Shown piece after piece: positions 1 through 63,211 of a DNA stretch of 63,211 bases. The DNA lies in NCBI GenBank assembly GCA_025399215.1, contig MU621173.1:1-63211 (forward strand), read 5' to 3'. The stretch comes from Globomyces pollinis-pini. Its lineage: Eukaryota; Chytridiomycota; Chytridiomycetes; Rhizophydiales; Globomycetaceae. The position numbers and the translations under genes are program-made. Below the pieces are notes generated by a model. The model was not told the origin of the DNA, made no database searches, and saw nothing but the letters and a program-made list of their open reading frames with translations. Within the stretch, counting starts at the first letter, position 1. The number at the start of each line of letters is the position of its first letter.

Positions 1-19
1 AACATATATTGTAACTATA

Positions 20-573
20 CTAGAGCTTGGGCCTTTCAACTGCAAATTTACTGTGACTACCAGTTGCAATCAATTTGCCATTGGCAAATATTTCAGATGT
101 ATTAAAGGACATAGTCTTGCCTATTTTGTTGCATTTTGTCACCACTCTATTCTTTTTAGAATCTAATCATTTACCTAACATTAGTCTAATTCACAAAATA
201 CCGAACTACATCCCCCAATCTAGCTGTTGATAAATAGGAAACTGTCAAATCCGTGCTCATAGCCGGTTCCAAGTATTGAGCTTTCACGGAATTTGCAAAA
301 AATGCTTGGATCGTTATGATTAGATTCCTTACCACAAACATCAATCAATGTTGCTATGACCCCTCCATGCAACGTTTTATAGCCATTCAAATGAATTTCC
401 TCCACTGGCATCTATAATCATGAGCGCAACTCCAATACCTCGATGATGGCTATCCCTGCTGTTGAATCGCAACTGATCACTTTCAGCTTTTGAAGAATTT
501 GTCTGTGAAAGCCTGAAGCTACTAAGAAATCCCAGGCCTGGTTCAATTCAGTGAGTGTGATCTTATCAGGCAT
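20..573 (-). CDS. ACOT13/THEM-like hotdog acyl-CoA thioesterase
   Basis: Hydrolyses acyl-CoA esters in the ACOT13/PaaI branch of the hotdog fold; the substrate is not readable from sequence. Start ATG (MPDKITLTEL) is at 571-573. A 27-nt intron leads to the exon containing NGYKTLHGGVIATLIDVC, the family's HGG helix signature. A 50-nt intron leads to the exon with STDLTVSYLSTARLGDVVR, the strand pair typical of ACOT13. The last gap (147-201) consists of two abutting GT...AG units. The final exon has NGKLIATGSHSKFAVERPKL and then TAG. All joins keep frame and family order, so the gene looks complete at ordinary ACOT13 length. It is divergent from the SBDS-domain gene across about 200 bp. Family assignment is firm. 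Confidence 0.85.
147..201 (-). other. Two-unit head-to-tail intron array (thioesterase gene)
   Basis: Read on the minus strand, the gap between VVR and VVTKCNKIG is a 27-nt GT...AG unit (175-201) followed directly by a 28-nt GT...AG unit (147-174). Removing both keeps the frame; no coding residue lies between them. Confidence 0.7.
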
Positions 574-772
574 AGTTACTCTATGGAAAAAAAGTAAACT
601 AAACGGTACCTTGGAATGTGATCAAGGCATTGATATGTTTATTTTCCATAATGCATTAAATGCTTTGAATTAAGTATAGTTGGTGATTGTTCATTATAAA
701 TCCTCTCACCCTGGCAACTAAAACCCAAACCCAAACGCGATTTTTCTTTTCCCTTATATTCTACAACAGAAC

Positions 773-1339
773 ATGGGAAAATCAGATAAATCCGAACGAT
801 GCGTTTATACTACTGCAGCAGACACTGTTAAACAAGGTAATGCAACCAGCCTATTGATATTGGCTAGAATTCTTCATGTATGTTGAACCTGGTGAAGTAA
901 GTGCATAGCAATTCATTGATTGTAGGTTGAAAAATGGAGAAAAGGTTGCTCAATAGTGCATTTTTAATATTAGGTAAATTGCTTGAAGATCAGGTTTAGT
1001 TAATCTACGAAATGAATAGGTATTTCGTCGCGATATCTCATATTTTTAAGGTAAAACTCAATGATACTCATCAATTAGACAAGACTATTCCAATTGTTGA
1101 AGTTGTTCAAGCATTTCAGATTTTTGAAGTGGACAACAAAAGTTCACAAGGAATTGCAATGCGACCATCCAAAGCTGATTTAGCGTATTTTCATGCGAAT
1201 TCATATCCATAGGAATGCATTTGGAACTGAAGATGAACACTTGATTGTGGAAAAGATCTTGATGGAAGGAAAGATTGTGCACAGTAAGGAAGGATTTTCA
1301 AGTGTGGGGTCCAAAGGATTCATGTCGAAATCCTTTTAA
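773..1339 (+). CDS. SBDS-domain protein, Rtc3/YHR087W-like
   Basis: Small protein of the single-domain SBDS family (yeast Rtc3), linked by family knowledge to RNA metabolism and stress; its exact role is unknown. Start ATG at 773 (MGKSDKSERCVYTTAADTVK). Later exons give EFFMYVEPGEVEKWRK, then DKTIPIVEVVQAFQIFEVD with SQGIAMRPSKADLA, then NAFGTEDEHLIVEKILMEG, matching the conserved K-TIPL-DVVQSF and AFGT..ED.VI..IL blocks. A 28-nt intron precedes NAFGTED. The gap between WRK and DKTIP (945-1078) is a run of up to five abutting intron-like units. It ends at TAA 1337-1339. The family match is clear; exon joins are by eye. Confidence 0.85.
945..1078 (+). other. Head-to-tail intron array, up to five units (Rtc3-like gene)
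   Basis: Between the exons ending WRK and starting DKTIP are abutting GT...AG units at 945-973, 974-993, 994-1019, 1020-1050 and 1051-1078. Joining 944 to 1079 gives AAA GAC AAG (K-D-K) in frame, as the family requires. The 20-nt second unit is shorter than any other intron here, so units 2 and 3 may be one. Confidence 0.65.
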
Positions 1340-1770
1340 ATAAAAATTGATTTCCATCTGCATTATACATTACCAATCAATTAATTAATCCCGATATTGA
1401 ATCATTGTGATTGGATCATGCAAAGCATGGTATACTTCACTGTTCCACACACATCATTCTGATTGATGGCAACTAGAAATAATTCTCTACCTTAATAGAT
1501 TGGTTCAATAACACCAGGAAAATTGTAACAGCATCGAATGAAATGAAACCATGCTCATAAAGAGATTAACCATTCATTTCGGAGTTTCAGGCCGTAAATA
1601 GAGATGAGATTAACAAATTACTGTCTAAGTGTATCAAAAATCAATTTCGAACAGGGTAACATTAGATGCTAAACCATAAGCTCAGTATCATCAAGAGTAT
1701 CGCTCAATATTTTGTAAAGAGATTTTTTTTAGGAAATTTGGTAAACAGTAGATAGAAAGAGTTGTTAGAC
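1340..1770. other. Intergenic, no feature recognised
   Basis: AT-rich spacer between the Rtc3-like stop and the TAD3 start on the same strand. I see no coding exon, RNA gene or repeat in it. It presumably holds the TAD3 promoter. Confidence 0.5.
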
Positions 1771-2754
1771 ATGAGTGAATCTTTGAATTGGATACCAATT
1801 CTATCAATAGAAAAAACCAGAACACTAGAAACAATCAAAGTTTATATTATCAGTATATCCAACAAGAAAACTCAATCACTACTAAAGTAATCTAATTATT
1901 TACGTATTTAATTGTAGATTATTGGATTCAAAGTTTCCTTTAAAAGATTTGTATTTCTTGAAACGAATTCAAAAACTAAATCAATCTCATAATCAATTGA
2001 TTGTCTGTAAAGAATGTGATATTGATTTGGAATCTTTAAATACAATTTTGAATGAATTTGAAGATTATTCTATAGATATTATTGAAGTATCTAAATATCC
2101 AGCTTTGACTCGTTCTCAAGTATTATAACTCTACACGTTCATTTACATTTATATAGTTTGATGATTGGAGATTACTTTGGCCAATGACTTTTCATATCAC
2201 ACCTCATCAAGATGAATTAAATTTAAGTGAATCACAATCAGCCGATTTCTATTTCACTAAATTATCATTACTTGATCCAAAATTGAATGTATGTACATAT
2301 TGATTCTTAAAAGCAGCATGGAATGATTGTGAATCCGAAATCTAATACTATTGTTACTGAAACTGAAATGAATTCAAAACATCCTTTAAATCATACTGTA
2401 ATGTTGTTGATCAATAACGTGTCTCAACTGCAATTACAAAGAGCTGTTTGTATTTAGACAATTAATTCTTTTTTAGGATGAGTTAAATGCTTCTGGCAAA
2501 CGAAAATCAAGTTTAGAAGATTATTTATGTAATGGCTTCGATTTATATATTGCTAATGAACCCTGCACAATGTATGTATTCTACGAATGTTTTGATATAT
2601 TAGGTGTACTATGGCATTGGTGCATTCAAGAATTCGTAGAGTTTTTTATGTGAATAGTTATAAGTATGGAGCATTGGGATCCCAATATCAATTTCATACT
2701 CATGAATCACTTAATCACCATTTTCAAGTTTGGAAACGGAAATGTGATGAATAA
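1771..2754 (+). CDS. TAD3: tRNA-specific adenosine deaminase subunit TAD3/ADAT3
   Basis: Non-catalytic partner of TAD2/ADAT2 in the heterodimer that converts wobble adenosine-34 of tRNAs to inosine. Start ATG 1771 (MSESLNWIPILSIEKTR). A 31-nt intron leads to LLDSKFPLKDLYFLKRIQKL. Downstream is the deaminase core: HPLNHTVMLLI, where the usual catalytic glutamate of the HxE motif is replaced by valine, and then EPC-TMCTMALVHSRIRRVFYV. The second motif is split by an intron between EPCTM and CTMAL. The HxV change is the known diagnostic difference between TAD3 and catalytic TAD2, so it is expected and not a defect. The C-terminus is LNHHFQVWKRKCDE, like ADAT3. It ends at TAA 2752-2754. Confidence 0.9.
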
Positions 2755-2945
2755 TAAATGTTTACAAAATAGATCTTACAGGTAGAGAATTATGTGATTT
2801 ATCTAACAATCAGTCGTATCTCGATTCTATTCCTACATCTAAAGCATACCATTGAACATCAAGATATTGTGATAGGAAACGAATGACAATATAATGTTTA
2901 AAACAGATAAATTTTATTCACTCGATTGGCAAATGCCATTTAATT

Positions 2946-3953
2946 TCATTTTGAATTAACGGCATTAACACCAAGTTTATAAGCACTCGACTACACGTTA
3001 AAGATAGAATTGAAAACCTTGATTTTCTCCACACCAGCATCAATATTCTTCTCTTCTTTCAATAAAAATGGTCTCAAAATGGTTTCGTAAATATGTCTAG
3101 TTCCCTATTGATCGTTAAACGCAATGATGATACATTTGTTTCTGGAATCACTAAATAAAAGATTCCCGCAGCTTTCACTAAATAATACATTGGCACCCAA
3201 AACAATAGCTTATCAGTAAATGTTTCAATAAAAATGAAGCAAGTATAGACGACCCAATAAGTTAACCTATTATACGATATAAGTAACCATATTATTCTAT
3301 ACCAATGGGTGGTAATTGTTTTATCACAAGACTCTAACGATTTGAATGACCGATAAGCAGGATAAGTAGATCCAACTAAATGAATAAATATGCCTTGAAA
3401 TAGATTAAATAACGATCCAACCAAAAATGTTGCTAATAATCCATATCCAATATACATGCCTGGAATATTAGACATCTTGCCTAATTGCTGTATAATGGAA
3501 CTTTTTTCTACTTTATCTTCAAACTACAATATGAGTTAGATCTATTCCATTTAAGAAGATGAAAAATAGGCTTTGTGATGTGTATAATCAACCACATACA
3601 TCGATCTATAAGCGGTTGCTTATCAAAATAATGTACGTATTAAAATATATTTACCAAATGAAAGGAATTTTGAAATTGTAAAGGCAACAATTTAGCGAAT
3701 GATAGTGATTTCTCCATATTAGGTTTTAATCTGCTCGAATCAGGCACTTTGACGAAACTGTTTGATAGTGGGTGAACATCTGAACTGCTTGGTTTACGAT
3801 TTAATCCTGGGGAATTTGTTGGTTCTAACATTAGTATTATTTACTTTTACCAGAAGTGACTGATGATTCTGAATAAAGAGAAGAATTTGATATGCTGGTA
3901 GGATTATTTCCATCCGTGGTTGATTTCCTGGAATGTCTTTTGTTACTTCGCAT
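2946..3953 (-). CDS. REEP/DP1/Yop1-family ER membrane-shaping protein (copy 1)
   Basis: Reticulon-like hairpin protein that curves tubular ER. Start ATG at 3951-3953 gives a Ser-rich, probably cytosolic extension (MRSNKRHSRKSTTDGNNPTS). A 26-nt intron, one of the shortest here, leads to EPTNSPGLNRKPSS. The membrane part begins FEDKVEKSSIIQQLGKMSN and contains STYPAYRSFKSLES and LTYWVVYTCFIFIETFTDKL, the TB2/DP1/HVA22 signature, with hydrophobic hairpins either side. After a 29-nt intron comes GTRHIYETILRPFLLKEE. The 3' end is ambiguous: translation can stop at 2991-2993, or a 27-nt intron can extend it to SSAYKLGVNAVNSK with a stop at 2946-2948, which resembles the paralogue at 26 kb better. 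Confidence 0.85.
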
Positions 3954-4242
3954 TTTAAATAGTGAGAAATGATGATAAAGACGCGTTTGAGATAATATTT
4001 TGATTTTGATTAAAAATCTAGATGATGACGAAATATTGAAGTATATTGGACTTAGTTACATACACCTGTTAATGTTGTGAGTCTTGTTTGCACTCTCTGT
4101 GATTTTTAAGTGTTCTAAACTGTATCCAACATACGTACCACTAGAGAATATTATTAATTATTGATTGATTATGGTTTATGTTTTTAGTGTTGATGAGACT
4201 GTTTAGTAACTGTTGATTTATCTCCATGAAACAAGTTTCCCT

Positions 4243-5920
4243 ATGAAAGGAAAGTGTCCAGACCCATCCTGTGATTCCACCACAAGAATAGTCGACCAAA
4301 GTCTAGGTCATATCATTTGTGAAGGATGTGGAATGGTGATTGAAGAAGATTCTTTGGTTAATGAAATCAGTTTTGGAGAGAATAAAGCTGGAGGGGCAGT
4401 TGCTCATGGATTTACAATTCAACATGGACAAGCAAGACATACTTCAAATGCTTCCTTTGGATTTGGTTCGAATGCGATGCGAGCTAGAGTTGATTCAAGG
4501 GAAATTACTAGAAAGAAAGGACATGCTGCCATTGAGGAAGCTTCCAATACTCAAGGTAAAACACCATAAAATGAAAAGCTAATCTCAGGTTTGCCAAATT
4601 GCTGAATATTTAACCTCATAGGTTTGAATTGCATTATTGTTTGATGTTACAGGTAATAGATTAACCTGTTTGTCTAATTCAAAGGTATTTTGAAGTAAAA
4701 TATATAACCTTAGGTATCAAAATGGATCAAGTGACTGTAAATATGGCTTGCAATATTCTAGATTTAGCATTATCACATAATTACACCAAAGGAAGGAATT
4801 ATAATTGTGTAATTGGTGGTTGTTGTTACATTGCCTGCAGATTAAACAAAACGTCTCATATGCTGATGGATTTTTCGGAAGCCTTTGCAGTAAATCAACC
4901 ACTATTCAAATTAATTGAATACAGATTAATGTATTTAGTATTGGAGCAGTATTTGTCAAACTAAGGGATTTGTTTTTTAATGGAAAAGATGCAGATCAAA
5001 TGTTGCCATTAGTTGATCCTGCATTATATATGGCTCGTTTCGCTGAAAAACTTGAATTTGGAGAAATGAAGGAACAAGTTATCATGTCCGCTTTGAAATT
5101 GGCACAGGGAATGGAACGCAGTTCTTTGGTAACTGGAAGAAAACCTGCTGGAATCTGTGCTGCTAGTAAACATTTGCTTTTTGTTTAATAGTGTCTCTAG
5201 GTTTGTTTGTTGCGGCTCGTATGTATGGATTTAAAAGAACTATCAGAGAAATTGTATTAATTGTCAAAGTATGTGGGGGAACAGTGAGAAGAAGGTAAGT
5301 CAAGAAAGCAATGTTGACTGTAGATTACGAGAATTGGCTGACACTGAGTTGGGTGATATGACAAAAGATACCTTTGAAGGAATGGCAACCAATCCAGCAG
5401 ATCCTCCATCCTACAACAAAAGGTCAAGACGAAGGGCAAGTATTGCACCTCCGGTACAGTTAGATGCAGAGGATACACCACTGCTAAATGAAGTGGTGGA
5501 ACTAATTAAAGCATCTCATGAATATGATGAAGAAAATATTGACAATTTGGATGATTTAGACGATGATCCTGATGTTATAGATGCGATTCAAGTGACTGAA
5601 GAGGAAAAAGATTTCAAAAATGAGCTGTGGACGATGATTAATTCTGATTGGATGGAAGCTCAAACTCATAAAGACCCATCGGAGTATCGACCTCCCAAAA
5701 AGGTATTTGAATGAGATGCATTGATATATACTTAGAAAACCAAACGTGGTAATCAATACGATTCGCCTTTCAAGTCTGAGAACCCAGCCGATGCCGTTCG
5801 AAAATTAGTTGAATCTAAACCTCAATTATCGAAACGATTTAACCATGACTTGGTCAAAGATTGGGTAACTTATATCTTTGAATTTTATAGTTGTAGTTTC
5901 CGGAAATTGAAGACGAATAA
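4243..5920 (+). CDS. BRF1: TFIIIB subunit BRF1 (TFIIB-related factor)
   Basis: RNA polymerase III initiation factor that bridges TFIIIC, TBP and Pol III. Start ATG 4243 (MKGKCPDPSCDSTT). The N-terminal zinc ribbon has CPDPSC and CEGC. Two cyclin-fold repeats follow: QVTVNMACNILDLALSHNYT with CCYIACRLNKTSHMLMDFSEA, then NVFSIGAVFVKLRDL through FAEKLEFGE to RKPAGICAA and VAARMYGFKRTIREIV. After DPPSYN comes the Brf1 homology II region that binds TBP, seen as EEEKDFKNELWTMINSDWME in an acidic context. The last exon ends FPEIEDE-stop at 5918-5920. The gap 4556-4713 inside the first repeat is five abutting intron-like units; skipping all of them gives the correct spacing against human BRF1. Confidence 0.93.
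4556..4713 (+). other. Five-unit head-to-tail intron array (BRF1)
   Basis: Exact abutting GT...AG units at 4556-4588, 4589-4621, 4622-4652, 4653-4684 and 4685-4713 (33, 33, 31, 32 and 29 nt). Most carry a TAAY-type branch-like motif 5-10 nt before AG. Joining 4555 to 4714 gives TQG-IKMDQVTV in frame and correct alignment length. Retaining any single unit introduces a stop or a frameshift. Confidence 0.75.
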
Positions 5921-6064
5921 TGCGTCTATATCAAACATTATTTATCTGCAGCTAATTCTTAAGTTATCAAAATTCACCTAAAATATTACCCTTTAATAAC
6001 TAATTTCCATTATCTTTATCTAATCAAATGTTGAATGAATTTGGTTTTTATTTTTACACGTAAT

Positions 6065-6453
6065 TTACTGCAATAACCATGTTTCCAATTGTCCATCTTC
6101 ATTAGCATCATCCAATTGAGCGCAAAACTATGTATAAGGTTCATTATAATTACTCCTTTAAACTCTCCATCCACAAAGATTTGAGGTAGAATCTTCTTCT
6201 CAGATTTGGATTGCATATAGTTTTTGGCTTCCTCATCCGCTGCAACATCAATCAATTCGAATGGAATCTTTTTGGCTTCAAGTAAATCTAAATTATTAAG
6301 TTTAACAGTTTGAATTGGTACCTTGAACTCTAGTTTGATCACCTCGAATCTTTGGTTAAATCTATTGATATTACCTTGACACTTCCTGGTACACTAGAAT
6401 CTAAATGATCAACAACTAGATTATATCTTACAATAAACTGTTACTTTTTTCAT
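6065..6453 (-). CDS. SH3BGRL-like glutaredoxin/thioredoxin-fold protein
   Basis: Small thioredoxin-fold protein of the SH3BGR-like family, which usually lacks the redox CxxC. The main exon reads LLEAKKIPFELIDVAADEEA and then KKILPQIFVDGEFKG, the family core with the cis-proline PQIF motif. A 26-nt intron leads to FCAQLDDANEDGQLETWLLQ and a stop at 6065-6067. The likely start is ATG 6451-6453 (MKKVTVY), joined to YSSVPGSVK as in family members that begin xVYYSSVTG. The join between that first part and LLEAKK is not resolved: one more small intron is needed and the phase does not close by eye. No CxxC is visible. It is convergent with BRF1. Confidence 0.75.
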
Positions 6454-6611
6454 TGGTAACTTTTGTAACACTACAATGCTTTACTCATCATCAAAGCAAA
6501 AAAGCACTGCTTATAGAGGTTTGATTAATCTGGTTGAATATTTGAGCATACAATTCAATTCAGTGCCGGCATGGAACATGTTTTGTTTATTGCTTCATAG
6601 AACATCAACTA

Positions 6612-7777
6612 CTACTTGACATTGGCTGGTATTGGGAACTTTTTTATCTTTGAGATATCTAATGGTTGATTTCGCTGATAAAACTCATGCAACACCTGAC
6701 TTAGTTTCTCAGGAACATCTTCTTGGATATAATGGCCTGACTCTGGAATCACAACCATTTGAAACTTGCCTGGATATTACATATTCATACGATACCTAAT
6801 GGTGGTAATGAGTACTTTGAATTTATTACCTTTCTAGTAAATAATAATTGTGTACTATACCTTGCATTTGACCAATGGTTAAAGGTTTATCAAGTCTGTC
6901 AGTGCCTACGAAAGTTAATCACAGTATTTCACCAGCTAAGACCAAGAGTTTTGCGCATGGCATTGACAAAAATTTGTCAGAAAGTCCTAGAAACCATTCT
7001 GAAGATCAATAAACATATCTGGATACCTTGCCAATATGGTGAAGATTTCGATAAATCTGTTTTCCAAACATACTTATTATCTGCTAGTTTTAACTGGGTT
7101 GGAATAGATATTTCTGCAGATTTTCGATTCATTATTTGATGGTTTCGAATCCTAGTTTAAGATTGTGCAATTCATATTACGACCAATCTATTGCATTTTC
7201 AATCGAAGGAAAACTGTTTGGTCGACTAGCTAATATCTTATTCATATGCGCTAATGATTCAATTGCAGAACCTAGCAGCATGAACAAATTAGTCAATGAT
7301 TTACCTTCCACAACATCCAACACTACACAACCAATAACGTTTTTGACTAATCGCTTGTGCATTAGATGAACCACAACGGCTCCTCCCATGCTATTAGTCT
7401 TAATTCAAGTCTATAAGTACCTGTGGCCAATTAATATAACCTGCTGGTTGGCAGTTTGATATTGCTGAATTATATCGCGTAAATCATTTGCTAGAGTTTC
7501 CAGTGATAAATCCAGTACTGAATTGTTGGAATCCAAATCTGATATATTCATCCCATGCCCTCTTTATGATGAACAAAAGTGTATCTTACCTGCAATCGAA
7601 AGAAAGAGTTGTGCAAGGAAGTAAATCCAGCATAGCCGATTGAAGTAGTGAGAAAGATGCAGCAGAGAGTCCAGCACCATGATGAAAGACAAACAACGGC
7701 CCAGAGCCAGATGAACGAAGGATTATATGAGGGGGAACTTCTTTGTCTGTCATTGGAATTAAAAAGTCAAAAAACAT
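6612..7777 (-). CDS. PPME1: Protein phosphatase methylesterase 1 (PP2A demethylation)
   Basis: Serine alpha/beta hydrolase that removes the C-terminal methyl ester of PP2A catalytic subunit. The block FVFHHGAGLSAASF is the oxyanion region. The nucleophile motif GHSMGGA is split by a 30-nt intron (GH|SMGG). CVVLDVVEGKSL and FPSIENAIDWS match PPME1. Later exons give KTDLSKSSPYW, GWFLGLSDKFLSMPCAKLL, AGTDRLDKPLTIGQMQGKFQ and ESGHYIQEDVPEKL with the catalytic histidine. Stop TAG is at 6612-6614. The start is uncertain: 7777 opens MFFDFLIPMTDKEVP, but family members have some residues before this, and a 5' exon may lie in 7778-8000. It is divergent from the glucosidase I gene. Confidence 0.88.
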
Positions 7778-8002
7778 ATCCGTTTATCTCTTACATCAAT
7801 GAAAAAGATAGCATGGCAGTATGCTTTTTCCTAAAAGTCAACTGTGTAGAGTTGATTACGGGAGAGGTATTTGGAAGACAATTACGTGTCAGATCTAAAC
7901 CCAAGTCATTGTACAGCAAACTATCTAATCGTTAGGCCATTCATATATCATTTCTAATTCTATTTCATTCCCATCGTGAGCGTTACATTTTTCCTTTTCT
8001 TC

Positions 8003-10896
8003 ATGATATTCATCACAATACTTTTGTATTTGGTTCATGCTGATACAACCTACAACAATTCAATGTTTTGGGGGTCTTATAGACCAAATTTATACTTTGG
8101 AACAAGAACTAGATCGAATCCAACATTGGTATCTATCATTCATCTGATTTTAGATGACTGGATTAGCTTGGTTTGGAACAACCTCACTGAATGATAAACC
8201 ATGGGAAAGTACCGAGTTTCTGATTTGCTTACTGTAGATATTCGTCACACTTGTGAACAAGGTGATCATTTGGAAGGTTACGCTTGGAACAAACATAATG
8301 GCAGGTATCTAATCACAAAGTTGATAAGAAACTTAGAGATTTTGGAACTCAATTGATTAAAGATTCAAAGAATAATGTGCAAATTAAAACCGAATTTTTG
8401 AAAGTCAATCATGGAAGTTATGGTACATAACTTGAAACTACTGATGGTAGGTGGTGATTGGGTTGTTCGTATTACAGGTGAACCATTGGAAGCAGCTCTA
8501 CGTAATTTTTGATCGTAATCATTGATTTCTAGCAACGGATATCTCGTTACTTTTCTATGTTGGGTTAGATGGACAAGGCAGTTTAAAACAGGAAGCAACT
8601 GAGTCAAATGATTTTGCACATTTAACAGGATCATCTGAGTTTTTGGGTGACTTCTCATTCTTTGCCAGAGGTAACAGCCTATTCTAATCATTAGACCAAC
8701 AAAATTCGCGATTAGATGACTCAGGACCATATACACTTGATGTGGATTTGGAAGGCATCAATGTTCTACCATATCAAGTCCCTGGCTCATCCATTTGGAA
8801 AGTGAAGGAATTAATACAAGGAGCAATGGTTAACACTGCGCAAAAACGCATCAACGAAGCAGGAGGAAACGAAGCTCTCTCAAATGTACATGGGATTTTG
8901 TTTGAGTAATATTAGATACACCCTTCACTACTATTTCATTTGGAAAAAGCCCAAGTTACTGATCCAAACTTATACATTTTTCAGCACACAATGTCTGGTC
9001 CATTCACAGTAACACCATTATGTAATTTTAACCGATATATAGGTAAATCTATATATTCGATAACAGACAGATTGAGTATGTATTTTTATCTGGTGCCAAT
9101 CAGAAAGTAAAAGATGGTACTTTTAAACTAGCTAATTATAGCATCCAAATACTTTTCTAAAGCATTATCTACAAAGTTAAAGAATGCGGAACAGTTGTTT
9201 GATGAAAAATTCGAGAAAGTATTTCAGCTTTCTGATAAATATTCGAAAAAAGAAAATGATTTCGCTAAAATGTTACATTTTTCAAATATCAGTTAATTAT
9301 TTAGGTTGCTTGGCAATATGTTAGGTGGCCTTGGATATTTTCATGGAACATCTATTGTAGACAATAGCCGCAAAGGATACGACGAGAGCGATTTAACTTT
9401 AGAACCCATTGACGATGCCGAAAATGAATATTTTGATTTGAGCGATTCGGATGCACCAATTGGACCTCCTCCTCCTAATCCACAACCTGATGGACCACAT
9501 ACACTATTTACTGGCGTTCCTTCAAGACCTTTTTTCCCTAGGGGTTTTCTGTGGTAAGATGAACATAAATTCATCTATGAAGGGACTCTGGATTTGATCA
9601 TCATCTTATTAGTGCATTTGATAATGAAATAAGGTATTCGTTTAGTCACTAACATAAAAATAGTTTGGATATAATGGCAAGCTGGGCTGCATTAATAGAC
9701 GAAGATGGATGGGTGGCTCGAGAACAGATTCTGGGTGAAGAGGCTCGTAGCAAGGTGATTGGATTCATTGGTAATACATTTAGGTCCCGGCTGAATTTCA
9801 AATTCAATATCCAGACTATGCAAATCCTCCAACACTTATTGGTGGTTTAAAAAGGTATATGGACAGGCGAGAAAAGGCATATGCAATAATTAGTATACTT
9901 AATACACATACTAACCATTAGAACCGGATGGAACGTTACCAACGCATGACCAACAATCATTAGAATTCCTTGTGAAGATTTATCCGAAATTTAAGAAGCA
10001 ATATGAGTGGTTTCATGAAACTCAACTGGGTCAAATCCATGACTGGAATTATGGCAAAGATATTTCATACGGTTTCAAATGGCGTGGAAGAAAGAATAGC
10101 CATATTCTTACTAGTGGTGTGTTAAATTGTCTGCTCATTCTATAATATAGGCTTGGATGATTATCCAAGATCCCCGGTTTCGCATCCTGGTGACTTGCAT
10201 GTGGATCTTCATTCATGGATGGTATATTTTGCACAAACACTTCAAACTGTGGCAGCCGAACTAGGATATGATGACGATGCTAAACAATTTGAGGTTCAAG
10301 GAAGTAAGATTAAAGAAGATTTGTTTAGTAAAACTACTTGTCCTTTAACGAAATAGAATTACACTGGGACGATAACTCAAATACCTTCGCTGATGTGACT
10401 TTCGACGCAAATGGTATAATCTCAATACTGACTGGTAGAGGAGGCACAGCATGTTGTTCATAAGGGCTACATCAGTATTTTCCCACTTCTCTTAGGAATT
10501 GTTCCCCCAGAATCACCAAAACTTGAACATTTACTAAAAATGATTCGAAACCCAGGCCATTTGTGGTCGCCATATGGAATCTGTTCATTATCAAAATCAG
10601 ATGAGTACTTTGGAAAAGATGAAAATTACTGGCGAGGTCCAATTTGGGTGAACATCAATTATCTTCTGTTGCAATCGTTACATCGGAATTACATACATCA
10701 TGGACCATATCAAACTCTTGCCTTGGGATTGTATACTGAATTGAGACGCAATATTATCAAAAACGTATACCAAAATTATGAACGCTCAGGTTATGTATGG
10801 GAGCAATATTCATGCACCGATGGGACTGGTTCACGTAGTCATCCATTTACTGGGTGGACGTCACTAGTTTTACTGGCTATGGCGGAAAAGTACTAA
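8003..10896 (+). CDS. ER mannosyl-oligosaccharide glucosidase I (GH63)
   Basis: Removes the outermost alpha-1,2-glucose from Glc3Man9GlcNAc2 on new N-glycoproteins in the ER. ATG 8003 gives a hydrophobic N-terminus [16 protein letters not shown], a probable signal peptide or anchor. It is followed by [20 protein letters not shown] and, after an intron, MTGLAWFG and [17 protein letters not shown], all GH63 N-domain hallmarks. The catalytic domain includes GFLW...[63 protein letters not shown] and the C-terminal [20 protein letters not shown] with [19 protein letters not shown] is at 10894-10896. Many short introns; a few internal joins were not checked in full. Confidence 0.9.
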
Positions 10897-11019
10897 GAAT
10901 AAAGCTTTCCATTGGATGAATTGAAAAAACAATACAATTTTAAAGTAACTAAGCATTTTATTAAAGTTCATGATAGCCGAGTCCTGGCTTGACAGAATTC
11001 ATACCTAAGCTATGTACCG

Positions 11020-12079
11020 TTAAGATTCCGACTCGTTCCGTCTATTCAATGAACCAGCAGTTTGATTTAGCAATCCAGTGGGCTTATTCAACAATCCAGT
11101 GGGCTTATTCAGTAATCCAGTGGGTTTATTCAATAATCCAGTTGGCTTATTTAGTAATCCAGCAGGTTTGTTCAACAATCCAGTTGGTCTGGTAAGTAGT
11201 CCGGTAGGTTTATTCAAAAGTCCAGTTGATTTGGTTGATGTTACGCCAGGTGTAGATTCGGATTGTGACGAACGGTCTTCGGCCTTCTTAGCCAACGTGC
11301 TCAGCTTGGTAAGTTTCAATTTCTTTGCTGGTTGTATTGTGTTTAAGGATAATTTAATGGGTGCATTTTCATCTCTTTTTAGCTCAGTGAATGTTTGTTC
11401 TTCCATTTTTGTTTGTTCTTTCGCCAATTGAACTAAATCTTCCAAATTCTTTCTTTCCTTTTCCTCTTCAGTCTGCTCAATAAGCGATCGTTTCACTTTC
11501 GCTCTTTGTTTTTCTAAAGTTGAATGGGATCTATCAATAAATGTGATATAGAAATCCTTTTCTCCTAAAACGTATTCAGTTGCAACAAATTACCTTCCTC
11601 CACTTTAGCATATCCTTCTGTCCCGAGATATTTTATATATGCAGTTAGCGAAAGCCATTTTGTAGAATTCAAGTGTACATGCTCTGGATCCAAAATAAAC
11701 TCTTGGTAAATGGTGTTGGCAGGATATCTGCCATTTCTGAATCGAGAAGAAAACAACTTCATGAATTCAGAATGGAATTCATCACTATGTTTCTGAATAA
11801 ACTTTCCAGTATCCTGAGCAAACAACATCATTTGCTTTAAATGTGATTCTGACGCACAATGGCATTTAAAACCACTAAATCAATCAAAACTTGCCTATGA
11901 TTCACTTACTGCTCATCCCGACATTGCTTTTCACACACTATCCTGATAAGTACTTTCTAAGACTTACTCTGGCAATAGAACTTCAATTTCTGTAATCCTT
12001 TCAGCTTCCATTTCTTTCGTATCGCTAAGAATCAAACTATCGATTGCATACACTTATGATCTAGCGGATTTTTACCCAT
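11020..12079 (-). CDS. KIN17 DNA/RNA-binding protein with heptad tail
   Basis: Nuclear zinc-finger and winged-helix protein linked to replication, repair and pre-mRNA processing. The ATG at 12077-12079 reads MGKNPLDHK. Next is AIRKKWKLKGLQKLKFYCQM with a C2H2 finger (CEKQCRDEHGFKCH) whose codons are split by two introns, then SESHLKQMMLFAQDTGKFI, the Kin17 winged helix (FHSEFMKLFSSRFRNGRYPA, NTIYQEFILDPEHVHLNSTK, WLSLTAYIKYLGTEGYAKVE) and YITFIDRS. The tail after the coiled part is eight TGLLNKP-like heptads, ending at TAA 11020-11022. The C-terminal KOW/SH3-like domains of animal KIN17 are absent. The exact exon-1 join is uncertain. Confidence 0.85.
11065..11228 (-). repeat. 21-bp coding minisatellite in the KIN17 tail
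   Basis: Eight tandem 21-bp units, each encoding (T/A)GLL(N/T)(K/R)P, fill the 3' end of the KIN17 gene. Units differ at synonymous sites, so the heptad has been kept at protein level. Apparent long plus-strand reading frames here are shadows of this repeat. Confidence 0.8.
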
Positions 12080-12193
12080 TTGAACTTTGGTTACTTCCCA
12101 CTTAAAAAAATATTGTCAAACAATCGATTGCACAACAATACGTTTATAAACAATTGAAATCTTTGCCAATTAATTATACAACTAGCGCTAAAG

Positions 12194-13206
12194 ATGAATG
12201 TGACGCTACGGCAAGTAAGTTCATTGACAATAGTTGATACTCTATTGTTTTAGAAACCATCGTTCCAGAAAAAAGTGGACCAAATTGTTGCAACAAGGAG
12301 ACTTTCGTTAAACCATTTGAATAAATTACCAAAGTCTGATATTTATTTGGAGTACATTGATTCCGATTAATTTTAGGTTGGTGATTGTATTACTCATCTG
12401 ACCTTTAGGTACTTTCTGAATTGGATTAATGAATGCTTAGTGTAATATACGAAAATGAAAGGGGAACAATCCTATTCAATTCGTCTAATTTCTCCAAGAA
12501 AGCATTACTACCAACCGATCATCCCTCATTTTCCAATCCACGAGGTTTAGTCTCAACGTATTGATAAAAAGGTTCATATGTGGTCGATCGAAAGGATTTC
12601 CAGTGTCCACCGAACTGGGAATGGGTCTCTGATTGGATAATCGATATGAATGGCCCAGTAGATGATGATGGTAACTTTTAAATTTTTTTTATGACTTGTG
12701 CATGTACAGGATGGTCGTATAATTTATCTTTCAATCAACCAGAAACAAGCTGGAAAGATCGATTTGATCTCAATAATTTTATATCTAGTGTACGAAGAAG
12801 GTAATTCATCGAACCAGTCATTCATAGTGGAAGAAAATGGACTCGAATGAGACGATATACGTTAGATAACATGCCTGAATCATCTAGTCCGACAAAGGGA
12901 AATGAAACAATAATAGAGATCATCCAGCAGAAGAAAATCGATCGAGAAATCATTCAAGATCTTGAAAAATATATTAAAACCAACAATTTGAAGGATCCTA
13001 AATTATTTAAAGACATTTTGACAGAAATGCGCTATGAATGTGGGAAATTGAAAGTATGTTTACTACTTGCCAGCAAAATTCAGCATTCAAATGATTTTAT
13101 CAAAGCGGGATTGGCGTCTTTAAAATATGGATCAGATAAACTGGAGTTTTTGAAAGCGTTGAAAGTGAATTCAAAAAATTATCGCGACCTGCTTTCTATC
13201 GACTAA
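12194..13206 (+). CDS. Dysferlin-domain protein (Pex23/Pex30-like or tectonin-like)
   Basis: Contains the paired DysFN/DysFC fold found in fungal peroxins Pex23/30-32 and in TECPR proteins. After a short start exon (MNVTLRQ at 12194) comes KPSFQKKVDQIVATRRLSLN, then DVIYENERGTILFNSSNFSK and ALLPTDHPSFSN (the DysFN pattern), FQCPPNWEWVSDWIIDMNGP with VDDDGWSYN, and the DysFC part SSVRRRKWTRMRRYT. A Lys/Glu-rich helical C-terminus follows, to a stop at 13204-13206. No membrane helix is visible, unlike Pex30-type ER proteins. Role in peroxisome or ER contact is inference from the domain only. The intron at 12352-12440 is a three-unit array. Confidence 0.75.
12352..12440 (+). other. Three-unit head-to-tail intron array (dysferlin-domain gene)
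   Basis: Abutting GT...AG units at 12352-12376, 12377-12408 and 12409-12440 (25, 32 and 32 nt). Joining 12351 to 12441 makes the split codon GA|T and yields YLDVIYENERG, the expected DysFN start. No partial removal keeps this frame. Confidence 0.75.
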
Positions 13207-13324
13207 CTTTCAATTCGGTTACAATACAATTCATTTAATCATTCTTATTATTGCTTAAAAATTACTTGGACTAAACAGATATACATGATTCCAATGCTTT
13301 TTATTTGAAAGATCTGAAAGGCTC

Positions 13325-15135
13325 TTAACAGCCTGTTGGTACTGCACTGCTGGTGACATAGCTTGAAGTATCTTTAGCACCAGTTCCCAACCCTCTTTTA
13401 GCAAATGCCTTCCAGATAGCACATTTATTTGCTCCTTGGTAAATGTTTTCATCAGCTTTGATAATGGCATCACGCGCTTGGATGAAACTTGGATTACATG
13501 GTTGCAATTTCATTCCTCCAATTACGATTCTCAAGGCAATGATATTACCCTTAGTTTGAGTAGCATCATACCAGTTGCTTGAGAATCCATATTTGTCGAC
13601 CAAGTTCCAGTAAACTTCATTCAAAAGAGTAGCCCAAACTTCTCCAATATCGTGTACTTCATCCAAAGTGTTCAAACTATTAAATGTGAGTGGATTGGTT
13701 GTAAGGCTGGTGGAGTAAGGGTAGCTTCTGATTCCAGCAGGCTTGTTTACAGCGTAACTACCAGTAGTAACATCAGTAGCCCGAGTATCGGTAGCTTTTC
13801 TTTCCAAATACATGGCAACAGTGTCACTCCATCCTTCACCCATACCTCCAGATTCGGTAGTTTGCAAACAGTTTCCTTGTGCCGAACCTCCAGTAAGTCG
13901 GTTAGAAACTCCATGTACAAATTCATGAATTGGAATAGCATTATCAAGGGATCCATCACGGTTAGGAGTAGTTAAAGTGAATCGGAACATATTCATAACA
14001 CCACTTTGACCATCAGGTGGAGTAGCAAAGTTAGCATTGTTGGTACCAGATGCTTGGTTGTTGATCTTGACACGGTCATTGCCTTTACCACCTTTACCAA
14101 AGTTGGTGTTCTGGAAGTTACCAGCAGCCTCAGTAAATCCGTATTTGTAGGTAATATCGTGAAGAACGTTAACCACTATATAACATAAATAAATAATTTT
14201 CACTTACAGTAGAAAGAGTTGACCGTGGCAGTACGTTTGTTTGCTGTTGTAGTTGGTGCAGATCCAGAAGCAAATGCAGTATCAAAGTTTAGGGTAGATC
14301 CACCAGTGGCAGTAGTACCAGAGACGGCAGAGATAGCATTATTTCCTTGTGAATCAGTATAAGTTTTTGTATCCTTATGCCATCCATTAGGTGAGGCAGT
14401 AACATCAGCAGGATCAGTAACAGTTGAAAATCCATCTCGAGGATCATTCTTTGGTAAAGCGATAACTTTGTATGATGCCTTGTTTACAAAGTCAACAACT
14501 TGAATAAGCTGTCCATTGTCAGCTGCAACACTGACTTGGTAGAATTTAGAACTGTCACTGTTTTGAAGTTGAAATTGGTGAGCATAGACCAACTTTCCAC
14601 TTGCAACTTGAACATAGACGAATTTAGCTGGAATAGAATCGCGAGGAGTATTCAATTCCTTGACTGCTGTCTTGACTGCTTCATCCAATGATACAACTAC
14701 AGTTGGAGATCCAACTAAGTCAGCGCGTTTTTGAAGACCACCAGTGAAGGATGATGAAATATGAACAACTTTTCCATTCTTGATATGTGCAGCTCCATTG
14801 TTGTTGTCAACTGGAATTCCATTAATAGTGCGGACGAAATAAACATGGGTAACACCACTTTCATCAACATGAGATTGGGTGACTTGTAATTCAGAAGGAT
14901 CTACATTGAATTCGTTCACAAAAGCATCAGTAGCAATTTTGGTGATATCAGCAGCGGCAATATCTCTGGTTGCAACATGGGACACTGGGAAGGACTTGGT
15001 AATTGGTTTTGGATAATAAAAGGCAGATTTGACACCATTTCTTTTTACAAATTGAACTTCATGAGATGCAGGGGAAGTTGGTGCAGCGTGTGCAGCAAGG
15101 GCGAGAGTGATAGCGGCTAATTGTTTGTATTGCAT
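13325..15135 (-). CDS. Secreted M36 fungalysin metalloprotease
   Basis: Extracellular zinc endopeptidase of the fungalysin family, expanded in many chytrids and used to degrade structural proteins. Two exons joined over a 32-nt intron give 592 residues: [19 protein letters not shown] signal peptide, an FTP-type propeptide (residues about 25-230, with [20 protein letters not shown]), then the catalytic domain. The joint reads SFYLVNVLHD. The zinc site HEFVHG (HExxH) and the downstream glutamate in GMGEGWSD are intact, as is [20 protein letters not shown]. The C-terminus [18 protein letters not shown] is normal. Length is normal for the family and nothing is broken. Codon use looks optimised (C- or T-ending), suggesting strong expression. 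A TATA box lies about 55 nt upstream. Confidence 0.96.
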
Positions 15136-15187
15136 TTCTACGATTTCTAATCAATAGTTGATGATATACCAAAGTCTCTATTTGGGT

Positions 15188-15196
15188 TATTTATAC
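15188..15196 (-). promoter_or_regulatory. TATA box of the fungalysin gene
   Basis: On the minus strand this reads TATAAATA-like, about 55 nt before the fungalysin ATG. Position and sequence fit a core promoter with a short 5' leader. Confidence 0.6.
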
Positions 15197-15920
15197 GTGA
15201 ATATACATGTGTTTAACCATGCCATTCATCCATTGTGATTCTTTTCCCTTGAAATCTACCATTGACAACACACTGTTGTGAAACGTACAGATCCCAGAGT
15301 GCTTAAAGACATATGCACATAATCAAAGAGAAGCATTACTAATACTCTTTCAACGTACGAATAACATAATTTTCGTATTAGCATTAACAATTTAGTATTT
15401 GAATTTCTTTGGACATGGATTCATCCATATTCATATAGATGGATTTCAAAGATAAATTTCTACTACTTAAAAGATCATTCATATCTAATTGCTACCATAC
15501 CGATTACTTCTACTACATGCAATTTTATAAATTGAACAGATGAAGACGATGGATCAACGGTTAAAATTTTCGCTTGTGATCACGTTGCTTTTGTGACCTC
15601 TCCCACAATCTTTGATCTTAGTGCAAAAAAGGGTGCGATTTCATAACGTCAACGGATCATTTTTAGTTATGCAATTAGAATACTCGTAGATAATTGAACT
15701 AGTGTTTGGACGTTGGAATTAGAGGTAACGTTTGTTTGGTTCCCGGTTGAACGCCAGGCAGTGGTTGGTATGCACAGATGTCATACTAGCAGAGCCTTGA
15801 AATCACCGCAGGATAGATTGCATGGAATGTTGTTTAACCAACATACAGTCTAGAAATCAAAAAAACAATAATATTGTAAGCTAGTTTAAATTTGATCAGT
15901 TTATTATTGAACTTCAATAA
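15197..15920. other. Long intergenic spacer upstream of fungalysin
   Basis: More than 700 bp between the fungalysin promoter and the 3' end of the Snf2-type gene, among the longest gaps in the window. I find no exon, RNA gene or clear repeat. It is somewhat more GC-balanced than its surroundings and could hold regulatory sequence. Confidence 0.4.
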
Positions 15921-18900
15921 CTAATTCCCGAATCGACCTCGCTTAGCTGCCATATCATCTTCAGATCCACCATGTTCGCGTTTCATTTGCTGGAATTGCG
16001 GTTGATACTGTTGTTGATATTGCTGTTGAAATTGTTGCTGTTGGAACTGTTGTTGTTGTTGTTGTTGCTGGAATTGTGGATTATTTGTTACTTGTTGTGG
16101 GAAAGGTTGATTGCCTTGTAATGGCTGTTGGTTCTGGAAGTTCTGGTTGAGTATTTGCTGTTGATATTGTTGATTCTGTGGAAGTTGTTGATTCTGCTGA
16201 TGCTGTTGATTTTGTTGATGTTGAGGTGGAAGTGCTTGTTGAGGTTGTGGTTGGTGCACTTGAGTTCCTCTTAAGTTGTTCAAAGTATTTTGAAATACTT
16301 TGCTCAATTCCAGAGCATCGTTATACACAAAAGATCCTTCCATATTATAAGTCATAGCATTTTTAAACATCACTTGGAAATCGCCAGCAAAGTGATCCAG
16401 GGACTGATAATAAGGTGAGTTGATCCTTGCTAAAATCATATCCATTGCTATTGGATTGGTTATTACTTTATAATAATCAGGGTAGAGAGATTTCGAAGGA
16501 ACTTCCTGGAAAATCTCCGATCGTTTACGAGCATATCTAACAAATAAAAATAATGACGATTTACCCTTCAGAGTGATCTTCGCATTGATCTACCGCTTGA
16601 TAGCACGCAGTGGCAACCTGAGTGATCATCGTACGACTGGCCGCATCCAAAGTTTCAGGCATGTCTGGATTAACATCAGCAAAAAATTTCTTTTTGCCAC
16701 GGCCAAATGATTTTTTCTTTGCAACCGGTGTCCTGACTGGTCGCTTACTATTGTTACCATCAGAATCATCATCCACCACAAAATTGTCATAATCATCCTC
16801 ATCACTATCCACAATTTCACCAGCATCTCTTCTTGCACGACGATTTGCTGCTTGTTCTTGTTGGCGTCGTTTTCGTTTTGCAATCGCCTCATTCAAGTTT
16901 CCACCATCGACTGCGCTTGCCCATTGATCTTCGTTTAATCCATCATCATAGGCAACCTCCTTTCGTTGTCTGGCACCTCGCCCAGTGAATTCAATTGGCT
17001 TTGTTTGTTCTTCAGTTGTATCCACCACCAATGCCTGTGGAATTTCACTATCCTGCATGAGTCTAGGTGGCATTTGACCAACACCACCATAAAGTTCAAA
17101 TTGAGCTTGCTCAGCTGCAATTCTTTCGGCATCCATTCGGTTATAAATTGCAACTTCCTCTTCATTACGAGCAATAATTTCATTAAGCTCTTGATCATCC
17201 ATAACATCACCTTCTCGTTCAGCCTCTTTCTCGTCCTCCTCATCTTCTTCACCATCAAATAACGATCTCAATAGCTCTTCTCGCTCTCGATCACTGGTTT
17301 TGTTATCGAATTTACCAGCTTGAATAACTTTTCCATCAATGTCCAACTTATATTGAGCTCTGGCCAAGATGGTTTCTTCAACTGATTTTGAAGTTACCAA
17401 TCTTAAAATACGAACTTCTTTCTTTTGTCCAATACGATGCGCACGATCTTGGGCTTGTAAATCTTGATGAGGATTCCTAAGATATTATCAAAAGAAGAAA
17501 AGTTACCAATCAGAATCAAAAATAATAACAGTATCTGCTGATTGCAAGTTAAGACCTAATCCACCAGCTCTGGTACTCAATAAAAAGATGAAAGGTGGAT
17601 CATCGTTTCCATTAAAATCAGTCAACATCTGTGTACGATCATCAGCTTTAGTATGACCATCCAATCTAAGGAATTTAATGTTTTTCCATCTTAAATAATC
17701 TTCCATAATATCCATGATCTGGGTCATTTGAAAGAACATGAGAACACGATGGTCTTGTGCTTTAAACTTTGGTAAAATTCGATCGAGTAATTCAAACTTT
17801 CCTGCCACTCTAAACAAGTTTCTATCCAAAGCACCAGTTGGATTCACAATCGTTTCGACTTCTTGAAACACATAAGGATGGTTACAAATCTTTCTCAATT
17901 GCATAACCATATTGTTCAATGCTTTCTTTCTACACAAATTAGAAAAATATTCTATACCTTCCAAATCCTTCACCTCCAAATCGACGAGATTTGACTTGAT
18001 CGGTCATGCGAATTTGAAGAGCAGACATTGGAACTTTGATAATAACTTCAACTTTATCCGGTAAATCTGATTCCACATCTTTTTTCAATCGTCGCAACAA
18101 GAACGGTCTTAACACTTTATGAAGTCTTCGAATAATCAAAAGCTGTTCTTCTTCATTCAACTCAATGCGCTCTTGTACTGAAGAAGCATTAAATGGAGAA
18201 TTGAACCATTCATCAAATGATTTCACTGAATTGAAAATTTTTGGTAAAATGAAATTGAGTAACGCCCATAATTCTGGTAAATTGTTCTAAATGTGAGCCA
18301 TATTTAATAATTACTTGCAAGGGAGTACCAGTCAAAATAAGTCGATAACGTGATTGATAGAATTGCATCAAAGTGACAGACAGTCGAGAATTAGAATTTT
18401 TCATACGATGACCCTCGTCAATAATCATATGAACCCATTTCACTTTGCATAGAGTTGGACGATCTTTAGGATTGATAATGTATTCATAAGTGGTCAACAA
18501 TACATTAAAGTTTCCATTTCTAACCAAATTTCCAAGATTCTTTCGCTCATTGGGTGACCCTTTATACACAATTTTAACTACAGAAGGAGCCCATTTTTCA
18601 AACTCCAATACCCAATTTGTCATAGTTGACAAAGGAACAATGACAAGGAAAGGTCCAGGTTGACGTTTCTTTTCAATCAAATAGGTGATTAACGATAAAG
18701 TTTGAATGGTTTTTCCAAGACCCATCTCATCTGCAAGAATTCCATTAAGTCGATTATTGTATAAGGAAACCATCCATTCCAATCCTTTGATCTGATATGG
18801 TTTTAATGTTCCTCCGACAAGTAAACTGGATTGCTCAGTAACAGTTTCTTTAATTCGATGTGCCGTTGAATAATAATCTTTGACATCAGTGACCATCTAT

Positions 18901-20273
18901 CAAAATAAATCATGATTTAATCATACCTCTTGCTGTTGAATATTAGTTAGATCAACTTCTTGAACAGAGTTTTGTTGCTTCTCAACAGCATTAGTTAAAG
19001 ATGACAAGAAAGTATTCGTTTGATCCAAAATAGTGGTAATACGAGTATCTTTGGTTCTGTCCAAAAGTCTCATATATGCTTCTTCATCATTGGATTTCAA
19101 AGCATTCAAACGTTCTTGAGAATGTCTTTGTAATCTTCTTTCTTCTTCCTTCAACGCAGCTGCATGGAAACGTAATACAGATGACCCTAGTATTTATAAA
19201 CATAGTCTTTCATACCTAATTTAGACTGTTTAGCATTTTGAGATCTATGAAATTGCATAAAATCTCTTCCATGAGTCAAGACTGAATTGATAAAATCTAA
19301 ATGTTTTTGTCTTTCTCGTTTATCTTTTTCACCTCTTAAGGCACGTTCTTGTTTCTCCGTTTGACGTGCCTCTCTCAAAGATTGTTTCTTCATTCGACGA
19401 AAGGATGATCGATCAATAGCAGTTGATAAAGTAGTTGCTTTTGATAAAGATTGTAATAATTCAAATCTTAATGCTCGTTGTTTATCCAATAACTTTAAAG
19501 ATTTTAATTCAATTACGGTTTTTAATTTGGTATTTTCAGAATTGGTGATTGAATTTGGTAAATTTGATAATTCTTTTAGATTAATGAATTCCAATTCTAA
19601 ATACCTTGAATACGATAATCAACCCTTGCACGTATAAATCGATCCCGTTCTTCTCGAAGTGCAATAGGATCAATCAATGAAGGTAAAATGGCAGGAATCA
19701 CAATTCGTTGATGGTTATTTAAATCATTAGGAGTGACTTGATTAGCTACTAAACTATAAGGATTGGTAACATTTTCTTGTTTAAATGTAGCATCAACAAC
19801 TTTTTTTGCAACATTATTAGTAGATGGAGTCAAGTTTTCTTGTAAGTTTGGATCCAAGACCAATTGTTGCAAGTTATTTGGGATTGGTTCATTAGTAGCT
19901 AAATGTTTATAAGATTGAATTTGGTATCTAAATTGATTAAAAAGAAAGAGATGAGATACCTTAAAGCAGTTAATTGAGTAGGGGTGAGTTTAACATTAGG
20001 ATTATTAGATTGAGTAGGTAATTTTGACATTTGGTTAGCATATCGTAAGATAGCAACCAACCTAGCGAATTCTGGATCAGTTTCCTCACTAGCACCAGCA
20101 TTCTTTTTTACTTGAGCAGCCTAAATTAAAAAGAATCAATATTGAATAAGAAAATGAAATCAAAGACAAGATTGAATTGAATATAAACAAATTGATTTGA
20201 TATTTACTTGAATGAAGGATTGTAGCTGTTCTTGAGAGATCTGTCCCATTTGAAATGGAGGATTTCCTGACAT
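15921..20273 (-). CDS. Snf2/Sth1-type SWI/SNF-RSC chromatin remodelling ATPase
   Basis: ATP-dependent nucleosome remodeller. Start ATG 20271-20273. The N-terminus [20 protein letters not shown] resembles a QLQ motif. Next come a basic HSA region ([20 protein letters not shown]) and post-HSA ([20 protein letters not shown]). Helicase motifs are intact: [14 protein letters not shown] (Walker A), [10 protein letters not shown] (Walker B), [34 protein letters not shown] and QDRAHRIGQ. An acidic and basic linker (FGRGKKKFF) leads to a bromodomain with [19 protein letters not shown] and FKNAMTYN. A Gln-rich low-complexity tail ends at TAG 15921-15923. The bromodomain and HSA separate it from ISWI and CHD. 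Whether it is Snf2 (SWI/SNF) or Sth1 (RSC) cannot be told. Confidence 0.94.
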
Positions 20274-20432
20274 GATCAAAAACAGAGAAAAAAATGAAAA
20301 TTCACGAAATCACTAAAAACGAAACTCATTACTGAATGATTTAAACTCATCAACGTACTGAATTGCTTTGGAATGAATGATTTGAATTTCTTTGTAAAAT
20401 ATTATTCAAAAATGCAATTTTATTACGAAAAA

Positions 20433-23096
20433 TTAACCTGAACAACTTAAACAAGCATCCCGATTATCAATAGAACATACCATATCTGCCATATTATTGG
20501 CTTCTTCTTCTCCTTCCTTCTTCAAAGCTGTCTTATCAACTGTGAATTTAATAGCATCAACTGCTGGTCGCGTACGTAAATAATACATACCAGTCTTTAA
20601 TCCTTTCTTCCATCCATAAAAGTGCATGGATGTTAATTTACCATAGTTGGGATCAGCAAGATGAATATTTAATGATTGAGATTGATCTACAATAAATTAT
20701 TTGAAAAAAAAAAAACATACCAATGAAAGCTCCTCGATCGGCTGCCATATCAATAATAACCTTTTGAGATATTTCCCAAACTGTTTTATAGATAGCTTTA
20801 ATATCATCAGGAATACTCTTGATGTTTTGTACAGATCCATTTTCAGCAATGATTCGATTCTTCATCGAATCATTCCATAACCCAAGTTCAGTCAAATCTT
20901 TCAATAAATGTGGATTAACAATTTGGAATTCACCAGCAAGGACACGACGAGTATAGATATTGGATGTGTAAGGTTCAAAACATTCATTATTTCCAAGGAT
21001 TTGTGAAGTAGATGCAGTAGGCATTGGAGCAACCAATAGAGAATTTCTAACCCCATGTTTAGCAATCTTGGCACGCAAATCTGGCCAGTCCCAACGATCA
21101 GAAACTTCCACACCCCACATATCTGGTTGAAGAATCCCTTTCGACACTGGTGACCCTTCATAGGATTCATACGCCCCAAGCTCCTTGGCAATAGCATTCG
21201 AGGCTTCCAAAGCAGCAAAATAGATGGCTTCAAAGATATCCTTGTTCAATTGTTTAGCTCTTTCCGAATCAAATGGCATTCGAAGTTTAATGAACGCATC
21301 AGCCAACCCTTGCACACCCAATCCAACAGGTCGATGTTTCATATTCGAATTTCTAGCTTCCGGAACTGGATAGTAATTCACATCAATAATCTTATTCAAG
21401 TTCTTTGTAGCCACATGAACAACTTGTCGCAACTTTTCAAAATCAAAAAATACTTTATCATCATCGCCTTTGACAACAAAGGTAGGTAATGCGATGGAAG
21501 CCAGGTTACAAACAGCAACCTCATCAGGAGACGAATATTGAACAATTTCGGTACACAAGTTGGAACATTTGATAGTACCAAGATTTTGATGATTTGATTT
21601 ACGATTACATGCATCTTTGTAAAGCATGTATGGAGTACCAGTTTCGGTTTGGGATTCCAAAATCGCATACCATAGTTTTTGTGCCTTGACCACTTTACGA
21701 GCATGACCTGATTGTTCGTATTGATGATACAATTCCTCAAACTTTTCACCCCAAACATCGGAAAGTCCAGGACATTCTGCTGGACAAAATAGGCTCCAAT
21801 CTCCGTTTTCTTCAACTCGTTTCATAAACAAATCAGGAATCTAAACTCGTCAATAAACACATCAGTATACCCATAAAGCATAAAACAAATCACGAGCTCT
21901 ATTTTCTTCTTTACCAGTATTCTTTTTCAAATCCAAAAACTGGGATTAAAAACATAAAAAAACGTACGCCAAAAATGTCAGCATGCCATGGTTCCAAGTA
22001 CATTGCAAACGCACCTGGACGTTTATTTCCACCTTGATCAACGTAACGAGCAGTGTTGTTGAAAACACGCAACATTGGAACGATTCCGTTGGACAAACCA
22101 TTGGTTCCAGCAATATATGACCCGAGTGCACGAATTTTATGGATATTTAAACCAATTCCACCAGCGGTTTTAGAAATAAGAGCACATCTAAAGTTAACCA
22201 AAGAGGAACCGATACCTGGTCAAAGTTTCATAGATCCCTTCAATAGAATCATCAGTCATGGTAAGCAAGAAACAAGAAGACAATTGAGGTCGTGGAGTCC
22301 CAGCATTAAACAGAGTAGGAGATGCATGAGTGAAATATTTTTCCGACAACAAATGATAAGTTTCAATGGCAGCATCCACATCATCCCCATGAATCCCAAC
22401 AGCAACACGCATCAACATCTGTTGAGGTCGTTCAGCAATGCGACCCTTGAGTTTCAACAAATAAGATCGTTCCAGAGTCTTGAACCCGAAAAAATTGTAA
22501 TTGAAATCACGATCATAGATGATGGCGGAATTCAATTGATCAGCATGACGACGAACACATTCAAGAGTATAATCCGAAATCATTGGAGAATGTTTTCCTA
22601 TCCATTAGCATGTTTGACATTCGGACAACAAGTTTTAGAAAAAGAATGTAAATGGTGGTGTGGGATATGATAAACTTACCAGTTTTAGGGTTGATATAAG
22701 CATATAATTCTTCAACAACTTTTGAGAATTGTTTATGAGTTTCTTTATGTAAATTGGAGATTGCAATTCGCGCAGCCAAGATTGCATAATCAGGATGTTT
22801 GGTAGTTAAATAAGCAGTAGTTTCAGCAGCCAAGTTATCCAATTCCACAGTGGTTACCCCTTGATAAACCCCTTGAACAACCTACAGATCAATCTATCAA
22901 AAAACCATACCTAAAGGTGAATCAATCTAGGAAACTTACCTTTTGAGCAATCAAAGCAGGATCAACGAAATTCATATCTAAACCATAACATAATTTATTT
23001 ATTCTTGAAGTGATTTTATCAAAGGCAACCTTCTCTTTACGACCATCTTTACAAGTTTAGAATGAATTGATTCATACCTCGTTTATACACATACAT
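20433..23096 (-). CDS. RNR1: Ribonucleoside-diphosphate reductase large subunit
   Basis: Class Ia alpha subunit that reduces NDPs to dNDPs in the cytosol. [20 protein letters not shown] (ATP-cone) starts at 23094-23096. Catalytic landmarks are present: [20 protein letters not shown] (first redox cysteine), [48 protein letters not shown] with LASIALP (the NxCxE site, N-L-C-T-E, and the second cysteine), [20 protein letters not shown] and [18 protein letters not shown]. The C-terminus DACLSCSG keeps the CxxC re-reduction pair. Stop is at 20433-20435. The gap at 22882-22939 is a two-unit intron array. Upstream at about 23341 is a CACGCGC motif, similar to MBF/MCB sites of S-phase genes, next to ATTGG; that link is inference. 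Confidence 0.96.
22882..22939 (-). other. Two-unit head-to-tail intron array (RNR1)
   Basis: Minus-strand units 22911-22939 and 22882-22910, each 29 nt, GT...AG and abutting. Removing both joins LIAQK to [13 protein letters not shown], the conserved order. Confidence 0.75.
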
Positions 23097-23579
23097 CTTT
23101 GGTTGAAATTTGTTTGTGAAAGAAATTCAAGTTTGTTTTTCCTTAAATACAAGGTGTCCGATTATAGAACAAGGAAACGATGAGATTTGGAGTCTGTGTC
23201 AATCAATCGAGTGGAAAAAAAAAAGAGTTTCAATTCAGATAAAATTGGACCAACAGTAAGTGATGGAAAGACTATGGTGATGAGCAATTCATGGATTCTC
23301 AAATTGTGATTTGAAAGAAATTAAGCTCTAGATCATTTCACACGCGCATTGGTCCAATTCAATCAACCACTAAAAGAAAATAGATATTCAAAAGATCCGT
23401 TCATCAATCCATCTTCCACACAGAATCATCGTTCATGAATGTAAAAATAAAACAACAGATCGTAATTATTGACATAGTGTCAATTTCTCGAATAAAATGA
23501 AATACAGCTTTATCAGTTACCTCAAAACACATTTCTAACCAGTTGTCGAACTAATATATTAAATAGTCAAGGTATGGAA
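23097..23579. other. RNR1 upstream region
   Basis: About 480 bp between the RNR1 start and the 3' end of the ADCK1-like gene. It holds an MCB-like ACGCG core near 23342 followed by ATTGG (inverted CCAAT). No coding exon seen. Confidence 0.35.
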
Positions 23580-25771
23580 TTAACAAAAGAGGAGATAAAA
23601 CTGCAATAGATACAATCGACCCAACACACCGTAAAACCCACCATCCGAATACGTATAAACACATTCTACACAATACCATCCCAGCTGTCGCACGACACGC
23701 AACAGATGTGATTTCGTAGCCGTGACTTGTAAATTCTGATCAATTGATCTCAATAAATCATTTGATTTCAACAGTAATAGAATATCTGGTGGACACTTTG
23801 CCAAAATATTAGAGATAGATTCTAAAAATCGTGGTCGATGAGCTTGTTGTTGAACATGATCCGTTTCATCTTGGCCCCGTATCGTCACAATACCACCCAA
23901 CCCAGCTCCAGAGCTTCTCGTGATAGAAGACCACGACCGAGCACATACCTACCATTACAAAATAAAGCTATACCATGGAAGAAAACAACCGATGGTGTGA
24001 TATACCATCCACAGTGACATTCATCCCATTCGAGAACAATCGCAGGGCATATCGTTCAATCTGATCTTCATCTGCTTGTATAATACTCAACCAAAACTTG
24101 GCATAATCAACTACAATACCTAAATCCAGAGTTCGATAGAGTCCATGGTCCACTATACATTAACCGTTTCTTTATACATAACACCAAATCGAAATTCAAT
24201 CTCTTCCACCATAAAAGTCGTCTCAAGTCATACCACGGCATGGTGGGTCGTGGTCTGATGAATATATTACCAGGATGTGGATCACAGTGAACGAATAAAT
24301 GCTTGAAAATCATTTCACCGTATATTTTGCCAATCATTAATGATACCTTGTATTTAGATATTGTTGTGAATTGAATGGAATTGAATTGAAATGAGTAAAA
24401 TAACATAGTGATTGTGAATAATGGTCAATTTGATAGGAAAGTGGTCGGTAAGTTTGATGTGATAAAGTATATCAATGATAAACACGGGTATGATAATGCG
24501 AATATAATATCGCTTGGTGAGTTGAATTGAATGGTGATTATGAATCATGGTACAGTTGTTAGGAGCGAGGTTACTTATCAATGCTAAACCAGGTCCAATA
24601 GTGATAAAAAATTGATAATGTAAGAGAGATATACCTGTTCACGATCAATACGATTCCTATCCAAAAACTCCAAATCCGTTACTTTACATCCTTCCACAAC
24701 TACAGTCAACACCAAAGAACAAACATTCCATGATCAGGATTCTTGGTTTGGAGTACAGTACAGTAGGGATGTATAGTCCATCAAACCCAGTGAAATTGAG
24801 TCGTGCTTTATCAGCATGTGCATGCTCGTTGAGGAAATTTAGTTCTAGTGGTAGATTTTTGGCGATTTCTTCGCTTAACCTGAACGGTTAATATTGTATT
24901 CGTGTTTGCTTGAGTGGTTTATATGTTCATTGTGTTTGTTTATGGTGAGTTTATAGTTTATTTGTGAGTTTATATTGTATTTGTGTTTAATTGTGATGTG
25001 TTTGATTTAATATTTTGTTTAGTGAAGTTTCTAGTGTATTGTGTTTGTTTATGGTAAAGTTGATATTGTAATGTAGTGGTGAGGCTGATTTAAAATTACC
25101 ATTGAAATTGAAAATCGGGAAAAACAGTAGAAACCAGACGAGTCAATAAAGTGCATACTTTAATATCGAGAGCAGCATGATTTTGTAGATATGAATGTTG
25201 AATTTTGACAGCGACCTTTACTATTTGACCCTCAGGATTGATTATTGTTGCTATGGTAAGAGGGTTAAACTTACCCGAATGAACTTGAGCTAGAGAACCG
25301 ACTCCAATAGGATCTAAATCAAAAGTGTGAAAATAATCCTTTATATGATATCCAGTGTCTTTAAGAAACACGTTATCTAGTTGATTATAAGGGGAAGGAG
25401 GACAAGCGTCTTGTAGTACTTTGAATGTCGAAGTATATTCAATTGGTAGTAAGTATACGAGAGAAGCCAAATGTTGACCTTTTTTGTTAAATTTATTTTG
25501 TACCTAATTTTATATAAATTCCACCATTTGAATTGAATAAAGATAATAATTGATTAGCCGATAATTGATGTAAATTTGATTTTTTAGTTGAATCATTTGA
25601 ATGATTTAATTGGAATTGTTTATAATTGTACATGATTATTGAGATAGTTTTTATAGTTTTTAAATGTCTAAATAAACCGAATGAAGTATCATCTTTGTTA
25701 TAGTACAAAGTACTGGATAAGATGGAAGCTGATAATAGTTTAATCCGATGTTTTCCAAGAAACCTAAACAT
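23580..25771 (-). CDS. UbiB/ADCK1 (Mcp2)-type atypical kinase, mitochondrial
   Basis: Member of the ABC1/ADCK family that works in mitochondrial lipid and coenzyme Q homeostasis; ADCK1/Mcp2 is the closest branch by order of motifs. MFRFLGKHRIKLLSASILSS is basic and hydrophobic at the start. NGGIYIKLGQ-HLASLVYLL carries the KxGQ motif, GVGSLAQVHSG corresponds to the Ala-rich loop (here G-V-G-S instead of A-A-A-S), KVAVKIQH has the lysine, ELNFLNEHAHADK follows, FVHCDPHPGNIFIRP is the catalytic loop, and FDLVLLDHGLYRTL replaces DFG. The C-terminus PPDILLLLKSNDLLRSIDQN matches ADCK1. Two introns of about 200-250 nt (near 24345-24600 and 24882-25097) are far longer than usual. Some internal joins were not resolved. 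Confidence 0.85.
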
Positions 25772-26077
25772 TAAAAAAAAAGAAATATTAAACTTGTAGA
25801 GTACATCTTGTAGTTTACATGCTTTAGTATCTTGTAGTTAACATATAGTATGATGTAATTTAGATCATGAATCTTTTGATAATTTCATGCGGTCAATCAA
25901 TTAGGTATTGTATAGTATTCCATGTATCAATACAATTATAAAACAGTAACTACAACAGTAACTAGTACTATTAATAGTATCACTAATAGTTTTATCAGTG
26001 TCTCCACTTTTGGGTTCATGCATGCCGTAAATTCAATACTAAACTCATTTTTTGCTTTTTTATCTTTCTCTTTCTTA
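25772..26077. other. Divergent promoter, ADCK1-like / Yop1 copy 2
   Basis: About 300 bp of AT-rich spacer between divergent starts. A plus-strand open frame from 25922 (MYQYNYKTVT) runs into the region but has no family match, and the Yop1 ATG at 26078 is better placed. Nothing else recognised. Confidence 0.4.
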
Positions 26078-26851
26078 ATGGACAAATTACCTCCTCAAAT
26101 TCAATCTTACGCTAAAACTGTACTCATTACTTTCTAATCAATAGTTGGATACTCATCTAGAACAATTCCATTTATTAAAAGAATTCGAAAAAAAAACTAA
26201 TGGTATCTTATCAGGAAAACTAAACTTTAGTACCAAAGGTCTTTGTCGCTTCCGGTGCTGCTTTCATCTTCTTTGTTTTGATCTTCTTTAACGTTTGGGG
26301 AGATTTACTAACAAGTAATCTTTAAAGTTCTCACGCTTTTTTTAGACATGTACTCTTATTTCATTATTCACTATTCAGTCTCGGTTTCGTCTACCCTTCT
26401 TATGCTTCCTTCAAAGTATTGTTTGAAATCTCTCACAACATAGGCAATTGAATCTTCAAACAAAGATGATGATGTCCAATGGTGATCATTGAACACTAAT
26501 AATCAGGTTAACCTATTGGACTGTCTTTGCTTTCCTCAACCTCATTGAATTCTTTTCTGATATTCTCTTGTTTTGGCTTCCTTTCTACTACTTTTTCAAA
26601 GCCACCATCATCTTGTACTTGGTGTTACCACAAACAAGAGTTTGGTTTTTTCCACTTCTCATTTTAGGGTGCTTTGACCGTTTATCAATCAATTTTGCGT
26701 CCATTTTTGGTCAAGGAACAAGCTAATATTGATGCTGCCCTCAATGCTGGAATCAACAAATTAAAGGTATTCTTTCTTTAATTCATTCTTTTAGGATGGT
26801 GCTTCTACTATTGCTGCTGAAACTGTCAAAACTAACCTCAAACAAGAATAG
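26078..26851 (+). CDS. REEP5/Yop1 ER membrane-shaping protein (copy 2)
   Basis: Canonical Yop1-type protein that stabilises ER tubules. ATG 26078: MDKLPPQIQSYAKT; a 25-nt intron leads to LDTHLEQFHLLKEFEKKTN, then VPKVFVASGAAFIFFVLIFF (first hairpin), GFVYPSYASFKAIESSNKDD, LTYWTVFAFLNLIEFFSDIL, LPFYYFFKATIILYLVLPQT, and GALTVYQSILRPFLVKEQAN. It ends ETVKTNLKQE-TAG at 26849-26851. It matches REEP5/Yop1 more closely than the copy at 2.9-4.0 kb, which has a Ser-rich extension. The short segment around 26316-26371, between DLLT and LGFVYPSY, was not fully resolved. Codon use suggests high expression. Confidence 0.9.
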
Positions 26852-27512
26852 ATGCTTCAATAAAATGTTTTCCTAGCTTTTTCACTCATAATCCTTACTT
26901 ACTAAACAGTACCACACTGAAGCACACATATGATTGAATAATAGTGCATCCTGTAACTAAAGGCTATTGTGTAAGTTGATACTCTGTATGGATATGCTGA
27001 TTATCCATCAACGTAATTCTTGATAGAAAAACTATCACCTATGGTTTGTAATCGCGATTGAATAATAGTTTCTCCGGTGAGTATAAGCACAGAATAACGT
27101 ATAACTACTATAACGTACAGAGTAACCATTATTCAACAAATTGTGATCAGCTGTAGACTGTACTGTGGTAACCATTAATCCAATCATATCAATGAAAAAA
27201 TTCTGTTCCTTTTATAGTAAATTTAGACCCTTTTTCACTTACGTAATCCATCTTATGAATTTGAACAATACTTAATTACGTAATCCATTAACTGAAGTAT
27301 TGGATTTGTTTACATTGAATTGATTGAGTTTTTATCATTGAATTTAGAAATATAAAATATTTAATCTATTCAATCATACTAAAAAAATAAACTGATTCAA
27401 CCTATTGAAGATACTTTAGACAAATACCATATAGTATATTCCAGTTGCTATCAGTATTATAAAGTAATGAAAAATTTAAAACATCAAAAAGTTTGTTTAC
27501 GCGATTTGAAAA
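26852..27512. other. Intergenic, no gene seen
   Basis: About 660 bp of AT-rich sequence between Yop1 and ZMYND10. The string GATTGAATAATAG occurs twice (about 26932 and 27056) and TTACGTAATCCAT twice (about 27239 and 27277). These are short direct repeats of no known role. Confidence 0.4.
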
Positions 27513-29119
27513 ATGGCAACAATAAACTCATCACAAACACTCAATTACACAACCCAACCCACTGATGAATATATATCAGCCTTTGATTCCGATCATACCG
27601 TACAAAATCTAAAGAGATTCAATTTGATTGATGTTGGATCTATTAAATGGTTAAAACAACATCAATCTCTTGAACAACTTAATATTCAAGTTGATTTATT
27701 TCACTCTAATGTTAGGCACATAAAAATATTGCTAAACAACAAGAAGAATACGTTACAGAAAGTTTCCTGACATTTGAAAAAGTATTACTCATCTATCTAA
27801 CCAAAGGTGGAATTTCTAATTTATGACTTGATACTTGTACAAACATGGAAATCTCAAATCTATCCACAACTAAAACACGATCTTATTTCCAAAAACAGTA
27901 CCACCACATATTTCATCGTAACAACAACATCTAACCCTATAGCTCTACCATGAAGCAACTCTCATCAACCTTCTCCAAATCATCATGATGGAACCACGAT
28001 CATGCCAACAATGCCCAGACGCATTACTCGATCTCGTTGATATTATTGATCAGAAACTACATAGTCTCATTCATTGGTAAGTTGAACTGTATTCATCCTA
28101 GGACCCACACTCATTCCGATCCACTCACCATTGATGATGAAACGGTATGCTAATCCATCTAACAGTAGCGGTTTAATGAATCCATCCAAGAAATGGAATT
28201 TATCATTGCTTTAAACACCTTATCCATTCTTCGATCGATTTCCGATACCATCACCACACTCTCCATCACACTCATCAACAAAATCCTCATTGATAAAGAT
28301 AAGTTTTATAATAACTGATAACGTACATTTAGTATCCGTCTTGGTTTTGGTATTGGAATCATCCCCATGGATTCGTAACCTCACCACCCTACAGAGATTT
28401 GAAAATATGCAATGGGTGAATATTACACCTGAAGATATGCTAGTCGTCAGTCATCCTGAAGGACAAGTACACAATCCCATTAACCATAGGTTTGGTTATC
28501 ACTCATGAATCTACTCCTAGAACCCAATTGTAGAAAAACCTATCTCTACTCGAAAAAAAATCAAACTATCGTATTAAGGGTATATTTGTACACATTGATG
28601 TTTAGTTGAAGGATTATATGGGTGAAGAAACGGTAGACCAGTTACCACCTTTGGTAGATTTACAACGATATTTGGAGGAACTCGGGTTATTGGAAGTCCC
28701 CGATACCATCAACCCTTCCATCGGTATTCAACCTGTAAACCAACCAAAAAACTCAACCTTAGGTGTCTACGTTACATACACAAATAGCGGCACAATACAC
28801 TCCAACGATGGTTGAGACCCATCGTGAATTGTTGGTCAACATGTCGACTTGCGATCGTAAATCCATGGCTGATTCGTAAACTTTTATGATTGACTGGGGT
28901 AGATTAGCTCAAATGTATGATTTAACGGATATGATGGATTTATTGTCGGATCCGAAATGTGGTGCTTGTGGTATCATGGCCACACAACGTTGTTCTCTTT
29001 GTAAATCTGAATGGTATTGTGGGTAATCAATCATTGGTTTTTAAATTTTTTCTAGTCGCGCTTGTCAAGTTAAAAATTGGAAATCTCATAAAAGTATTTG
29101 TGAATTATTAAGGAAATAA
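27513..29119 (+). CDS. ZMYND10: ZMYND10-like MYND zinc-finger dynein-arm assembly factor
   Basis: ZMYND10 is a cytoplasmic co-chaperone needed to pre-assemble axonemal dynein arms in ciliated cells. ATG 27513. The early block VGSIKWLKQHQSLEQLNIQ matches the family's W..QH..LEKLN. Other matches follow through short exons: CPDALLDLVDIIDQKLHSLI, EFIIALNTLSILRSISDT, LVLESSPWIRNLTTLQRFEN with MQWVNITPED, and ETVDQLPPLVDLQRYLEELG. The C-terminal MYND finger is CGACGIMATQRCSLCKSEWY with CG...RACQVKNWKSHKSICEL. TAA is at 29117-29119. The gene predicts a motile flagellated stage, so it is good evidence for a zoosporic fungus. Confidence 0.87.
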
Positions 29120-29210
29120 ATTTACCAAATAAAAAAAACAAAATTTATGTAGTAGTTTATATCTACCCTATTATTCACATTTTAGTTATTATTATTTGAT
29201 GGTATACATA

Positions 29211-31240
29211 TCAAGATGATGATTCAATAGATTGCAGTAAAATATCCAATTCAGATTGTAACTCCATCAAATGTCCACGAATAATTTCAGCATCTTCAAA
29301 TTTACGTTTCCCAATCATATCATTCAATAAATCATTCATTTGTTTGATACTATCTTGTAATACTAATACTCGATCATCCAATATAGGTATCACTTGTTCA
29401 ACTTTGGTCGTTTGGATCGTAGGCATTTTTTGCATGGTAAACATATGTTGTTGAAGATAATTGATGATACTGATATAGACATTATCTTGAATACGTTGTC
29501 CGCTATGGTTAAACACAATCATTACTAGCTGGATGTGGTTGGTAATGATTTAATAGATTTAGATATTTTATCAATTTGTGAAAATGTATCTAAACATTCT
29601 TTACGTAATTTTAAAGCCAATTGAAATGTTTGGCTTTTTGGATCAATATCATTCATCCCATTCAATTCAATCAATAATGAATTAAAAGTATTTAAACTGG
29701 TTGTAATGTTGGTCACGTATCGTTTATAACTCTATCATTAGATTTAGCTAAATTTACTTGATAAAGTGTCACGATCGTTGGTATAGATTGTTGTTCAATA
29801 CTCTTTTTACGTCTATCATTAGCAACCAACAAAATGATTTACAAACTTAACAAAAATACACATTTTTTACAACTACGAATCCCATGATCAATGGTATCAG
29901 CAATGGGTACCGATCTGGAACATTCAAAACAAATTAATTGTCCACATAATCGACAATGATGTTTACGTACCAATAATCCAAATACATTTTCACATAAATG
30001 ACAGGTATTACTGGTATGATCTTCCACCCATGGTGCAACAGGTTCAATCGCTAAATCATCAACCAAAAATATAAAAATTACGATTTTTTAAAAATGAAGT
30101 TCGTCTTGTTAAAAGTGGTGATGATTGAAATTCTTTGACTGATTTTTCCAACTGTTTTGTTGTTGTTTAATATAAAATAGATTGATTACCTTTTCCAATC
30201 GTTTTTCTATTTTATTGACTTCCAATGAGGTTGTTGTCACAATCTGTTTCCGTATTTTCAAAAAGGAGGATGTTTTATTTCTAGAAACACCTAATCATTA
30301 ACTTATTTCTATCCAATCTAATAATAAATCCATAAATGATATCAATCAATGTCACAAGTGTTTCAAACTTACCATGATTATTTTTATATCCATCACGATT
30401 GAAATAACAATTTTGACATACTCTTGACCAACATCCATTTACAGGATCATGTTTAGCGTTAAAATTCAGTTTCATTTGAAATCTTGAATGTAAATTACAA
30501 GTTTCTTTTCCACATCTAAAAAAATATTCATCTCAAATAAGATTTTACTTTGAACAATTTTGTCTTCCATTGACAATTCCTAATGATTTGTTACAATTTT
30601 GAATATAACAGTGTGATGAATCTGTAATGAGATGTGATTTTTTCATTAATCCATTGACAGCTGATAATCTTGATTTAGGTGATAACGATAGAAATTCATC
30701 AAAATCAGCATCCGACATTCCTAACGATTATTTTACAAATCCAATCTACCTAAACATGAATTCATTAAAGAAAACCTAAAATTGAATGGATTAGCTATTT
30801 AAAATACCAGAAGGTATTAAATTTTCATCATTCACATTTAATTCGAATACATCTTGTCTAGTTAACACATCTGATACTTGATCAGCAACCTAAATAAAAG
30901 CAATTCATTAAAGAATAATTTCTTACTTTATCTAATTTAACATTTTCAAATAATCGTCTTGTTTTATCAGTTGTTATTTTAAAAAAGTTCTTTAGAATAT
31001 CCGAAGGATCATCCGTTTGATGATCATGATCCTATTAATAAAATGATTAATTGGTACTTGGATACCTAATACAGAAATGAAATTTGATTTTTGGATACCT
31101 AATACAAGAATGAAATTTTGAAATTCAATACCAAATGTTCATTTAATTTTTCTAGAGTTCGAAATGATATCGCTATGGTTAAATGATTAGCTATTACAAC
31201 AGATTGGACAAGAGAATTTAGAAGTGGATTGAGATGACAT
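29211..31240 (-). CDS. Vac1/Pep7/rabenosyn-5-like C2H2 and FYVE endosomal protein
   Basis: Rab5-linked endosomal tether with the Vac1 domain order. Start ATG 31238-31240: MSSQSTSKFSCPICSISFRT then LEKLNEHLDHDH, a C2H2 finger. Next DPSDILKNFFKITTDKTRRL, then GMSDADFDEFLSLSP. A first, divergent FYVE region follows (CGKETCNLHS...GCWSRVCQNCY), then the true FYVE finger with WVEDHTSNTCHLCENVFG and RKHHCRLCGQLICFECSRS (the PI3P-binding RKHHCR motif). The C-terminal coiled coil (FEDAEIIRGHLMELQSELDI) ends at TGA 29211-29213 and fits the Rab-binding helix. Two introns (30721-30807 and 31032-31131) are three-unit arrays; only their complete removal unites the C2H2 part with the FYVE part. Confidence 0.85.
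30721..30807 (-). other. Three-unit head-to-tail intron array (Vac1-like gene, downstream)
   Basis: Minus-strand GT...AG units 30776-30807, 30750-30775 and 30721-30749 (32, 26 and 29 nt) abut exactly. Joining the flanks makes the split glycine codon G|GA and reads NLIPSGMSDADFDEF. Confidence 0.75.
31032..31131 (-). other. Three-unit intron array with two near-identical units (Vac1-like gene)
   Basis: Minus-strand units 31099-31131 (33 nt), 31066-31098 (33 nt) and 31032-31065 (34 nt). The first two are equal in length and nearly the same: both begin GTAT, share an AAATTTCATT-type core and end TGTATTAG. The third also begins GTATCCAA. Removing all three joins NEHL to DHDHQTDD. Confidence 0.85.
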
Positions 31241-32022
31241 TTAAAAAAGAAAGAAAGAATTCAGACATTTATTGAACTGATGACCAAATCCTTGTTGATT
31301 TAGTTTCAATCGAGTACTCAAAGTATCAACAGTCCTCTGTGTTAGATCTTTACGATCAGATCTAGTTATTCACCACGCTAGTAACCAGTCCATTTTGGTA
31401 TTCATCATTGACCGTATTTCGTATTTTATTTTCGCGATTGAGTTAGTTTCTTTTATAGTGTATGTATGCTACTAGCTTATGTATTAGATATTAACTGTTC
31501 TATTGTAGTATACTATACGAATGTGTCTTCAGACAGTACAATTAGAATGACTTTATAATTGAACACCTTTAGTAAGAATACAATCCATTCAGTAATAGTC
31601 ATTTGTTAAGAATAGTATGGATTTAGTGCTACATACAAATACAGTGACCATGAACGAGAATGAAGAATTTAAACTACTTTCACATGCAATTGATTAATAA
31701 ATCATTAAACGTTTTACAATGATTTCAGTTCCCATGATTTTAATGTTTTGTCAAAATCGAGTGTTTTGAAACAAGAGTGTTGAAATCGTTTAATTGGAAC
31801 TACACGATAGGTTTATGGTTTATCAATCTGATTTTCATAGTACCTTGGATTTGTATCTTATACGATAGTATTTCTCTAACTAAAATACTTTGTAATATTT
31901 TAATTTTCTCATAAATTTGAAATTAACACGGCGGAGAAATAATTTCTCCAATGGTTGTCAATCGACCGTTTTTCGGGAATAGAATTGAAATCTTGTACCA
32001 CACGGGAATGTGGCTTTGAAGG
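31241..32022. other. Long divergent spacer, Vac1-like / repeat-protein gene
   Basis: About 780 bp without a recognisable exon or RNA gene. It lies upstream of a strongly expressed gene with a good TATA box, so part is likely promoter. Confidence 0.4.
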
Positions 32023-32030
32023 TATAAAAG
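32023..32030 (+). promoter_or_regulatory. TATA box of the repeat-protein gene
   Basis: TATAAAAG, 37 nt before the ATG at 32067. This is one of the clearest core promoters in the window. Confidence 0.65.
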
Positions 32031-32066
32031 AATGAAAGAATTATCAAACAAGTGACCAAGTTGAAA

Positions 32067-32663
32067 ATGCCTGTAAACGATAAAGTTGTGGAAACCGCTC
32101 AAGCTGTCTATACCAAGGTAGAACCTTATGTACCAGAAACTGTCAAGAATATCGCTGTATCCTCATATACTAAAGTAGAACCTTATGTTCCGGTAACAGT
32201 CAAGAATATCGCTGCTTCTGCTGCTAATACCACTGTCGATGTTGCTATCTATGCTAAAGATACTACCGTAGGTGTCGCCACTTATGCAAAAGACACTACC
32301 GTCGGAGTTGCTAACTATGTGAAAGACACCACTGTAAACACTGCTAACTTTGCTAAAGATACTACCGTAAACGTTGCCAACTACGCCAAGGATAAAACTA
32401 TCGCTGTTGCCTCATATGCTAAAGATACTACCGTTGCTACTGCTACCTACACCAAAGATACTGTCGTCTCTGCTGTCGATTACACTAACAAAACCGTCGG
32501 TGCTGCTGTTACCTACACTAAAGATACAACCGCTTCTGTTGCCAACTACACCAAGGACACTGCTGTCGGTGCTGTTGACCGTGCCCGTGGTCTCGTTTAC
32601 GGAAACAAGACCGAAACTAACGCTGCTCAAGCTGAAGTTGTCACACCTGCTAAAGAAGCTTAA
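32067..32663 (+). CDS. 11-residue-repeat amphipathic protein (perilipin/LEA-like)
   Basis: Single-exon gene. The first ATG is 32067 (MPVNDKVVETAQAVYTKVEP); an in-frame GTG at 32052 is not needed. Two N-terminal YTKVEPYVPxTVKNIA modules are followed by about ten 11-residue units such as YAKDTTVGVAT. Each unit would form one amphipathic helical turn set (11/3 helix). The pattern occurs in LEA group 3 proteins and in perilipin-type lipid-droplet coats, and YxKVEPYVP recalls fungal perilipins. The protein ends with a short charged tail (ETNAAQAEVVTPAKEA). No signal peptide or true membrane helix is present. A TATA box and C-rich optimal codons point to strong expression. Function is inference: lipid-droplet or membrane coating, or desiccation protection. 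Confidence 0.75.
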   Translation: MPVNDKVVETAQAVYTKVEPYVPETVKNIAVSSYTKVEPYVPVTVKNIAASAANTTVDVAIYAKDTTVGVATYAKDTTVGVANYVKDTTVNTANFAKDTTVNVANYAKDKTIAVASYAKDTTVATATYTKDTVVSAVDYTNKTVGAAVTYTKDTTASVANYTKDTAVGAVDRARGLVYGNKTETNAAQAEVVTPAKEA

Positions 32664-32739
32664 TTTTTTATCAAAATATAATTCCCATGTTAGTTTTTAC
32701 AATAAATGTTTAGTTTTGAAAAAAAAGTTTTTCGGACAA

Positions 32740-35249
32740 TTACATTTGTTGGACAGCCTTGTAGATTTCATCCATGAAATGTTGCAGTGATTGTGGGCTT
32801 GTAGATTGTGAGGCCATAAAATAGACCACGTTACCCAAGGGGCGAACAAAAATGTGATGGTTTGATTTTAATTTAGCCACAAAGGTTTGGGCAACAGTTG
32901 ATAGATACCCTTCAAAGATTAAAAACAGGGATCCACATACCTGATTGTTGACTTTTCAATTCAATCACCAGCACGGTTCCGATCGAATTCACACGTTCTA
33001 TTTGATCAAGATTTGACAAGTCTATCATCATCTATAAAGTATTAAACCATATCCACATACCTTTTCATTCCACACAGTCATTTTAGGACTCGTCTGAGCC
33101 ATTTTTTGATATTCTTTAATGGATTGAACAGCTACTGCACAACCAATAGGATGAGCAGTATAACTATGACCATGAAGTAATGCTTGTAACTTGGTATCAC
33201 CATCAAAGGCATTGAATATTTTAGAAGTGGCCAACGTAGCCGATAATGGTATTAAACCACCAGTAAGACGTTTAGCATAACAAGCAATATCTGGATAATA
33301 TTTCGGATCGTTGAATAATGGAGAAATGGAAGGTAGGTTGGTCCCACATCTGTACATACCCACAAAGACTTCATCAAAAATAACTGGAAGGGGTGGTGAT
33401 GTGGAATCCCATAATTGAGGATTTCGAACAATATCAATCAATTCTTTGTGAAACAATGGATCAATGAATAACATCCCACCAGCACCCATGATGATTGGTT
33501 CTATAATCAACATACCAAACCGATCCATCAAATCGGATGGATTTTCCAATCTACTATGATATTTTAACGTTTTGATGATGTAATCGCGATATAATTGTAC
33601 AAATTCTGGTCGATCGTTGTAAAAAATGTCTTCCATTGTTTTGAATGTTCGTTTGGATTCTGGTATAGAAGATTCAAATTCAGTTGGAATTTGTATATGA
33701 TACATTTTGTTTTTCATGACATATGTTGGCGGCTTGAACCACATTCCCTTTCCTTGATACCTATATCGTTAAACCTGTGTCAATAATTACCTATACGATT
33801 AGAGATGATCGATTTATTACCATAAGACGCGACTGTTGTAGACATTAGGGTCTGATAAATCCATGGCACCAATCGTATCCCCATGATAGGAACCTTCAAT
33901 CCCAATAGCTTTCCAATGAATCTTTTTACCAGTTGGGTTAATCAAATCCATATCGGAATCCTGTAGAGTATTTGTTAATGCCATCTTGACAGCAACTTCA
34001 ATTGCCGTACTACCATTATCAGAATAAAATACTCGATTAGCCCATCCTTTACCAGCACCATCCAATAACAATTTAGACAATTGATCAGCTGGTTCATGAA
34101 TACATTCAGGTGCAATGACATGCCCATACCTACCAGCAGCATAAGCAGCAGTTTTAGCCAAAGTAGGATTCCCATGACCTAAACCTTGAGTCCACCAACT
34201 AGCACAAGCATCAAAATAATCTACCGAATTCATTCCATCAGTAGTTGATTCTACTACCGTCAAATGATCTTTAAAAGCAGAATCAATCACCATTGGTTCT
34301 TTAATAATCCGATGTTGAGTAAATGGCCACCAAATTCTTTTCATCCCATCTACCTTCATTTCTTTAAATCGTTCCATTCGATATGTATGAGAATTCAATA
34401 AATCTTGAATCATTGATGTATCATTATCCAATTCTTCAAAATAAATTTTCATTTGTTTTACATCTACATTAGAATTTAAATGTCGAGTTGGAGGTAATGG
34501 TACTAAATGTACTTTAACATCTTGATCAATATATTTTTGAATCACTTTTTGATTGGACCATTTTGGATTATCAAACATTAAAATCATTGGAATATCATAA
34601 CCTATTAAAAACATCAATTCATCATTTTGGTAATAAACCTAAAAAATTAAAACAATGAATGAGTAAAAACCTTTCATTTTCAATGATTCATATGAACTGA
34701 GTGTTGTTGAAATTCCACCAAGGTTAGAATCACCTACAAGAATTGATGGAAATCTAAAAATTCGATACACATCTGATTGTAGATTTCCAGACATCACAGG
34801 ACTATTCACACCTAAAATAAATGAAATCCAATTCACTATTCATACCTATACCATTAAATACATGCGTCAAAACCTCCAGCAGTTTCAATAAATGTAATTG
34901 AAAATGAATCATTAGGTATTAATTCATTTAATCTCGTATTTAATTGATGAATCAACATATCATCTGATACAATAGTATTTCCAACAGCAATATGAGGACT
35001 ACAAGGATCTTTATAATTGAAAATTGATTCAACTTTAGCATTTGATACATTTGATTGAATAAATCTTGCATCTGAATCTATTGGATAACCAGTTTGTACA
35101 GGTTTAATATAAAATGAATTTAAATTCATTTGATTTGATTTCTTCATCAATACAGTACTTAGTATTGTTTTCCCAATATCAGTATTGGATCCAAATATCA
35201 ACAATTTCAATGATTTTTCAGTTATTTGTTTTATACTTTGATTTATCAT
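32740..35249 (-). CDS. Bifunctional dethiobiotin synthetase / DAPA aminotransferase (BioD-BioA fusion)
   Basis: Carries out two consecutive biotin steps: PLP-dependent conversion of KAPA to DAPA, then ATP-dependent closure to dethiobiotin. Fused enzymes of this order (BioD then BioA) are known in plants and Aspergillus. Residues from ATG 35249: KLLIFGSNTDIGKT (P-loop, a GxxTxxGKT variant), FYIKPVQTGYP, SITFIETAGGFDACV. The aminotransferase half has RIWWPFTQH, FDACASWWTQGLGHGNPTLA, YSDNGSTAIEVAVKMAL, GIEGSYHGDTIGAMDLS, VIFDEVFVGMYRCG and YAKRLTGGLIPLSATLATS with the PLP lysine (K-R-L-T-G-G). It ends YKAVQQM-stop at 32740-32742. The intron at 33761-33820 is a two-unit array. Likely mitochondrial, but no clear presequence is visible. 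Confidence 0.94.
33761..33820 (-). other. Two-unit head-to-tail intron array (BioD-BioA gene)
   Basis: Minus-strand units 33791-33820 and 33761-33790, both exactly 30 nt, GT...AG and abutting. Removing both completes a Trp codon and reads NSRVLWYQGKGMWFKPPT, as in other fused enzymes. Confidence 0.78.
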
Positions 35250-35734
35250 TTTAAACTATTGAAATACAAAGAAATTTTTTATTCCATTTTGGTGGTCGGT
35301 CGGTATTTCCAAATTAAGACAAATGACATGTAGGTTTGGATCGATTAAGGTACGGTATACAACTTGAATCATCTGATTACTGAAAATCGATTATAACACG
35401 TCGTTCCCGCTTCAAATAATATCTGAATTCATTTGATCTTTTCCAAAATATCCATTCTCGGTAAAGAAGTCCCTTAATCATCAAATCCCATGATTGTTTT
35501 GATTTATTGATAAAGTATTAGATATGGAGAAATAAATCGGTAAATGACTGTTTTTTATCCATTGTTTGCTTACCGTTTAAATCAAGACGCGACATGAAAG
35601 TCTTTGAATCATTCATTGAATTGTACTTTTTTTAAAATCTTGACCAACTTTACGTCTACAGATCGCAATAACAAGTCCAAGCCCATATCAATTCACTTAG
35701 TTTCAAATTTTGCTTTATACAGTTTCATCCTTTA
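35250..35734. other. Divergent promoter region, BioD-BioA / PPxY protein
   Basis: About 485 bp with no exon seen. A 19-bp motif at 35366-35384 matches one in the BioB-BioF promoter at 17 of 19 positions. Confidence 0.5.
35366..35384. promoter_or_regulatory. Candidate biotin-gene motif, BioD-BioA upstream copy
   Basis: GAATCATCTGATTACTGAA, about 120 bp upstream of the BioD-BioA ATG. It differs from the copy at 37395-37413 at only two positions (A/G each time). Confidence 0.45.
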
Positions 35735-36076
35735 ATGAATAGACCTCCATTACCTCCAAGAAATCAAAATACTGATAATCCACCACCATATTCCATAATC
35801 GATCAAAATCCTCAAATACCATTAAATCATCATACTCAACAACCAATACATTCTACCCAACCTCATACTCAACAACCAATACATTCTACCCAACCTACTC
35901 AACAAGTTGAAGAATTGGTGAATATAACGACTACTACTGCTGTCACTGTTGCAAATAAAGTTGCTTCTCAATCGGCTTTACTTGCAAATGTGGTTGCAAA
36001 GTCTGTTGCTAAGAAAACTGCTAGAGCTATAAAAGAAGCTATTGCAAATCGTAATGGGACTGTTGGACACAACTGA
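35735..36076 (+). CDS. Small Pro/Gln-rich PPxY-motif protein
   Basis: Intronless 113-residue protein that I do not recognise. The N-terminus is MNRPPLPPRNQNTDNPPPYS, holding a PPLPPR SH3-type ligand and an NPPPYS PPxY motif of the kind bound by WW domains in Rsp5/Nedd4 ubiquitin ligases. A duplicated HTQQPIHSTQP segment follows. The C-terminal half is an Ala/Val/Lys-rich helix (VANKVASQSALLANVVAKSV) that looks amphipathic. No signal peptide or TM segment. It could be an arrestin-like adaptor or trafficking adaptor, but that is only a guess. It sits between two biotin genes, converging on BioB. Confidence 0.6.
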   Translation: MNRPPLPPRNQNTDNPPPYSIIDQNPQIPLNHHTQQPIHSTQPHTQQPIHSTQPTQQVEELVNITTTTAVTVANKVASQSALLANVVAKSVAKKTARAIKEAIANRNGTVGHN

Positions 36077-36161
36077 TACAATTAGAAATGATTGATATTC
36101 AGTCAAGGGTAGTTTTGTCAAAGGATATTTATAATAAATGGTATTTGATTTCAAGTTGGAT

Positions 36162-37325
36162 TTATTCAACCATTTCAATAGATTCATGTTTAAAACTTTC
36201 CATACCATGTAATCCCCAACGTCCAAGCATCTCTTTATCTTCATCCCATCTGTATATATCAATAAATTCAAAATTACCCAGTACATGCCGTTGTCAACAT
36301 TCGTTTACCAGTAAATATAGCATTGGCACCTGCCATAAAACACATTGCTTGTTCAGCTTCACTCATATTAACTCTACCGGCTGCCAATCGAATAATGGAT
36401 TTTGGTAAAATGATACGTGCCTAAGATTATCAACCCATTCAGTTACTGTTGCAATAGTTCGAATGATTGTATGAACCGGGATTTTTTTGTTTTTAAACAT
36501 TGGTGTACCTTCAATAGGAACCAAAGCATTAATTGGTAATGATTCTGGTTCAACTTTTGATAACGTATGTAAGAAACTAATTCTATCTTCTTCTGATTCA
36601 CCTAATCCTAGAATTCCTCCGGTACATACTTTAATACCAGCATTTTTAACATTTTCAATTGTTTCCAATCTTTCATCAAATGATCGCGTGGTAATGACGG
36701 TTGGATAAAATTCTTTTGAAGTATCTAATGTTAATAAGATCGTATTTCTACCAATGTTATGATTATATGCTGTTAAACCAGCATCTTTTAATTGTTTAGC
36801 TTGAGCTTCATCCAACATTCCTAACGTGGTACCTAAGATAGAATGAGTAATTAAAATCTTACAAACTTCCATTCCCATTCCTTTAATTTCAGTTACCATT
36901 TCACAAATATTTTTTAAGTTTGTTTTTCTACCAGTCATATCTCTCCAAGCAGCACCCATACAAAATCTAGTAGAACCATTTTCTTTTGCTAATCTAGCTT
37001 CTTTTAATACATCATCAACATTCATTAATTTTGTAACTGGAGAATCTGTTTTATAACGAGAAGATTGAGAGCAATAAGAACAATCTTCAGAACAACCACC
37101 AGATTTTATATTTAATAAAGTACATAATTGAATTTCATTTGGATTATGATGTTGACGATGAATAGTAGCAGATTGATGAATTAAATCTAATAATGGAGTA
37201 TTGTAAATTAATTGAATTGATTTCTTTGTCCAATCTGGTTTGATTTGAGTTAATTTTTTTAATGAATTCATTTGGAAACAAGTTTTTTTGGAAAGTGATC
37301 CTACTATAAATGACGGTGAACACAA
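36162..37325 (-). CDS. Biotin synthase (radical SAM)
   Basis: Inserts sulfur into dethiobiotin in the last step of biotin synthesis; mitochondrial in eukaryotes. ATG 37323-37325, with basic N-terminus [20 protein letters not shown] after a Ser/Lys-rich leader compatible with import. The radical SAM motif is [20 protein letters not shown] (CxxxCxxC). Also [25 protein letters not shown] and [16 protein letters not shown], all BioB signatures. A 26-nt intron interrupts [22 protein letters not shown]. The next exon has [20 protein letters not shown] then MLTTACTG, and a second short intron leads to [15 protein letters not shown]. Stop is at 36162-36164. It is divergent from BioF, with only about 100 bp between the starts. 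Confidence 0.95.
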
Positions 37326-37428
37326 GAAAACTTCATTAAACGTATCACATCTAATTTCATCTAATTACTAAAGTAATTACTAAAGTAACTTGAAGAATCA
37401 TCTAATTACTAAAGTAAAGTCACAGAGA
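37326..37428. promoter_or_regulatory. Bidirectional BioB-BioF promoter with repeated motif
   Basis: This 103-bp spacer separates the two divergent biotin genes. It carries two perfect 18-bp copies of ATCTAATTACTAAAGTAA (37359-37376 and 37400-37417) and a partial copy (ATTACTAAAGTAA, 37376-37388). The second copy extends to GAATCATCTAATTACTAAA (37395-37413), shared with the BioD-BioA upstream region. Confidence 0.55.
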
Positions 37429-38991
37429 ATGAATTTATTACAACAATTCAAAGAAACCTTAAAGAAACGAGATACAAAATCATTAAAAAGAAATTTAAAA
37501 CTAAATTCAAATACTGTGGATTTTACTTCAAATGATTATTTAGGTTTTTTTAAATGCCAATCATTTTATATTAGGATTAGCAAGAAATACTGATTTAATT
37601 GCAAGAATACATTCTCTTTCAAATAATATGAAATTATTAGGTTCAACTGGTTCAAGATTATTAACTGGTAAACATTATTTTATAACCTATTTTAGGTCAT
37701 TCAATGCATGTCAATCAATTAGAAATTTATTTAGCTAAATTTCATAAAAGTCAAGATGGTATCATCTTTAATTCAGGTTTCGATGCAAATTATGGTTTAT
37801 TCTCTTGTATTGCAAATGTTAATTCATTTATATTGATTTAGTTAGGTAAATGATTGTTTCTTGGTTGATGAATTGATACATTCTTCTGTACATGAAGGAA
37901 TTAAAGGTTCAAGATGTAAATATTGGAAATCTTTTAAACATAATGATACAATCGATTTAAAAATTAAAATAGATCAATTTAGATTCATTTCAAATGGTCA
38001 TATTTTTATTGCAATCGAATCTATATATTCCATGGATGGTTGTCTATCAAAATTAAAAGAAATTACCGATTTGTTGGATACTTATACAGATGTACATCTC
38101 ATCATCGATGAGGTTTGTGAATCGATTTACTGAATGAAAAAGGCTCATTCAACTGGAATTTGTGGACCTAATGGATCAGGATTGGTTTGTGAATTGGAAT
38201 TACAAGATAAAGTCTTGGCAAGAGTTCATACATTTGGTAAAGCAATTGGTTGTCATGGAGGTAATATTTAACAACATTCAATGGTAGCTATTATATTGGG
38301 ATCAACTATTTTAAAAGAATATTTAATTAATTATGCTAAACCTTTGATTTTCTCTACATTTTTACCATTACATACTTTAATTAGTATCCGACTTTCATAT
38401 GAATATATGATTGATCATTATGAAGAGGTAAATTTTAGTGGTTGGTTGATGGGATAGTTGTATCCAATGTTGAAAAGTCGAATAGTACTGTTTAGAAAAT
38501 TATTACAACCTTATCGAGATATTCCTCTTTTGGATTCCAATAGTCCTATCCAAGGTAATATTCATTCAACCTGTTTCCAAAATATTTTGATTCATAAAAC
38601 AAGTCATGTATGTGATCAAGTACCAATTCATATCATTTATGAATAATATATTTGGAATGATGACTAACAGTTGATTAGGCATCATCATACCAGGTAAACA
38701 ACACCCCGCATTAAATCCAATCAGGTATACAAAAACCAACATCTAATCCTTCAGGTAATGAAACAAATCTTTTTAATTCAAGGGAATAAGAATGTATGTG
38801 AAGCAGCTGAACAATTACAACATGATGGACTGGATGTTCGACCTATTCGATCACCTACTGTTCCCAAAGGTCGAGAACGATTACGTATCTGTCTTCATCT
38901 TCATAATACTGATGATGATATTCGTAAACTTGTTTATTTCATTTCTCAATTATCTATTTTCAAATCTAATGACATTTATTCCAAATTGTAA
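37429..38991 (+). CDS. 8-amino-7-oxononanoate (KAPA) synthase, BioF-like
   Basis: PLP enzyme of the alpha-oxoamine synthase family that condenses pimeloyl-CoA with alanine in the first committed biotin step. ATG 37429 (MNLLQQFKETLKKRDTKSLK). Features: VDFTSNDYLG, MKLLGSTGSRLLTG, DGIIFNSGFDANYGLFSCI, FLVDELIHSSVHEGI, VHLIIDEAHSTGICGPNGSG, and HTFGKAIGCHG, whose lysine corresponds to the PLP Schiff-base lysine. C-terminal block: NKNVCEAAEQLQHDGLDVRP and RERLRICLHLHNTDDDI. Stop is at 38989-38991. The gap at 38694-38782 is a three-unit intron array. Its relatives KBL and ALAS have different cores, and the neighbouring BioA and BioB genes support BioF. Confidence 0.9.
38694..38782 (+). other. Three-unit head-to-tail intron array (BioF)
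   Basis: Abutting GT...AG units 38694-38724, 38725-38754 and 38755-38782 (31, 30 and 28 nt). Joining 38693 to 38783 completes a glycine codon and reads IIPGNKNVCEAAEQL. Confidence 0.78.
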
Positions 38992-39086
38992 ATGGTTTTG
39001 ATTTTTGTCAATAAAAATTTACATTGTAATACTAATGAAAGGATTTACCATTAACTATTTTGGTTACTTTAATGAAGCATGTATCC

Positions 39087-39148
39087 ACATAACAATATAG
39101 TTATGTTGACGTGATAACCTATTGTGTGGTTTCTATCAATAGGTTATC
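39087..39148. repeat. Pair of adjacent perfect hairpins
   Basis: First stem: ACATAAC (39087-39093) pairs with GTTATGT (39100-39106) around a 6-nt loop. Second stem: GATAACCTATTG (39113-39124) pairs with CAATAGGTTATC (39137-39148), a perfect 12-bp stem around a 12-nt loop. They lie between convergent genes, after BioF and before the secreted-protein pair. Confidence 0.75.
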
Positions 39149-39219
39149 TGGATGAAACAGTCGTATACGTGATTTTGCAAGCATACAAGAATTCAAAAAA
39201 GATAAATTGAAAAACTTTA

Positions 39220-39630
39220 TTATTCAGGAGATTTACCAGTTAGAGAAGCGATAACGTAAGAGTCCGTTGACAAAAACAAACCCAAGGAATCATCAAATTG
39301 AGTATGTTTGACAACAGAAACGCCAGTGTGTGAAGAAATTGGATTGAAATCACAGACGATATCCAAGAATGATTGATGGGAAGGACCAGTGATGGTAGCA
39401 TAAGGAGATTGAGTGGAATTATTTAAATAAAAATCCAATTGAATAGCATTTGTGGGGTAATTCCAGTTAAGTTTGTGAAGTGGAATTTTTGGATAGATAG
39501 GAACGTTTAATTGAATATCATATTGATGATTTGAGATAATATCTGAACAAGAGTCGAAAAACCAAATGGAACCTGATATGAAAGGGGTAGGTATAGCTAG
39601 TATTTGAGAGAACAGTATTAAAGAGAACAT
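39220..39630 (-). CDS. Small secreted protein, paralogue A of a tandem pair
   Basis: Single-exon 136-residue protein of no known family. The N-terminus MFSLILFSQILAIPTPFISG is a likely signal peptide. The mature part shares a clear scaffold with the next gene: GSxWF-(5)-CS, then KLNWxYPxNAIxLxFxxN, PYAxITGP, and F-D-x-V/I-C. Two conserved cysteines (CSDI and IVCDFN) could form one disulfide. Predicted beta-rich. Stop at 39220-39222. Adjacent to paralogue B on the same strand with only about 55 bp between, so they may have arisen by tandem duplication. A role as an effector or cell-surface protein is inference. Confidence 0.72.
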   Translation of the reverse strand: MFSLILFSQILAIPTPFISGSIWFFDSCSDIISNHQYDIQLNVPIYPKIPLHKLNWNYPTNAIQLDFYLNNSTQSPYATITGPSHQSFLDIVCDFNPISSHTGVSVVKHTQFDDSLGLFLSTDSYVIASLTGKSPE

Positions 39631-39684
39631 TAAAGAATGGGAAATTGAAATTCATTGTTTTGGGTATCAAGAAGCCACGAATTC

Positions 39685-40140
39685 TTAATTGAATTTTTTA
39701 TTAATTGAAGGGGTATGAATGATTTGATCAGGAATGTTACCAGATAGAACGGGTAATATAAAAGAATGATTTGATTGAAATAATTGATTGTTTACAATGT
39801 TGTTTTTATATATTTGAATATTTAAAGAATGATAATGAGAATTTTCTGATAAATTACAAATGGAATCACCAAAATTTGAATAATTAGGACCGGTGATATT
39901 AGCGTAAGGTAATTTCGAATTTGAATTATTAAAGAATAATAAATTGATAGCATTATTTGGATAAATCCAATTTAATTTGATTAAATTAGTATTACCTACG
40001 ATAGGAGTATTTGGAATTAATTTGACTTGTTTATCAGGTAAAAAAGAATTTGAACAATTTGAATAAAACCATAAAGAACCAACAATAAATTTGAATTCTG
40101 CAAATACTGGAACCATCAACAACCAAACAAGCATTAGCAT
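39685..40140 (-). CDS. Small secreted protein, paralogue B of a tandem pair
   Basis: Single-exon 151-residue protein with signal peptide MLMLVWLLMVPVFAEFKFIV. It shares with paralogue A: VGSLWFYSNCSNS, LIKLNWIYPNNAINLLFFNN, LPYANITGP and FGDSICNL. It has many Asn/Ser N-glycosylation sequons (NCS, NNS, NIT, NYS, NHS). The C-terminus extends about 15 residues beyond the common SG(N/K)xP(D/E) end. I do not recognise the fold. It differs from A at most positions outside the scaffold, so the duplication is old or the pair evolves fast. Confidence 0.72.
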   Translation of the reverse strand: MLMLVWLLMVPVFAEFKFIVGSLWFYSNCSNSFLPDKQVKLIPNTPIVGNTNLIKLNWIYPNNAINLLFFNNSNSKLPYANITGPNYSNFGDSICNLSENSHYHSLNIQIYKNNIVNNQLFQSNHSFILPVLSGNIPDQIIHTPSINKKFN

Positions 40141-40312
40141 TAGAAAAAAAAAAAAAAGTAAAAAAATATCACTACTTTAAGTGATTTAAAAAACTAGAAT
40201 AAGAAATATTGAATTCTTAACTAGTAATTAGTAATTAGTATAGTATTGTTATGTAGAGTATAGTAATGTTAATGTTTTAAGTGATTGTTTTTTTAATTTT
40301 TTTTACTTTTCA

Positions 40313-43173
<2,861 letters not shown>

Positions 43174-43313
43174 AAATACAAATGTGTTTTATTAAATTTT
43201 TTTTTTGATTGTCGTTTGTACTTTTCCAAGATTTCCATTTCACGTTTTGATGCCAGTTAGTGTATTGATTGAAAAATGAAAAATGGATTGATTTGAATGG
43301 TCGTTTGTGAGAC

Positions 43314-43553
43314 ATGAGCTTGATGAATGGGAATAATGATAAATATGCTATTGAAATATTTGAAAAAACTTGGGATACGATCCAAGACAAAGAATTTATG
43401 CATCCACGTGTTTTGGAATTTCTTGTTTGCCATTCTGAATATCCAGCTGCAACAAGTTTCGTTTCCATGGATTTTACTACTCAAGCAATAATTGATCAAA
43501 TCATTTCAATCAAATTGTATTCTAAAGTTCAAAGTCTTGAATTGGAAGCTTAA
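43314..43553 (+). CDS. Hypothetical 79-residue protein
   Basis: Short intronless frame from ATG 43314 to TAA 43551-43553: begins MSLMNGNNDKYAIEIFEKTW, ends KLYSKVQSLELEA. Mixed helical composition, one Cys, no signal peptide or TM segment, and no family I recognise. It follows the SRPK stop by about 140 bp on the same strand. It could be a real small gene or a chance frame; antisense frames of similar size overlap it. Confidence 0.35.
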   Translation: MSLMNGNNDKYAIEIFEKTWDTIQDKEFMHPRVLEFLVCHSEYPAATSFVSMDFTTQAIIDQIISIKLYSKVQSLELEA

Positions 43554-43787
43554 AAAACAATCTGGATCTAATTCCTTTACAATTATCATGTATCGTTCTA
43601 TCCATCCTGTTGTATTAAATAAATTGTATTTTCTATGAGTTCATGATCTATTATTCACTTCTATTGAAATCAATTTCAATTTCAGGTGGGCATGAGTTCC
43701 CCACAATAAGATCATCTTTTTAGTCATGAGAGTCATAGTTTCCACAAAATTATAAAAACTATAGAACAATTCTTTATCATCCAAGGA

Positions 43788-44123
43788 ATGAATTTTATTG
43801 CAAACACAAGTGGAAAAGATTATTATGCTGTGATTTTTATAGTAGAAGGAGCAGGATCAAGCAAAGAACATGATGATATGTCTACATTGACATTAGAGAA
43901 AGCTGCTACTATACCAGGTTATTTAGGGTATGAATCTGCAGGTTCAATTAATGAAATTACAATCTCTTATTGGGAATCACTTGAAGCTATAAAACTTTGG
44001 AAAAATGATATGGATCATCAAGTTGCCAAAAAGAAAGGACGAGAAGAATGGTTTAAACGATACAAGGTTCGTATTTGTAAAGTAGAACGCGAATATCTAT
44101 TTGAAAATAAATCGTTGATTTAA
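43788..44123 (+). CDS. Antibiotic-biosynthesis-monooxygenase (ABM) fold protein
   Basis: Intronless 111-residue protein with the dimeric alpha/beta ABM fold. Landmarks: YYAVIFIVEG, TLEKAATIPGYLGYESAGS, ITISYWESLEAIKLWKNDMD and HQVAKKKGREEWFKRYKVRI, with the conserved tail CKVEREYLFENKS. This S-Y-W-x-S-x-E-A-I-x-x-W pattern is that of the YqjZ/PhnB-neighbour branch of ABM proteins, often bacterial in distribution, so transfer is possible but not shown. Substrate unknown. A truncated copy of its 3' end with 3' flank lies at 45876-46060. Confidence 0.8.
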   Translation: MNFIANTSGKDYYAVIFIVEGAGSSKEHDDMSTLTLEKAATIPGYLGYESAGSINEITISYWESLEAIKLWKNDMDHQVAKKKGREEWFKRYKVRICKVEREYLFENKSLI

Positions 44124-44265
44124 TGGCTACAGTTACTGCTAAGATATTTCATATTTTATAATGCTTTGGTTAAAACGGTATATATAATAGACTGATTTGG
44201 ATAATTCTTTCCACTTGCTTTTGCAATTGTGTAGGAAATGCTCAAATTCCTTCGAAAGCAGAGAT

Positions 44266-45282
44266 TTATTTACATAATGTAAGGATGGTTTCTAGGATTC
44301 CATTTACATAACGTGTTAAAACTGGCAGAGAATTTATGGTAACTATTCCACTATTAGATATTAAATTTGCAATAAAAGTTTGAGCAACTACAACATTCTC
44401 TTCTAAATTCCATTCACTTAATAATCGTTTTACAAATAACAACTTTTCTTCTTTTGTAAAGATATTAATAGCTTCTGACATAACTCCAGTATAATTGAAC
44501 TCTCCATTACCGTTAAAAAACCCTTCCATTACATCTTGTTTAAAATATTGAGCGCGTTCGTTTATACCGAAATCGATAATATAACCTTTCTTTTCAGCAT
44601 TACAATATCCAAAGTTTCCAGAATTTGTAGTTGAATCAGAAATACATAAAATACGAGAGATAAGATCCAATTTTAGTAATTCCATTTTCTCTTGTATTGA
44701 ATTGGTAGTAGTTTCGTTTGTATAGAATTTTAAATCGATACCTTCCGTTCCAATTAGAATAGTTTTTGTACTGCCATTACTTGGCCAAAAGAAATAACAC
44801 TTTGGACCTAGACCAATATTCTCTAATAATTTGTAAACAAATAATTCTTTTGCATCTGCAAGTTTTCTGCTTTTAGACATTGAAGCAGTAGGACCAAACT
44901 GGTGTGTTTTTACGTATAACTTTTTAACAGATCCATCTTCGAAATGAATATGACAAATAGTTCCAAGTTGGTTTCCAATGTTTTTGCTATGGAAAGAAAT
45001 ATCTTTAACTCCTGGAAACGTTCTTCTAACAAAATCTTCAGTAGTGTTTTGTAAACGTTCGTAATCTTTTTCCAACCATTCTTTAATCTTCTCGTATGAA
45101 GTATTGTAAAAGTTATATTTTTCTGTATCTGCCATTATCCATTTCATATGCTTTATAAACAGGTCAAGCATTTCGTTGGCCAAGGTTTCTTTTAATTTTG
45201 GATGATGTACTTTATCGAATTCTTTGCTTTTGTTTACGAAAGTTTTCCAATCTGATTCTCTCTGATCGATTTCTTGTTGCAT
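44266..45282 (-). CDS. Kinase-fold-like protein of unknown function
   Basis: Intronless 338-residue protein. Parts recall a protein-kinase-like fold: VKKLYVKTHQFG (possible beta3 lysine), KELFVYKLLENIGLGPKCYF (helix C and hinge style), CISDSTTNSGNFGYCNAEKK (S-D-x-x-x-N-x-G-N, a catalytic-loop-like string) and GYIIDFGINERAQY (D-F-G-like metal site). The spacing resembles small-molecule or actin-fragmin/PI3K-like kinases more than ePKs. I cannot name the family. It sits between the ABM gene and its truncated copy, so it may have moved or been duplicated with them. Substrate unknown. Confidence 0.55.
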   Translation of the reverse strand: MQQEIDQRESDWKTFVNKSKEFDKVHHPKLKETLANEMLDLFIKHMKWIMADTEKYNFYNTSYEKIKEWLEKDYERLQNTTEDFVRRTFPGVKDISFHSKNIGNQLGTICHIHFEDGSVKKLYVKTHQFGPTASMSKSRKLADAKELFVYKLLENIGLGPKCYFFWPSNGSTKTILIGTEGIDLKFYTNETTTNSIQEKMELLKLDLISRILCISDSTTNSGNFGYCNAEKKGYIIDFGINERAQYFKQDVMEGFFNGNGEFNYTGVMSEAINIFTKEEKLLFVKRLLSEWNLEENVVVAQTFIANLISNSGIVTINSLPVLTRYVNGILETILTLCK

Positions 45283-45875
45283 GTTGAGCTAAAAAAATTT
45301 GAGCATATCAGACAGATGGTTTCTAAAGTCTGCACTTTCAAGGGAGAGGCTATGCAGAATCCAAGAAAAAGAGGCGATTGTTTGTAGAAACGAAAGAAAA
45401 GGGCCAGGGTATATAAACGGTTGATAGCCAATGGAAGGAAGGGTACCCACGTACTCCCTAAACTTGCCATAAAGCACAAGATTAAAGCAAGCTAATGGTA
45501 TAAAGATAAGGTTTAGTATTAGAGAAACCGATTGGAAGTTGGAAAAGATAAATCTAAACCATTGGAGACGCGTTATCTATAATCGAGTTGTGCTCATCAT
45601 CATCTTGGATCAATTCAATCTTGAATGGAAATAAATATTCTTCCTCTTTTGCATTAAGTTCATCTCTGATTACATTAACCATTTCATTTCTGATTCAAAC
45701 TTAGGCAAATGTACTTACTATATGAGCAACCAGTGATAGATACTGTTCAGTTTTGGAATAAGTTTATGGATTATTTCGAGACTAATCTGTCCAACCAGTT
45801 CTCCAGTTACAGACGATTTACATTCCTTGCATTCCCAAAAATCCTTTCTGTTTCTAGGCTTTAAAAAAAATGATA
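45283..45875. other. Spacer upstream of the kinase-like gene
   Basis: Nearly 600 bp. Minus-strand open frames here (45234-45479, 45718-45969) have no family match and overlap the neighbouring genes' flanks. TATATA near 45411 on the minus strand is a weak core-promoter candidate. Confidence 0.35.
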
Positions 45876-45977
45876 TTGGCCAAATCGAAAGGACGAGAAG
45901 AATTGTTGAAACGATATAAGGTTCGAATTTATAAAGTAGATCGCGAATATCTATTTGTAAATAAGTCATTTATTTAA
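45876..45977 (+). pseudogene. Truncated second copy of the ABM-fold gene
   Basis: Encodes LAKSKGREELLKRYKVRIYK then VDREYLFVNKSFI and TAA, matching residues of the intact gene's C-terminus (VAKKKGREEWFKRYKVRICK). Nucleotide similarity goes on past the stop, to about 46060 (ATTTCATATTTT, ATGCTTTGGTTAAAA). The 5' two-thirds is missing, so it is a relic of a duplication. Confidence 0.8.
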
Positions 45978-46115
45978 TCGCTATCGTACTACCTGCTGAG
46001 ACATTTCATATTTTTAATGCTTTGGTTAAAAAGGTATATTTAATAGACAATTTGGATCAGAGATGAATAATCTTAACTAATACATACTTTGAATAAACTC
46101 CTAGCTCTTCCATGT

Positions 46116-47495
46116 TCATTTATTTTTCAACCACCGAACACATTGTCGGGTCACGTCACTGTAGTGAAATGGCTTCATGTTCCTAAAATAGTGGTCACTA
46201 TCTTTCACTAGGCCACCAATGCTAGAACGATCCAACAAAACGTGACATAAAGTACTCATATCAGACACGTTAGACACATAGAAATGTAATAGATATTGAA
46301 GCATTTCCAAAGGAAGGAAACTGGATAGTAAAATCAAACATCTAATTGATTTTAAATCGAATGTAAAATCTACACTGCTCTTGTAACAGAGTGAATGATC
46401 CCAATATATGCTGATTGACTTGTGTGTGAATTCCATGCTATCCAGGACTTCAGATTGGAACACTTCAGAAACCTCAGCATAGGTTGAATCTTCCGAAGAA
46501 TTTAGTATATCTAAAACGACCAAGGTATCATTCCACTCCAATCCAAAGAGCAACTCTTCCAGTATAAGCAACTGAATGTCATCCATATCAATAATCAGAG
46601 TCAACTTCCGAAGAATTTGGATGGTGCTGATTAATTTGTTAATACCAACGGCATTTATATTTGATAATGGTAATGTCAACGTCTGTAACGTTTTATGAGA
46701 CACAAATGCATCTTGCAATTCTTCATTCATTTCGAGACCATCTTTGATATCAAGTACCAGCGTTTCAAGATCTTCATGTTTTGCAATAATTTTGGCCATG
46801 ATTGAAACAGATTCTATTGTTAAATCCTGAAATGAAAAAGTCAATTCTAAAAGGTTACTCTTTTCCAAGAAAATAGATAAAAACTTTTCAAGATGTTGTT
46901 TTTTTGTTGGACAAAATTGACGAATATGTACAGCTTGTAATTGTGGACAATTCATATAGAATTGTCTAAAAGTTTCACAGGTAATGTCATCAAAAAAAGA
47001 TTCATTTACCCATTCAAAAAAACGCAAATGATTTGGTAAATACAATACATCGCGATTTAGAATACCCTTCATATGAATTTCGTTTGTATATGGCAAGATA
47101 GTTGCCAAATTCGCGCAGTTTAAACGATCATTTGAGTACAGGACCATTTCATTCAAGATATTAAAAGTAAGTTTTACCGTTTTTAAATTGATGAATGTGT
47201 GCAAGATTTCAAAAAATTGATAATACGGAAAACTACCGAATAGCTCCAATGTTTCTAATTGATTGTTGTTCTTTAATCCATTGATTAAGCGTAAGCGATC
47301 TTCACTAGTGAATATTCTGGTTGAAAATGGGAATCCAAATTTGACAATTTTCCAACTTTTGGCTGATTCAATAGCTTCATGAGCAGCGTCCTCAACTTTT
47401 TTCAAACTCTCTGCACAGCTATCAGACTGAGTTGCCACTTTCAAATTGAACCAATTTAAAATAGTTGGATGATGTTGCATCATAATAAGAGACAT
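46116..47495 (-). CDS. LRR-like (F-box/LRR type) protein
   Basis: Intronless 459-residue protein. It has irregular leucine-rich segments such as NNNQLETLELFGSFPYYQF, FINLKTVKLTF, CPQLQAVHIRQFCP, LEKSNLLELTFSF, HEDLETLVLDIKD and HKTLQTLTLPLSNINAVGIN, as in RNI-type or F-box LRR solenoids. No F-box is certain at the N-terminus (MSLIMMQHHPTILNWFNLKV). The C-terminus ends DVTRQCVRWLKNK. Function would be protein binding, perhaps as a substrate receptor. No signal peptide. Lack of introns, unlike most genes here, fits a lineage-specific expanded family. Confidence 0.6.
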   Translation of the reverse strand: MSLIMMQHHPTILNWFNLKVATQSDSCAESLKKVEDAAHEAIESAKSWKIVKFGFPFSTRIFTSEDRLRLINGLKNNNQLETLELFGSFPYYQFFEILHTFINLKTVKLTFNILNEMVLYSNDRLNCANLATILPYTNEIHMKGILNRDVLYLPNHLRFFEWVNESFFDDITCETFRQFYMNCPQLQAVHIRQFCPTKKQHLEKFLSIFLEKSNLLELTFSFQDLTIESVSIMAKIIAKHEDLETLVLDIKDGLEMNEELQDAFVSHKTLQTLTLPLSNINAVGINKLISTIQILRKLTLIIDMDDIQLLILEELLFGLEWNDTLVVLDILNSSEDSTYAEVSEVFQSEVLDSMEFTHKSISIYWDHSLCYKSSVDFTFDLKSIRCLILLSSFLPLEMLQYLLHFYVSNVSDMSTLCHVLLDRSSIGGLVKDSDHYFRNMKPFHYSDVTRQCVRWLKNK

Positions 47496-47984
47496 GATGA
47501 TAGCTTTTCAGTCGTCTTCTACTGTGTAATGTTGTGAATCAAAAAAAAATACGCGAGTTGGAGTGGTAAGATGAGCTTTGATACCCATCATCGAGTAGAA
47601 TGGCTTGTTACTAACAAGGGACTACGAGTTGCTAATCAGTACAGTAGCCTATAATCTTATGAAACCCAATTTCGTATGATAAACCATTGACCGTTGATCA
47701 AGCCGATCTAATTACTGACAGGATGTTTTCCTTTATTGCCATACTGAGTCTATTGATTGGTTCCGATAGAAGGAATTACAGTAAGAAGTCTTAGAAATTA
47801 TAATTTTGAGCATTGTGAGGTTGCTTTGACCCTAGTTCAGATTGTCTCAAAACACGCTTTGTTGGCTAATCTGCTCCTTCTAATGCATGAATGGAACCAA
47901 ACTCTTGCTAAACTCTTCTTCATCCTCCCATAACTTCATTCAACACGTTCTTTGCTCTTTTCCACTGTTTTTTTTTCATCCAAA
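47496..47984. other. Divergent spacer upstream of VDAC
   Basis: About 490 bp between divergent starts. A T-rich tract lies just before the VDAC ATG. No exon or RNA gene seen. Confidence 0.4.
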
Positions 47985-48978
47985 ATGCACCCTCCATCCT
48001 ATTCTGATATCGGAAAACCTGCTAATGATCTCCTTGGCAAGGACTACCCAGTTGGTTCCGCAAAGCTTGAAGTAAACACAACTACTCCAAATGGAATCGT
48101 AATCTTGTTTGTTTAACTTTAGAAATTCACTGTGAACGGAAACAAGGATAACAAATCTGGTCATATTGCTTCTGATATCAAGGCCAAATTCACCGATAAA
48201 GCAAAAGGTTTGCTTTTATTGTAAACTAATCCCTCAGGTATTAAATTTACTTCTTCTGATTTCTAGGCCTTGTCTTTACCGAAACCTGGACTACCAACAA
48301 CGTCTTGGGTGCCCAATTAGAACTTACTGACTCCATTGCTCCTGGCCTCAAGTTGGACCTTAATGCTTCTCTGTTACCTGAAAAGGGTACCAAGAATGCC
48401 AAAGCTGGCTTAGAATATAAACAAGAACATGTCTTTACTCGTTCTTCTTTGGATCTTTTCAAAGGACCTACTCTTTATGGAGATGTCGTTATTGGGTACT
48501 GTTTTGTCTGTGTATTTATATTCTAGAAATGAAGGTTTCGTTCTTGGTGCTGATGTTGCATACGATGTCTCTGACGCTAAAGTCACTAAATATGGACTTG
48601 CTGCCGGTTATATTGCACCTTTATTCTCTGTATCCGTGTTAAGGTATTTAACATATACTAAAGTAAAGTGCAAACAAATTCAATGTCTTCACTGCTTCTT
48701 ATCACCAAAAAGTGACTTCTGAAGTTGAAGCTGGTGCCAAGGCCGTTTGGAACAAGGCTGTACCAGACTCTAACGTCGGAATTGAAGTCGGTACCAAGGT
48801 ATTGTTGGACAAGACCACTTTCTTCAAAGCTAAGGTTGACAACCAAGGAAGACTTGGATTGGGTTACACCAACACTTTGAGACCTGGTATTAAAATGGCT
48901 GTTGGTGGTCTCTTTGATACTACTCGTCTCAATGCTGATGTTCACAAGTTGGGTGTACAATTCACTTTTGAAGGTTAA
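47985..48978 (+). CDS. Mitochondrial outer-membrane porin (VDAC)
   Basis: Voltage-dependent anion channel, a 19-strand beta-barrel that lets metabolites cross the outer membrane. ATG 47985: MHPPSYSDIGKPANDLLGKD and YPVGSAKLEVNT, the family start (DIGK.A.DLL.KDY). Strands follow in short exons: TVNGNKDNKSGHIASDIKAK, GLVFTETWTTNNVLGAQLEL, AGLEYKQEHVFTRSSLDLFK, GFVLGADVAYDVSDAKVTKY, EVEAGAKAVWNKAVPDSNVG, KVDNQGRLGLGYTNTLRPGI and KLGVQFTFEG at the end, which keeps the C-terminal beta-signal pattern. Stop at 48976-48978. The intron at 48208-48266 is a two-unit array. Codon use suggests high expression. Confidence 0.95.
48208..48266 (+). other. Two-unit head-to-tail intron array (VDAC)
   Basis: Units 48208-48237 and 48238-48266 (30 and 29 nt), abutting GT...AG. 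Removing both completes a glycine codon in KAKGLVFTETW. Confidence 0.78.
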
Positions 48979-49285
48979 ATAAACAAACTTGTTTCCTTCA
49001 GTACATTTTAAAAGTTTCGTTTGTCTAAAGTGAAATATTATCAAACGGATTAGTTAACAAGAGTTAAAGGTGCGTAAAATAAAATTTTAACAAGTGGGTT
49101 AGTTAACCGTTTTTTGAGTGGATACTAGGCAGTGTCCTACTGGACACCAGTGCAGAAATTAGTATCTACACGTCTCTATATCATTTATGTTATGAGTTGA
49201 TTCAGTTTAAATGTTGTTAAACACGCGATCATATCCACGCTGAAAGTGGGGACACGATGAGGAACCAACTAAAAATCTTTTAGAA
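48979..49285. other. Intergenic between VDAC and the PH-like gene
   Basis: About 300 bp, no feature recognised beyond a short direct repeat (GGATTAGTTAAC near 49047 and GGGTTAGTTAAC near 49095). Confidence 0.4.
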
Positions 49286-51763
49286 ATGGCATTGAAATTT
49301 AGAGTTGGAGGACAAAACAAAAAACCAAATTTTGATTCAAATGCAGCATTAGATAGGATTGAATCAGAAACTGCACTAAATTTGATTGAAGATACACCAG
49401 CGCCAGAGATTGAATCTTGGACTGCAAAATCAAATGCTAGAAAATCTAGATTGAATACCTCCAAATATTTGAATCCTAAATTTGATATATCAGAGTCTGA
49501 AAAAACGCTAATATTCAAAGATGGTTATTTAAATTGGTGTTGTCCAACAATGAGAGTAAGTCAAACAACACGCTAAAGTTTTTAGAAACATGCTGAACCA
49601 ACTACATATTTTTTCGTTTTGAAAAATGGAATATTGACTCAATATCAAAATGAAAATACCGTAATTTTATATAATAGTGAACAATTAGGTCAATGATATT
49701 CCACTGTTGAGCATTACCATATCCAATGCAAGAATAAAATTAAAGCGAGAATCCAATTTGTTGGAACTTCGACCTATTGATGTAAATCCAACCGTTAATT
49801 GTTAGGATGATCAAATACATTTCTTCACTGATAAGGACGATGACTGGGATGAACTTTGTAACTGGGAACGTATCTTGAATGAAATTTCAGAACGATGGGG
49901 TGTATTACAAAAAACCGAAATGGAACATGAGGTTGCAGCAACAAGAAAAACATTGGGAGAGTTATGGGAAATGTGTTCTGATGGAAATGTTCCACCTAAA
50001 TTATTGAAAGTATGTAATTACCTATATTGATAATATTAGAGAATTACTGATATTACAATGGAGATACAAGTCAAGGATGGTTTATTGGGAGATATTCTAG
50101 CCCGACAAGGTACATTATAATTCTTTAATTCAATTAAAACTAGATGAGCTTGTGATTAATGAAATGAAAGACTTGGCTAAACATCACTCCAGTGAATTAT
50201 TAAACGATAAATCAAATTCTGATTCTGATCTACCATCTCTGCTACCCCAAGGATTAACAATAGAGATCGATGATCAACCGAATCCAAATGCCGAAGTTGT
50301 TGAGTTGAAGCAGGATTTAACAAATATGCGTGAAACGTTGAAACAATTATTCCAACTGGATGTTAATGGGACAGATGTTGATATTCAAAAGGTAGTTTCT
50401 ACTTTTTTGCTTATAAATAGAGAATTGAGAAATTAACTTTGGATATTGGAATCATGGATTCAATTATCAGTGATATGGAATATCAAGATGGTATATATTT
50501 TAGTCAAGCTTATTTTCTTTACTAGATATTGAAATCAGAACTACTCCAAAAGGAAAAGTGTATTTCGAAAAAGAATACAAAAAATATTCTGATAATAGTA
50601 TACTCCTCCAAAATAGCCAAAGTGCAACTACGGATAAACCTTCGGCACTTCTATCACCTACCAAGCCTATATCTGAATCAACCATGAATGATAATTCAAA
50701 GCCAGAGAATTTAGAAGTTGTTGTTTCACCAGTTCAAATGGAAATTAAAGAGGTTCCGGTTCCCACCCATGTCAAAAATGATCCTAAAATCCAGGCTGTA
50801 GAGTCACCCAAACCTCGACCTGCAAGTATTTTAATGAAACCATCCACGGTAACACTCATCCCATCTTCAAAAGATTTGATCGATACGACAGCGGATTCTA
50901 ATTCAATTGAGTCCCTTCTATCCGAATTACACGTGGCTGACGGAAGTTCATCACTCGCTAAAGGAATTGCTCGAAAGATTAGAAAAGGTGTATCATTTGC
51001 CGATGTCGAACAGCAATTGGATGCAAATAAACCATCAGAGAGTACTGCAATTAGTGATAGTACCCCAGAAGAACCTAAACGGGGTGCTAGAAACAAAAAT
51101 CGAAATTACACTTTGAATGGTTCTGCACCTATAGACGTTGCGTTAAAGTCTTACGATGTGACAAAATCGCCCGCTACAAATCAAGATATCTTGAGTGGAA
51201 ACCACAACGAGATTGAAAAACCTATGCAACTAGAAGCATCCAAGACTGAGATTCCAAAGCGAATTGATGTGGAAACTCGGCAATCAGTCAGTGTTGAACC
51301 ACCCATGGCATTTAACAGAAATTCAAGGATCGAAGCCCCTCAATCTTTCAATAGAAATAGCTTTGTCAACCCGCAACATATTTCTGGCACTGCATTACCA
51401 CTTCCATCAGCAGATCATGCTCCCCCTCAATCCTTTTCATTTTCACGCCAATCATCAGCATTTAATCAATCACAATCCACTTTTGATCATGTACCTCCCC
51501 AACCATTTGCATTTTCACGCCAATCATCAGCGTTTAACCAATCCCAATCAATGGTTGACCCACCAGCGTCGTTTGAATCTTTCAAAAGAGCCGAAAGTGG
51601 AATTGCACCTACAAGTCAGCCTAATCGTTATTCTATTGGTCAGAATCCCAATTCTCACTCATTAAACAATTCAAGTTCGATTCCAAGATCAGAAACCAAT
51701 CAAAATCACACTACTCAACAATCTGACCCACATTCTGAACAAGACCTTCAAATATCAAATTAG
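49286..51763 (+). CDS. PH-like domain protein with coiled coil and disordered repeat tail
   Basis: ATG 49286 opens MALKFRVGGQNKKPNFDSNA. The part KTLIFKDGYLNWCCPTMR then KHAEPTTYFFVLKNGILTQY looks like the first strands of a PH domain, but the rest of that domain is not clear. The middle is charged and helical (WGVLQKTEMEHEVAATRKTL, ELKQDLTNMRETLKQLFQLD). After KGKVYFEKEYKKYSD comes a Ser/Pro/Gln-rich disordered half with a duplicated segment, twice FSRQSSAFNQSQS, beginning PPQSF and PPQPF. Stop at 51761-51763. I do not recognise the protein; PH plus coiled coil fits a membrane or cortex adaptor. Confidence 0.6.
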
Positions 51764-51918
51764 TTGATTTATTTTATCTTCTGCGCCATAATAAACCTTT
51801 TTATGTTACTTACACATGCTTGAAATTCAAAATGATAGAGAAACTAGTTTCGTACGTTTATTAGTGAAATACTAAGTTAACTTTTTAAATGGCCTAAAAA
51901 TGTTATACAATAGAATAA

Positions 51919-54900
51919 TTACCCAGAGTAAAATCCCTTTTTAGTTTTCCATAGAGATCTTGAAATTCGTTCCTCCTTGACTTTCTCCAACTCAGCATCT
52001 ACGGGACTAATCATTTGTGATAAAAATTGATCACCAAATGATCGAATATTATTTTTATCTTTTAACAGTTCATTTCTTAATTCATTTAATTCTATAACTG
52101 TTTGAGATTTACATTGGTTTGAATAGTTGTAGATTTGATTGTTATACGTTGCTTTGTATTTTGGTTCATAAGTAAAGTTGGTCTATAATCATTAAATTAC
52201 TTTGAATATACTTTAGCATTTAGTTTTACATAGTTTGGAACTCTTAGTTTGCGATTTCGTAATAACTTTATCACATTATCATTATGATTGTCTAAATTCA
52301 AATGATGTCTGATTGATTCTCGATTATCTATCAATTCTGGAACAACTGCTGTTAATAATAGATTTTCTGTTGGTTCAATCTCTTTCATTTTTTTTGGATG
52401 GGTTTCATGAGTGAATTGTTTTGATTCTTGAGTAGTTTTCGATTTTCCATATTGTTTCAAAAAATTGAGTACCATAGATTGAGTAGGAAAGTGTAATGAG
52501 TCATTATTTGGCAATGCATCATAGACTTGTAGTAACTATCGATCAAATATTTAGGAAGTCTACCTTTTGAAGAAATTCAATACAATTGTATGATTCACTG
52601 TTAGCATCCTTCTTAATGTAAGTTCTATTCCATTGGAATATTTCTCGTATATTATGCTTGATCTGTATATGCAACAAGTTTGGAGTAGATAGAGTTCGTA
52701 GTCGATGGTAAGTACTCTCTAGTTGAATGAACATGGTGTCTCCTGATGCATCACTGTTTTGTTAAAGAAAATTTCATTACTTTGGAAGTTGGTGTAATGC
52801 ACCCTCTTCAGTAGCTTCTAATAAAAATATTGCCAATTCTTTATCAAAAATATGATATCCAGTGATGATACTCTACAATAATGAGCACACAAAAATTACC
52901 GATTCATGTTTCTTTATGTCATCAGAAAACGGAAAGGCTTCAAGTTCTCTTTGTTTTATCTCCAAACTTCCATCAATCTCAAATACTTCTGCATTCTTAT
53001 TTGTCACATAATCTAAAATTCGATGAACTTCACTACTATTATCAATCCTAAAAATATTGAGTATATGCTTGAATACGTTGTGACTGCTGCCCAATGAATA
53101 TACGAAGGAGCGAGTATGGAAGAATCCACTAAGGATACCAGTTTCTTTATCGGATGTCGGATATTGATGTGCATTGATAAAGAACTGTTAGATTCTACCC
53201 AATTTCCTTGCTGCATTGAATTGGCTGCTTTGTTTCTTAGTTTTGTAAATGGTAGGATAGGCGTTTCAATAATCAGATCAGTTAGTCCATCAAACAACTC
53301 AGACATATCTAAAAAAATTAAAGTCAATATAAACCATTACCAAAAAAAGCTTGTCCAAATGGATTCTCTGGATTTAAATCTTTTTGAATCACACCGGATT
53401 CCAGAAACTCTGAAATAGATAAATGAAAATGATCTTACTGGTTTCTTCTTCAATCATTTCACTTCGATATTTGAAATCTCGGTCATGTATCTAAAGATCA
53501 AATCAAATAATTGAATACTTCAACAACAAATTTCGATCGCTTGATGGCATCAATAAGTTTAGTTTGATCAAGTAATCCAACTAAAATGACATGGTTAGTA
53601 CCGAATGATAAATTTTCTTGATGATTGACTTCCATAGTACTTGTATGAATGTATGGATCTATAAAGAATCTGAATTTTGAGAAGACTGGTAAACATTGAC
53701 GATCTAGTTCTTGATATGTCACTGGGTTGTTTGGCATTCCGGTGGCATTCAAAATGGTGATAACCATTGGATTTAACCTACTGTTAAAACATACAAATTG
53801 TACCATTGTGCTTGTCCCTCTGAAAGCAAAAAGTCGTCCAATTCCAATTTCATAGTACACTTACTGACATATTCACACTTTTTTGATATTCTATTATTGT
53901 TAATCCAGACCTTGTTTTACTTGGCTGAAATACTCTGTGATTTAAAAAACAACATTCCAAGGTCAAGTGGTACTCTATCGATTGGGTAATGAATATAATC
54001 ACCCTTTCGTCGTTCTGTCAGTGGTTTTTCACCAATTTTTTCAATAGGGATATCATTCTCGCGTTTATTTAGAGATGATTCAAGCTCTAATCGACGCGAA
54101 GGAGAAGAAATTAAAGAGTTTGTTCTAAATTCTGCACTCCAATTTAATGATTTTTCTTCTTTCATCACTGTCACCTCAACCTGTTTCTTCTTTTTTGTTT
54201 TGGTAGATTTGACTGGATTATTTGCGATAATTAGTTGATGCTTTTCTCGTTCCGCTTGTTGTTGCAATACTTTTCGTTTCGTGATAGTTGCTTGTGGCAT
54301 TGCAAAATGATGAGGACTTGGTGGAGTTTTTGGTCTCAAGATTTCCATGGTGTTTGTGAATGAAGATGATCGGCTTCTAATCAATCCATTTCTGAGTGAG
54401 AAACTATCCATGTGTTTTTCGGGGTGATTGTAATGATGGGGGGAAGCACCAGGTGATGATACTCGATTGATTGTCTTTTTGGTCCCAGCTGAACGCTTTC
54501 CTAAAACATAAGGCTGATCTTGAAAAAATAATCATGGATGAATTAAGCAATAAATGATATTAAAGAAAAGTTCAACTGAGTATCATACCATCTTTAGCAC
54601 TATGAACACCCCTTGACAATACAGGGGAAGCCGAACCAGGTCTTCGATTCAATGCGGTATTGGCTGCATTCAGAGCGGTTAAATCAAACTGTGGATTTGA
54701 ATTTGATTTGGAAAACCAACCAGTGTTATCAAATGGTTCAATTTCTACCACAGTTGTATCAATTGATTTTGCTTCTTTAGGTGCTTCAGTTTTGGTAGTG
54801 AACTGTGCTACCTACCACAGTTTAGTACATACCAAGGTAAATAATATATGGAATGCATAAATAACTTGTCGAATAAAATCTCAACGTAGAAGAAGTATCG

Positions 54901-55618
54901 ATAGAGCAAATATTACCTTGACATTTTTACCGGATTTTTTCTTTCTTCCACCAGTATTCGCCAAAGACATAACTGTCTTCACTTTTTCTTCCACCTTTTC
55001 TTTCACTTCGTTCTTTTTCTTCTTCTTTTTCAAATCTTTTTCAATCGATACTACTTGCCATAGGATAAATTCTGATGGTTTTTGGTATAAAGCCGATAAA
55101 AAATCCTATCATAATGTTAATATACTTGCAAAGTCGTTACCTTGGGTTAATGATGATTACAACATTGTACCTAGTTTTAATGTTATTGTAAGAGTACCTG
55201 AATACGTTAGTTTGGTACAAATACCTGTGAGACATTCACGTCATGAGTGATTGAGAAGGTTTGATGTCCATGGGTAAAATTATCTGTCTAAAGGGGATGA
55301 ATAAAATCCAGACTTGCCTTTCCTTCCAGAACTCCACCAATCGAATATGAGATATAATACTTGTGATGATCATGCACTGGTGTAATAATATCATCATCAT
55401 CTTCATCAAAGTCATCATCATCTATTCAATTTATAAACAACGCTAAAATAATTGATACCAAGTAGATTGTAATCAAATGATAAGGTAATTTTTCGTTGAT
55501 GATCGTATGTATTATTTCCACCACTCCATAACAATGCATAGGAATCAAAGAGAGGAGAAAATGCTCGAGATGCATTCGCTTGGGTTCGACATATGGGAGT
55601 ATTTGCACTCATTTGCAA
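51919..55618 (-). CDS. CFAP92/KIAA1257-like flagella-associated protein
   Basis: Large multi-exon gene. Start MQMSANTPICRTQANASRAF at 55618 or the next Met at 55612. Early part: KITLSFDYNLLG, YYISYSIGGVLEGKASLDFI, LWQVVSIEKDLKKKKKNEVK (Lys-rich). Middle: NPQFDLTALNAANTALNRRP with a Ser/Pro-rich linker, then MDSFSLRNGLIRSRSSSFTN. C-terminal half has repeated C2-like features: VPLDLGMLFF, VVEV...HDRDFKYRSEMIEE, NPENPFGQAFFDMSELFDGL, LRTLSTPNLLHIQIKHN, and KTKKGFYSG at the stop (51919-51921). The HDRD and FG.A.FD.SELF pattern fits CFAP92/DUF4550, linked to cilia. Several exon joins are unresolved, so boundaries inside are approximate. Paired with ZMYND10 it supports a flagellated life stage. Confidence 0.5.
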
Positions 55619-55831
55619 ATAAATTATATGACGTAATGATGGTTGATATCATTTTTGTACAAACCCAAACAATACGCGACTGCACCATACATAAAAAGCT
55701 TAAATTTAGTGTTTCTACTCGTAGAAAATGATCAAGTTAGTAAATAATATATTAGAATATAAATGCTCTTTACTTTAAAATCTTTTTATGATGCCATAAT
55801 CAAGTTTTTTTATTAGATGAACGTTAACTGC

Positions 55832-56989
55832 TCATGGGCCTGGTTGGGTGGTGAGAACCAAAGGTTTCAAAATCCTGGATTCCATATGATCAATCAAATG
55901 AACTAATTTATATATCAATAGTCAGTCAAAATACCTGTTTTTTTAACAGATTCACCCCAGCCCTTTTCTTTCCAAGTCTCATCACGTTTATCTTTTCGGT
56001 ATTGTAAAGAACTAGGGTTATAGGAGAAATAGCGTTACGGGTATGCCCACATATGATGAACATAATTTAAGTCTCCAAGTTGGGAGAACCAAGCCCCAAT
56101 TGGTTGAACATGTTGTCGTCTTGCTTCTAATCCAATTCTCCTGATTAAAATTAGTATTATGAATTGTGTATGATAAATCATTTGAATTTCAGATTTTGTT
56201 GTGTTGTCCAGAAATATGGATCCCAGTTGATAGTTCCCAACCATTTATATACTGTTATGAGTAGTTATAAATTATCGGTACTGTAATCAAAAGTTCTGCA
56301 TTAAAAGATGATAAAATTCAAAAACCAATGTAAATGAAGGTGTCATTACCATCCCTGTTCCCATTCCAACATCATCCCTGGTTTCAACAAATAAGAACGT
56401 AATTCATAAATTGAATTCAAATCGTAAGGGGTCGTTGGATTCCAAAACTCGAATTCCAAAACAATTTGAGATTTTCTAGATCGTAACATTGGCTTCAATA
56501 GTTTCTTAAAAGCTTGATTATGCTATTTATCAGGGAATAAAATTGCTTACAGGGTCTTTCTTTAATTGGTCGTGGAACGTATTGAGATCATCATAGGATT
56601 GATATTGCCAAACATGAACTTTAGGTTAATAATCTATATATAAAACCTGCTTGATCTAGTTGACCAACTTGAGTTTCCCAACTTCCGAATAGTTTACAGG
56701 GAAACGAAGGATCAAGAGCAATTCGCTTGTAGTGTTCTTGACTACGGTTAACGAAATTCAGTTACATCAATTCGGTATAGTCATCAAAGGCTTCTGGTTT
56801 AACATCATGAATAACCAGCTCATTGATTGAGTCTTTCTTTGCCATGAATTTATTGTATGATGCATTAAGATCTTCAGCTTTTACATTCCCATGCAAGATT
56901 GAGTTGACAATGTCTTTTGCTGATTGAGTCACTGAAGGTTTAATTGAAAATGCTCGAATCTGAGAATGTCGTCGAAGTATGAAAGACAT
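55832..56989 (-). CDS. NIPSNAP family mitochondrial protein
   Basis: Matrix or outer-membrane-associated protein with two ferredoxin-like (dimeric alpha/beta) repeats, linked in animals to mitophagy. ATG 56987-56989 gives MSFILRRHSQIRAFSIKPSV, a plausible mitochondrial presequence. Then YNKFMAKKDSINELVIHDVK then PEAF, matching LAKKETSNLYKLQFHNVKPE. Later exons carry VGQLDQAVHVWQYQSYDDL, MLRSRKSQIVLEFEFWNPTT, YELRSYLLKPGMMLEWEQGW, RIGLEARRQHVQPIGAWFSQ, LGDLNYVHHMWAY, and HMESRILKPL. Stop TGA at 55832-55834. One intron near 56147-56350 is about 200 nt, much longer than usual here. Confidence 0.9.
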
Positions 56990-57469
56990 GAAAAGCAAGG
57001 GAAGAGTCACGAGTTGGTTTTATCCAAAATGGATTCATTAAGACTCCAAGACTGATGGACTCGTAGTCGAGTATGAAAGATTGATCATGCTTCTGGTGTC
57101 AGTATGAAGAACGTTGGTTACTCGTTTATTGATAAAATACCCAAACACAAGATTAAACTGTTGATCGTTTCTCAATATTATTGATTTATGCTGAATTCTA
57201 ATAGACCCTTTTATGGTCCATTTACTGGCATTCTTTATTGTGGTCTGTTTTCATTTCAATCCATAAACACATATATAACAAGTACCATAATGATTGCACA
57301 AAAAGAATTTGGAGTAACAATATGAAAAATATCTTTAATGTTTCTCAATTTAACAAGAGCGATTTACAATTTACGCGAAATGTAATTTCCAGACTGTTAC
57401 AATCTGTACGCTTACTACTACAACAGAATGTGTCAAATAGATGAAGCATAGGGTTTATTTACAAAAGGA
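56990..57469. other. Intergenic, no gene seen
   Basis: About 480 bp between the NIPSNAP start and the end of the small gene on the same strand. Only unmatched short frames. No RNA gene recognised. Confidence 0.4.
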
Positions 57470-57625
57470 CTATTTGGCTAGATACCATGGTTGTGGTTTA
57501 GCAATAAAGACAAATTTATCTTGAGTGTTGATTTGCTTTTTTACCTGATTGGTATTGACATTGATCAACTTGGATTTGACTTGATTGATAGATTTGAAGT
57601 TAAATATTCTCGAAATTATGGACAT
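57470..57625 (-). CDS. 51-residue protein with basic, presequence-like N-terminus
   Basis: ATG 57623-57625: MSIISRIFNFKSINQVKSKL, then a Lys/Asn/Gln-rich middle and the C-terminal FVFIAKPQPWYLAK. No acidic residue occurs in the first 40 residues, so a mitochondrial targeting segment is likely. Short length, terminal aromatic cluster and a strong TATA box (57662-57669) are typical of a small subunit of a mitochondrial complex, but I cannot match it to a family. An upstream in-frame GTG (57658) is inside the probable leader and not needed. Confidence 0.55.
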   Translation of the reverse strand: MSIISRIFNFKSINQVKSKLINVNTNQVKKQINTQDKFVFIAKPQPWYLAK

Positions 57626-58326
57626 TTGAATTAGAGTAACATTGTGTAGATCGTCCACGTATTTATATAGCCATCAAAACGTTTTGGCGCTTAAGGGTAG
57701 GCTCATTGTGATAGCATCAGACGAGCCTTGGTGGCGATTAAAGTTCATCTGAACTAACGCCTTCAGAGCAGCTGCCAAAATCAGCTGTTGGTGCATGATC
57801 AAGTTTTAGTTTTTACGCGAATTAAAGGTGTTTACATCAATCCATAATTGTTTTTTGCATCGAACAGTGACTCTGATAGTTTTTGTAAATTGAATAAAAC
57901 CGAGTGTTTTAAGTATTTGAGGGCGTTAAAGAATTTTGTTTACATGAAAGAGAAATCGTACGACTGACTTTGGTATCATTACAACAACAAAAATCAAAGA
58001 AATTCTAATAGATGGCATTGTGCTATTAAAAATAGCAAAGGTCAGATTTCCAAGTATTGAAAGTAGGATTTGGCACGCCACAAACTTTGTCCAACAGTTC
58101 TATTGAATCTCATTCTAGTTTGATAAGAATTTATGGGTTCTCATCTCAGATTGCAAGTCAATCTATAGTGATAGAAACTTAACCAGTTGAGTGAATTTAA
58201 ATCACCAACAGCTTCAAGTTGGGTTGGTAAAAACAGCACAGAAGGGAATTGAGTATCCAAAGTGCCATGTGATTGCTATTTTGTATTCCCGTCTCCAATT
58301 CTCATTTTTTGTACAATAAAAATCAA
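57626..58326. other. Divergent spacer, small gene / MAPR gene
   Basis: About 700 bp. It contains the TATA box of the small gene at its left edge. The segment 57680-57800 is less AT-rich than its surroundings, but I cannot fold it into a known RNA class. Confidence 0.4.
57662..57669 (-). promoter_or_regulatory. TATA box of the 51-residue-protein gene
   Basis: TATATAAA on the minus strand, about 40 nt before the ATG at 57625. Confidence 0.6.
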
Positions 58327-58687
58327 ATGACAAAGTCATTCACCCACGAAGAATTGCTCAAATACAACGGCGAGGATGCTAATCAACCAGTATATGTAGC
58401 CATTAAAGGAACTGGTATCATCCACTTCTTAACCTCTAGTTTTCGATGTTTCTCAGAGTCGTGAGACTTATACTCCACCTAAAGGTTACTCTGTTTTTGC
58501 TGGAAAGGAAGCAAACAAGGCATTGGGTAAATCATCATTGAAGGTAGAAGATTGTGTACCAGACTATTCGGACTTGACTCCAGCTGAAGTAATTCACTTA
58601 GTTAATTAACAATAGATGAAAACTTTGGATGACTGGGTAGCCTTTTATACAAAGAAATATCCAGTAGTTGGAGAAGTCAAGAAATAA
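58327..58687 (+). CDS. MAPR/Dap1 cytochrome-b5-like haem-binding protein
   Basis: Membrane-associated progesterone receptor (MAPR) family, whose fungal member Dap1 binds haem and supports sterol P450s. ATG 58327: MTKSFTHEELLKYNGEDANQ. A 25-nt intron inside GT|VFD leads to VFDVSQSRETYTPPKGYSVF then AGKEANKALGKSSLKVED. The conserved Y-x-P-G/K-x-x-Y tyrosine region is present. A 27-nt intron leads to MKTLDDWVAFYTKKYPVVGE, the family's LxxWxxFYxxKYPVVG end. TAA at 58685-58687. It has no N-terminal membrane helix, as in soluble Dap1 and unlike animal PGRMC1. Confidence 0.92.
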
Positions 58688-58901
58688 AGCCATCTATCCA
58701 TTCACTCTTTAATTTATCAAGTTTCTTGGTCAAATACCCATTTAATCTCCTTAAAATGAATTCAATTTCATTACAGCAGCAGAACAGTAACTGATAAGTA
58801 ATAATAACTTCAATCAGTTGATTCTGTTATCAGGTGTTCACAATGTCAAATGATGTAAACATAAATACATCCACTATTCACCATCGAATATTATTCATCT
58901 A

Positions 58902-59561
58902 ATGATTCACTTTCGCTTAATACCAAGACTATTAAATCCAATCTTTATTAAACCTATTCAAATTCAAAAATCAAAGTGGATTAGAAGTTATGCTACTATT
59001 GATTTAACGCAATTACATTCTCTGCTAATGAATTTGGATGAGAAACAAAAGTTGTTTGAGGATAGTATTCAATGGGGTCATTCAAAGGAATTGAAATTAT
59101 CCCTAACAGATCATTGTATCAACCCAAGTGAAAACGATAATTGGGCCATACGAATCACAAGTGCAAAAGGATATAAAGATAACCTATCAATACTGTTACG
59201 CGATCAACGAATCGATCCATCTGCTAAGGACAATATGTGTATTCGACTAGCAGCCGAAAATGGACATGCAGATTGTGTAAGACTTCTTTTAGATCATCCT
59301 AATGTTGATCCATCAGCTAAAAACAATGCTGCATTACGATGGGCATCCCGAAATGGACATTCGAAATGCGTTTCTATTCTATTATCAGATTCACGAGCGG
59401 ATCCTACGGCTGATAATCATTATGCTATTAAATGGGCAATGGCAAATTCTCACCATGCTTGTGTAGGTTTGTTATTAGCAGATTCACGTATGCAACAGTA
59501 TAAATTTGACTTGCCTTCTCTTCAGGATTTCAAGGCTAAATCTAAATTTGCTTTCGAATAA
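58902..59561 (+). CDS. Ankyrin-repeat protein with mitochondrial-type N-terminus
   Basis: Intronless 219-residue protein. MIHFRLIPRLLNPIFIKPIQ and SKWIRSYATI form a basic, hydrophobic leader with an RSYA-type cleavage site, which suggests mitochondrial import. Then three to four ankyrin-like repeats with the motif DPSAKDNMCIRLAAENGHAD and CVRLLLDHPNVDP. The repeat variant (x-D-P-S-A-x-N-x-A-I-R-x-A-x-x-N-G-H) is common in large expansions of fungi and amoebae. Function would be protein binding; partner unknown. Confidence 0.72.
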   Translation: MIHFRLIPRLLNPIFIKPIQIQKSKWIRSYATIDLTQLHSLLMNLDEKQKLFEDSIQWGHSKELKLSLTDHCINPSENDNWAIRITSAKGYKDNLSILLRDQRIDPSAKDNMCIRLAAENGHADCVRLLLDHPNVDPSAKNNAALRWASRNGHSKCVSILLSDSRADPTADNHYAIKWAMANSHHACVGLLLADSRMQQYKFDLPSLQDFKAKSKFAFE

Positions 59562-59676
59562 AATTGATTTGGTTTTTTAAATAGCTATGTTACTTCATCA
59601 CCTTCTACGATTCTATTTTAATCGACTATTTACTTTAGAATGACGACCACAACACCTTGCTGATTAGATAAAATCT

Positions 59677-60210
59677 TTATTTGATTTCAACCACGGTTAC
59701 ATCCTCAGAGCGAGATGTATTATTATTAATGAGTGATTCTTCATATTCATCAACTTCTCTTAGATCTGATTTAATATCAAACTGCCAGCCAACAGATTTT
59801 GGATATGGTACTCTAGATTGAAGTCCACCAATAATATGAGCAACTCCAAAAACAAGAAATATTATGGATACAGGGGTTGTGAATCCATGACTAGAATAGG
59901 ATGTATATTGAGGAGTGATAATGGTAAATCCACAGAGTAAATGTAATAGACCTCTTCCCATAAAAGTATATAAAAACTGACAATATTGATGAATCCAATC
60001 TAATTTAAAACAATCTGCACAGATCAATAAGATTCCGAGTAATATATAGTAGATTGCCAAAACGATATAAACACCATAATGAAAGGTTACAAAATAATTA
60101 ACAGCAATCATAAACAACAACCCAATAAACACGATGTTAATCATTCTAATAGAAGTTGATAAGCCTTTCTTGCTGATTGTTAATTCGATCCGATGAATTG
60201 TATCATCCAT
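59677..60210 (-). CDS. COPI-associated / TVP15-like Golgi membrane protein
   Basis: Intronless 177-residue protein with four membrane helices: IRMINIVFIGLLFMIAVNYF, VYIVLAIYYILLGILLICAD, GRGLLHLLCGFTIITP and PVSIIFLVFGVAHIIGGLQS, with RGLLHL matching the RGxxYxxxGxL motif of the TVP15/COPI_assoc family. C-terminal cytosolic tail is acidic. Such proteins reside in late Golgi vesicles. No signal peptide. Family assignment is from helix layout and that motif. Confidence 0.65.
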   Translation of the reverse strand: MDDTIHRIELTISKKGLSTSIRMINIVFIGLLFMIAVNYFVTFHYGVYIVLAIYYILLGILLICADCFKLDWIHQYCQFLYTFMGRGLLHLLCGFTIITPQYTSYSSHGFTTPVSIIFLVFGVAHIIGGLQSRVPYPKSVGWQFDIKSDLREVDEYEESLINNNTSRSEDVTVVEIK

Positions 60211-60446
60211 TTTGTATTTAGCTTACAAAGACTGAAGTCTTTAAATTTTAACATTTGGCCACGTTGGCAAGCCACTCTAACCAGACTACCGTGCAATGAA
60301 GAACAATTCTTAAACAATGTGAAAACAGCGTGCTTTGCTCATCATGGATCTAAACCTGGATGCAACCCTCTGATTTTTTTGATTGTATTACTGATGAGAG
60401 ATGTTGTTTGCTATAGATGTTTATTATAACATTTAAAATGGTGAAA

Positions 60447-61109
60447 TTATCTCAAGACCATCCTATTGCAAGAAAATCCTCTAATATTTGAGATACTTTC
60501 AACATTGAATTTTGAATACTTCACACGCTTTGTATCTATATCGTTACTGCAAACATCACATAACAGTTGACTATCTTTATCTACTTTTCCGTCACCAACT
60601 ATAACGAAAAAATTGCCGCATTTGTTATATTTTCGGTGGGACATGTAACAATTACAAGATACTTTTGAGATAGTCAATGATTTCAGTTGTTCCATTAATT
60701 GAAATTCTGGTCCTTGCTTGATTGCTACCAGCTGTGCTTCCAAGTCCTTGTTCTCGTTTAATGAACCTTCCAATTCACTTTCACAGTTTTCAATTTGTTT
60801 AACAATCTTATCACATAGTAAACAATTTGCAGTTGATTTCAATAAACATAGATCGATGGAAGATAAGCGAGGCAATTCAGATTTCATGTCGGTAATACCA
60901 CGTAAGATAGACAAAATGAGCCGGAAAGAAGTTGGGTCACAGTCAATATATACACTTCCCAGGTGAATTTTCGACGGAATCGTAGAAGACAACATAGTGG
61001 ATACCATCCAATCCATACTCACTACCGTTTTGCGATTCAAGACAAACAGACTTCCTTGAACAGATAAAGACACGAATTCGTTTAGGTCCTTATCGCAATC
61101 AGGTGGCAT
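60447..61109 (-). CDS. KCTD-type BTB/T1 domain protein
   Basis: Intronless 220-residue protein. N-terminal part LNEFVSLSVQGSLFVLNRKT and VVSMDWMVSTMLSSTIPSKI, then GSVYIDCDPTSFRLILSILR (the D-R/C-D-P-x-x-F-x-x-I-L pattern), is the T1/BTB fold of KCTD proteins. A coiled coil (ENCESELEGSLNENKDLEAQ) leads to a Cys-rich C-terminus (SCNCYMSHRKYNKCG, LLCDVCSND) that could bind zinc. KCTD proteins are commonly CUL3 adaptors, but that role is inference. Confidence 0.65.
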   Translation of the reverse strand: MPPDCDKDLNEFVSLSVQGSLFVLNRKTVVSMDWMVSTMLSSTIPSKIHLGSVYIDCDPTSFRLILSILRGITDMKSELPRLSSIDLCLLKSTANCLLCDKIVKQIENCESELEGSLNENKDLEAQLVAIKQGPEFQLMEQLKSLTISKVSCNCYMSHRKYNKCGNFFVIVGDGKVDKDSQLLCDVCSNDIDTKRVKYSKFNVESISNIRGFSCNRMVLR

Positions 61110-61293
61110 TTTTCATCACAATCTTTTGGTTCCACTTTTAACTGCTTTTTTGACACTCACTTTCCCATGATATTGACACTGGATCTATACTGGCGTTGGA
61201 TTGAATCTTCAATGGTGTGAAAGGATTGACAAAATTGATATTCAGTATTTTATCGAAACGTCATACCTGGTCATTCCTAGTCATTTTCTCCAA

Positions 61294-62184
61294 ATGCTAT
61301 CTGCAGAATTTTTGACATCAATCTGTAAGCTTATAGCCGTTCCGATACTAGGAATTGCTGCATTTACATTCTTAGGCCAATTGTACGAATTCTGGCAGTA
61401 TAGCTGTTCTAATAGAAGTCGTTTACTACTCATTCTACTCACCCTCAGCTATTGTGCTCTACAAAGCGCAATCGCACACACAATTGACGCATATAATCGG
61501 AATTTCTTTCGCGATTATGATGTGATGCTCCGACTGTATGGATTCTTGACGGCTTGGCCAGTCTTTTTTACGTTCTATCTCACCATCATTGGAAATTGGG
61601 AAATGAATCGTTTAGTACTTCCATTGACTCCTTCTCTCAATCCAAAATTCATAACAAATATCGAAATCGCGGTGTCGATTGTATCGTTTGTTTGTGGTGG
61701 AGGTACATTACGTCTGTTAACAATTAGGATTCTTGTACTGGCCATTTTCGGATCGGGGTGCATTCTCTCTGAAGGTGCAGCCAATATTACTGACATATAG
61801 TGGTTAATGTTGGCCAGTTTCCTGCAATGTTTTTCATTACTCTCTGTCATTGTCCAAGGAATCTTCATATCAATCAAGATGAGGAATTATGCAACAGAGA
61901 AAGAGGTTGACATACAAACGAAACAACGATTTCATCACGTTTTAAAACTGATCATCTATTTTACAGCGTTGGATATTTTATGTTTTGCATCAGCTTTACA
62001 AGCTGCCACTACTCCAATCAGAAGCGATAGTGATGCCATTTTTCGCGACCGAATACTGGGAATTTCAGCATATCTATACTCACCAATGATATTTGTTTAT
62101 GTGAGACTGTTTGATCATATCAAAGGAATTAAATTCTATACACGTGATATAGTTGCAGTGAAGGTGATAGAAAGTGAGGGATAA
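61294..62184 (+). CDS. Seven-helix membrane protein (copy 1)
   Basis: ATG 61294 (MLSAEFLTSICKLIAVPILG). An upstream TTG-initiated extension is possible but lacks Met. Two introns, 25 nt (ending before 61729) and 26 nt (GTGCAGCC...ATATAG, ending 61800), give CGGGFLYWPFSDRGAFSLKW with no stop. Seven hydrophobic segments follow in order: CKLIAVPILGIAAFTFL; LLLILLTLSYCALQSAI; GFLTAWPVFFTFYLTIIG; ITNIEIAVSIVSFVCGG; LASFLQCFSLLSVIVQGIFI; LIIYFTALDILCFASAL; and ISAYLYSPMIFVYVRLF. It ends KVIESEG at 62182-62184. The fold suggests a GPCR-like or transporter-like protein; no family recognised. Confidence 0.65.
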
Positions 62185-62640
62185 GTATTAATATACGTGT
62201 ATGATTTGGGTGTGAATTGCTTATTGCTTGATATTTGGTATGCAGTAAGAGGAAAGTAACTGAAATGGCATTAACTTTAATATATGTTATTTGTATTTAA
62301 ATGTGTGTATTCCTAAGATGATCCAGTTTTGATATCCAAAGTGTTGGTTTCGGAATCATATTGACCCCTTACCAGTTCCAAAAAGTATGCATTCCTAATC
62401 GAAGGAATGAATCCTTTTGAATTGCAGTATGATAGGTGAAAAGCTCGAATTTTACAGTGATCTTGAGGTTGATGTCTTAAAAGATATGATTGTCGATTGA
62501 AAGACGTTAATGGGACATTGGATCTGCTGATTTCAAGCCGTGCTATTTCCGACTTGCTGTGAACACGTTATTCCTTAATTTATCTTTCTCCTGGGCATTT
62601 TGAAAAAAATAAGATTGACAAATTCTTAAACGCTATAACA
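62185..62640. other. Intergenic between the seven-helix copies
   Basis: About 450 bp in which I see no exon. AT-rich, no repeat of the upstream gene recognised. Confidence 0.4.
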
Positions 62641-62769
62641 CAAACAATTGATATACTGTTGAAATTTTACTCTTGAATTAGACCTGGCATTTTGCTTCCA
62701 TAATGTGGTATATTCAATCTGGTATGTCGATGTATCATAATGAATCATCAAAGAAACTTTGTTTTGGTT

Positions 62770-63211
62770 AGTTTTATTACGACAATGATATCATGTTACG
62801 ACTGTATGGATTCTTGACAACCTGGCCAGTATTCTTTACGTTCTATCTCACCATCATTGGAAATTGGGAAATGAATAGTTTAGTACTTCCATTAACTCCT
62901 TCCCTCACTCCAAAAATCATAACAAATATCGAAATCGCGGTGTCGATTATATCATTTGCTTTCGGGGGAGGTACATTATAGCTGATAACAATTAGGATTC
63001 CTGTATTGGCCATTTTCAGATCGGGGATCCTTCGCTATCAAGGTATAATTATTATTACTGATAATTAGTGGTTGATACTAGCCAGCTTCCTCCAATGTTA
63101 CTCATTACTTTCTGTAATTGTCCAAGGAATCTTCATATCAATCAAGATGAGGAATTATGCAACAGAGAAAGAGGTTGACATACAAACGAAACAACGATTT
63201 CATCACGTTTT
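62770..63211 (+). pseudogene. Second, 5'-degenerate copy of the seven-helix gene (runs off window)
   Basis: From about 62775 it is nearly identical to 61508-61945: LRLYGFLTTWPVFFTFYLTI then IGNWEMNSLVLPLTPSL. Both introns are conserved (25 nt ending 62996, 26 nt ending 63069) and give GGGFLYWPFSDRGSFAIK-WLILASFLQ. Upstream, the first two helices are not found: 62640-62680 shows only a faint trace (TQTIDILLKFYS-stop for HTIDAYNRNFF). It is either a pseudogene or a gene whose 5' exons differ. The 3' end lies outside the window. Confidence 0.6.

What the first reader, a model, noticed from the sequence alone, without database searches (positions are those of the whole stretch)
147..48266. Exon gaps filled by head-to-tail arrays of 2-5 complete minimal introns
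In at least ten genes (thioesterase, Rtc3-like, BRF1, dysferlin-domain, RNR1, Vac1-like twice, BioD-BioA, BioF, SRPK, VDAC) the sequence between two conserved exons is an exact concatenation of intron-sized GT...AG units of mostly 25-38 nt, meeting as AG|GT with no exon between. In each case the reading frame and family alignment are restored only by removing the whole run. AG|GT joints are the form of recursive-splicing ratchet points: removing one unit regenerates a 5' splice site. Stwintrons and introner amplification are known in fungi, but exonless arrays of up to five abutting minimal introns spread over housekeeping genes is not something I know to be described.
Basis: partly seen in the sequence, partly recalled or inferred. 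Interest (0 to 1): 0.88.

Follow-up and report, generated by a model that had tools for sequence, protein, structure and literature searches.

The report
Head-to-tail minimal introns without exons
In a small water fungus, many places where a gene should carry one tiny intron instead carry two to eight complete tiny introns glued end to end with no coding letters between them, which confuses gene-finding software and poses a clear puzzle about how they are cut out and how they multiply.

Summary
The window is a contig of Globomyces pollinis-pini, a chytrid. Its introns are minimal: 688 single introns of 42 nt or less average 28.6 nt. At 16 places in 13 window genes, 2-5 such units abut as AG|GT with no exon between; I add PPME1, glucosidase I and an unidentified gene, and correct BioF and Rtc3. 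In 200 unselected kb, 10 arrays stand beside 527 single minimal introns. A self-trained gene model finds 42 zero-length exons against 0-4 at each length 1-40; control genomes give 0, 1, 2. Genome-wide, TAG|GTA joints 25-38 nt apart number 373, against 33 at a far spacing. Relatives align without a gap across seven window arrays. Internal joints carry donor, acceptor and branch-point signals although 32 of 37 neighbouring unit pairs show no similarity. Best reading: each unit is a working intron, removed one by one; some arose by tandem duplication. No RNA evidence was available, and longer unbroken introns exist, so a single outer splice is not excluded. My paper searches listed no description of such arrays.

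The parts
147..201 (-). 2-unit array (27+28 nt) in 4HBT thioesterase gene
   Evidence: gene model; Pfam 4HBT on the spliced protein; no open retention
945..1078 (+). array in Rtc3/SBDS_N gene: AG|GT units 29,20,26,31,28 nt (or 29,46,31,28)
   Evidence: chain, units; removing the whole run gives WRK|DKT ungapped against SDO1-like protein C21C3.19; SBDS_N 8.8e-20. The gene model recovered only 994-1050 and read units 2 and 5 as exons; that retention is open in frame
4556..4713 (+). 5-unit array (33,33,31,32,29 nt) in BRF1 gene
   Evidence: SNTQ|GIKM ungapped against P0122, 2-residue difference against yeast; public model P0121 starts just after it
6770..6860 (-).
   Evidence: GQMQ|GKFQM ungapped against PME-1 3c5w
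9009..9070 (+).
   Evidence: GH63 domains; junction not compared residue by residue
12352..12440 (+). 3-unit array (25,32,32 nt) in Pex24p/dysferlin-domain gene
   Evidence: Pex24p 1e-7
22882..22939 (-). 2-unit array (29,29 nt) in RNR1 gene
   Evidence: LIAQK|VVQGVY ungapped against RNR large subunit 3hnc
22598..22679 (-). unbroken 82-nt intron in RNR1 (counter-example: a longer single intron)
   Evidence: no internal tiling; alignment [12 protein letters not shown] ungapped
30721..30807 (-). 3-unit array (32,26,29 nt) in FYVE (Vac1-like) gene
   Evidence: FYVE
31032..31131 (-). 3-unit array (33,33,34 nt) in the same gene; units 1-2 and 2-3 are similar
33761..33820 (-). 2-unit array (30,30 nt) in BioD-BioA gene
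   Evidence: VLW|YQGKG ungapped
34602..34670 (-). 2-unit array (32,37 nt) in BioD-BioA gene
   Evidence: LKMK|GYDIP ungapped
34812..34873 (-). 2-unit array (28,34 nt) in BioD-BioA gene
   Evidence: ETAGG|VNSP ungapped against 4a0g and 5 of 6 relatives aligned; the sixth, Globomyces sp. JEL0801 P0186, carries FDAC, readable as 12 nt of the first unit
38555..38678 (+). unbroken 124-nt intron in BioF
   Evidence: sequence read; no AG|GT joint inside
38679..38693 (+). 15-nt exon coding GIIIP in BioF
   Evidence: sequence; reading made by hand from the BioF motif SPIQ-x-G (recalled); spliced protein scores Aminotran_1_2 5.1e-38
38694..38782 (+). 3-unit array (31,30,28 nt) in BioF gene; the middle unit could be an open exon
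   Evidence: not in the count of 25 because the model joined the long intron to it
41598..41669 (+). 2-unit array (34,38 nt) in SRPK kinase gene
   Evidence: Pkinase over residues 78-223
48208..48266 (+). 2-unit array (30,29 nt) in VDAC gene
   Evidence: one Porin_3 match over residues 3-277
55106..55224 (-).
   Evidence: only a sub-threshold match

Best explanation
The runs are arrays of complete, individually working minimal U2-type introns (mostly 24-37 nt) with zero nucleotides of exon between them. Shown from sequence: in conserved genes the whole run must be removed to give the protein; the units abut exactly as AG|GT; internal joints carry acceptor (YAG), donor (GTA/GTT) and branch-point signals of their own. 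Inferred: the spliceosome recognises each unit by intron definition and removes them one at a time; taking out any unit leaves or recreates an intact 5' and 3' splice site for its neighbours, so any order works. Because the U1 footprint (exon -3 to intron +6) and the 3' AG|G contact overlap at a joint (recalled), neighbours probably cannot be committed at once, so an array should need at least two rounds. Inferred for origin: a unit bounded by AG|GT is tandemly duplicated (slippage, template switching or unequal exchange), which yields two introns at once without harm to the mRNA; the copies then diverge while keeping their splice signals.
For: Zero-length exon spike 42 against 0-4 at lengths 1-40, and 0/1/2 in controls; exact tiling 13 of 55 against 0.49; genome-wide spacing spike 373 against 33. 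At the 22 joints picked only by AG|GT tiling, T at -3 in 16 (background 0.249) and A at +3 in 17 (background 0.331); a YTRAY motif near the AG (its A followed by 4-14 nt) in 11 of 22 non-terminal units against 4.4 in composition shuffles, 0 of 500 shuffles reaching it. These signals persist although 32 of 37 adjacent unit pairs in the sample are not similar at p<=0.01. Duplication: 5 of 37 sample pairs and 4 of 38 joint-selected pairs are similar at p<=0.01 (0.37 and 0.38 expected), and C12:42111-42255 shows five consecutive units of 27-28 nt, two of them identical. Ungapped junctions at seven window arrays.
Against: No RNA was seen, so unit-wise excision is not shown. Untiled introns of 82 nt (RNR1), 124 nt (BioF) and a 623-nt gap (SRPK) exist here, so the spliceosome can span more than one unit length. 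Most neighbouring units show no similarity, so duplication is shown only for a minority. Units are slightly longer than single introns (30.4 against 28.6 nt, p 1e-5). Array-first donors are GTT in 10 of 25 against 74 of 688 singles (p 2e-4; 3 of 16 in the other set, p 0.40), which the model does not predict. BioF unit 2 and Rtc3 units 2+5 could be read as exons.
Confidence: 0.72

Rival explanations
1. Each run is one long intron removed by a single outer splice; the internal AG|GT joints are relics of past duplications or insertions that no longer work.
For: Untiled longer introns exist in RNR1, BioF and SRPK.
Against: Joint signals and branch points are kept although most neighbouring units show no similarity; 13 of 55 longer introns tile exactly into minimal-intron units. 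Old relics should have lost exact tiling.
Confidence: 0.17
2. The arrays arise by insertion of new introns (introner-like elements or reverse splicing) at the AG|GT boundary of an existing intron, a perfect proto-splice site, rather than by duplication of the resident unit.
For: Most neighbouring units are unrelated: 32 of 37 sample pairs.
Against: Comparison of 926 introns (pairs differing by at most 4 nt in length) gave 48 pairs at the cut-off; of the 25 printed, 2 are within-array and 23 are scattered cross-locus pairs, with no larger group that I noticed; no clustering was computed. No inverted-repeat test was made. Some neighbours are clearly copies of each other.
Confidence: 0.3
3. Gene-prediction artefact: some so-called units are short coding exons that happen to begin with GT and end with AG.
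For: True for the first called unit of the MCM8 array in L048, which reads ILEIYNFE and fits the MCM8 structure sequence 7wi7. Possible for BioF unit 2 and Rtc3 units 2+5. 6 of 16 joint-selected arrays allow some open retention.
Against: 25 of 25 sample arrays as modelled allow no open in-frame retention, and seven window arrays, Rtc3 among them, align ungapped to relatives.
Confidence: 0.04
4. The arrays are kept as a regulatory device: incomplete splicing gives nonsense-mediated decay and so tunes expression of the genes that carry them.
For: No unit subset can be retained in frame in 25 of 25 sample arrays as modelled.
Against: Arrays occur in unrelated genes, and a frameshift or stop on retention needs no regulatory role; no expression data.
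Confidence: 0.1

Closest known systems
Zero-nucleotide recursive splicing at ratchet points (Drosophila; PMC8605326 and PMC5126111, passages seen)
   Same: Juxtaposed acceptor and donor AG|GT; removing one part recreates a 5' splice site.
   Different: There the joints lie in long introns, and PMC8605326 states that they need a cryptic RS-exon; here segments are 20-38 nt, several in series, with no room for such an exon before the next joint.
Stwintrons (spliceosomal twin introns; PMC7138796, PMC5639578, PMC12403724, passages seen)
   Same: Complex intervening sequences in fungi removed by more than one U2 splicing reaction; proposed partly to arise by small duplications.
   Different: Stwintrons are nested pairs: an internal intron splits or lies close to the donor, branch point or acceptor of the external one. 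Here units are contiguous, not nested, and number up to eight.
Introner elements (PMC9860276: start of abstract in a search listing and one reference-list passage; PMC7789003: passages seen)
   Same: Mass gain of introns within one genome.
   Different: Introners are families of similar copies at many loci; I saw no such family in a small sample, and similarity is between neighbours.
Intron gain by DNA repeat expansion (Cryptococcus, PMC2395259, passages seen; potato RdRp, PMC4974935, search listing only)
   Same: Duplicated DNA creates additional, near-identical introns in one gene.
   Different: There, as far as the passages show, separate introns of one gene in a repetitive region; here the intron unit alone is repeated with no exon.
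Minimal introns of ciliates and nucleomorphs (recalled, no call)
   Same: Introns near the lower size limit, intron definition.
   Different: I recall no abutting arrays there.

Membership tests
Zero-nucleotide recursive splicing (ratchet points) | Juxtaposed acceptor and donor AG|GT with consensus signals inside an intron | tested here: met
   T-3 16/22, A+3 17/22; tiling
Zero-nucleotide recursive splicing (ratchet points) | Located within long introns | tested here: not met
   arrays whose units are all 42 nt or less are 51-228 nt in total
Zero-nucleotide recursive splicing (ratchet points) | Splicing intermediates ending at the joint | not testable with these tools
   no RNA data
Stwintron | Internal intron interrupts the donor, branch point or acceptor of an external intron | tested here: not met
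   7 of 16 introns of 44-80 nt fit offset 0, that is abutting units (0.49 expected); offsets 4-10 and acceptor side 3-5 nt give 0-1 each (0.17-2.19 expected). Offsets 1-3 and acceptor side 1-2 nt could hardly occur with the fixed ends used (expected 0.0), so nested [D1,2] types elsewhere in the genome are not excluded
Stwintron | Two-step excision shown by cDNA intermediates | not testable with these tools
   no RNA data
Introner elements | Many near-identical copies at unlinked loci | tested here: inconclusive
   926 introns compared, no group noticed in the 25 of 48 pairs printed; the sample is under 2% of the genome
Introner elements | Terminal inverted repeats or target-site duplications | not tested
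   -
Tandem-duplicated intron units | Neighbouring units more alike than random introns | tested here: inconclusive
   met for 9 of 75 adjacent pairs (0.75 expected) and for C12:42111-42255; not for the rest
U2-type spliceosomal intron (each unit) | GT..AG ends, branch-point motif upstream of AG, size as single introns | tested here: met
   35 of 75 non-terminal units hold YTRAY near the AG against 14.5 in shuffles (402 of 688 singles); units 30.4 nt against 28.6 nt on average

The most novel reading that the evidence does not exclude
A genome in which intron units multiply in place as tandem, exonless repeats, up to eight in a row, each spliced separately by iterative zero-exon splicing: introns behave as a tandem-repeat (satellite-like) class that expands within genes at no cost to the mRNA, at hundreds of sites, and each joint forces alternating rounds of spliceosome assembly.
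Probability: 0.5. Interest if true: 0.88.

Novelty: new variant of a known kind. Interest (0 to 1): 0.79.

Why it matters
It is a gene architecture in which zero-length exons are routine, so it makes two open questions testable in one organism: whether minimal introns can be removed iteratively by pure intron definition when neighbouring splice sites overlap, and how introns multiply. It also shows a practical fault: the public BRF1 model of this contig starts just after the 5-unit array, and a relative's BioD-BioA model seems to keep a piece of an array as protein, so other gene models of such fungi may be broken too.

Tried and rejected
Rfam and tRNA scans of the window: nothing. Rfam U1 in the whole genome: no match, but the tool's control rang nowhere, so uninformative. 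Raw AG|GT chains in the window against shuffles: triplets 12 against 4.85 and quadruplets 4 against 0.2 on the plus strand, 17 against 6.65 and 4 against 0.3 on the minus strand, but overlapping and with coding false positives, so I moved to a gene model. The first gene model (one strand at a time) gave many long introns that I took for bridging of neighbouring genes; I replaced it by a two-strand model. Stronger consensus in longer introns: weak and mixed (31 introns of 45 nt or more: GTAAG 16% against 9%, CTAAC 16% against 4%). In one search the joint-selected arrays were lost by a script fault; repeated correctly. A 7-unit array in MCM8 was cut to 6 after alignment. The PPME1 model is fused by a 145-nt 'intron' to a further part, perhaps a second gene; RNR1 is likewise fused to a Snf2-like gene; I cut both before searching.

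Rows dropped before counting: from 42 joints to 37 in 25 arrays, because arrays with a unit over 42 nt were left out (BioF among them); genes with under 300 nt of coding sequence throughout. Of the 30 loci, 19 were modelled, the rest overlapping them or the sample; then L030 (same region as L028), L023 and L036 (no array printed), the L027 arrays (short genes) and an L043 array with a 68-nt unit were left out, leaving 16 arrays.
Full report
What the window is. It is contig C84 of an 18.5-Mb, 459-contig genome. A BRF1 search returned a protein named BC833DRAFT_589676 [Globomyces pollinis-pini], 100% identical over 76% of the query, whose contig is 63,211 bases, the length of the window; taxonomy places the genus in Rhizophydiales, Chytridiomycota. 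A fungalysin of the window is 96% identical to a named G. pollinis-pini protein on another contig and 85% to one of Globomyces sp. JEL0801.

The ordinary intron. A semi-Markov gene model trained on the window and 20 unselected 10-kb stretches converged on 789 introns, 755 of them 22-39 nt and 34 of 49-198 nt, with the mode at 28; donor GTA (85% A at +3), acceptor TAG (76% T at -3), and an A peak 8 nt before the 3' end. 688 single introns of 42 nt or less average 28.6 nt.

The arrays. The same model put 42 exons of length zero between introns, against 0-4 at each length from 1 to 40. Three control genomes, in which each intron or array was replaced by one real minimal intron and intergenic text by Markov text, gave 0, 1 and 2. 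Keeping only arrays with all units of 42 nt or less leaves 37 of the 42 joints in 25 arrays: 15 in the window and 10 (7 doublets, 3 triplets) in the 200 unselected kb, beside 527 single minimal introns there. Scaled to 18.5 Mb that is some 900 arrays, with wide error since it rests on ten. The window is enriched, as expected for a finding chosen from it. With BioF added by hand the window has 16 arrays in 13 genes.

With zero-length exons nearly suppressed, 55 introns over 42 nt were predicted (limit 200 nt). Thirteen tile exactly into GT..AG units of 22-40 nt; interior dinucleotide shuffles give 0.49. Genome-wide the word TAGGTA recurs at unit lengths 25-38 in 373 places and at gaps of 300-313 nt in 33; the tool's backward-read control word goes from 255 to 188 between the same two settings. 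The places listed (a first part of the 373) include longer runs, among them five consecutive complete units at C12:42111-42255, two identical, and four at C43:71218-71339.

Does the whole run have to go? In 25 of 25 sample arrays as modelled no subset of units can stay as an open in-frame exon; with 16 arrays from joint-selected loci, 35 of 41. The two hand-corrected arrays are less clean: Rtc3 units 2 and 5 together, and BioF unit 2 alone, are open. Alignments run ungapped across seven window arrays: RNR1 (3hnc), PPME1 (3c5w), three places in BioD-BioA (4a0g; at the first place 5 of the 6 relatives aligned, at the other two all 6), Rtc3 (SDO1-like C21C3.19) and BRF1, where against yeast there is a 2-residue difference but P0122, the best hit other than the contig's own protein, matches SNTQ|GIKM as ANIQ|GIKM without a gap. 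So Rtc3 is best read with the whole run removed, while BioF's middle unit stays open to doubt. The public BRF1 model of this contig is 344 residues and begins at the methionine just after the array. The BioD-BioA model of Globomyces sp. JEL0801, 98% identical, has four extra residues FDAC exactly at array 1, which are what the first unit's start in the window would code for; so the array is probably there too and was mis-modelled (the DNA of that strain was not seen).

Largest arrays. L039 (GDSL-lipase domain) has 8 modelled units of 25-33 nt; no single unit can stay open in frame, two double retentions could; I did not compare its junction with relatives. L048 is MCM8; the model called 7 units, but the first reads ILEIYNFE and fills a stretch present in the MCM8 of 7wi7, so I count 6. 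This is a warning: a unit that is a multiple of three and open may be a coding exon.

Are the internal joints functional? The 22 joints found by tiling alone have T at -3 in 16 (background at AGGT 0.249) and A at +3 in 17 (0.331); binomial p 3e-6 and 3e-5. A YTRAY motif whose A is followed by 4-14 nt lies in 11 of 22 non-terminal units, composition shuffles 4.4, none of 500 as high; for all 75 non-terminal units 35 against 14.5 (the larger set was chosen by the model's own acceptor profile, so it is not independent). Among adjacent units only 5 of 37 (sample) and 4 of 38 (joint-selected) are alike at p<=0.01. So most units show no similarity to their neighbours yet keep the signals. That is what one expects if each unit is spliced, and not what relics of an outer intron would show. 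It remains inference without RNA.

Against. RNR1 has an unbroken 82-nt intron (22598-22679), BioF one of 124 nt followed by a 15-nt exon, and SRPK a gap of 623 nt between kinase exons that does not tile, though one AG|GT near its 3' end would cut off a 26-nt unit. A single outer splice over 60-160 nt is therefore physically possible. The excess of GTT donors in first units (10 of 25 against 74 of 688) is unexplained and not repeated in the joint-selected set (3 of 16).

Origin. Similar or identical neighbours show that tandem duplication of a unit happens. I noticed no intron family spread over loci among 926 introns, but the sample is small and no clustering was done. Insertion at the AG|GT boundary followed by divergence is not excluded.

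Comparison with print. Ten searches of the held library were used, with terms on stwintrons, tandem, nested, abutting, consecutive and concatenated introns, zero-length exons, recursive splicing, chytrid introns and Globomyces; in what they listed (titles and starts of abstracts, not all hits) I saw no paper on exonless arrays of minimal introns. I saw passages of nine papers (for PMC9860276 only a reference-list passage) and no whole text. Stwintrons are nested pairs; here offset 0 alone is enriched among 16 introns of 44-80 nt (7 against 0.49). Drosophila ratchet points share the AG|GT form but sit in long introns and, by PMC8605326, need a cryptic exon. I therefore call this a new variant of a known kind.

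The organism names of the PDB entries (human for 3hnc, 3c5w and 7wi7; fission yeast for C21C3.19) are recalled.

Noticed in passing
window 4556-5920 and protein P0121: The public gene model of BRF1 in this contig lacks the N-terminal zinc-ribbon part because it starts just after the array.
   Followed up: yes
arrays in the 263-kb sample: First units of arrays begin with GTT in 10 of 25 cases against 74 of 688 single introns; not significant in the second set (3 of 16). No explanation.
   Followed up: partly
L019 4598-4660, L009 7727-7791, L011 841-915: Some longer unbroken introns carry TACTAAC branch points (two of these three also GTAAGT donors), stronger than the usual minimal intron; small and unclean sample.
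   Followed up: partly
window 40751-41373: SRPK carries a 623-nt gap between kinase exons, A/C-rich with repeated TTCAACATT-like words, very unlike the other introns seen.
   Followed up: no
window 11020-12011: Gene on the minus strand codes for a GLLNKPT repeat; its 42-nt spacing makes a false AG|GT chain on the plus strand.
   Followed up: partly
window 61525-62184 and 62793-63211: Two similar tandem genes with introns of 25 and 26 nt at the same places.
   Followed up: no
single introns, 263-kb sample: Intron lengths divisible by three are under-represented (190 of 688), as if retained introns were selected to shift the frame.
   Followed up: no
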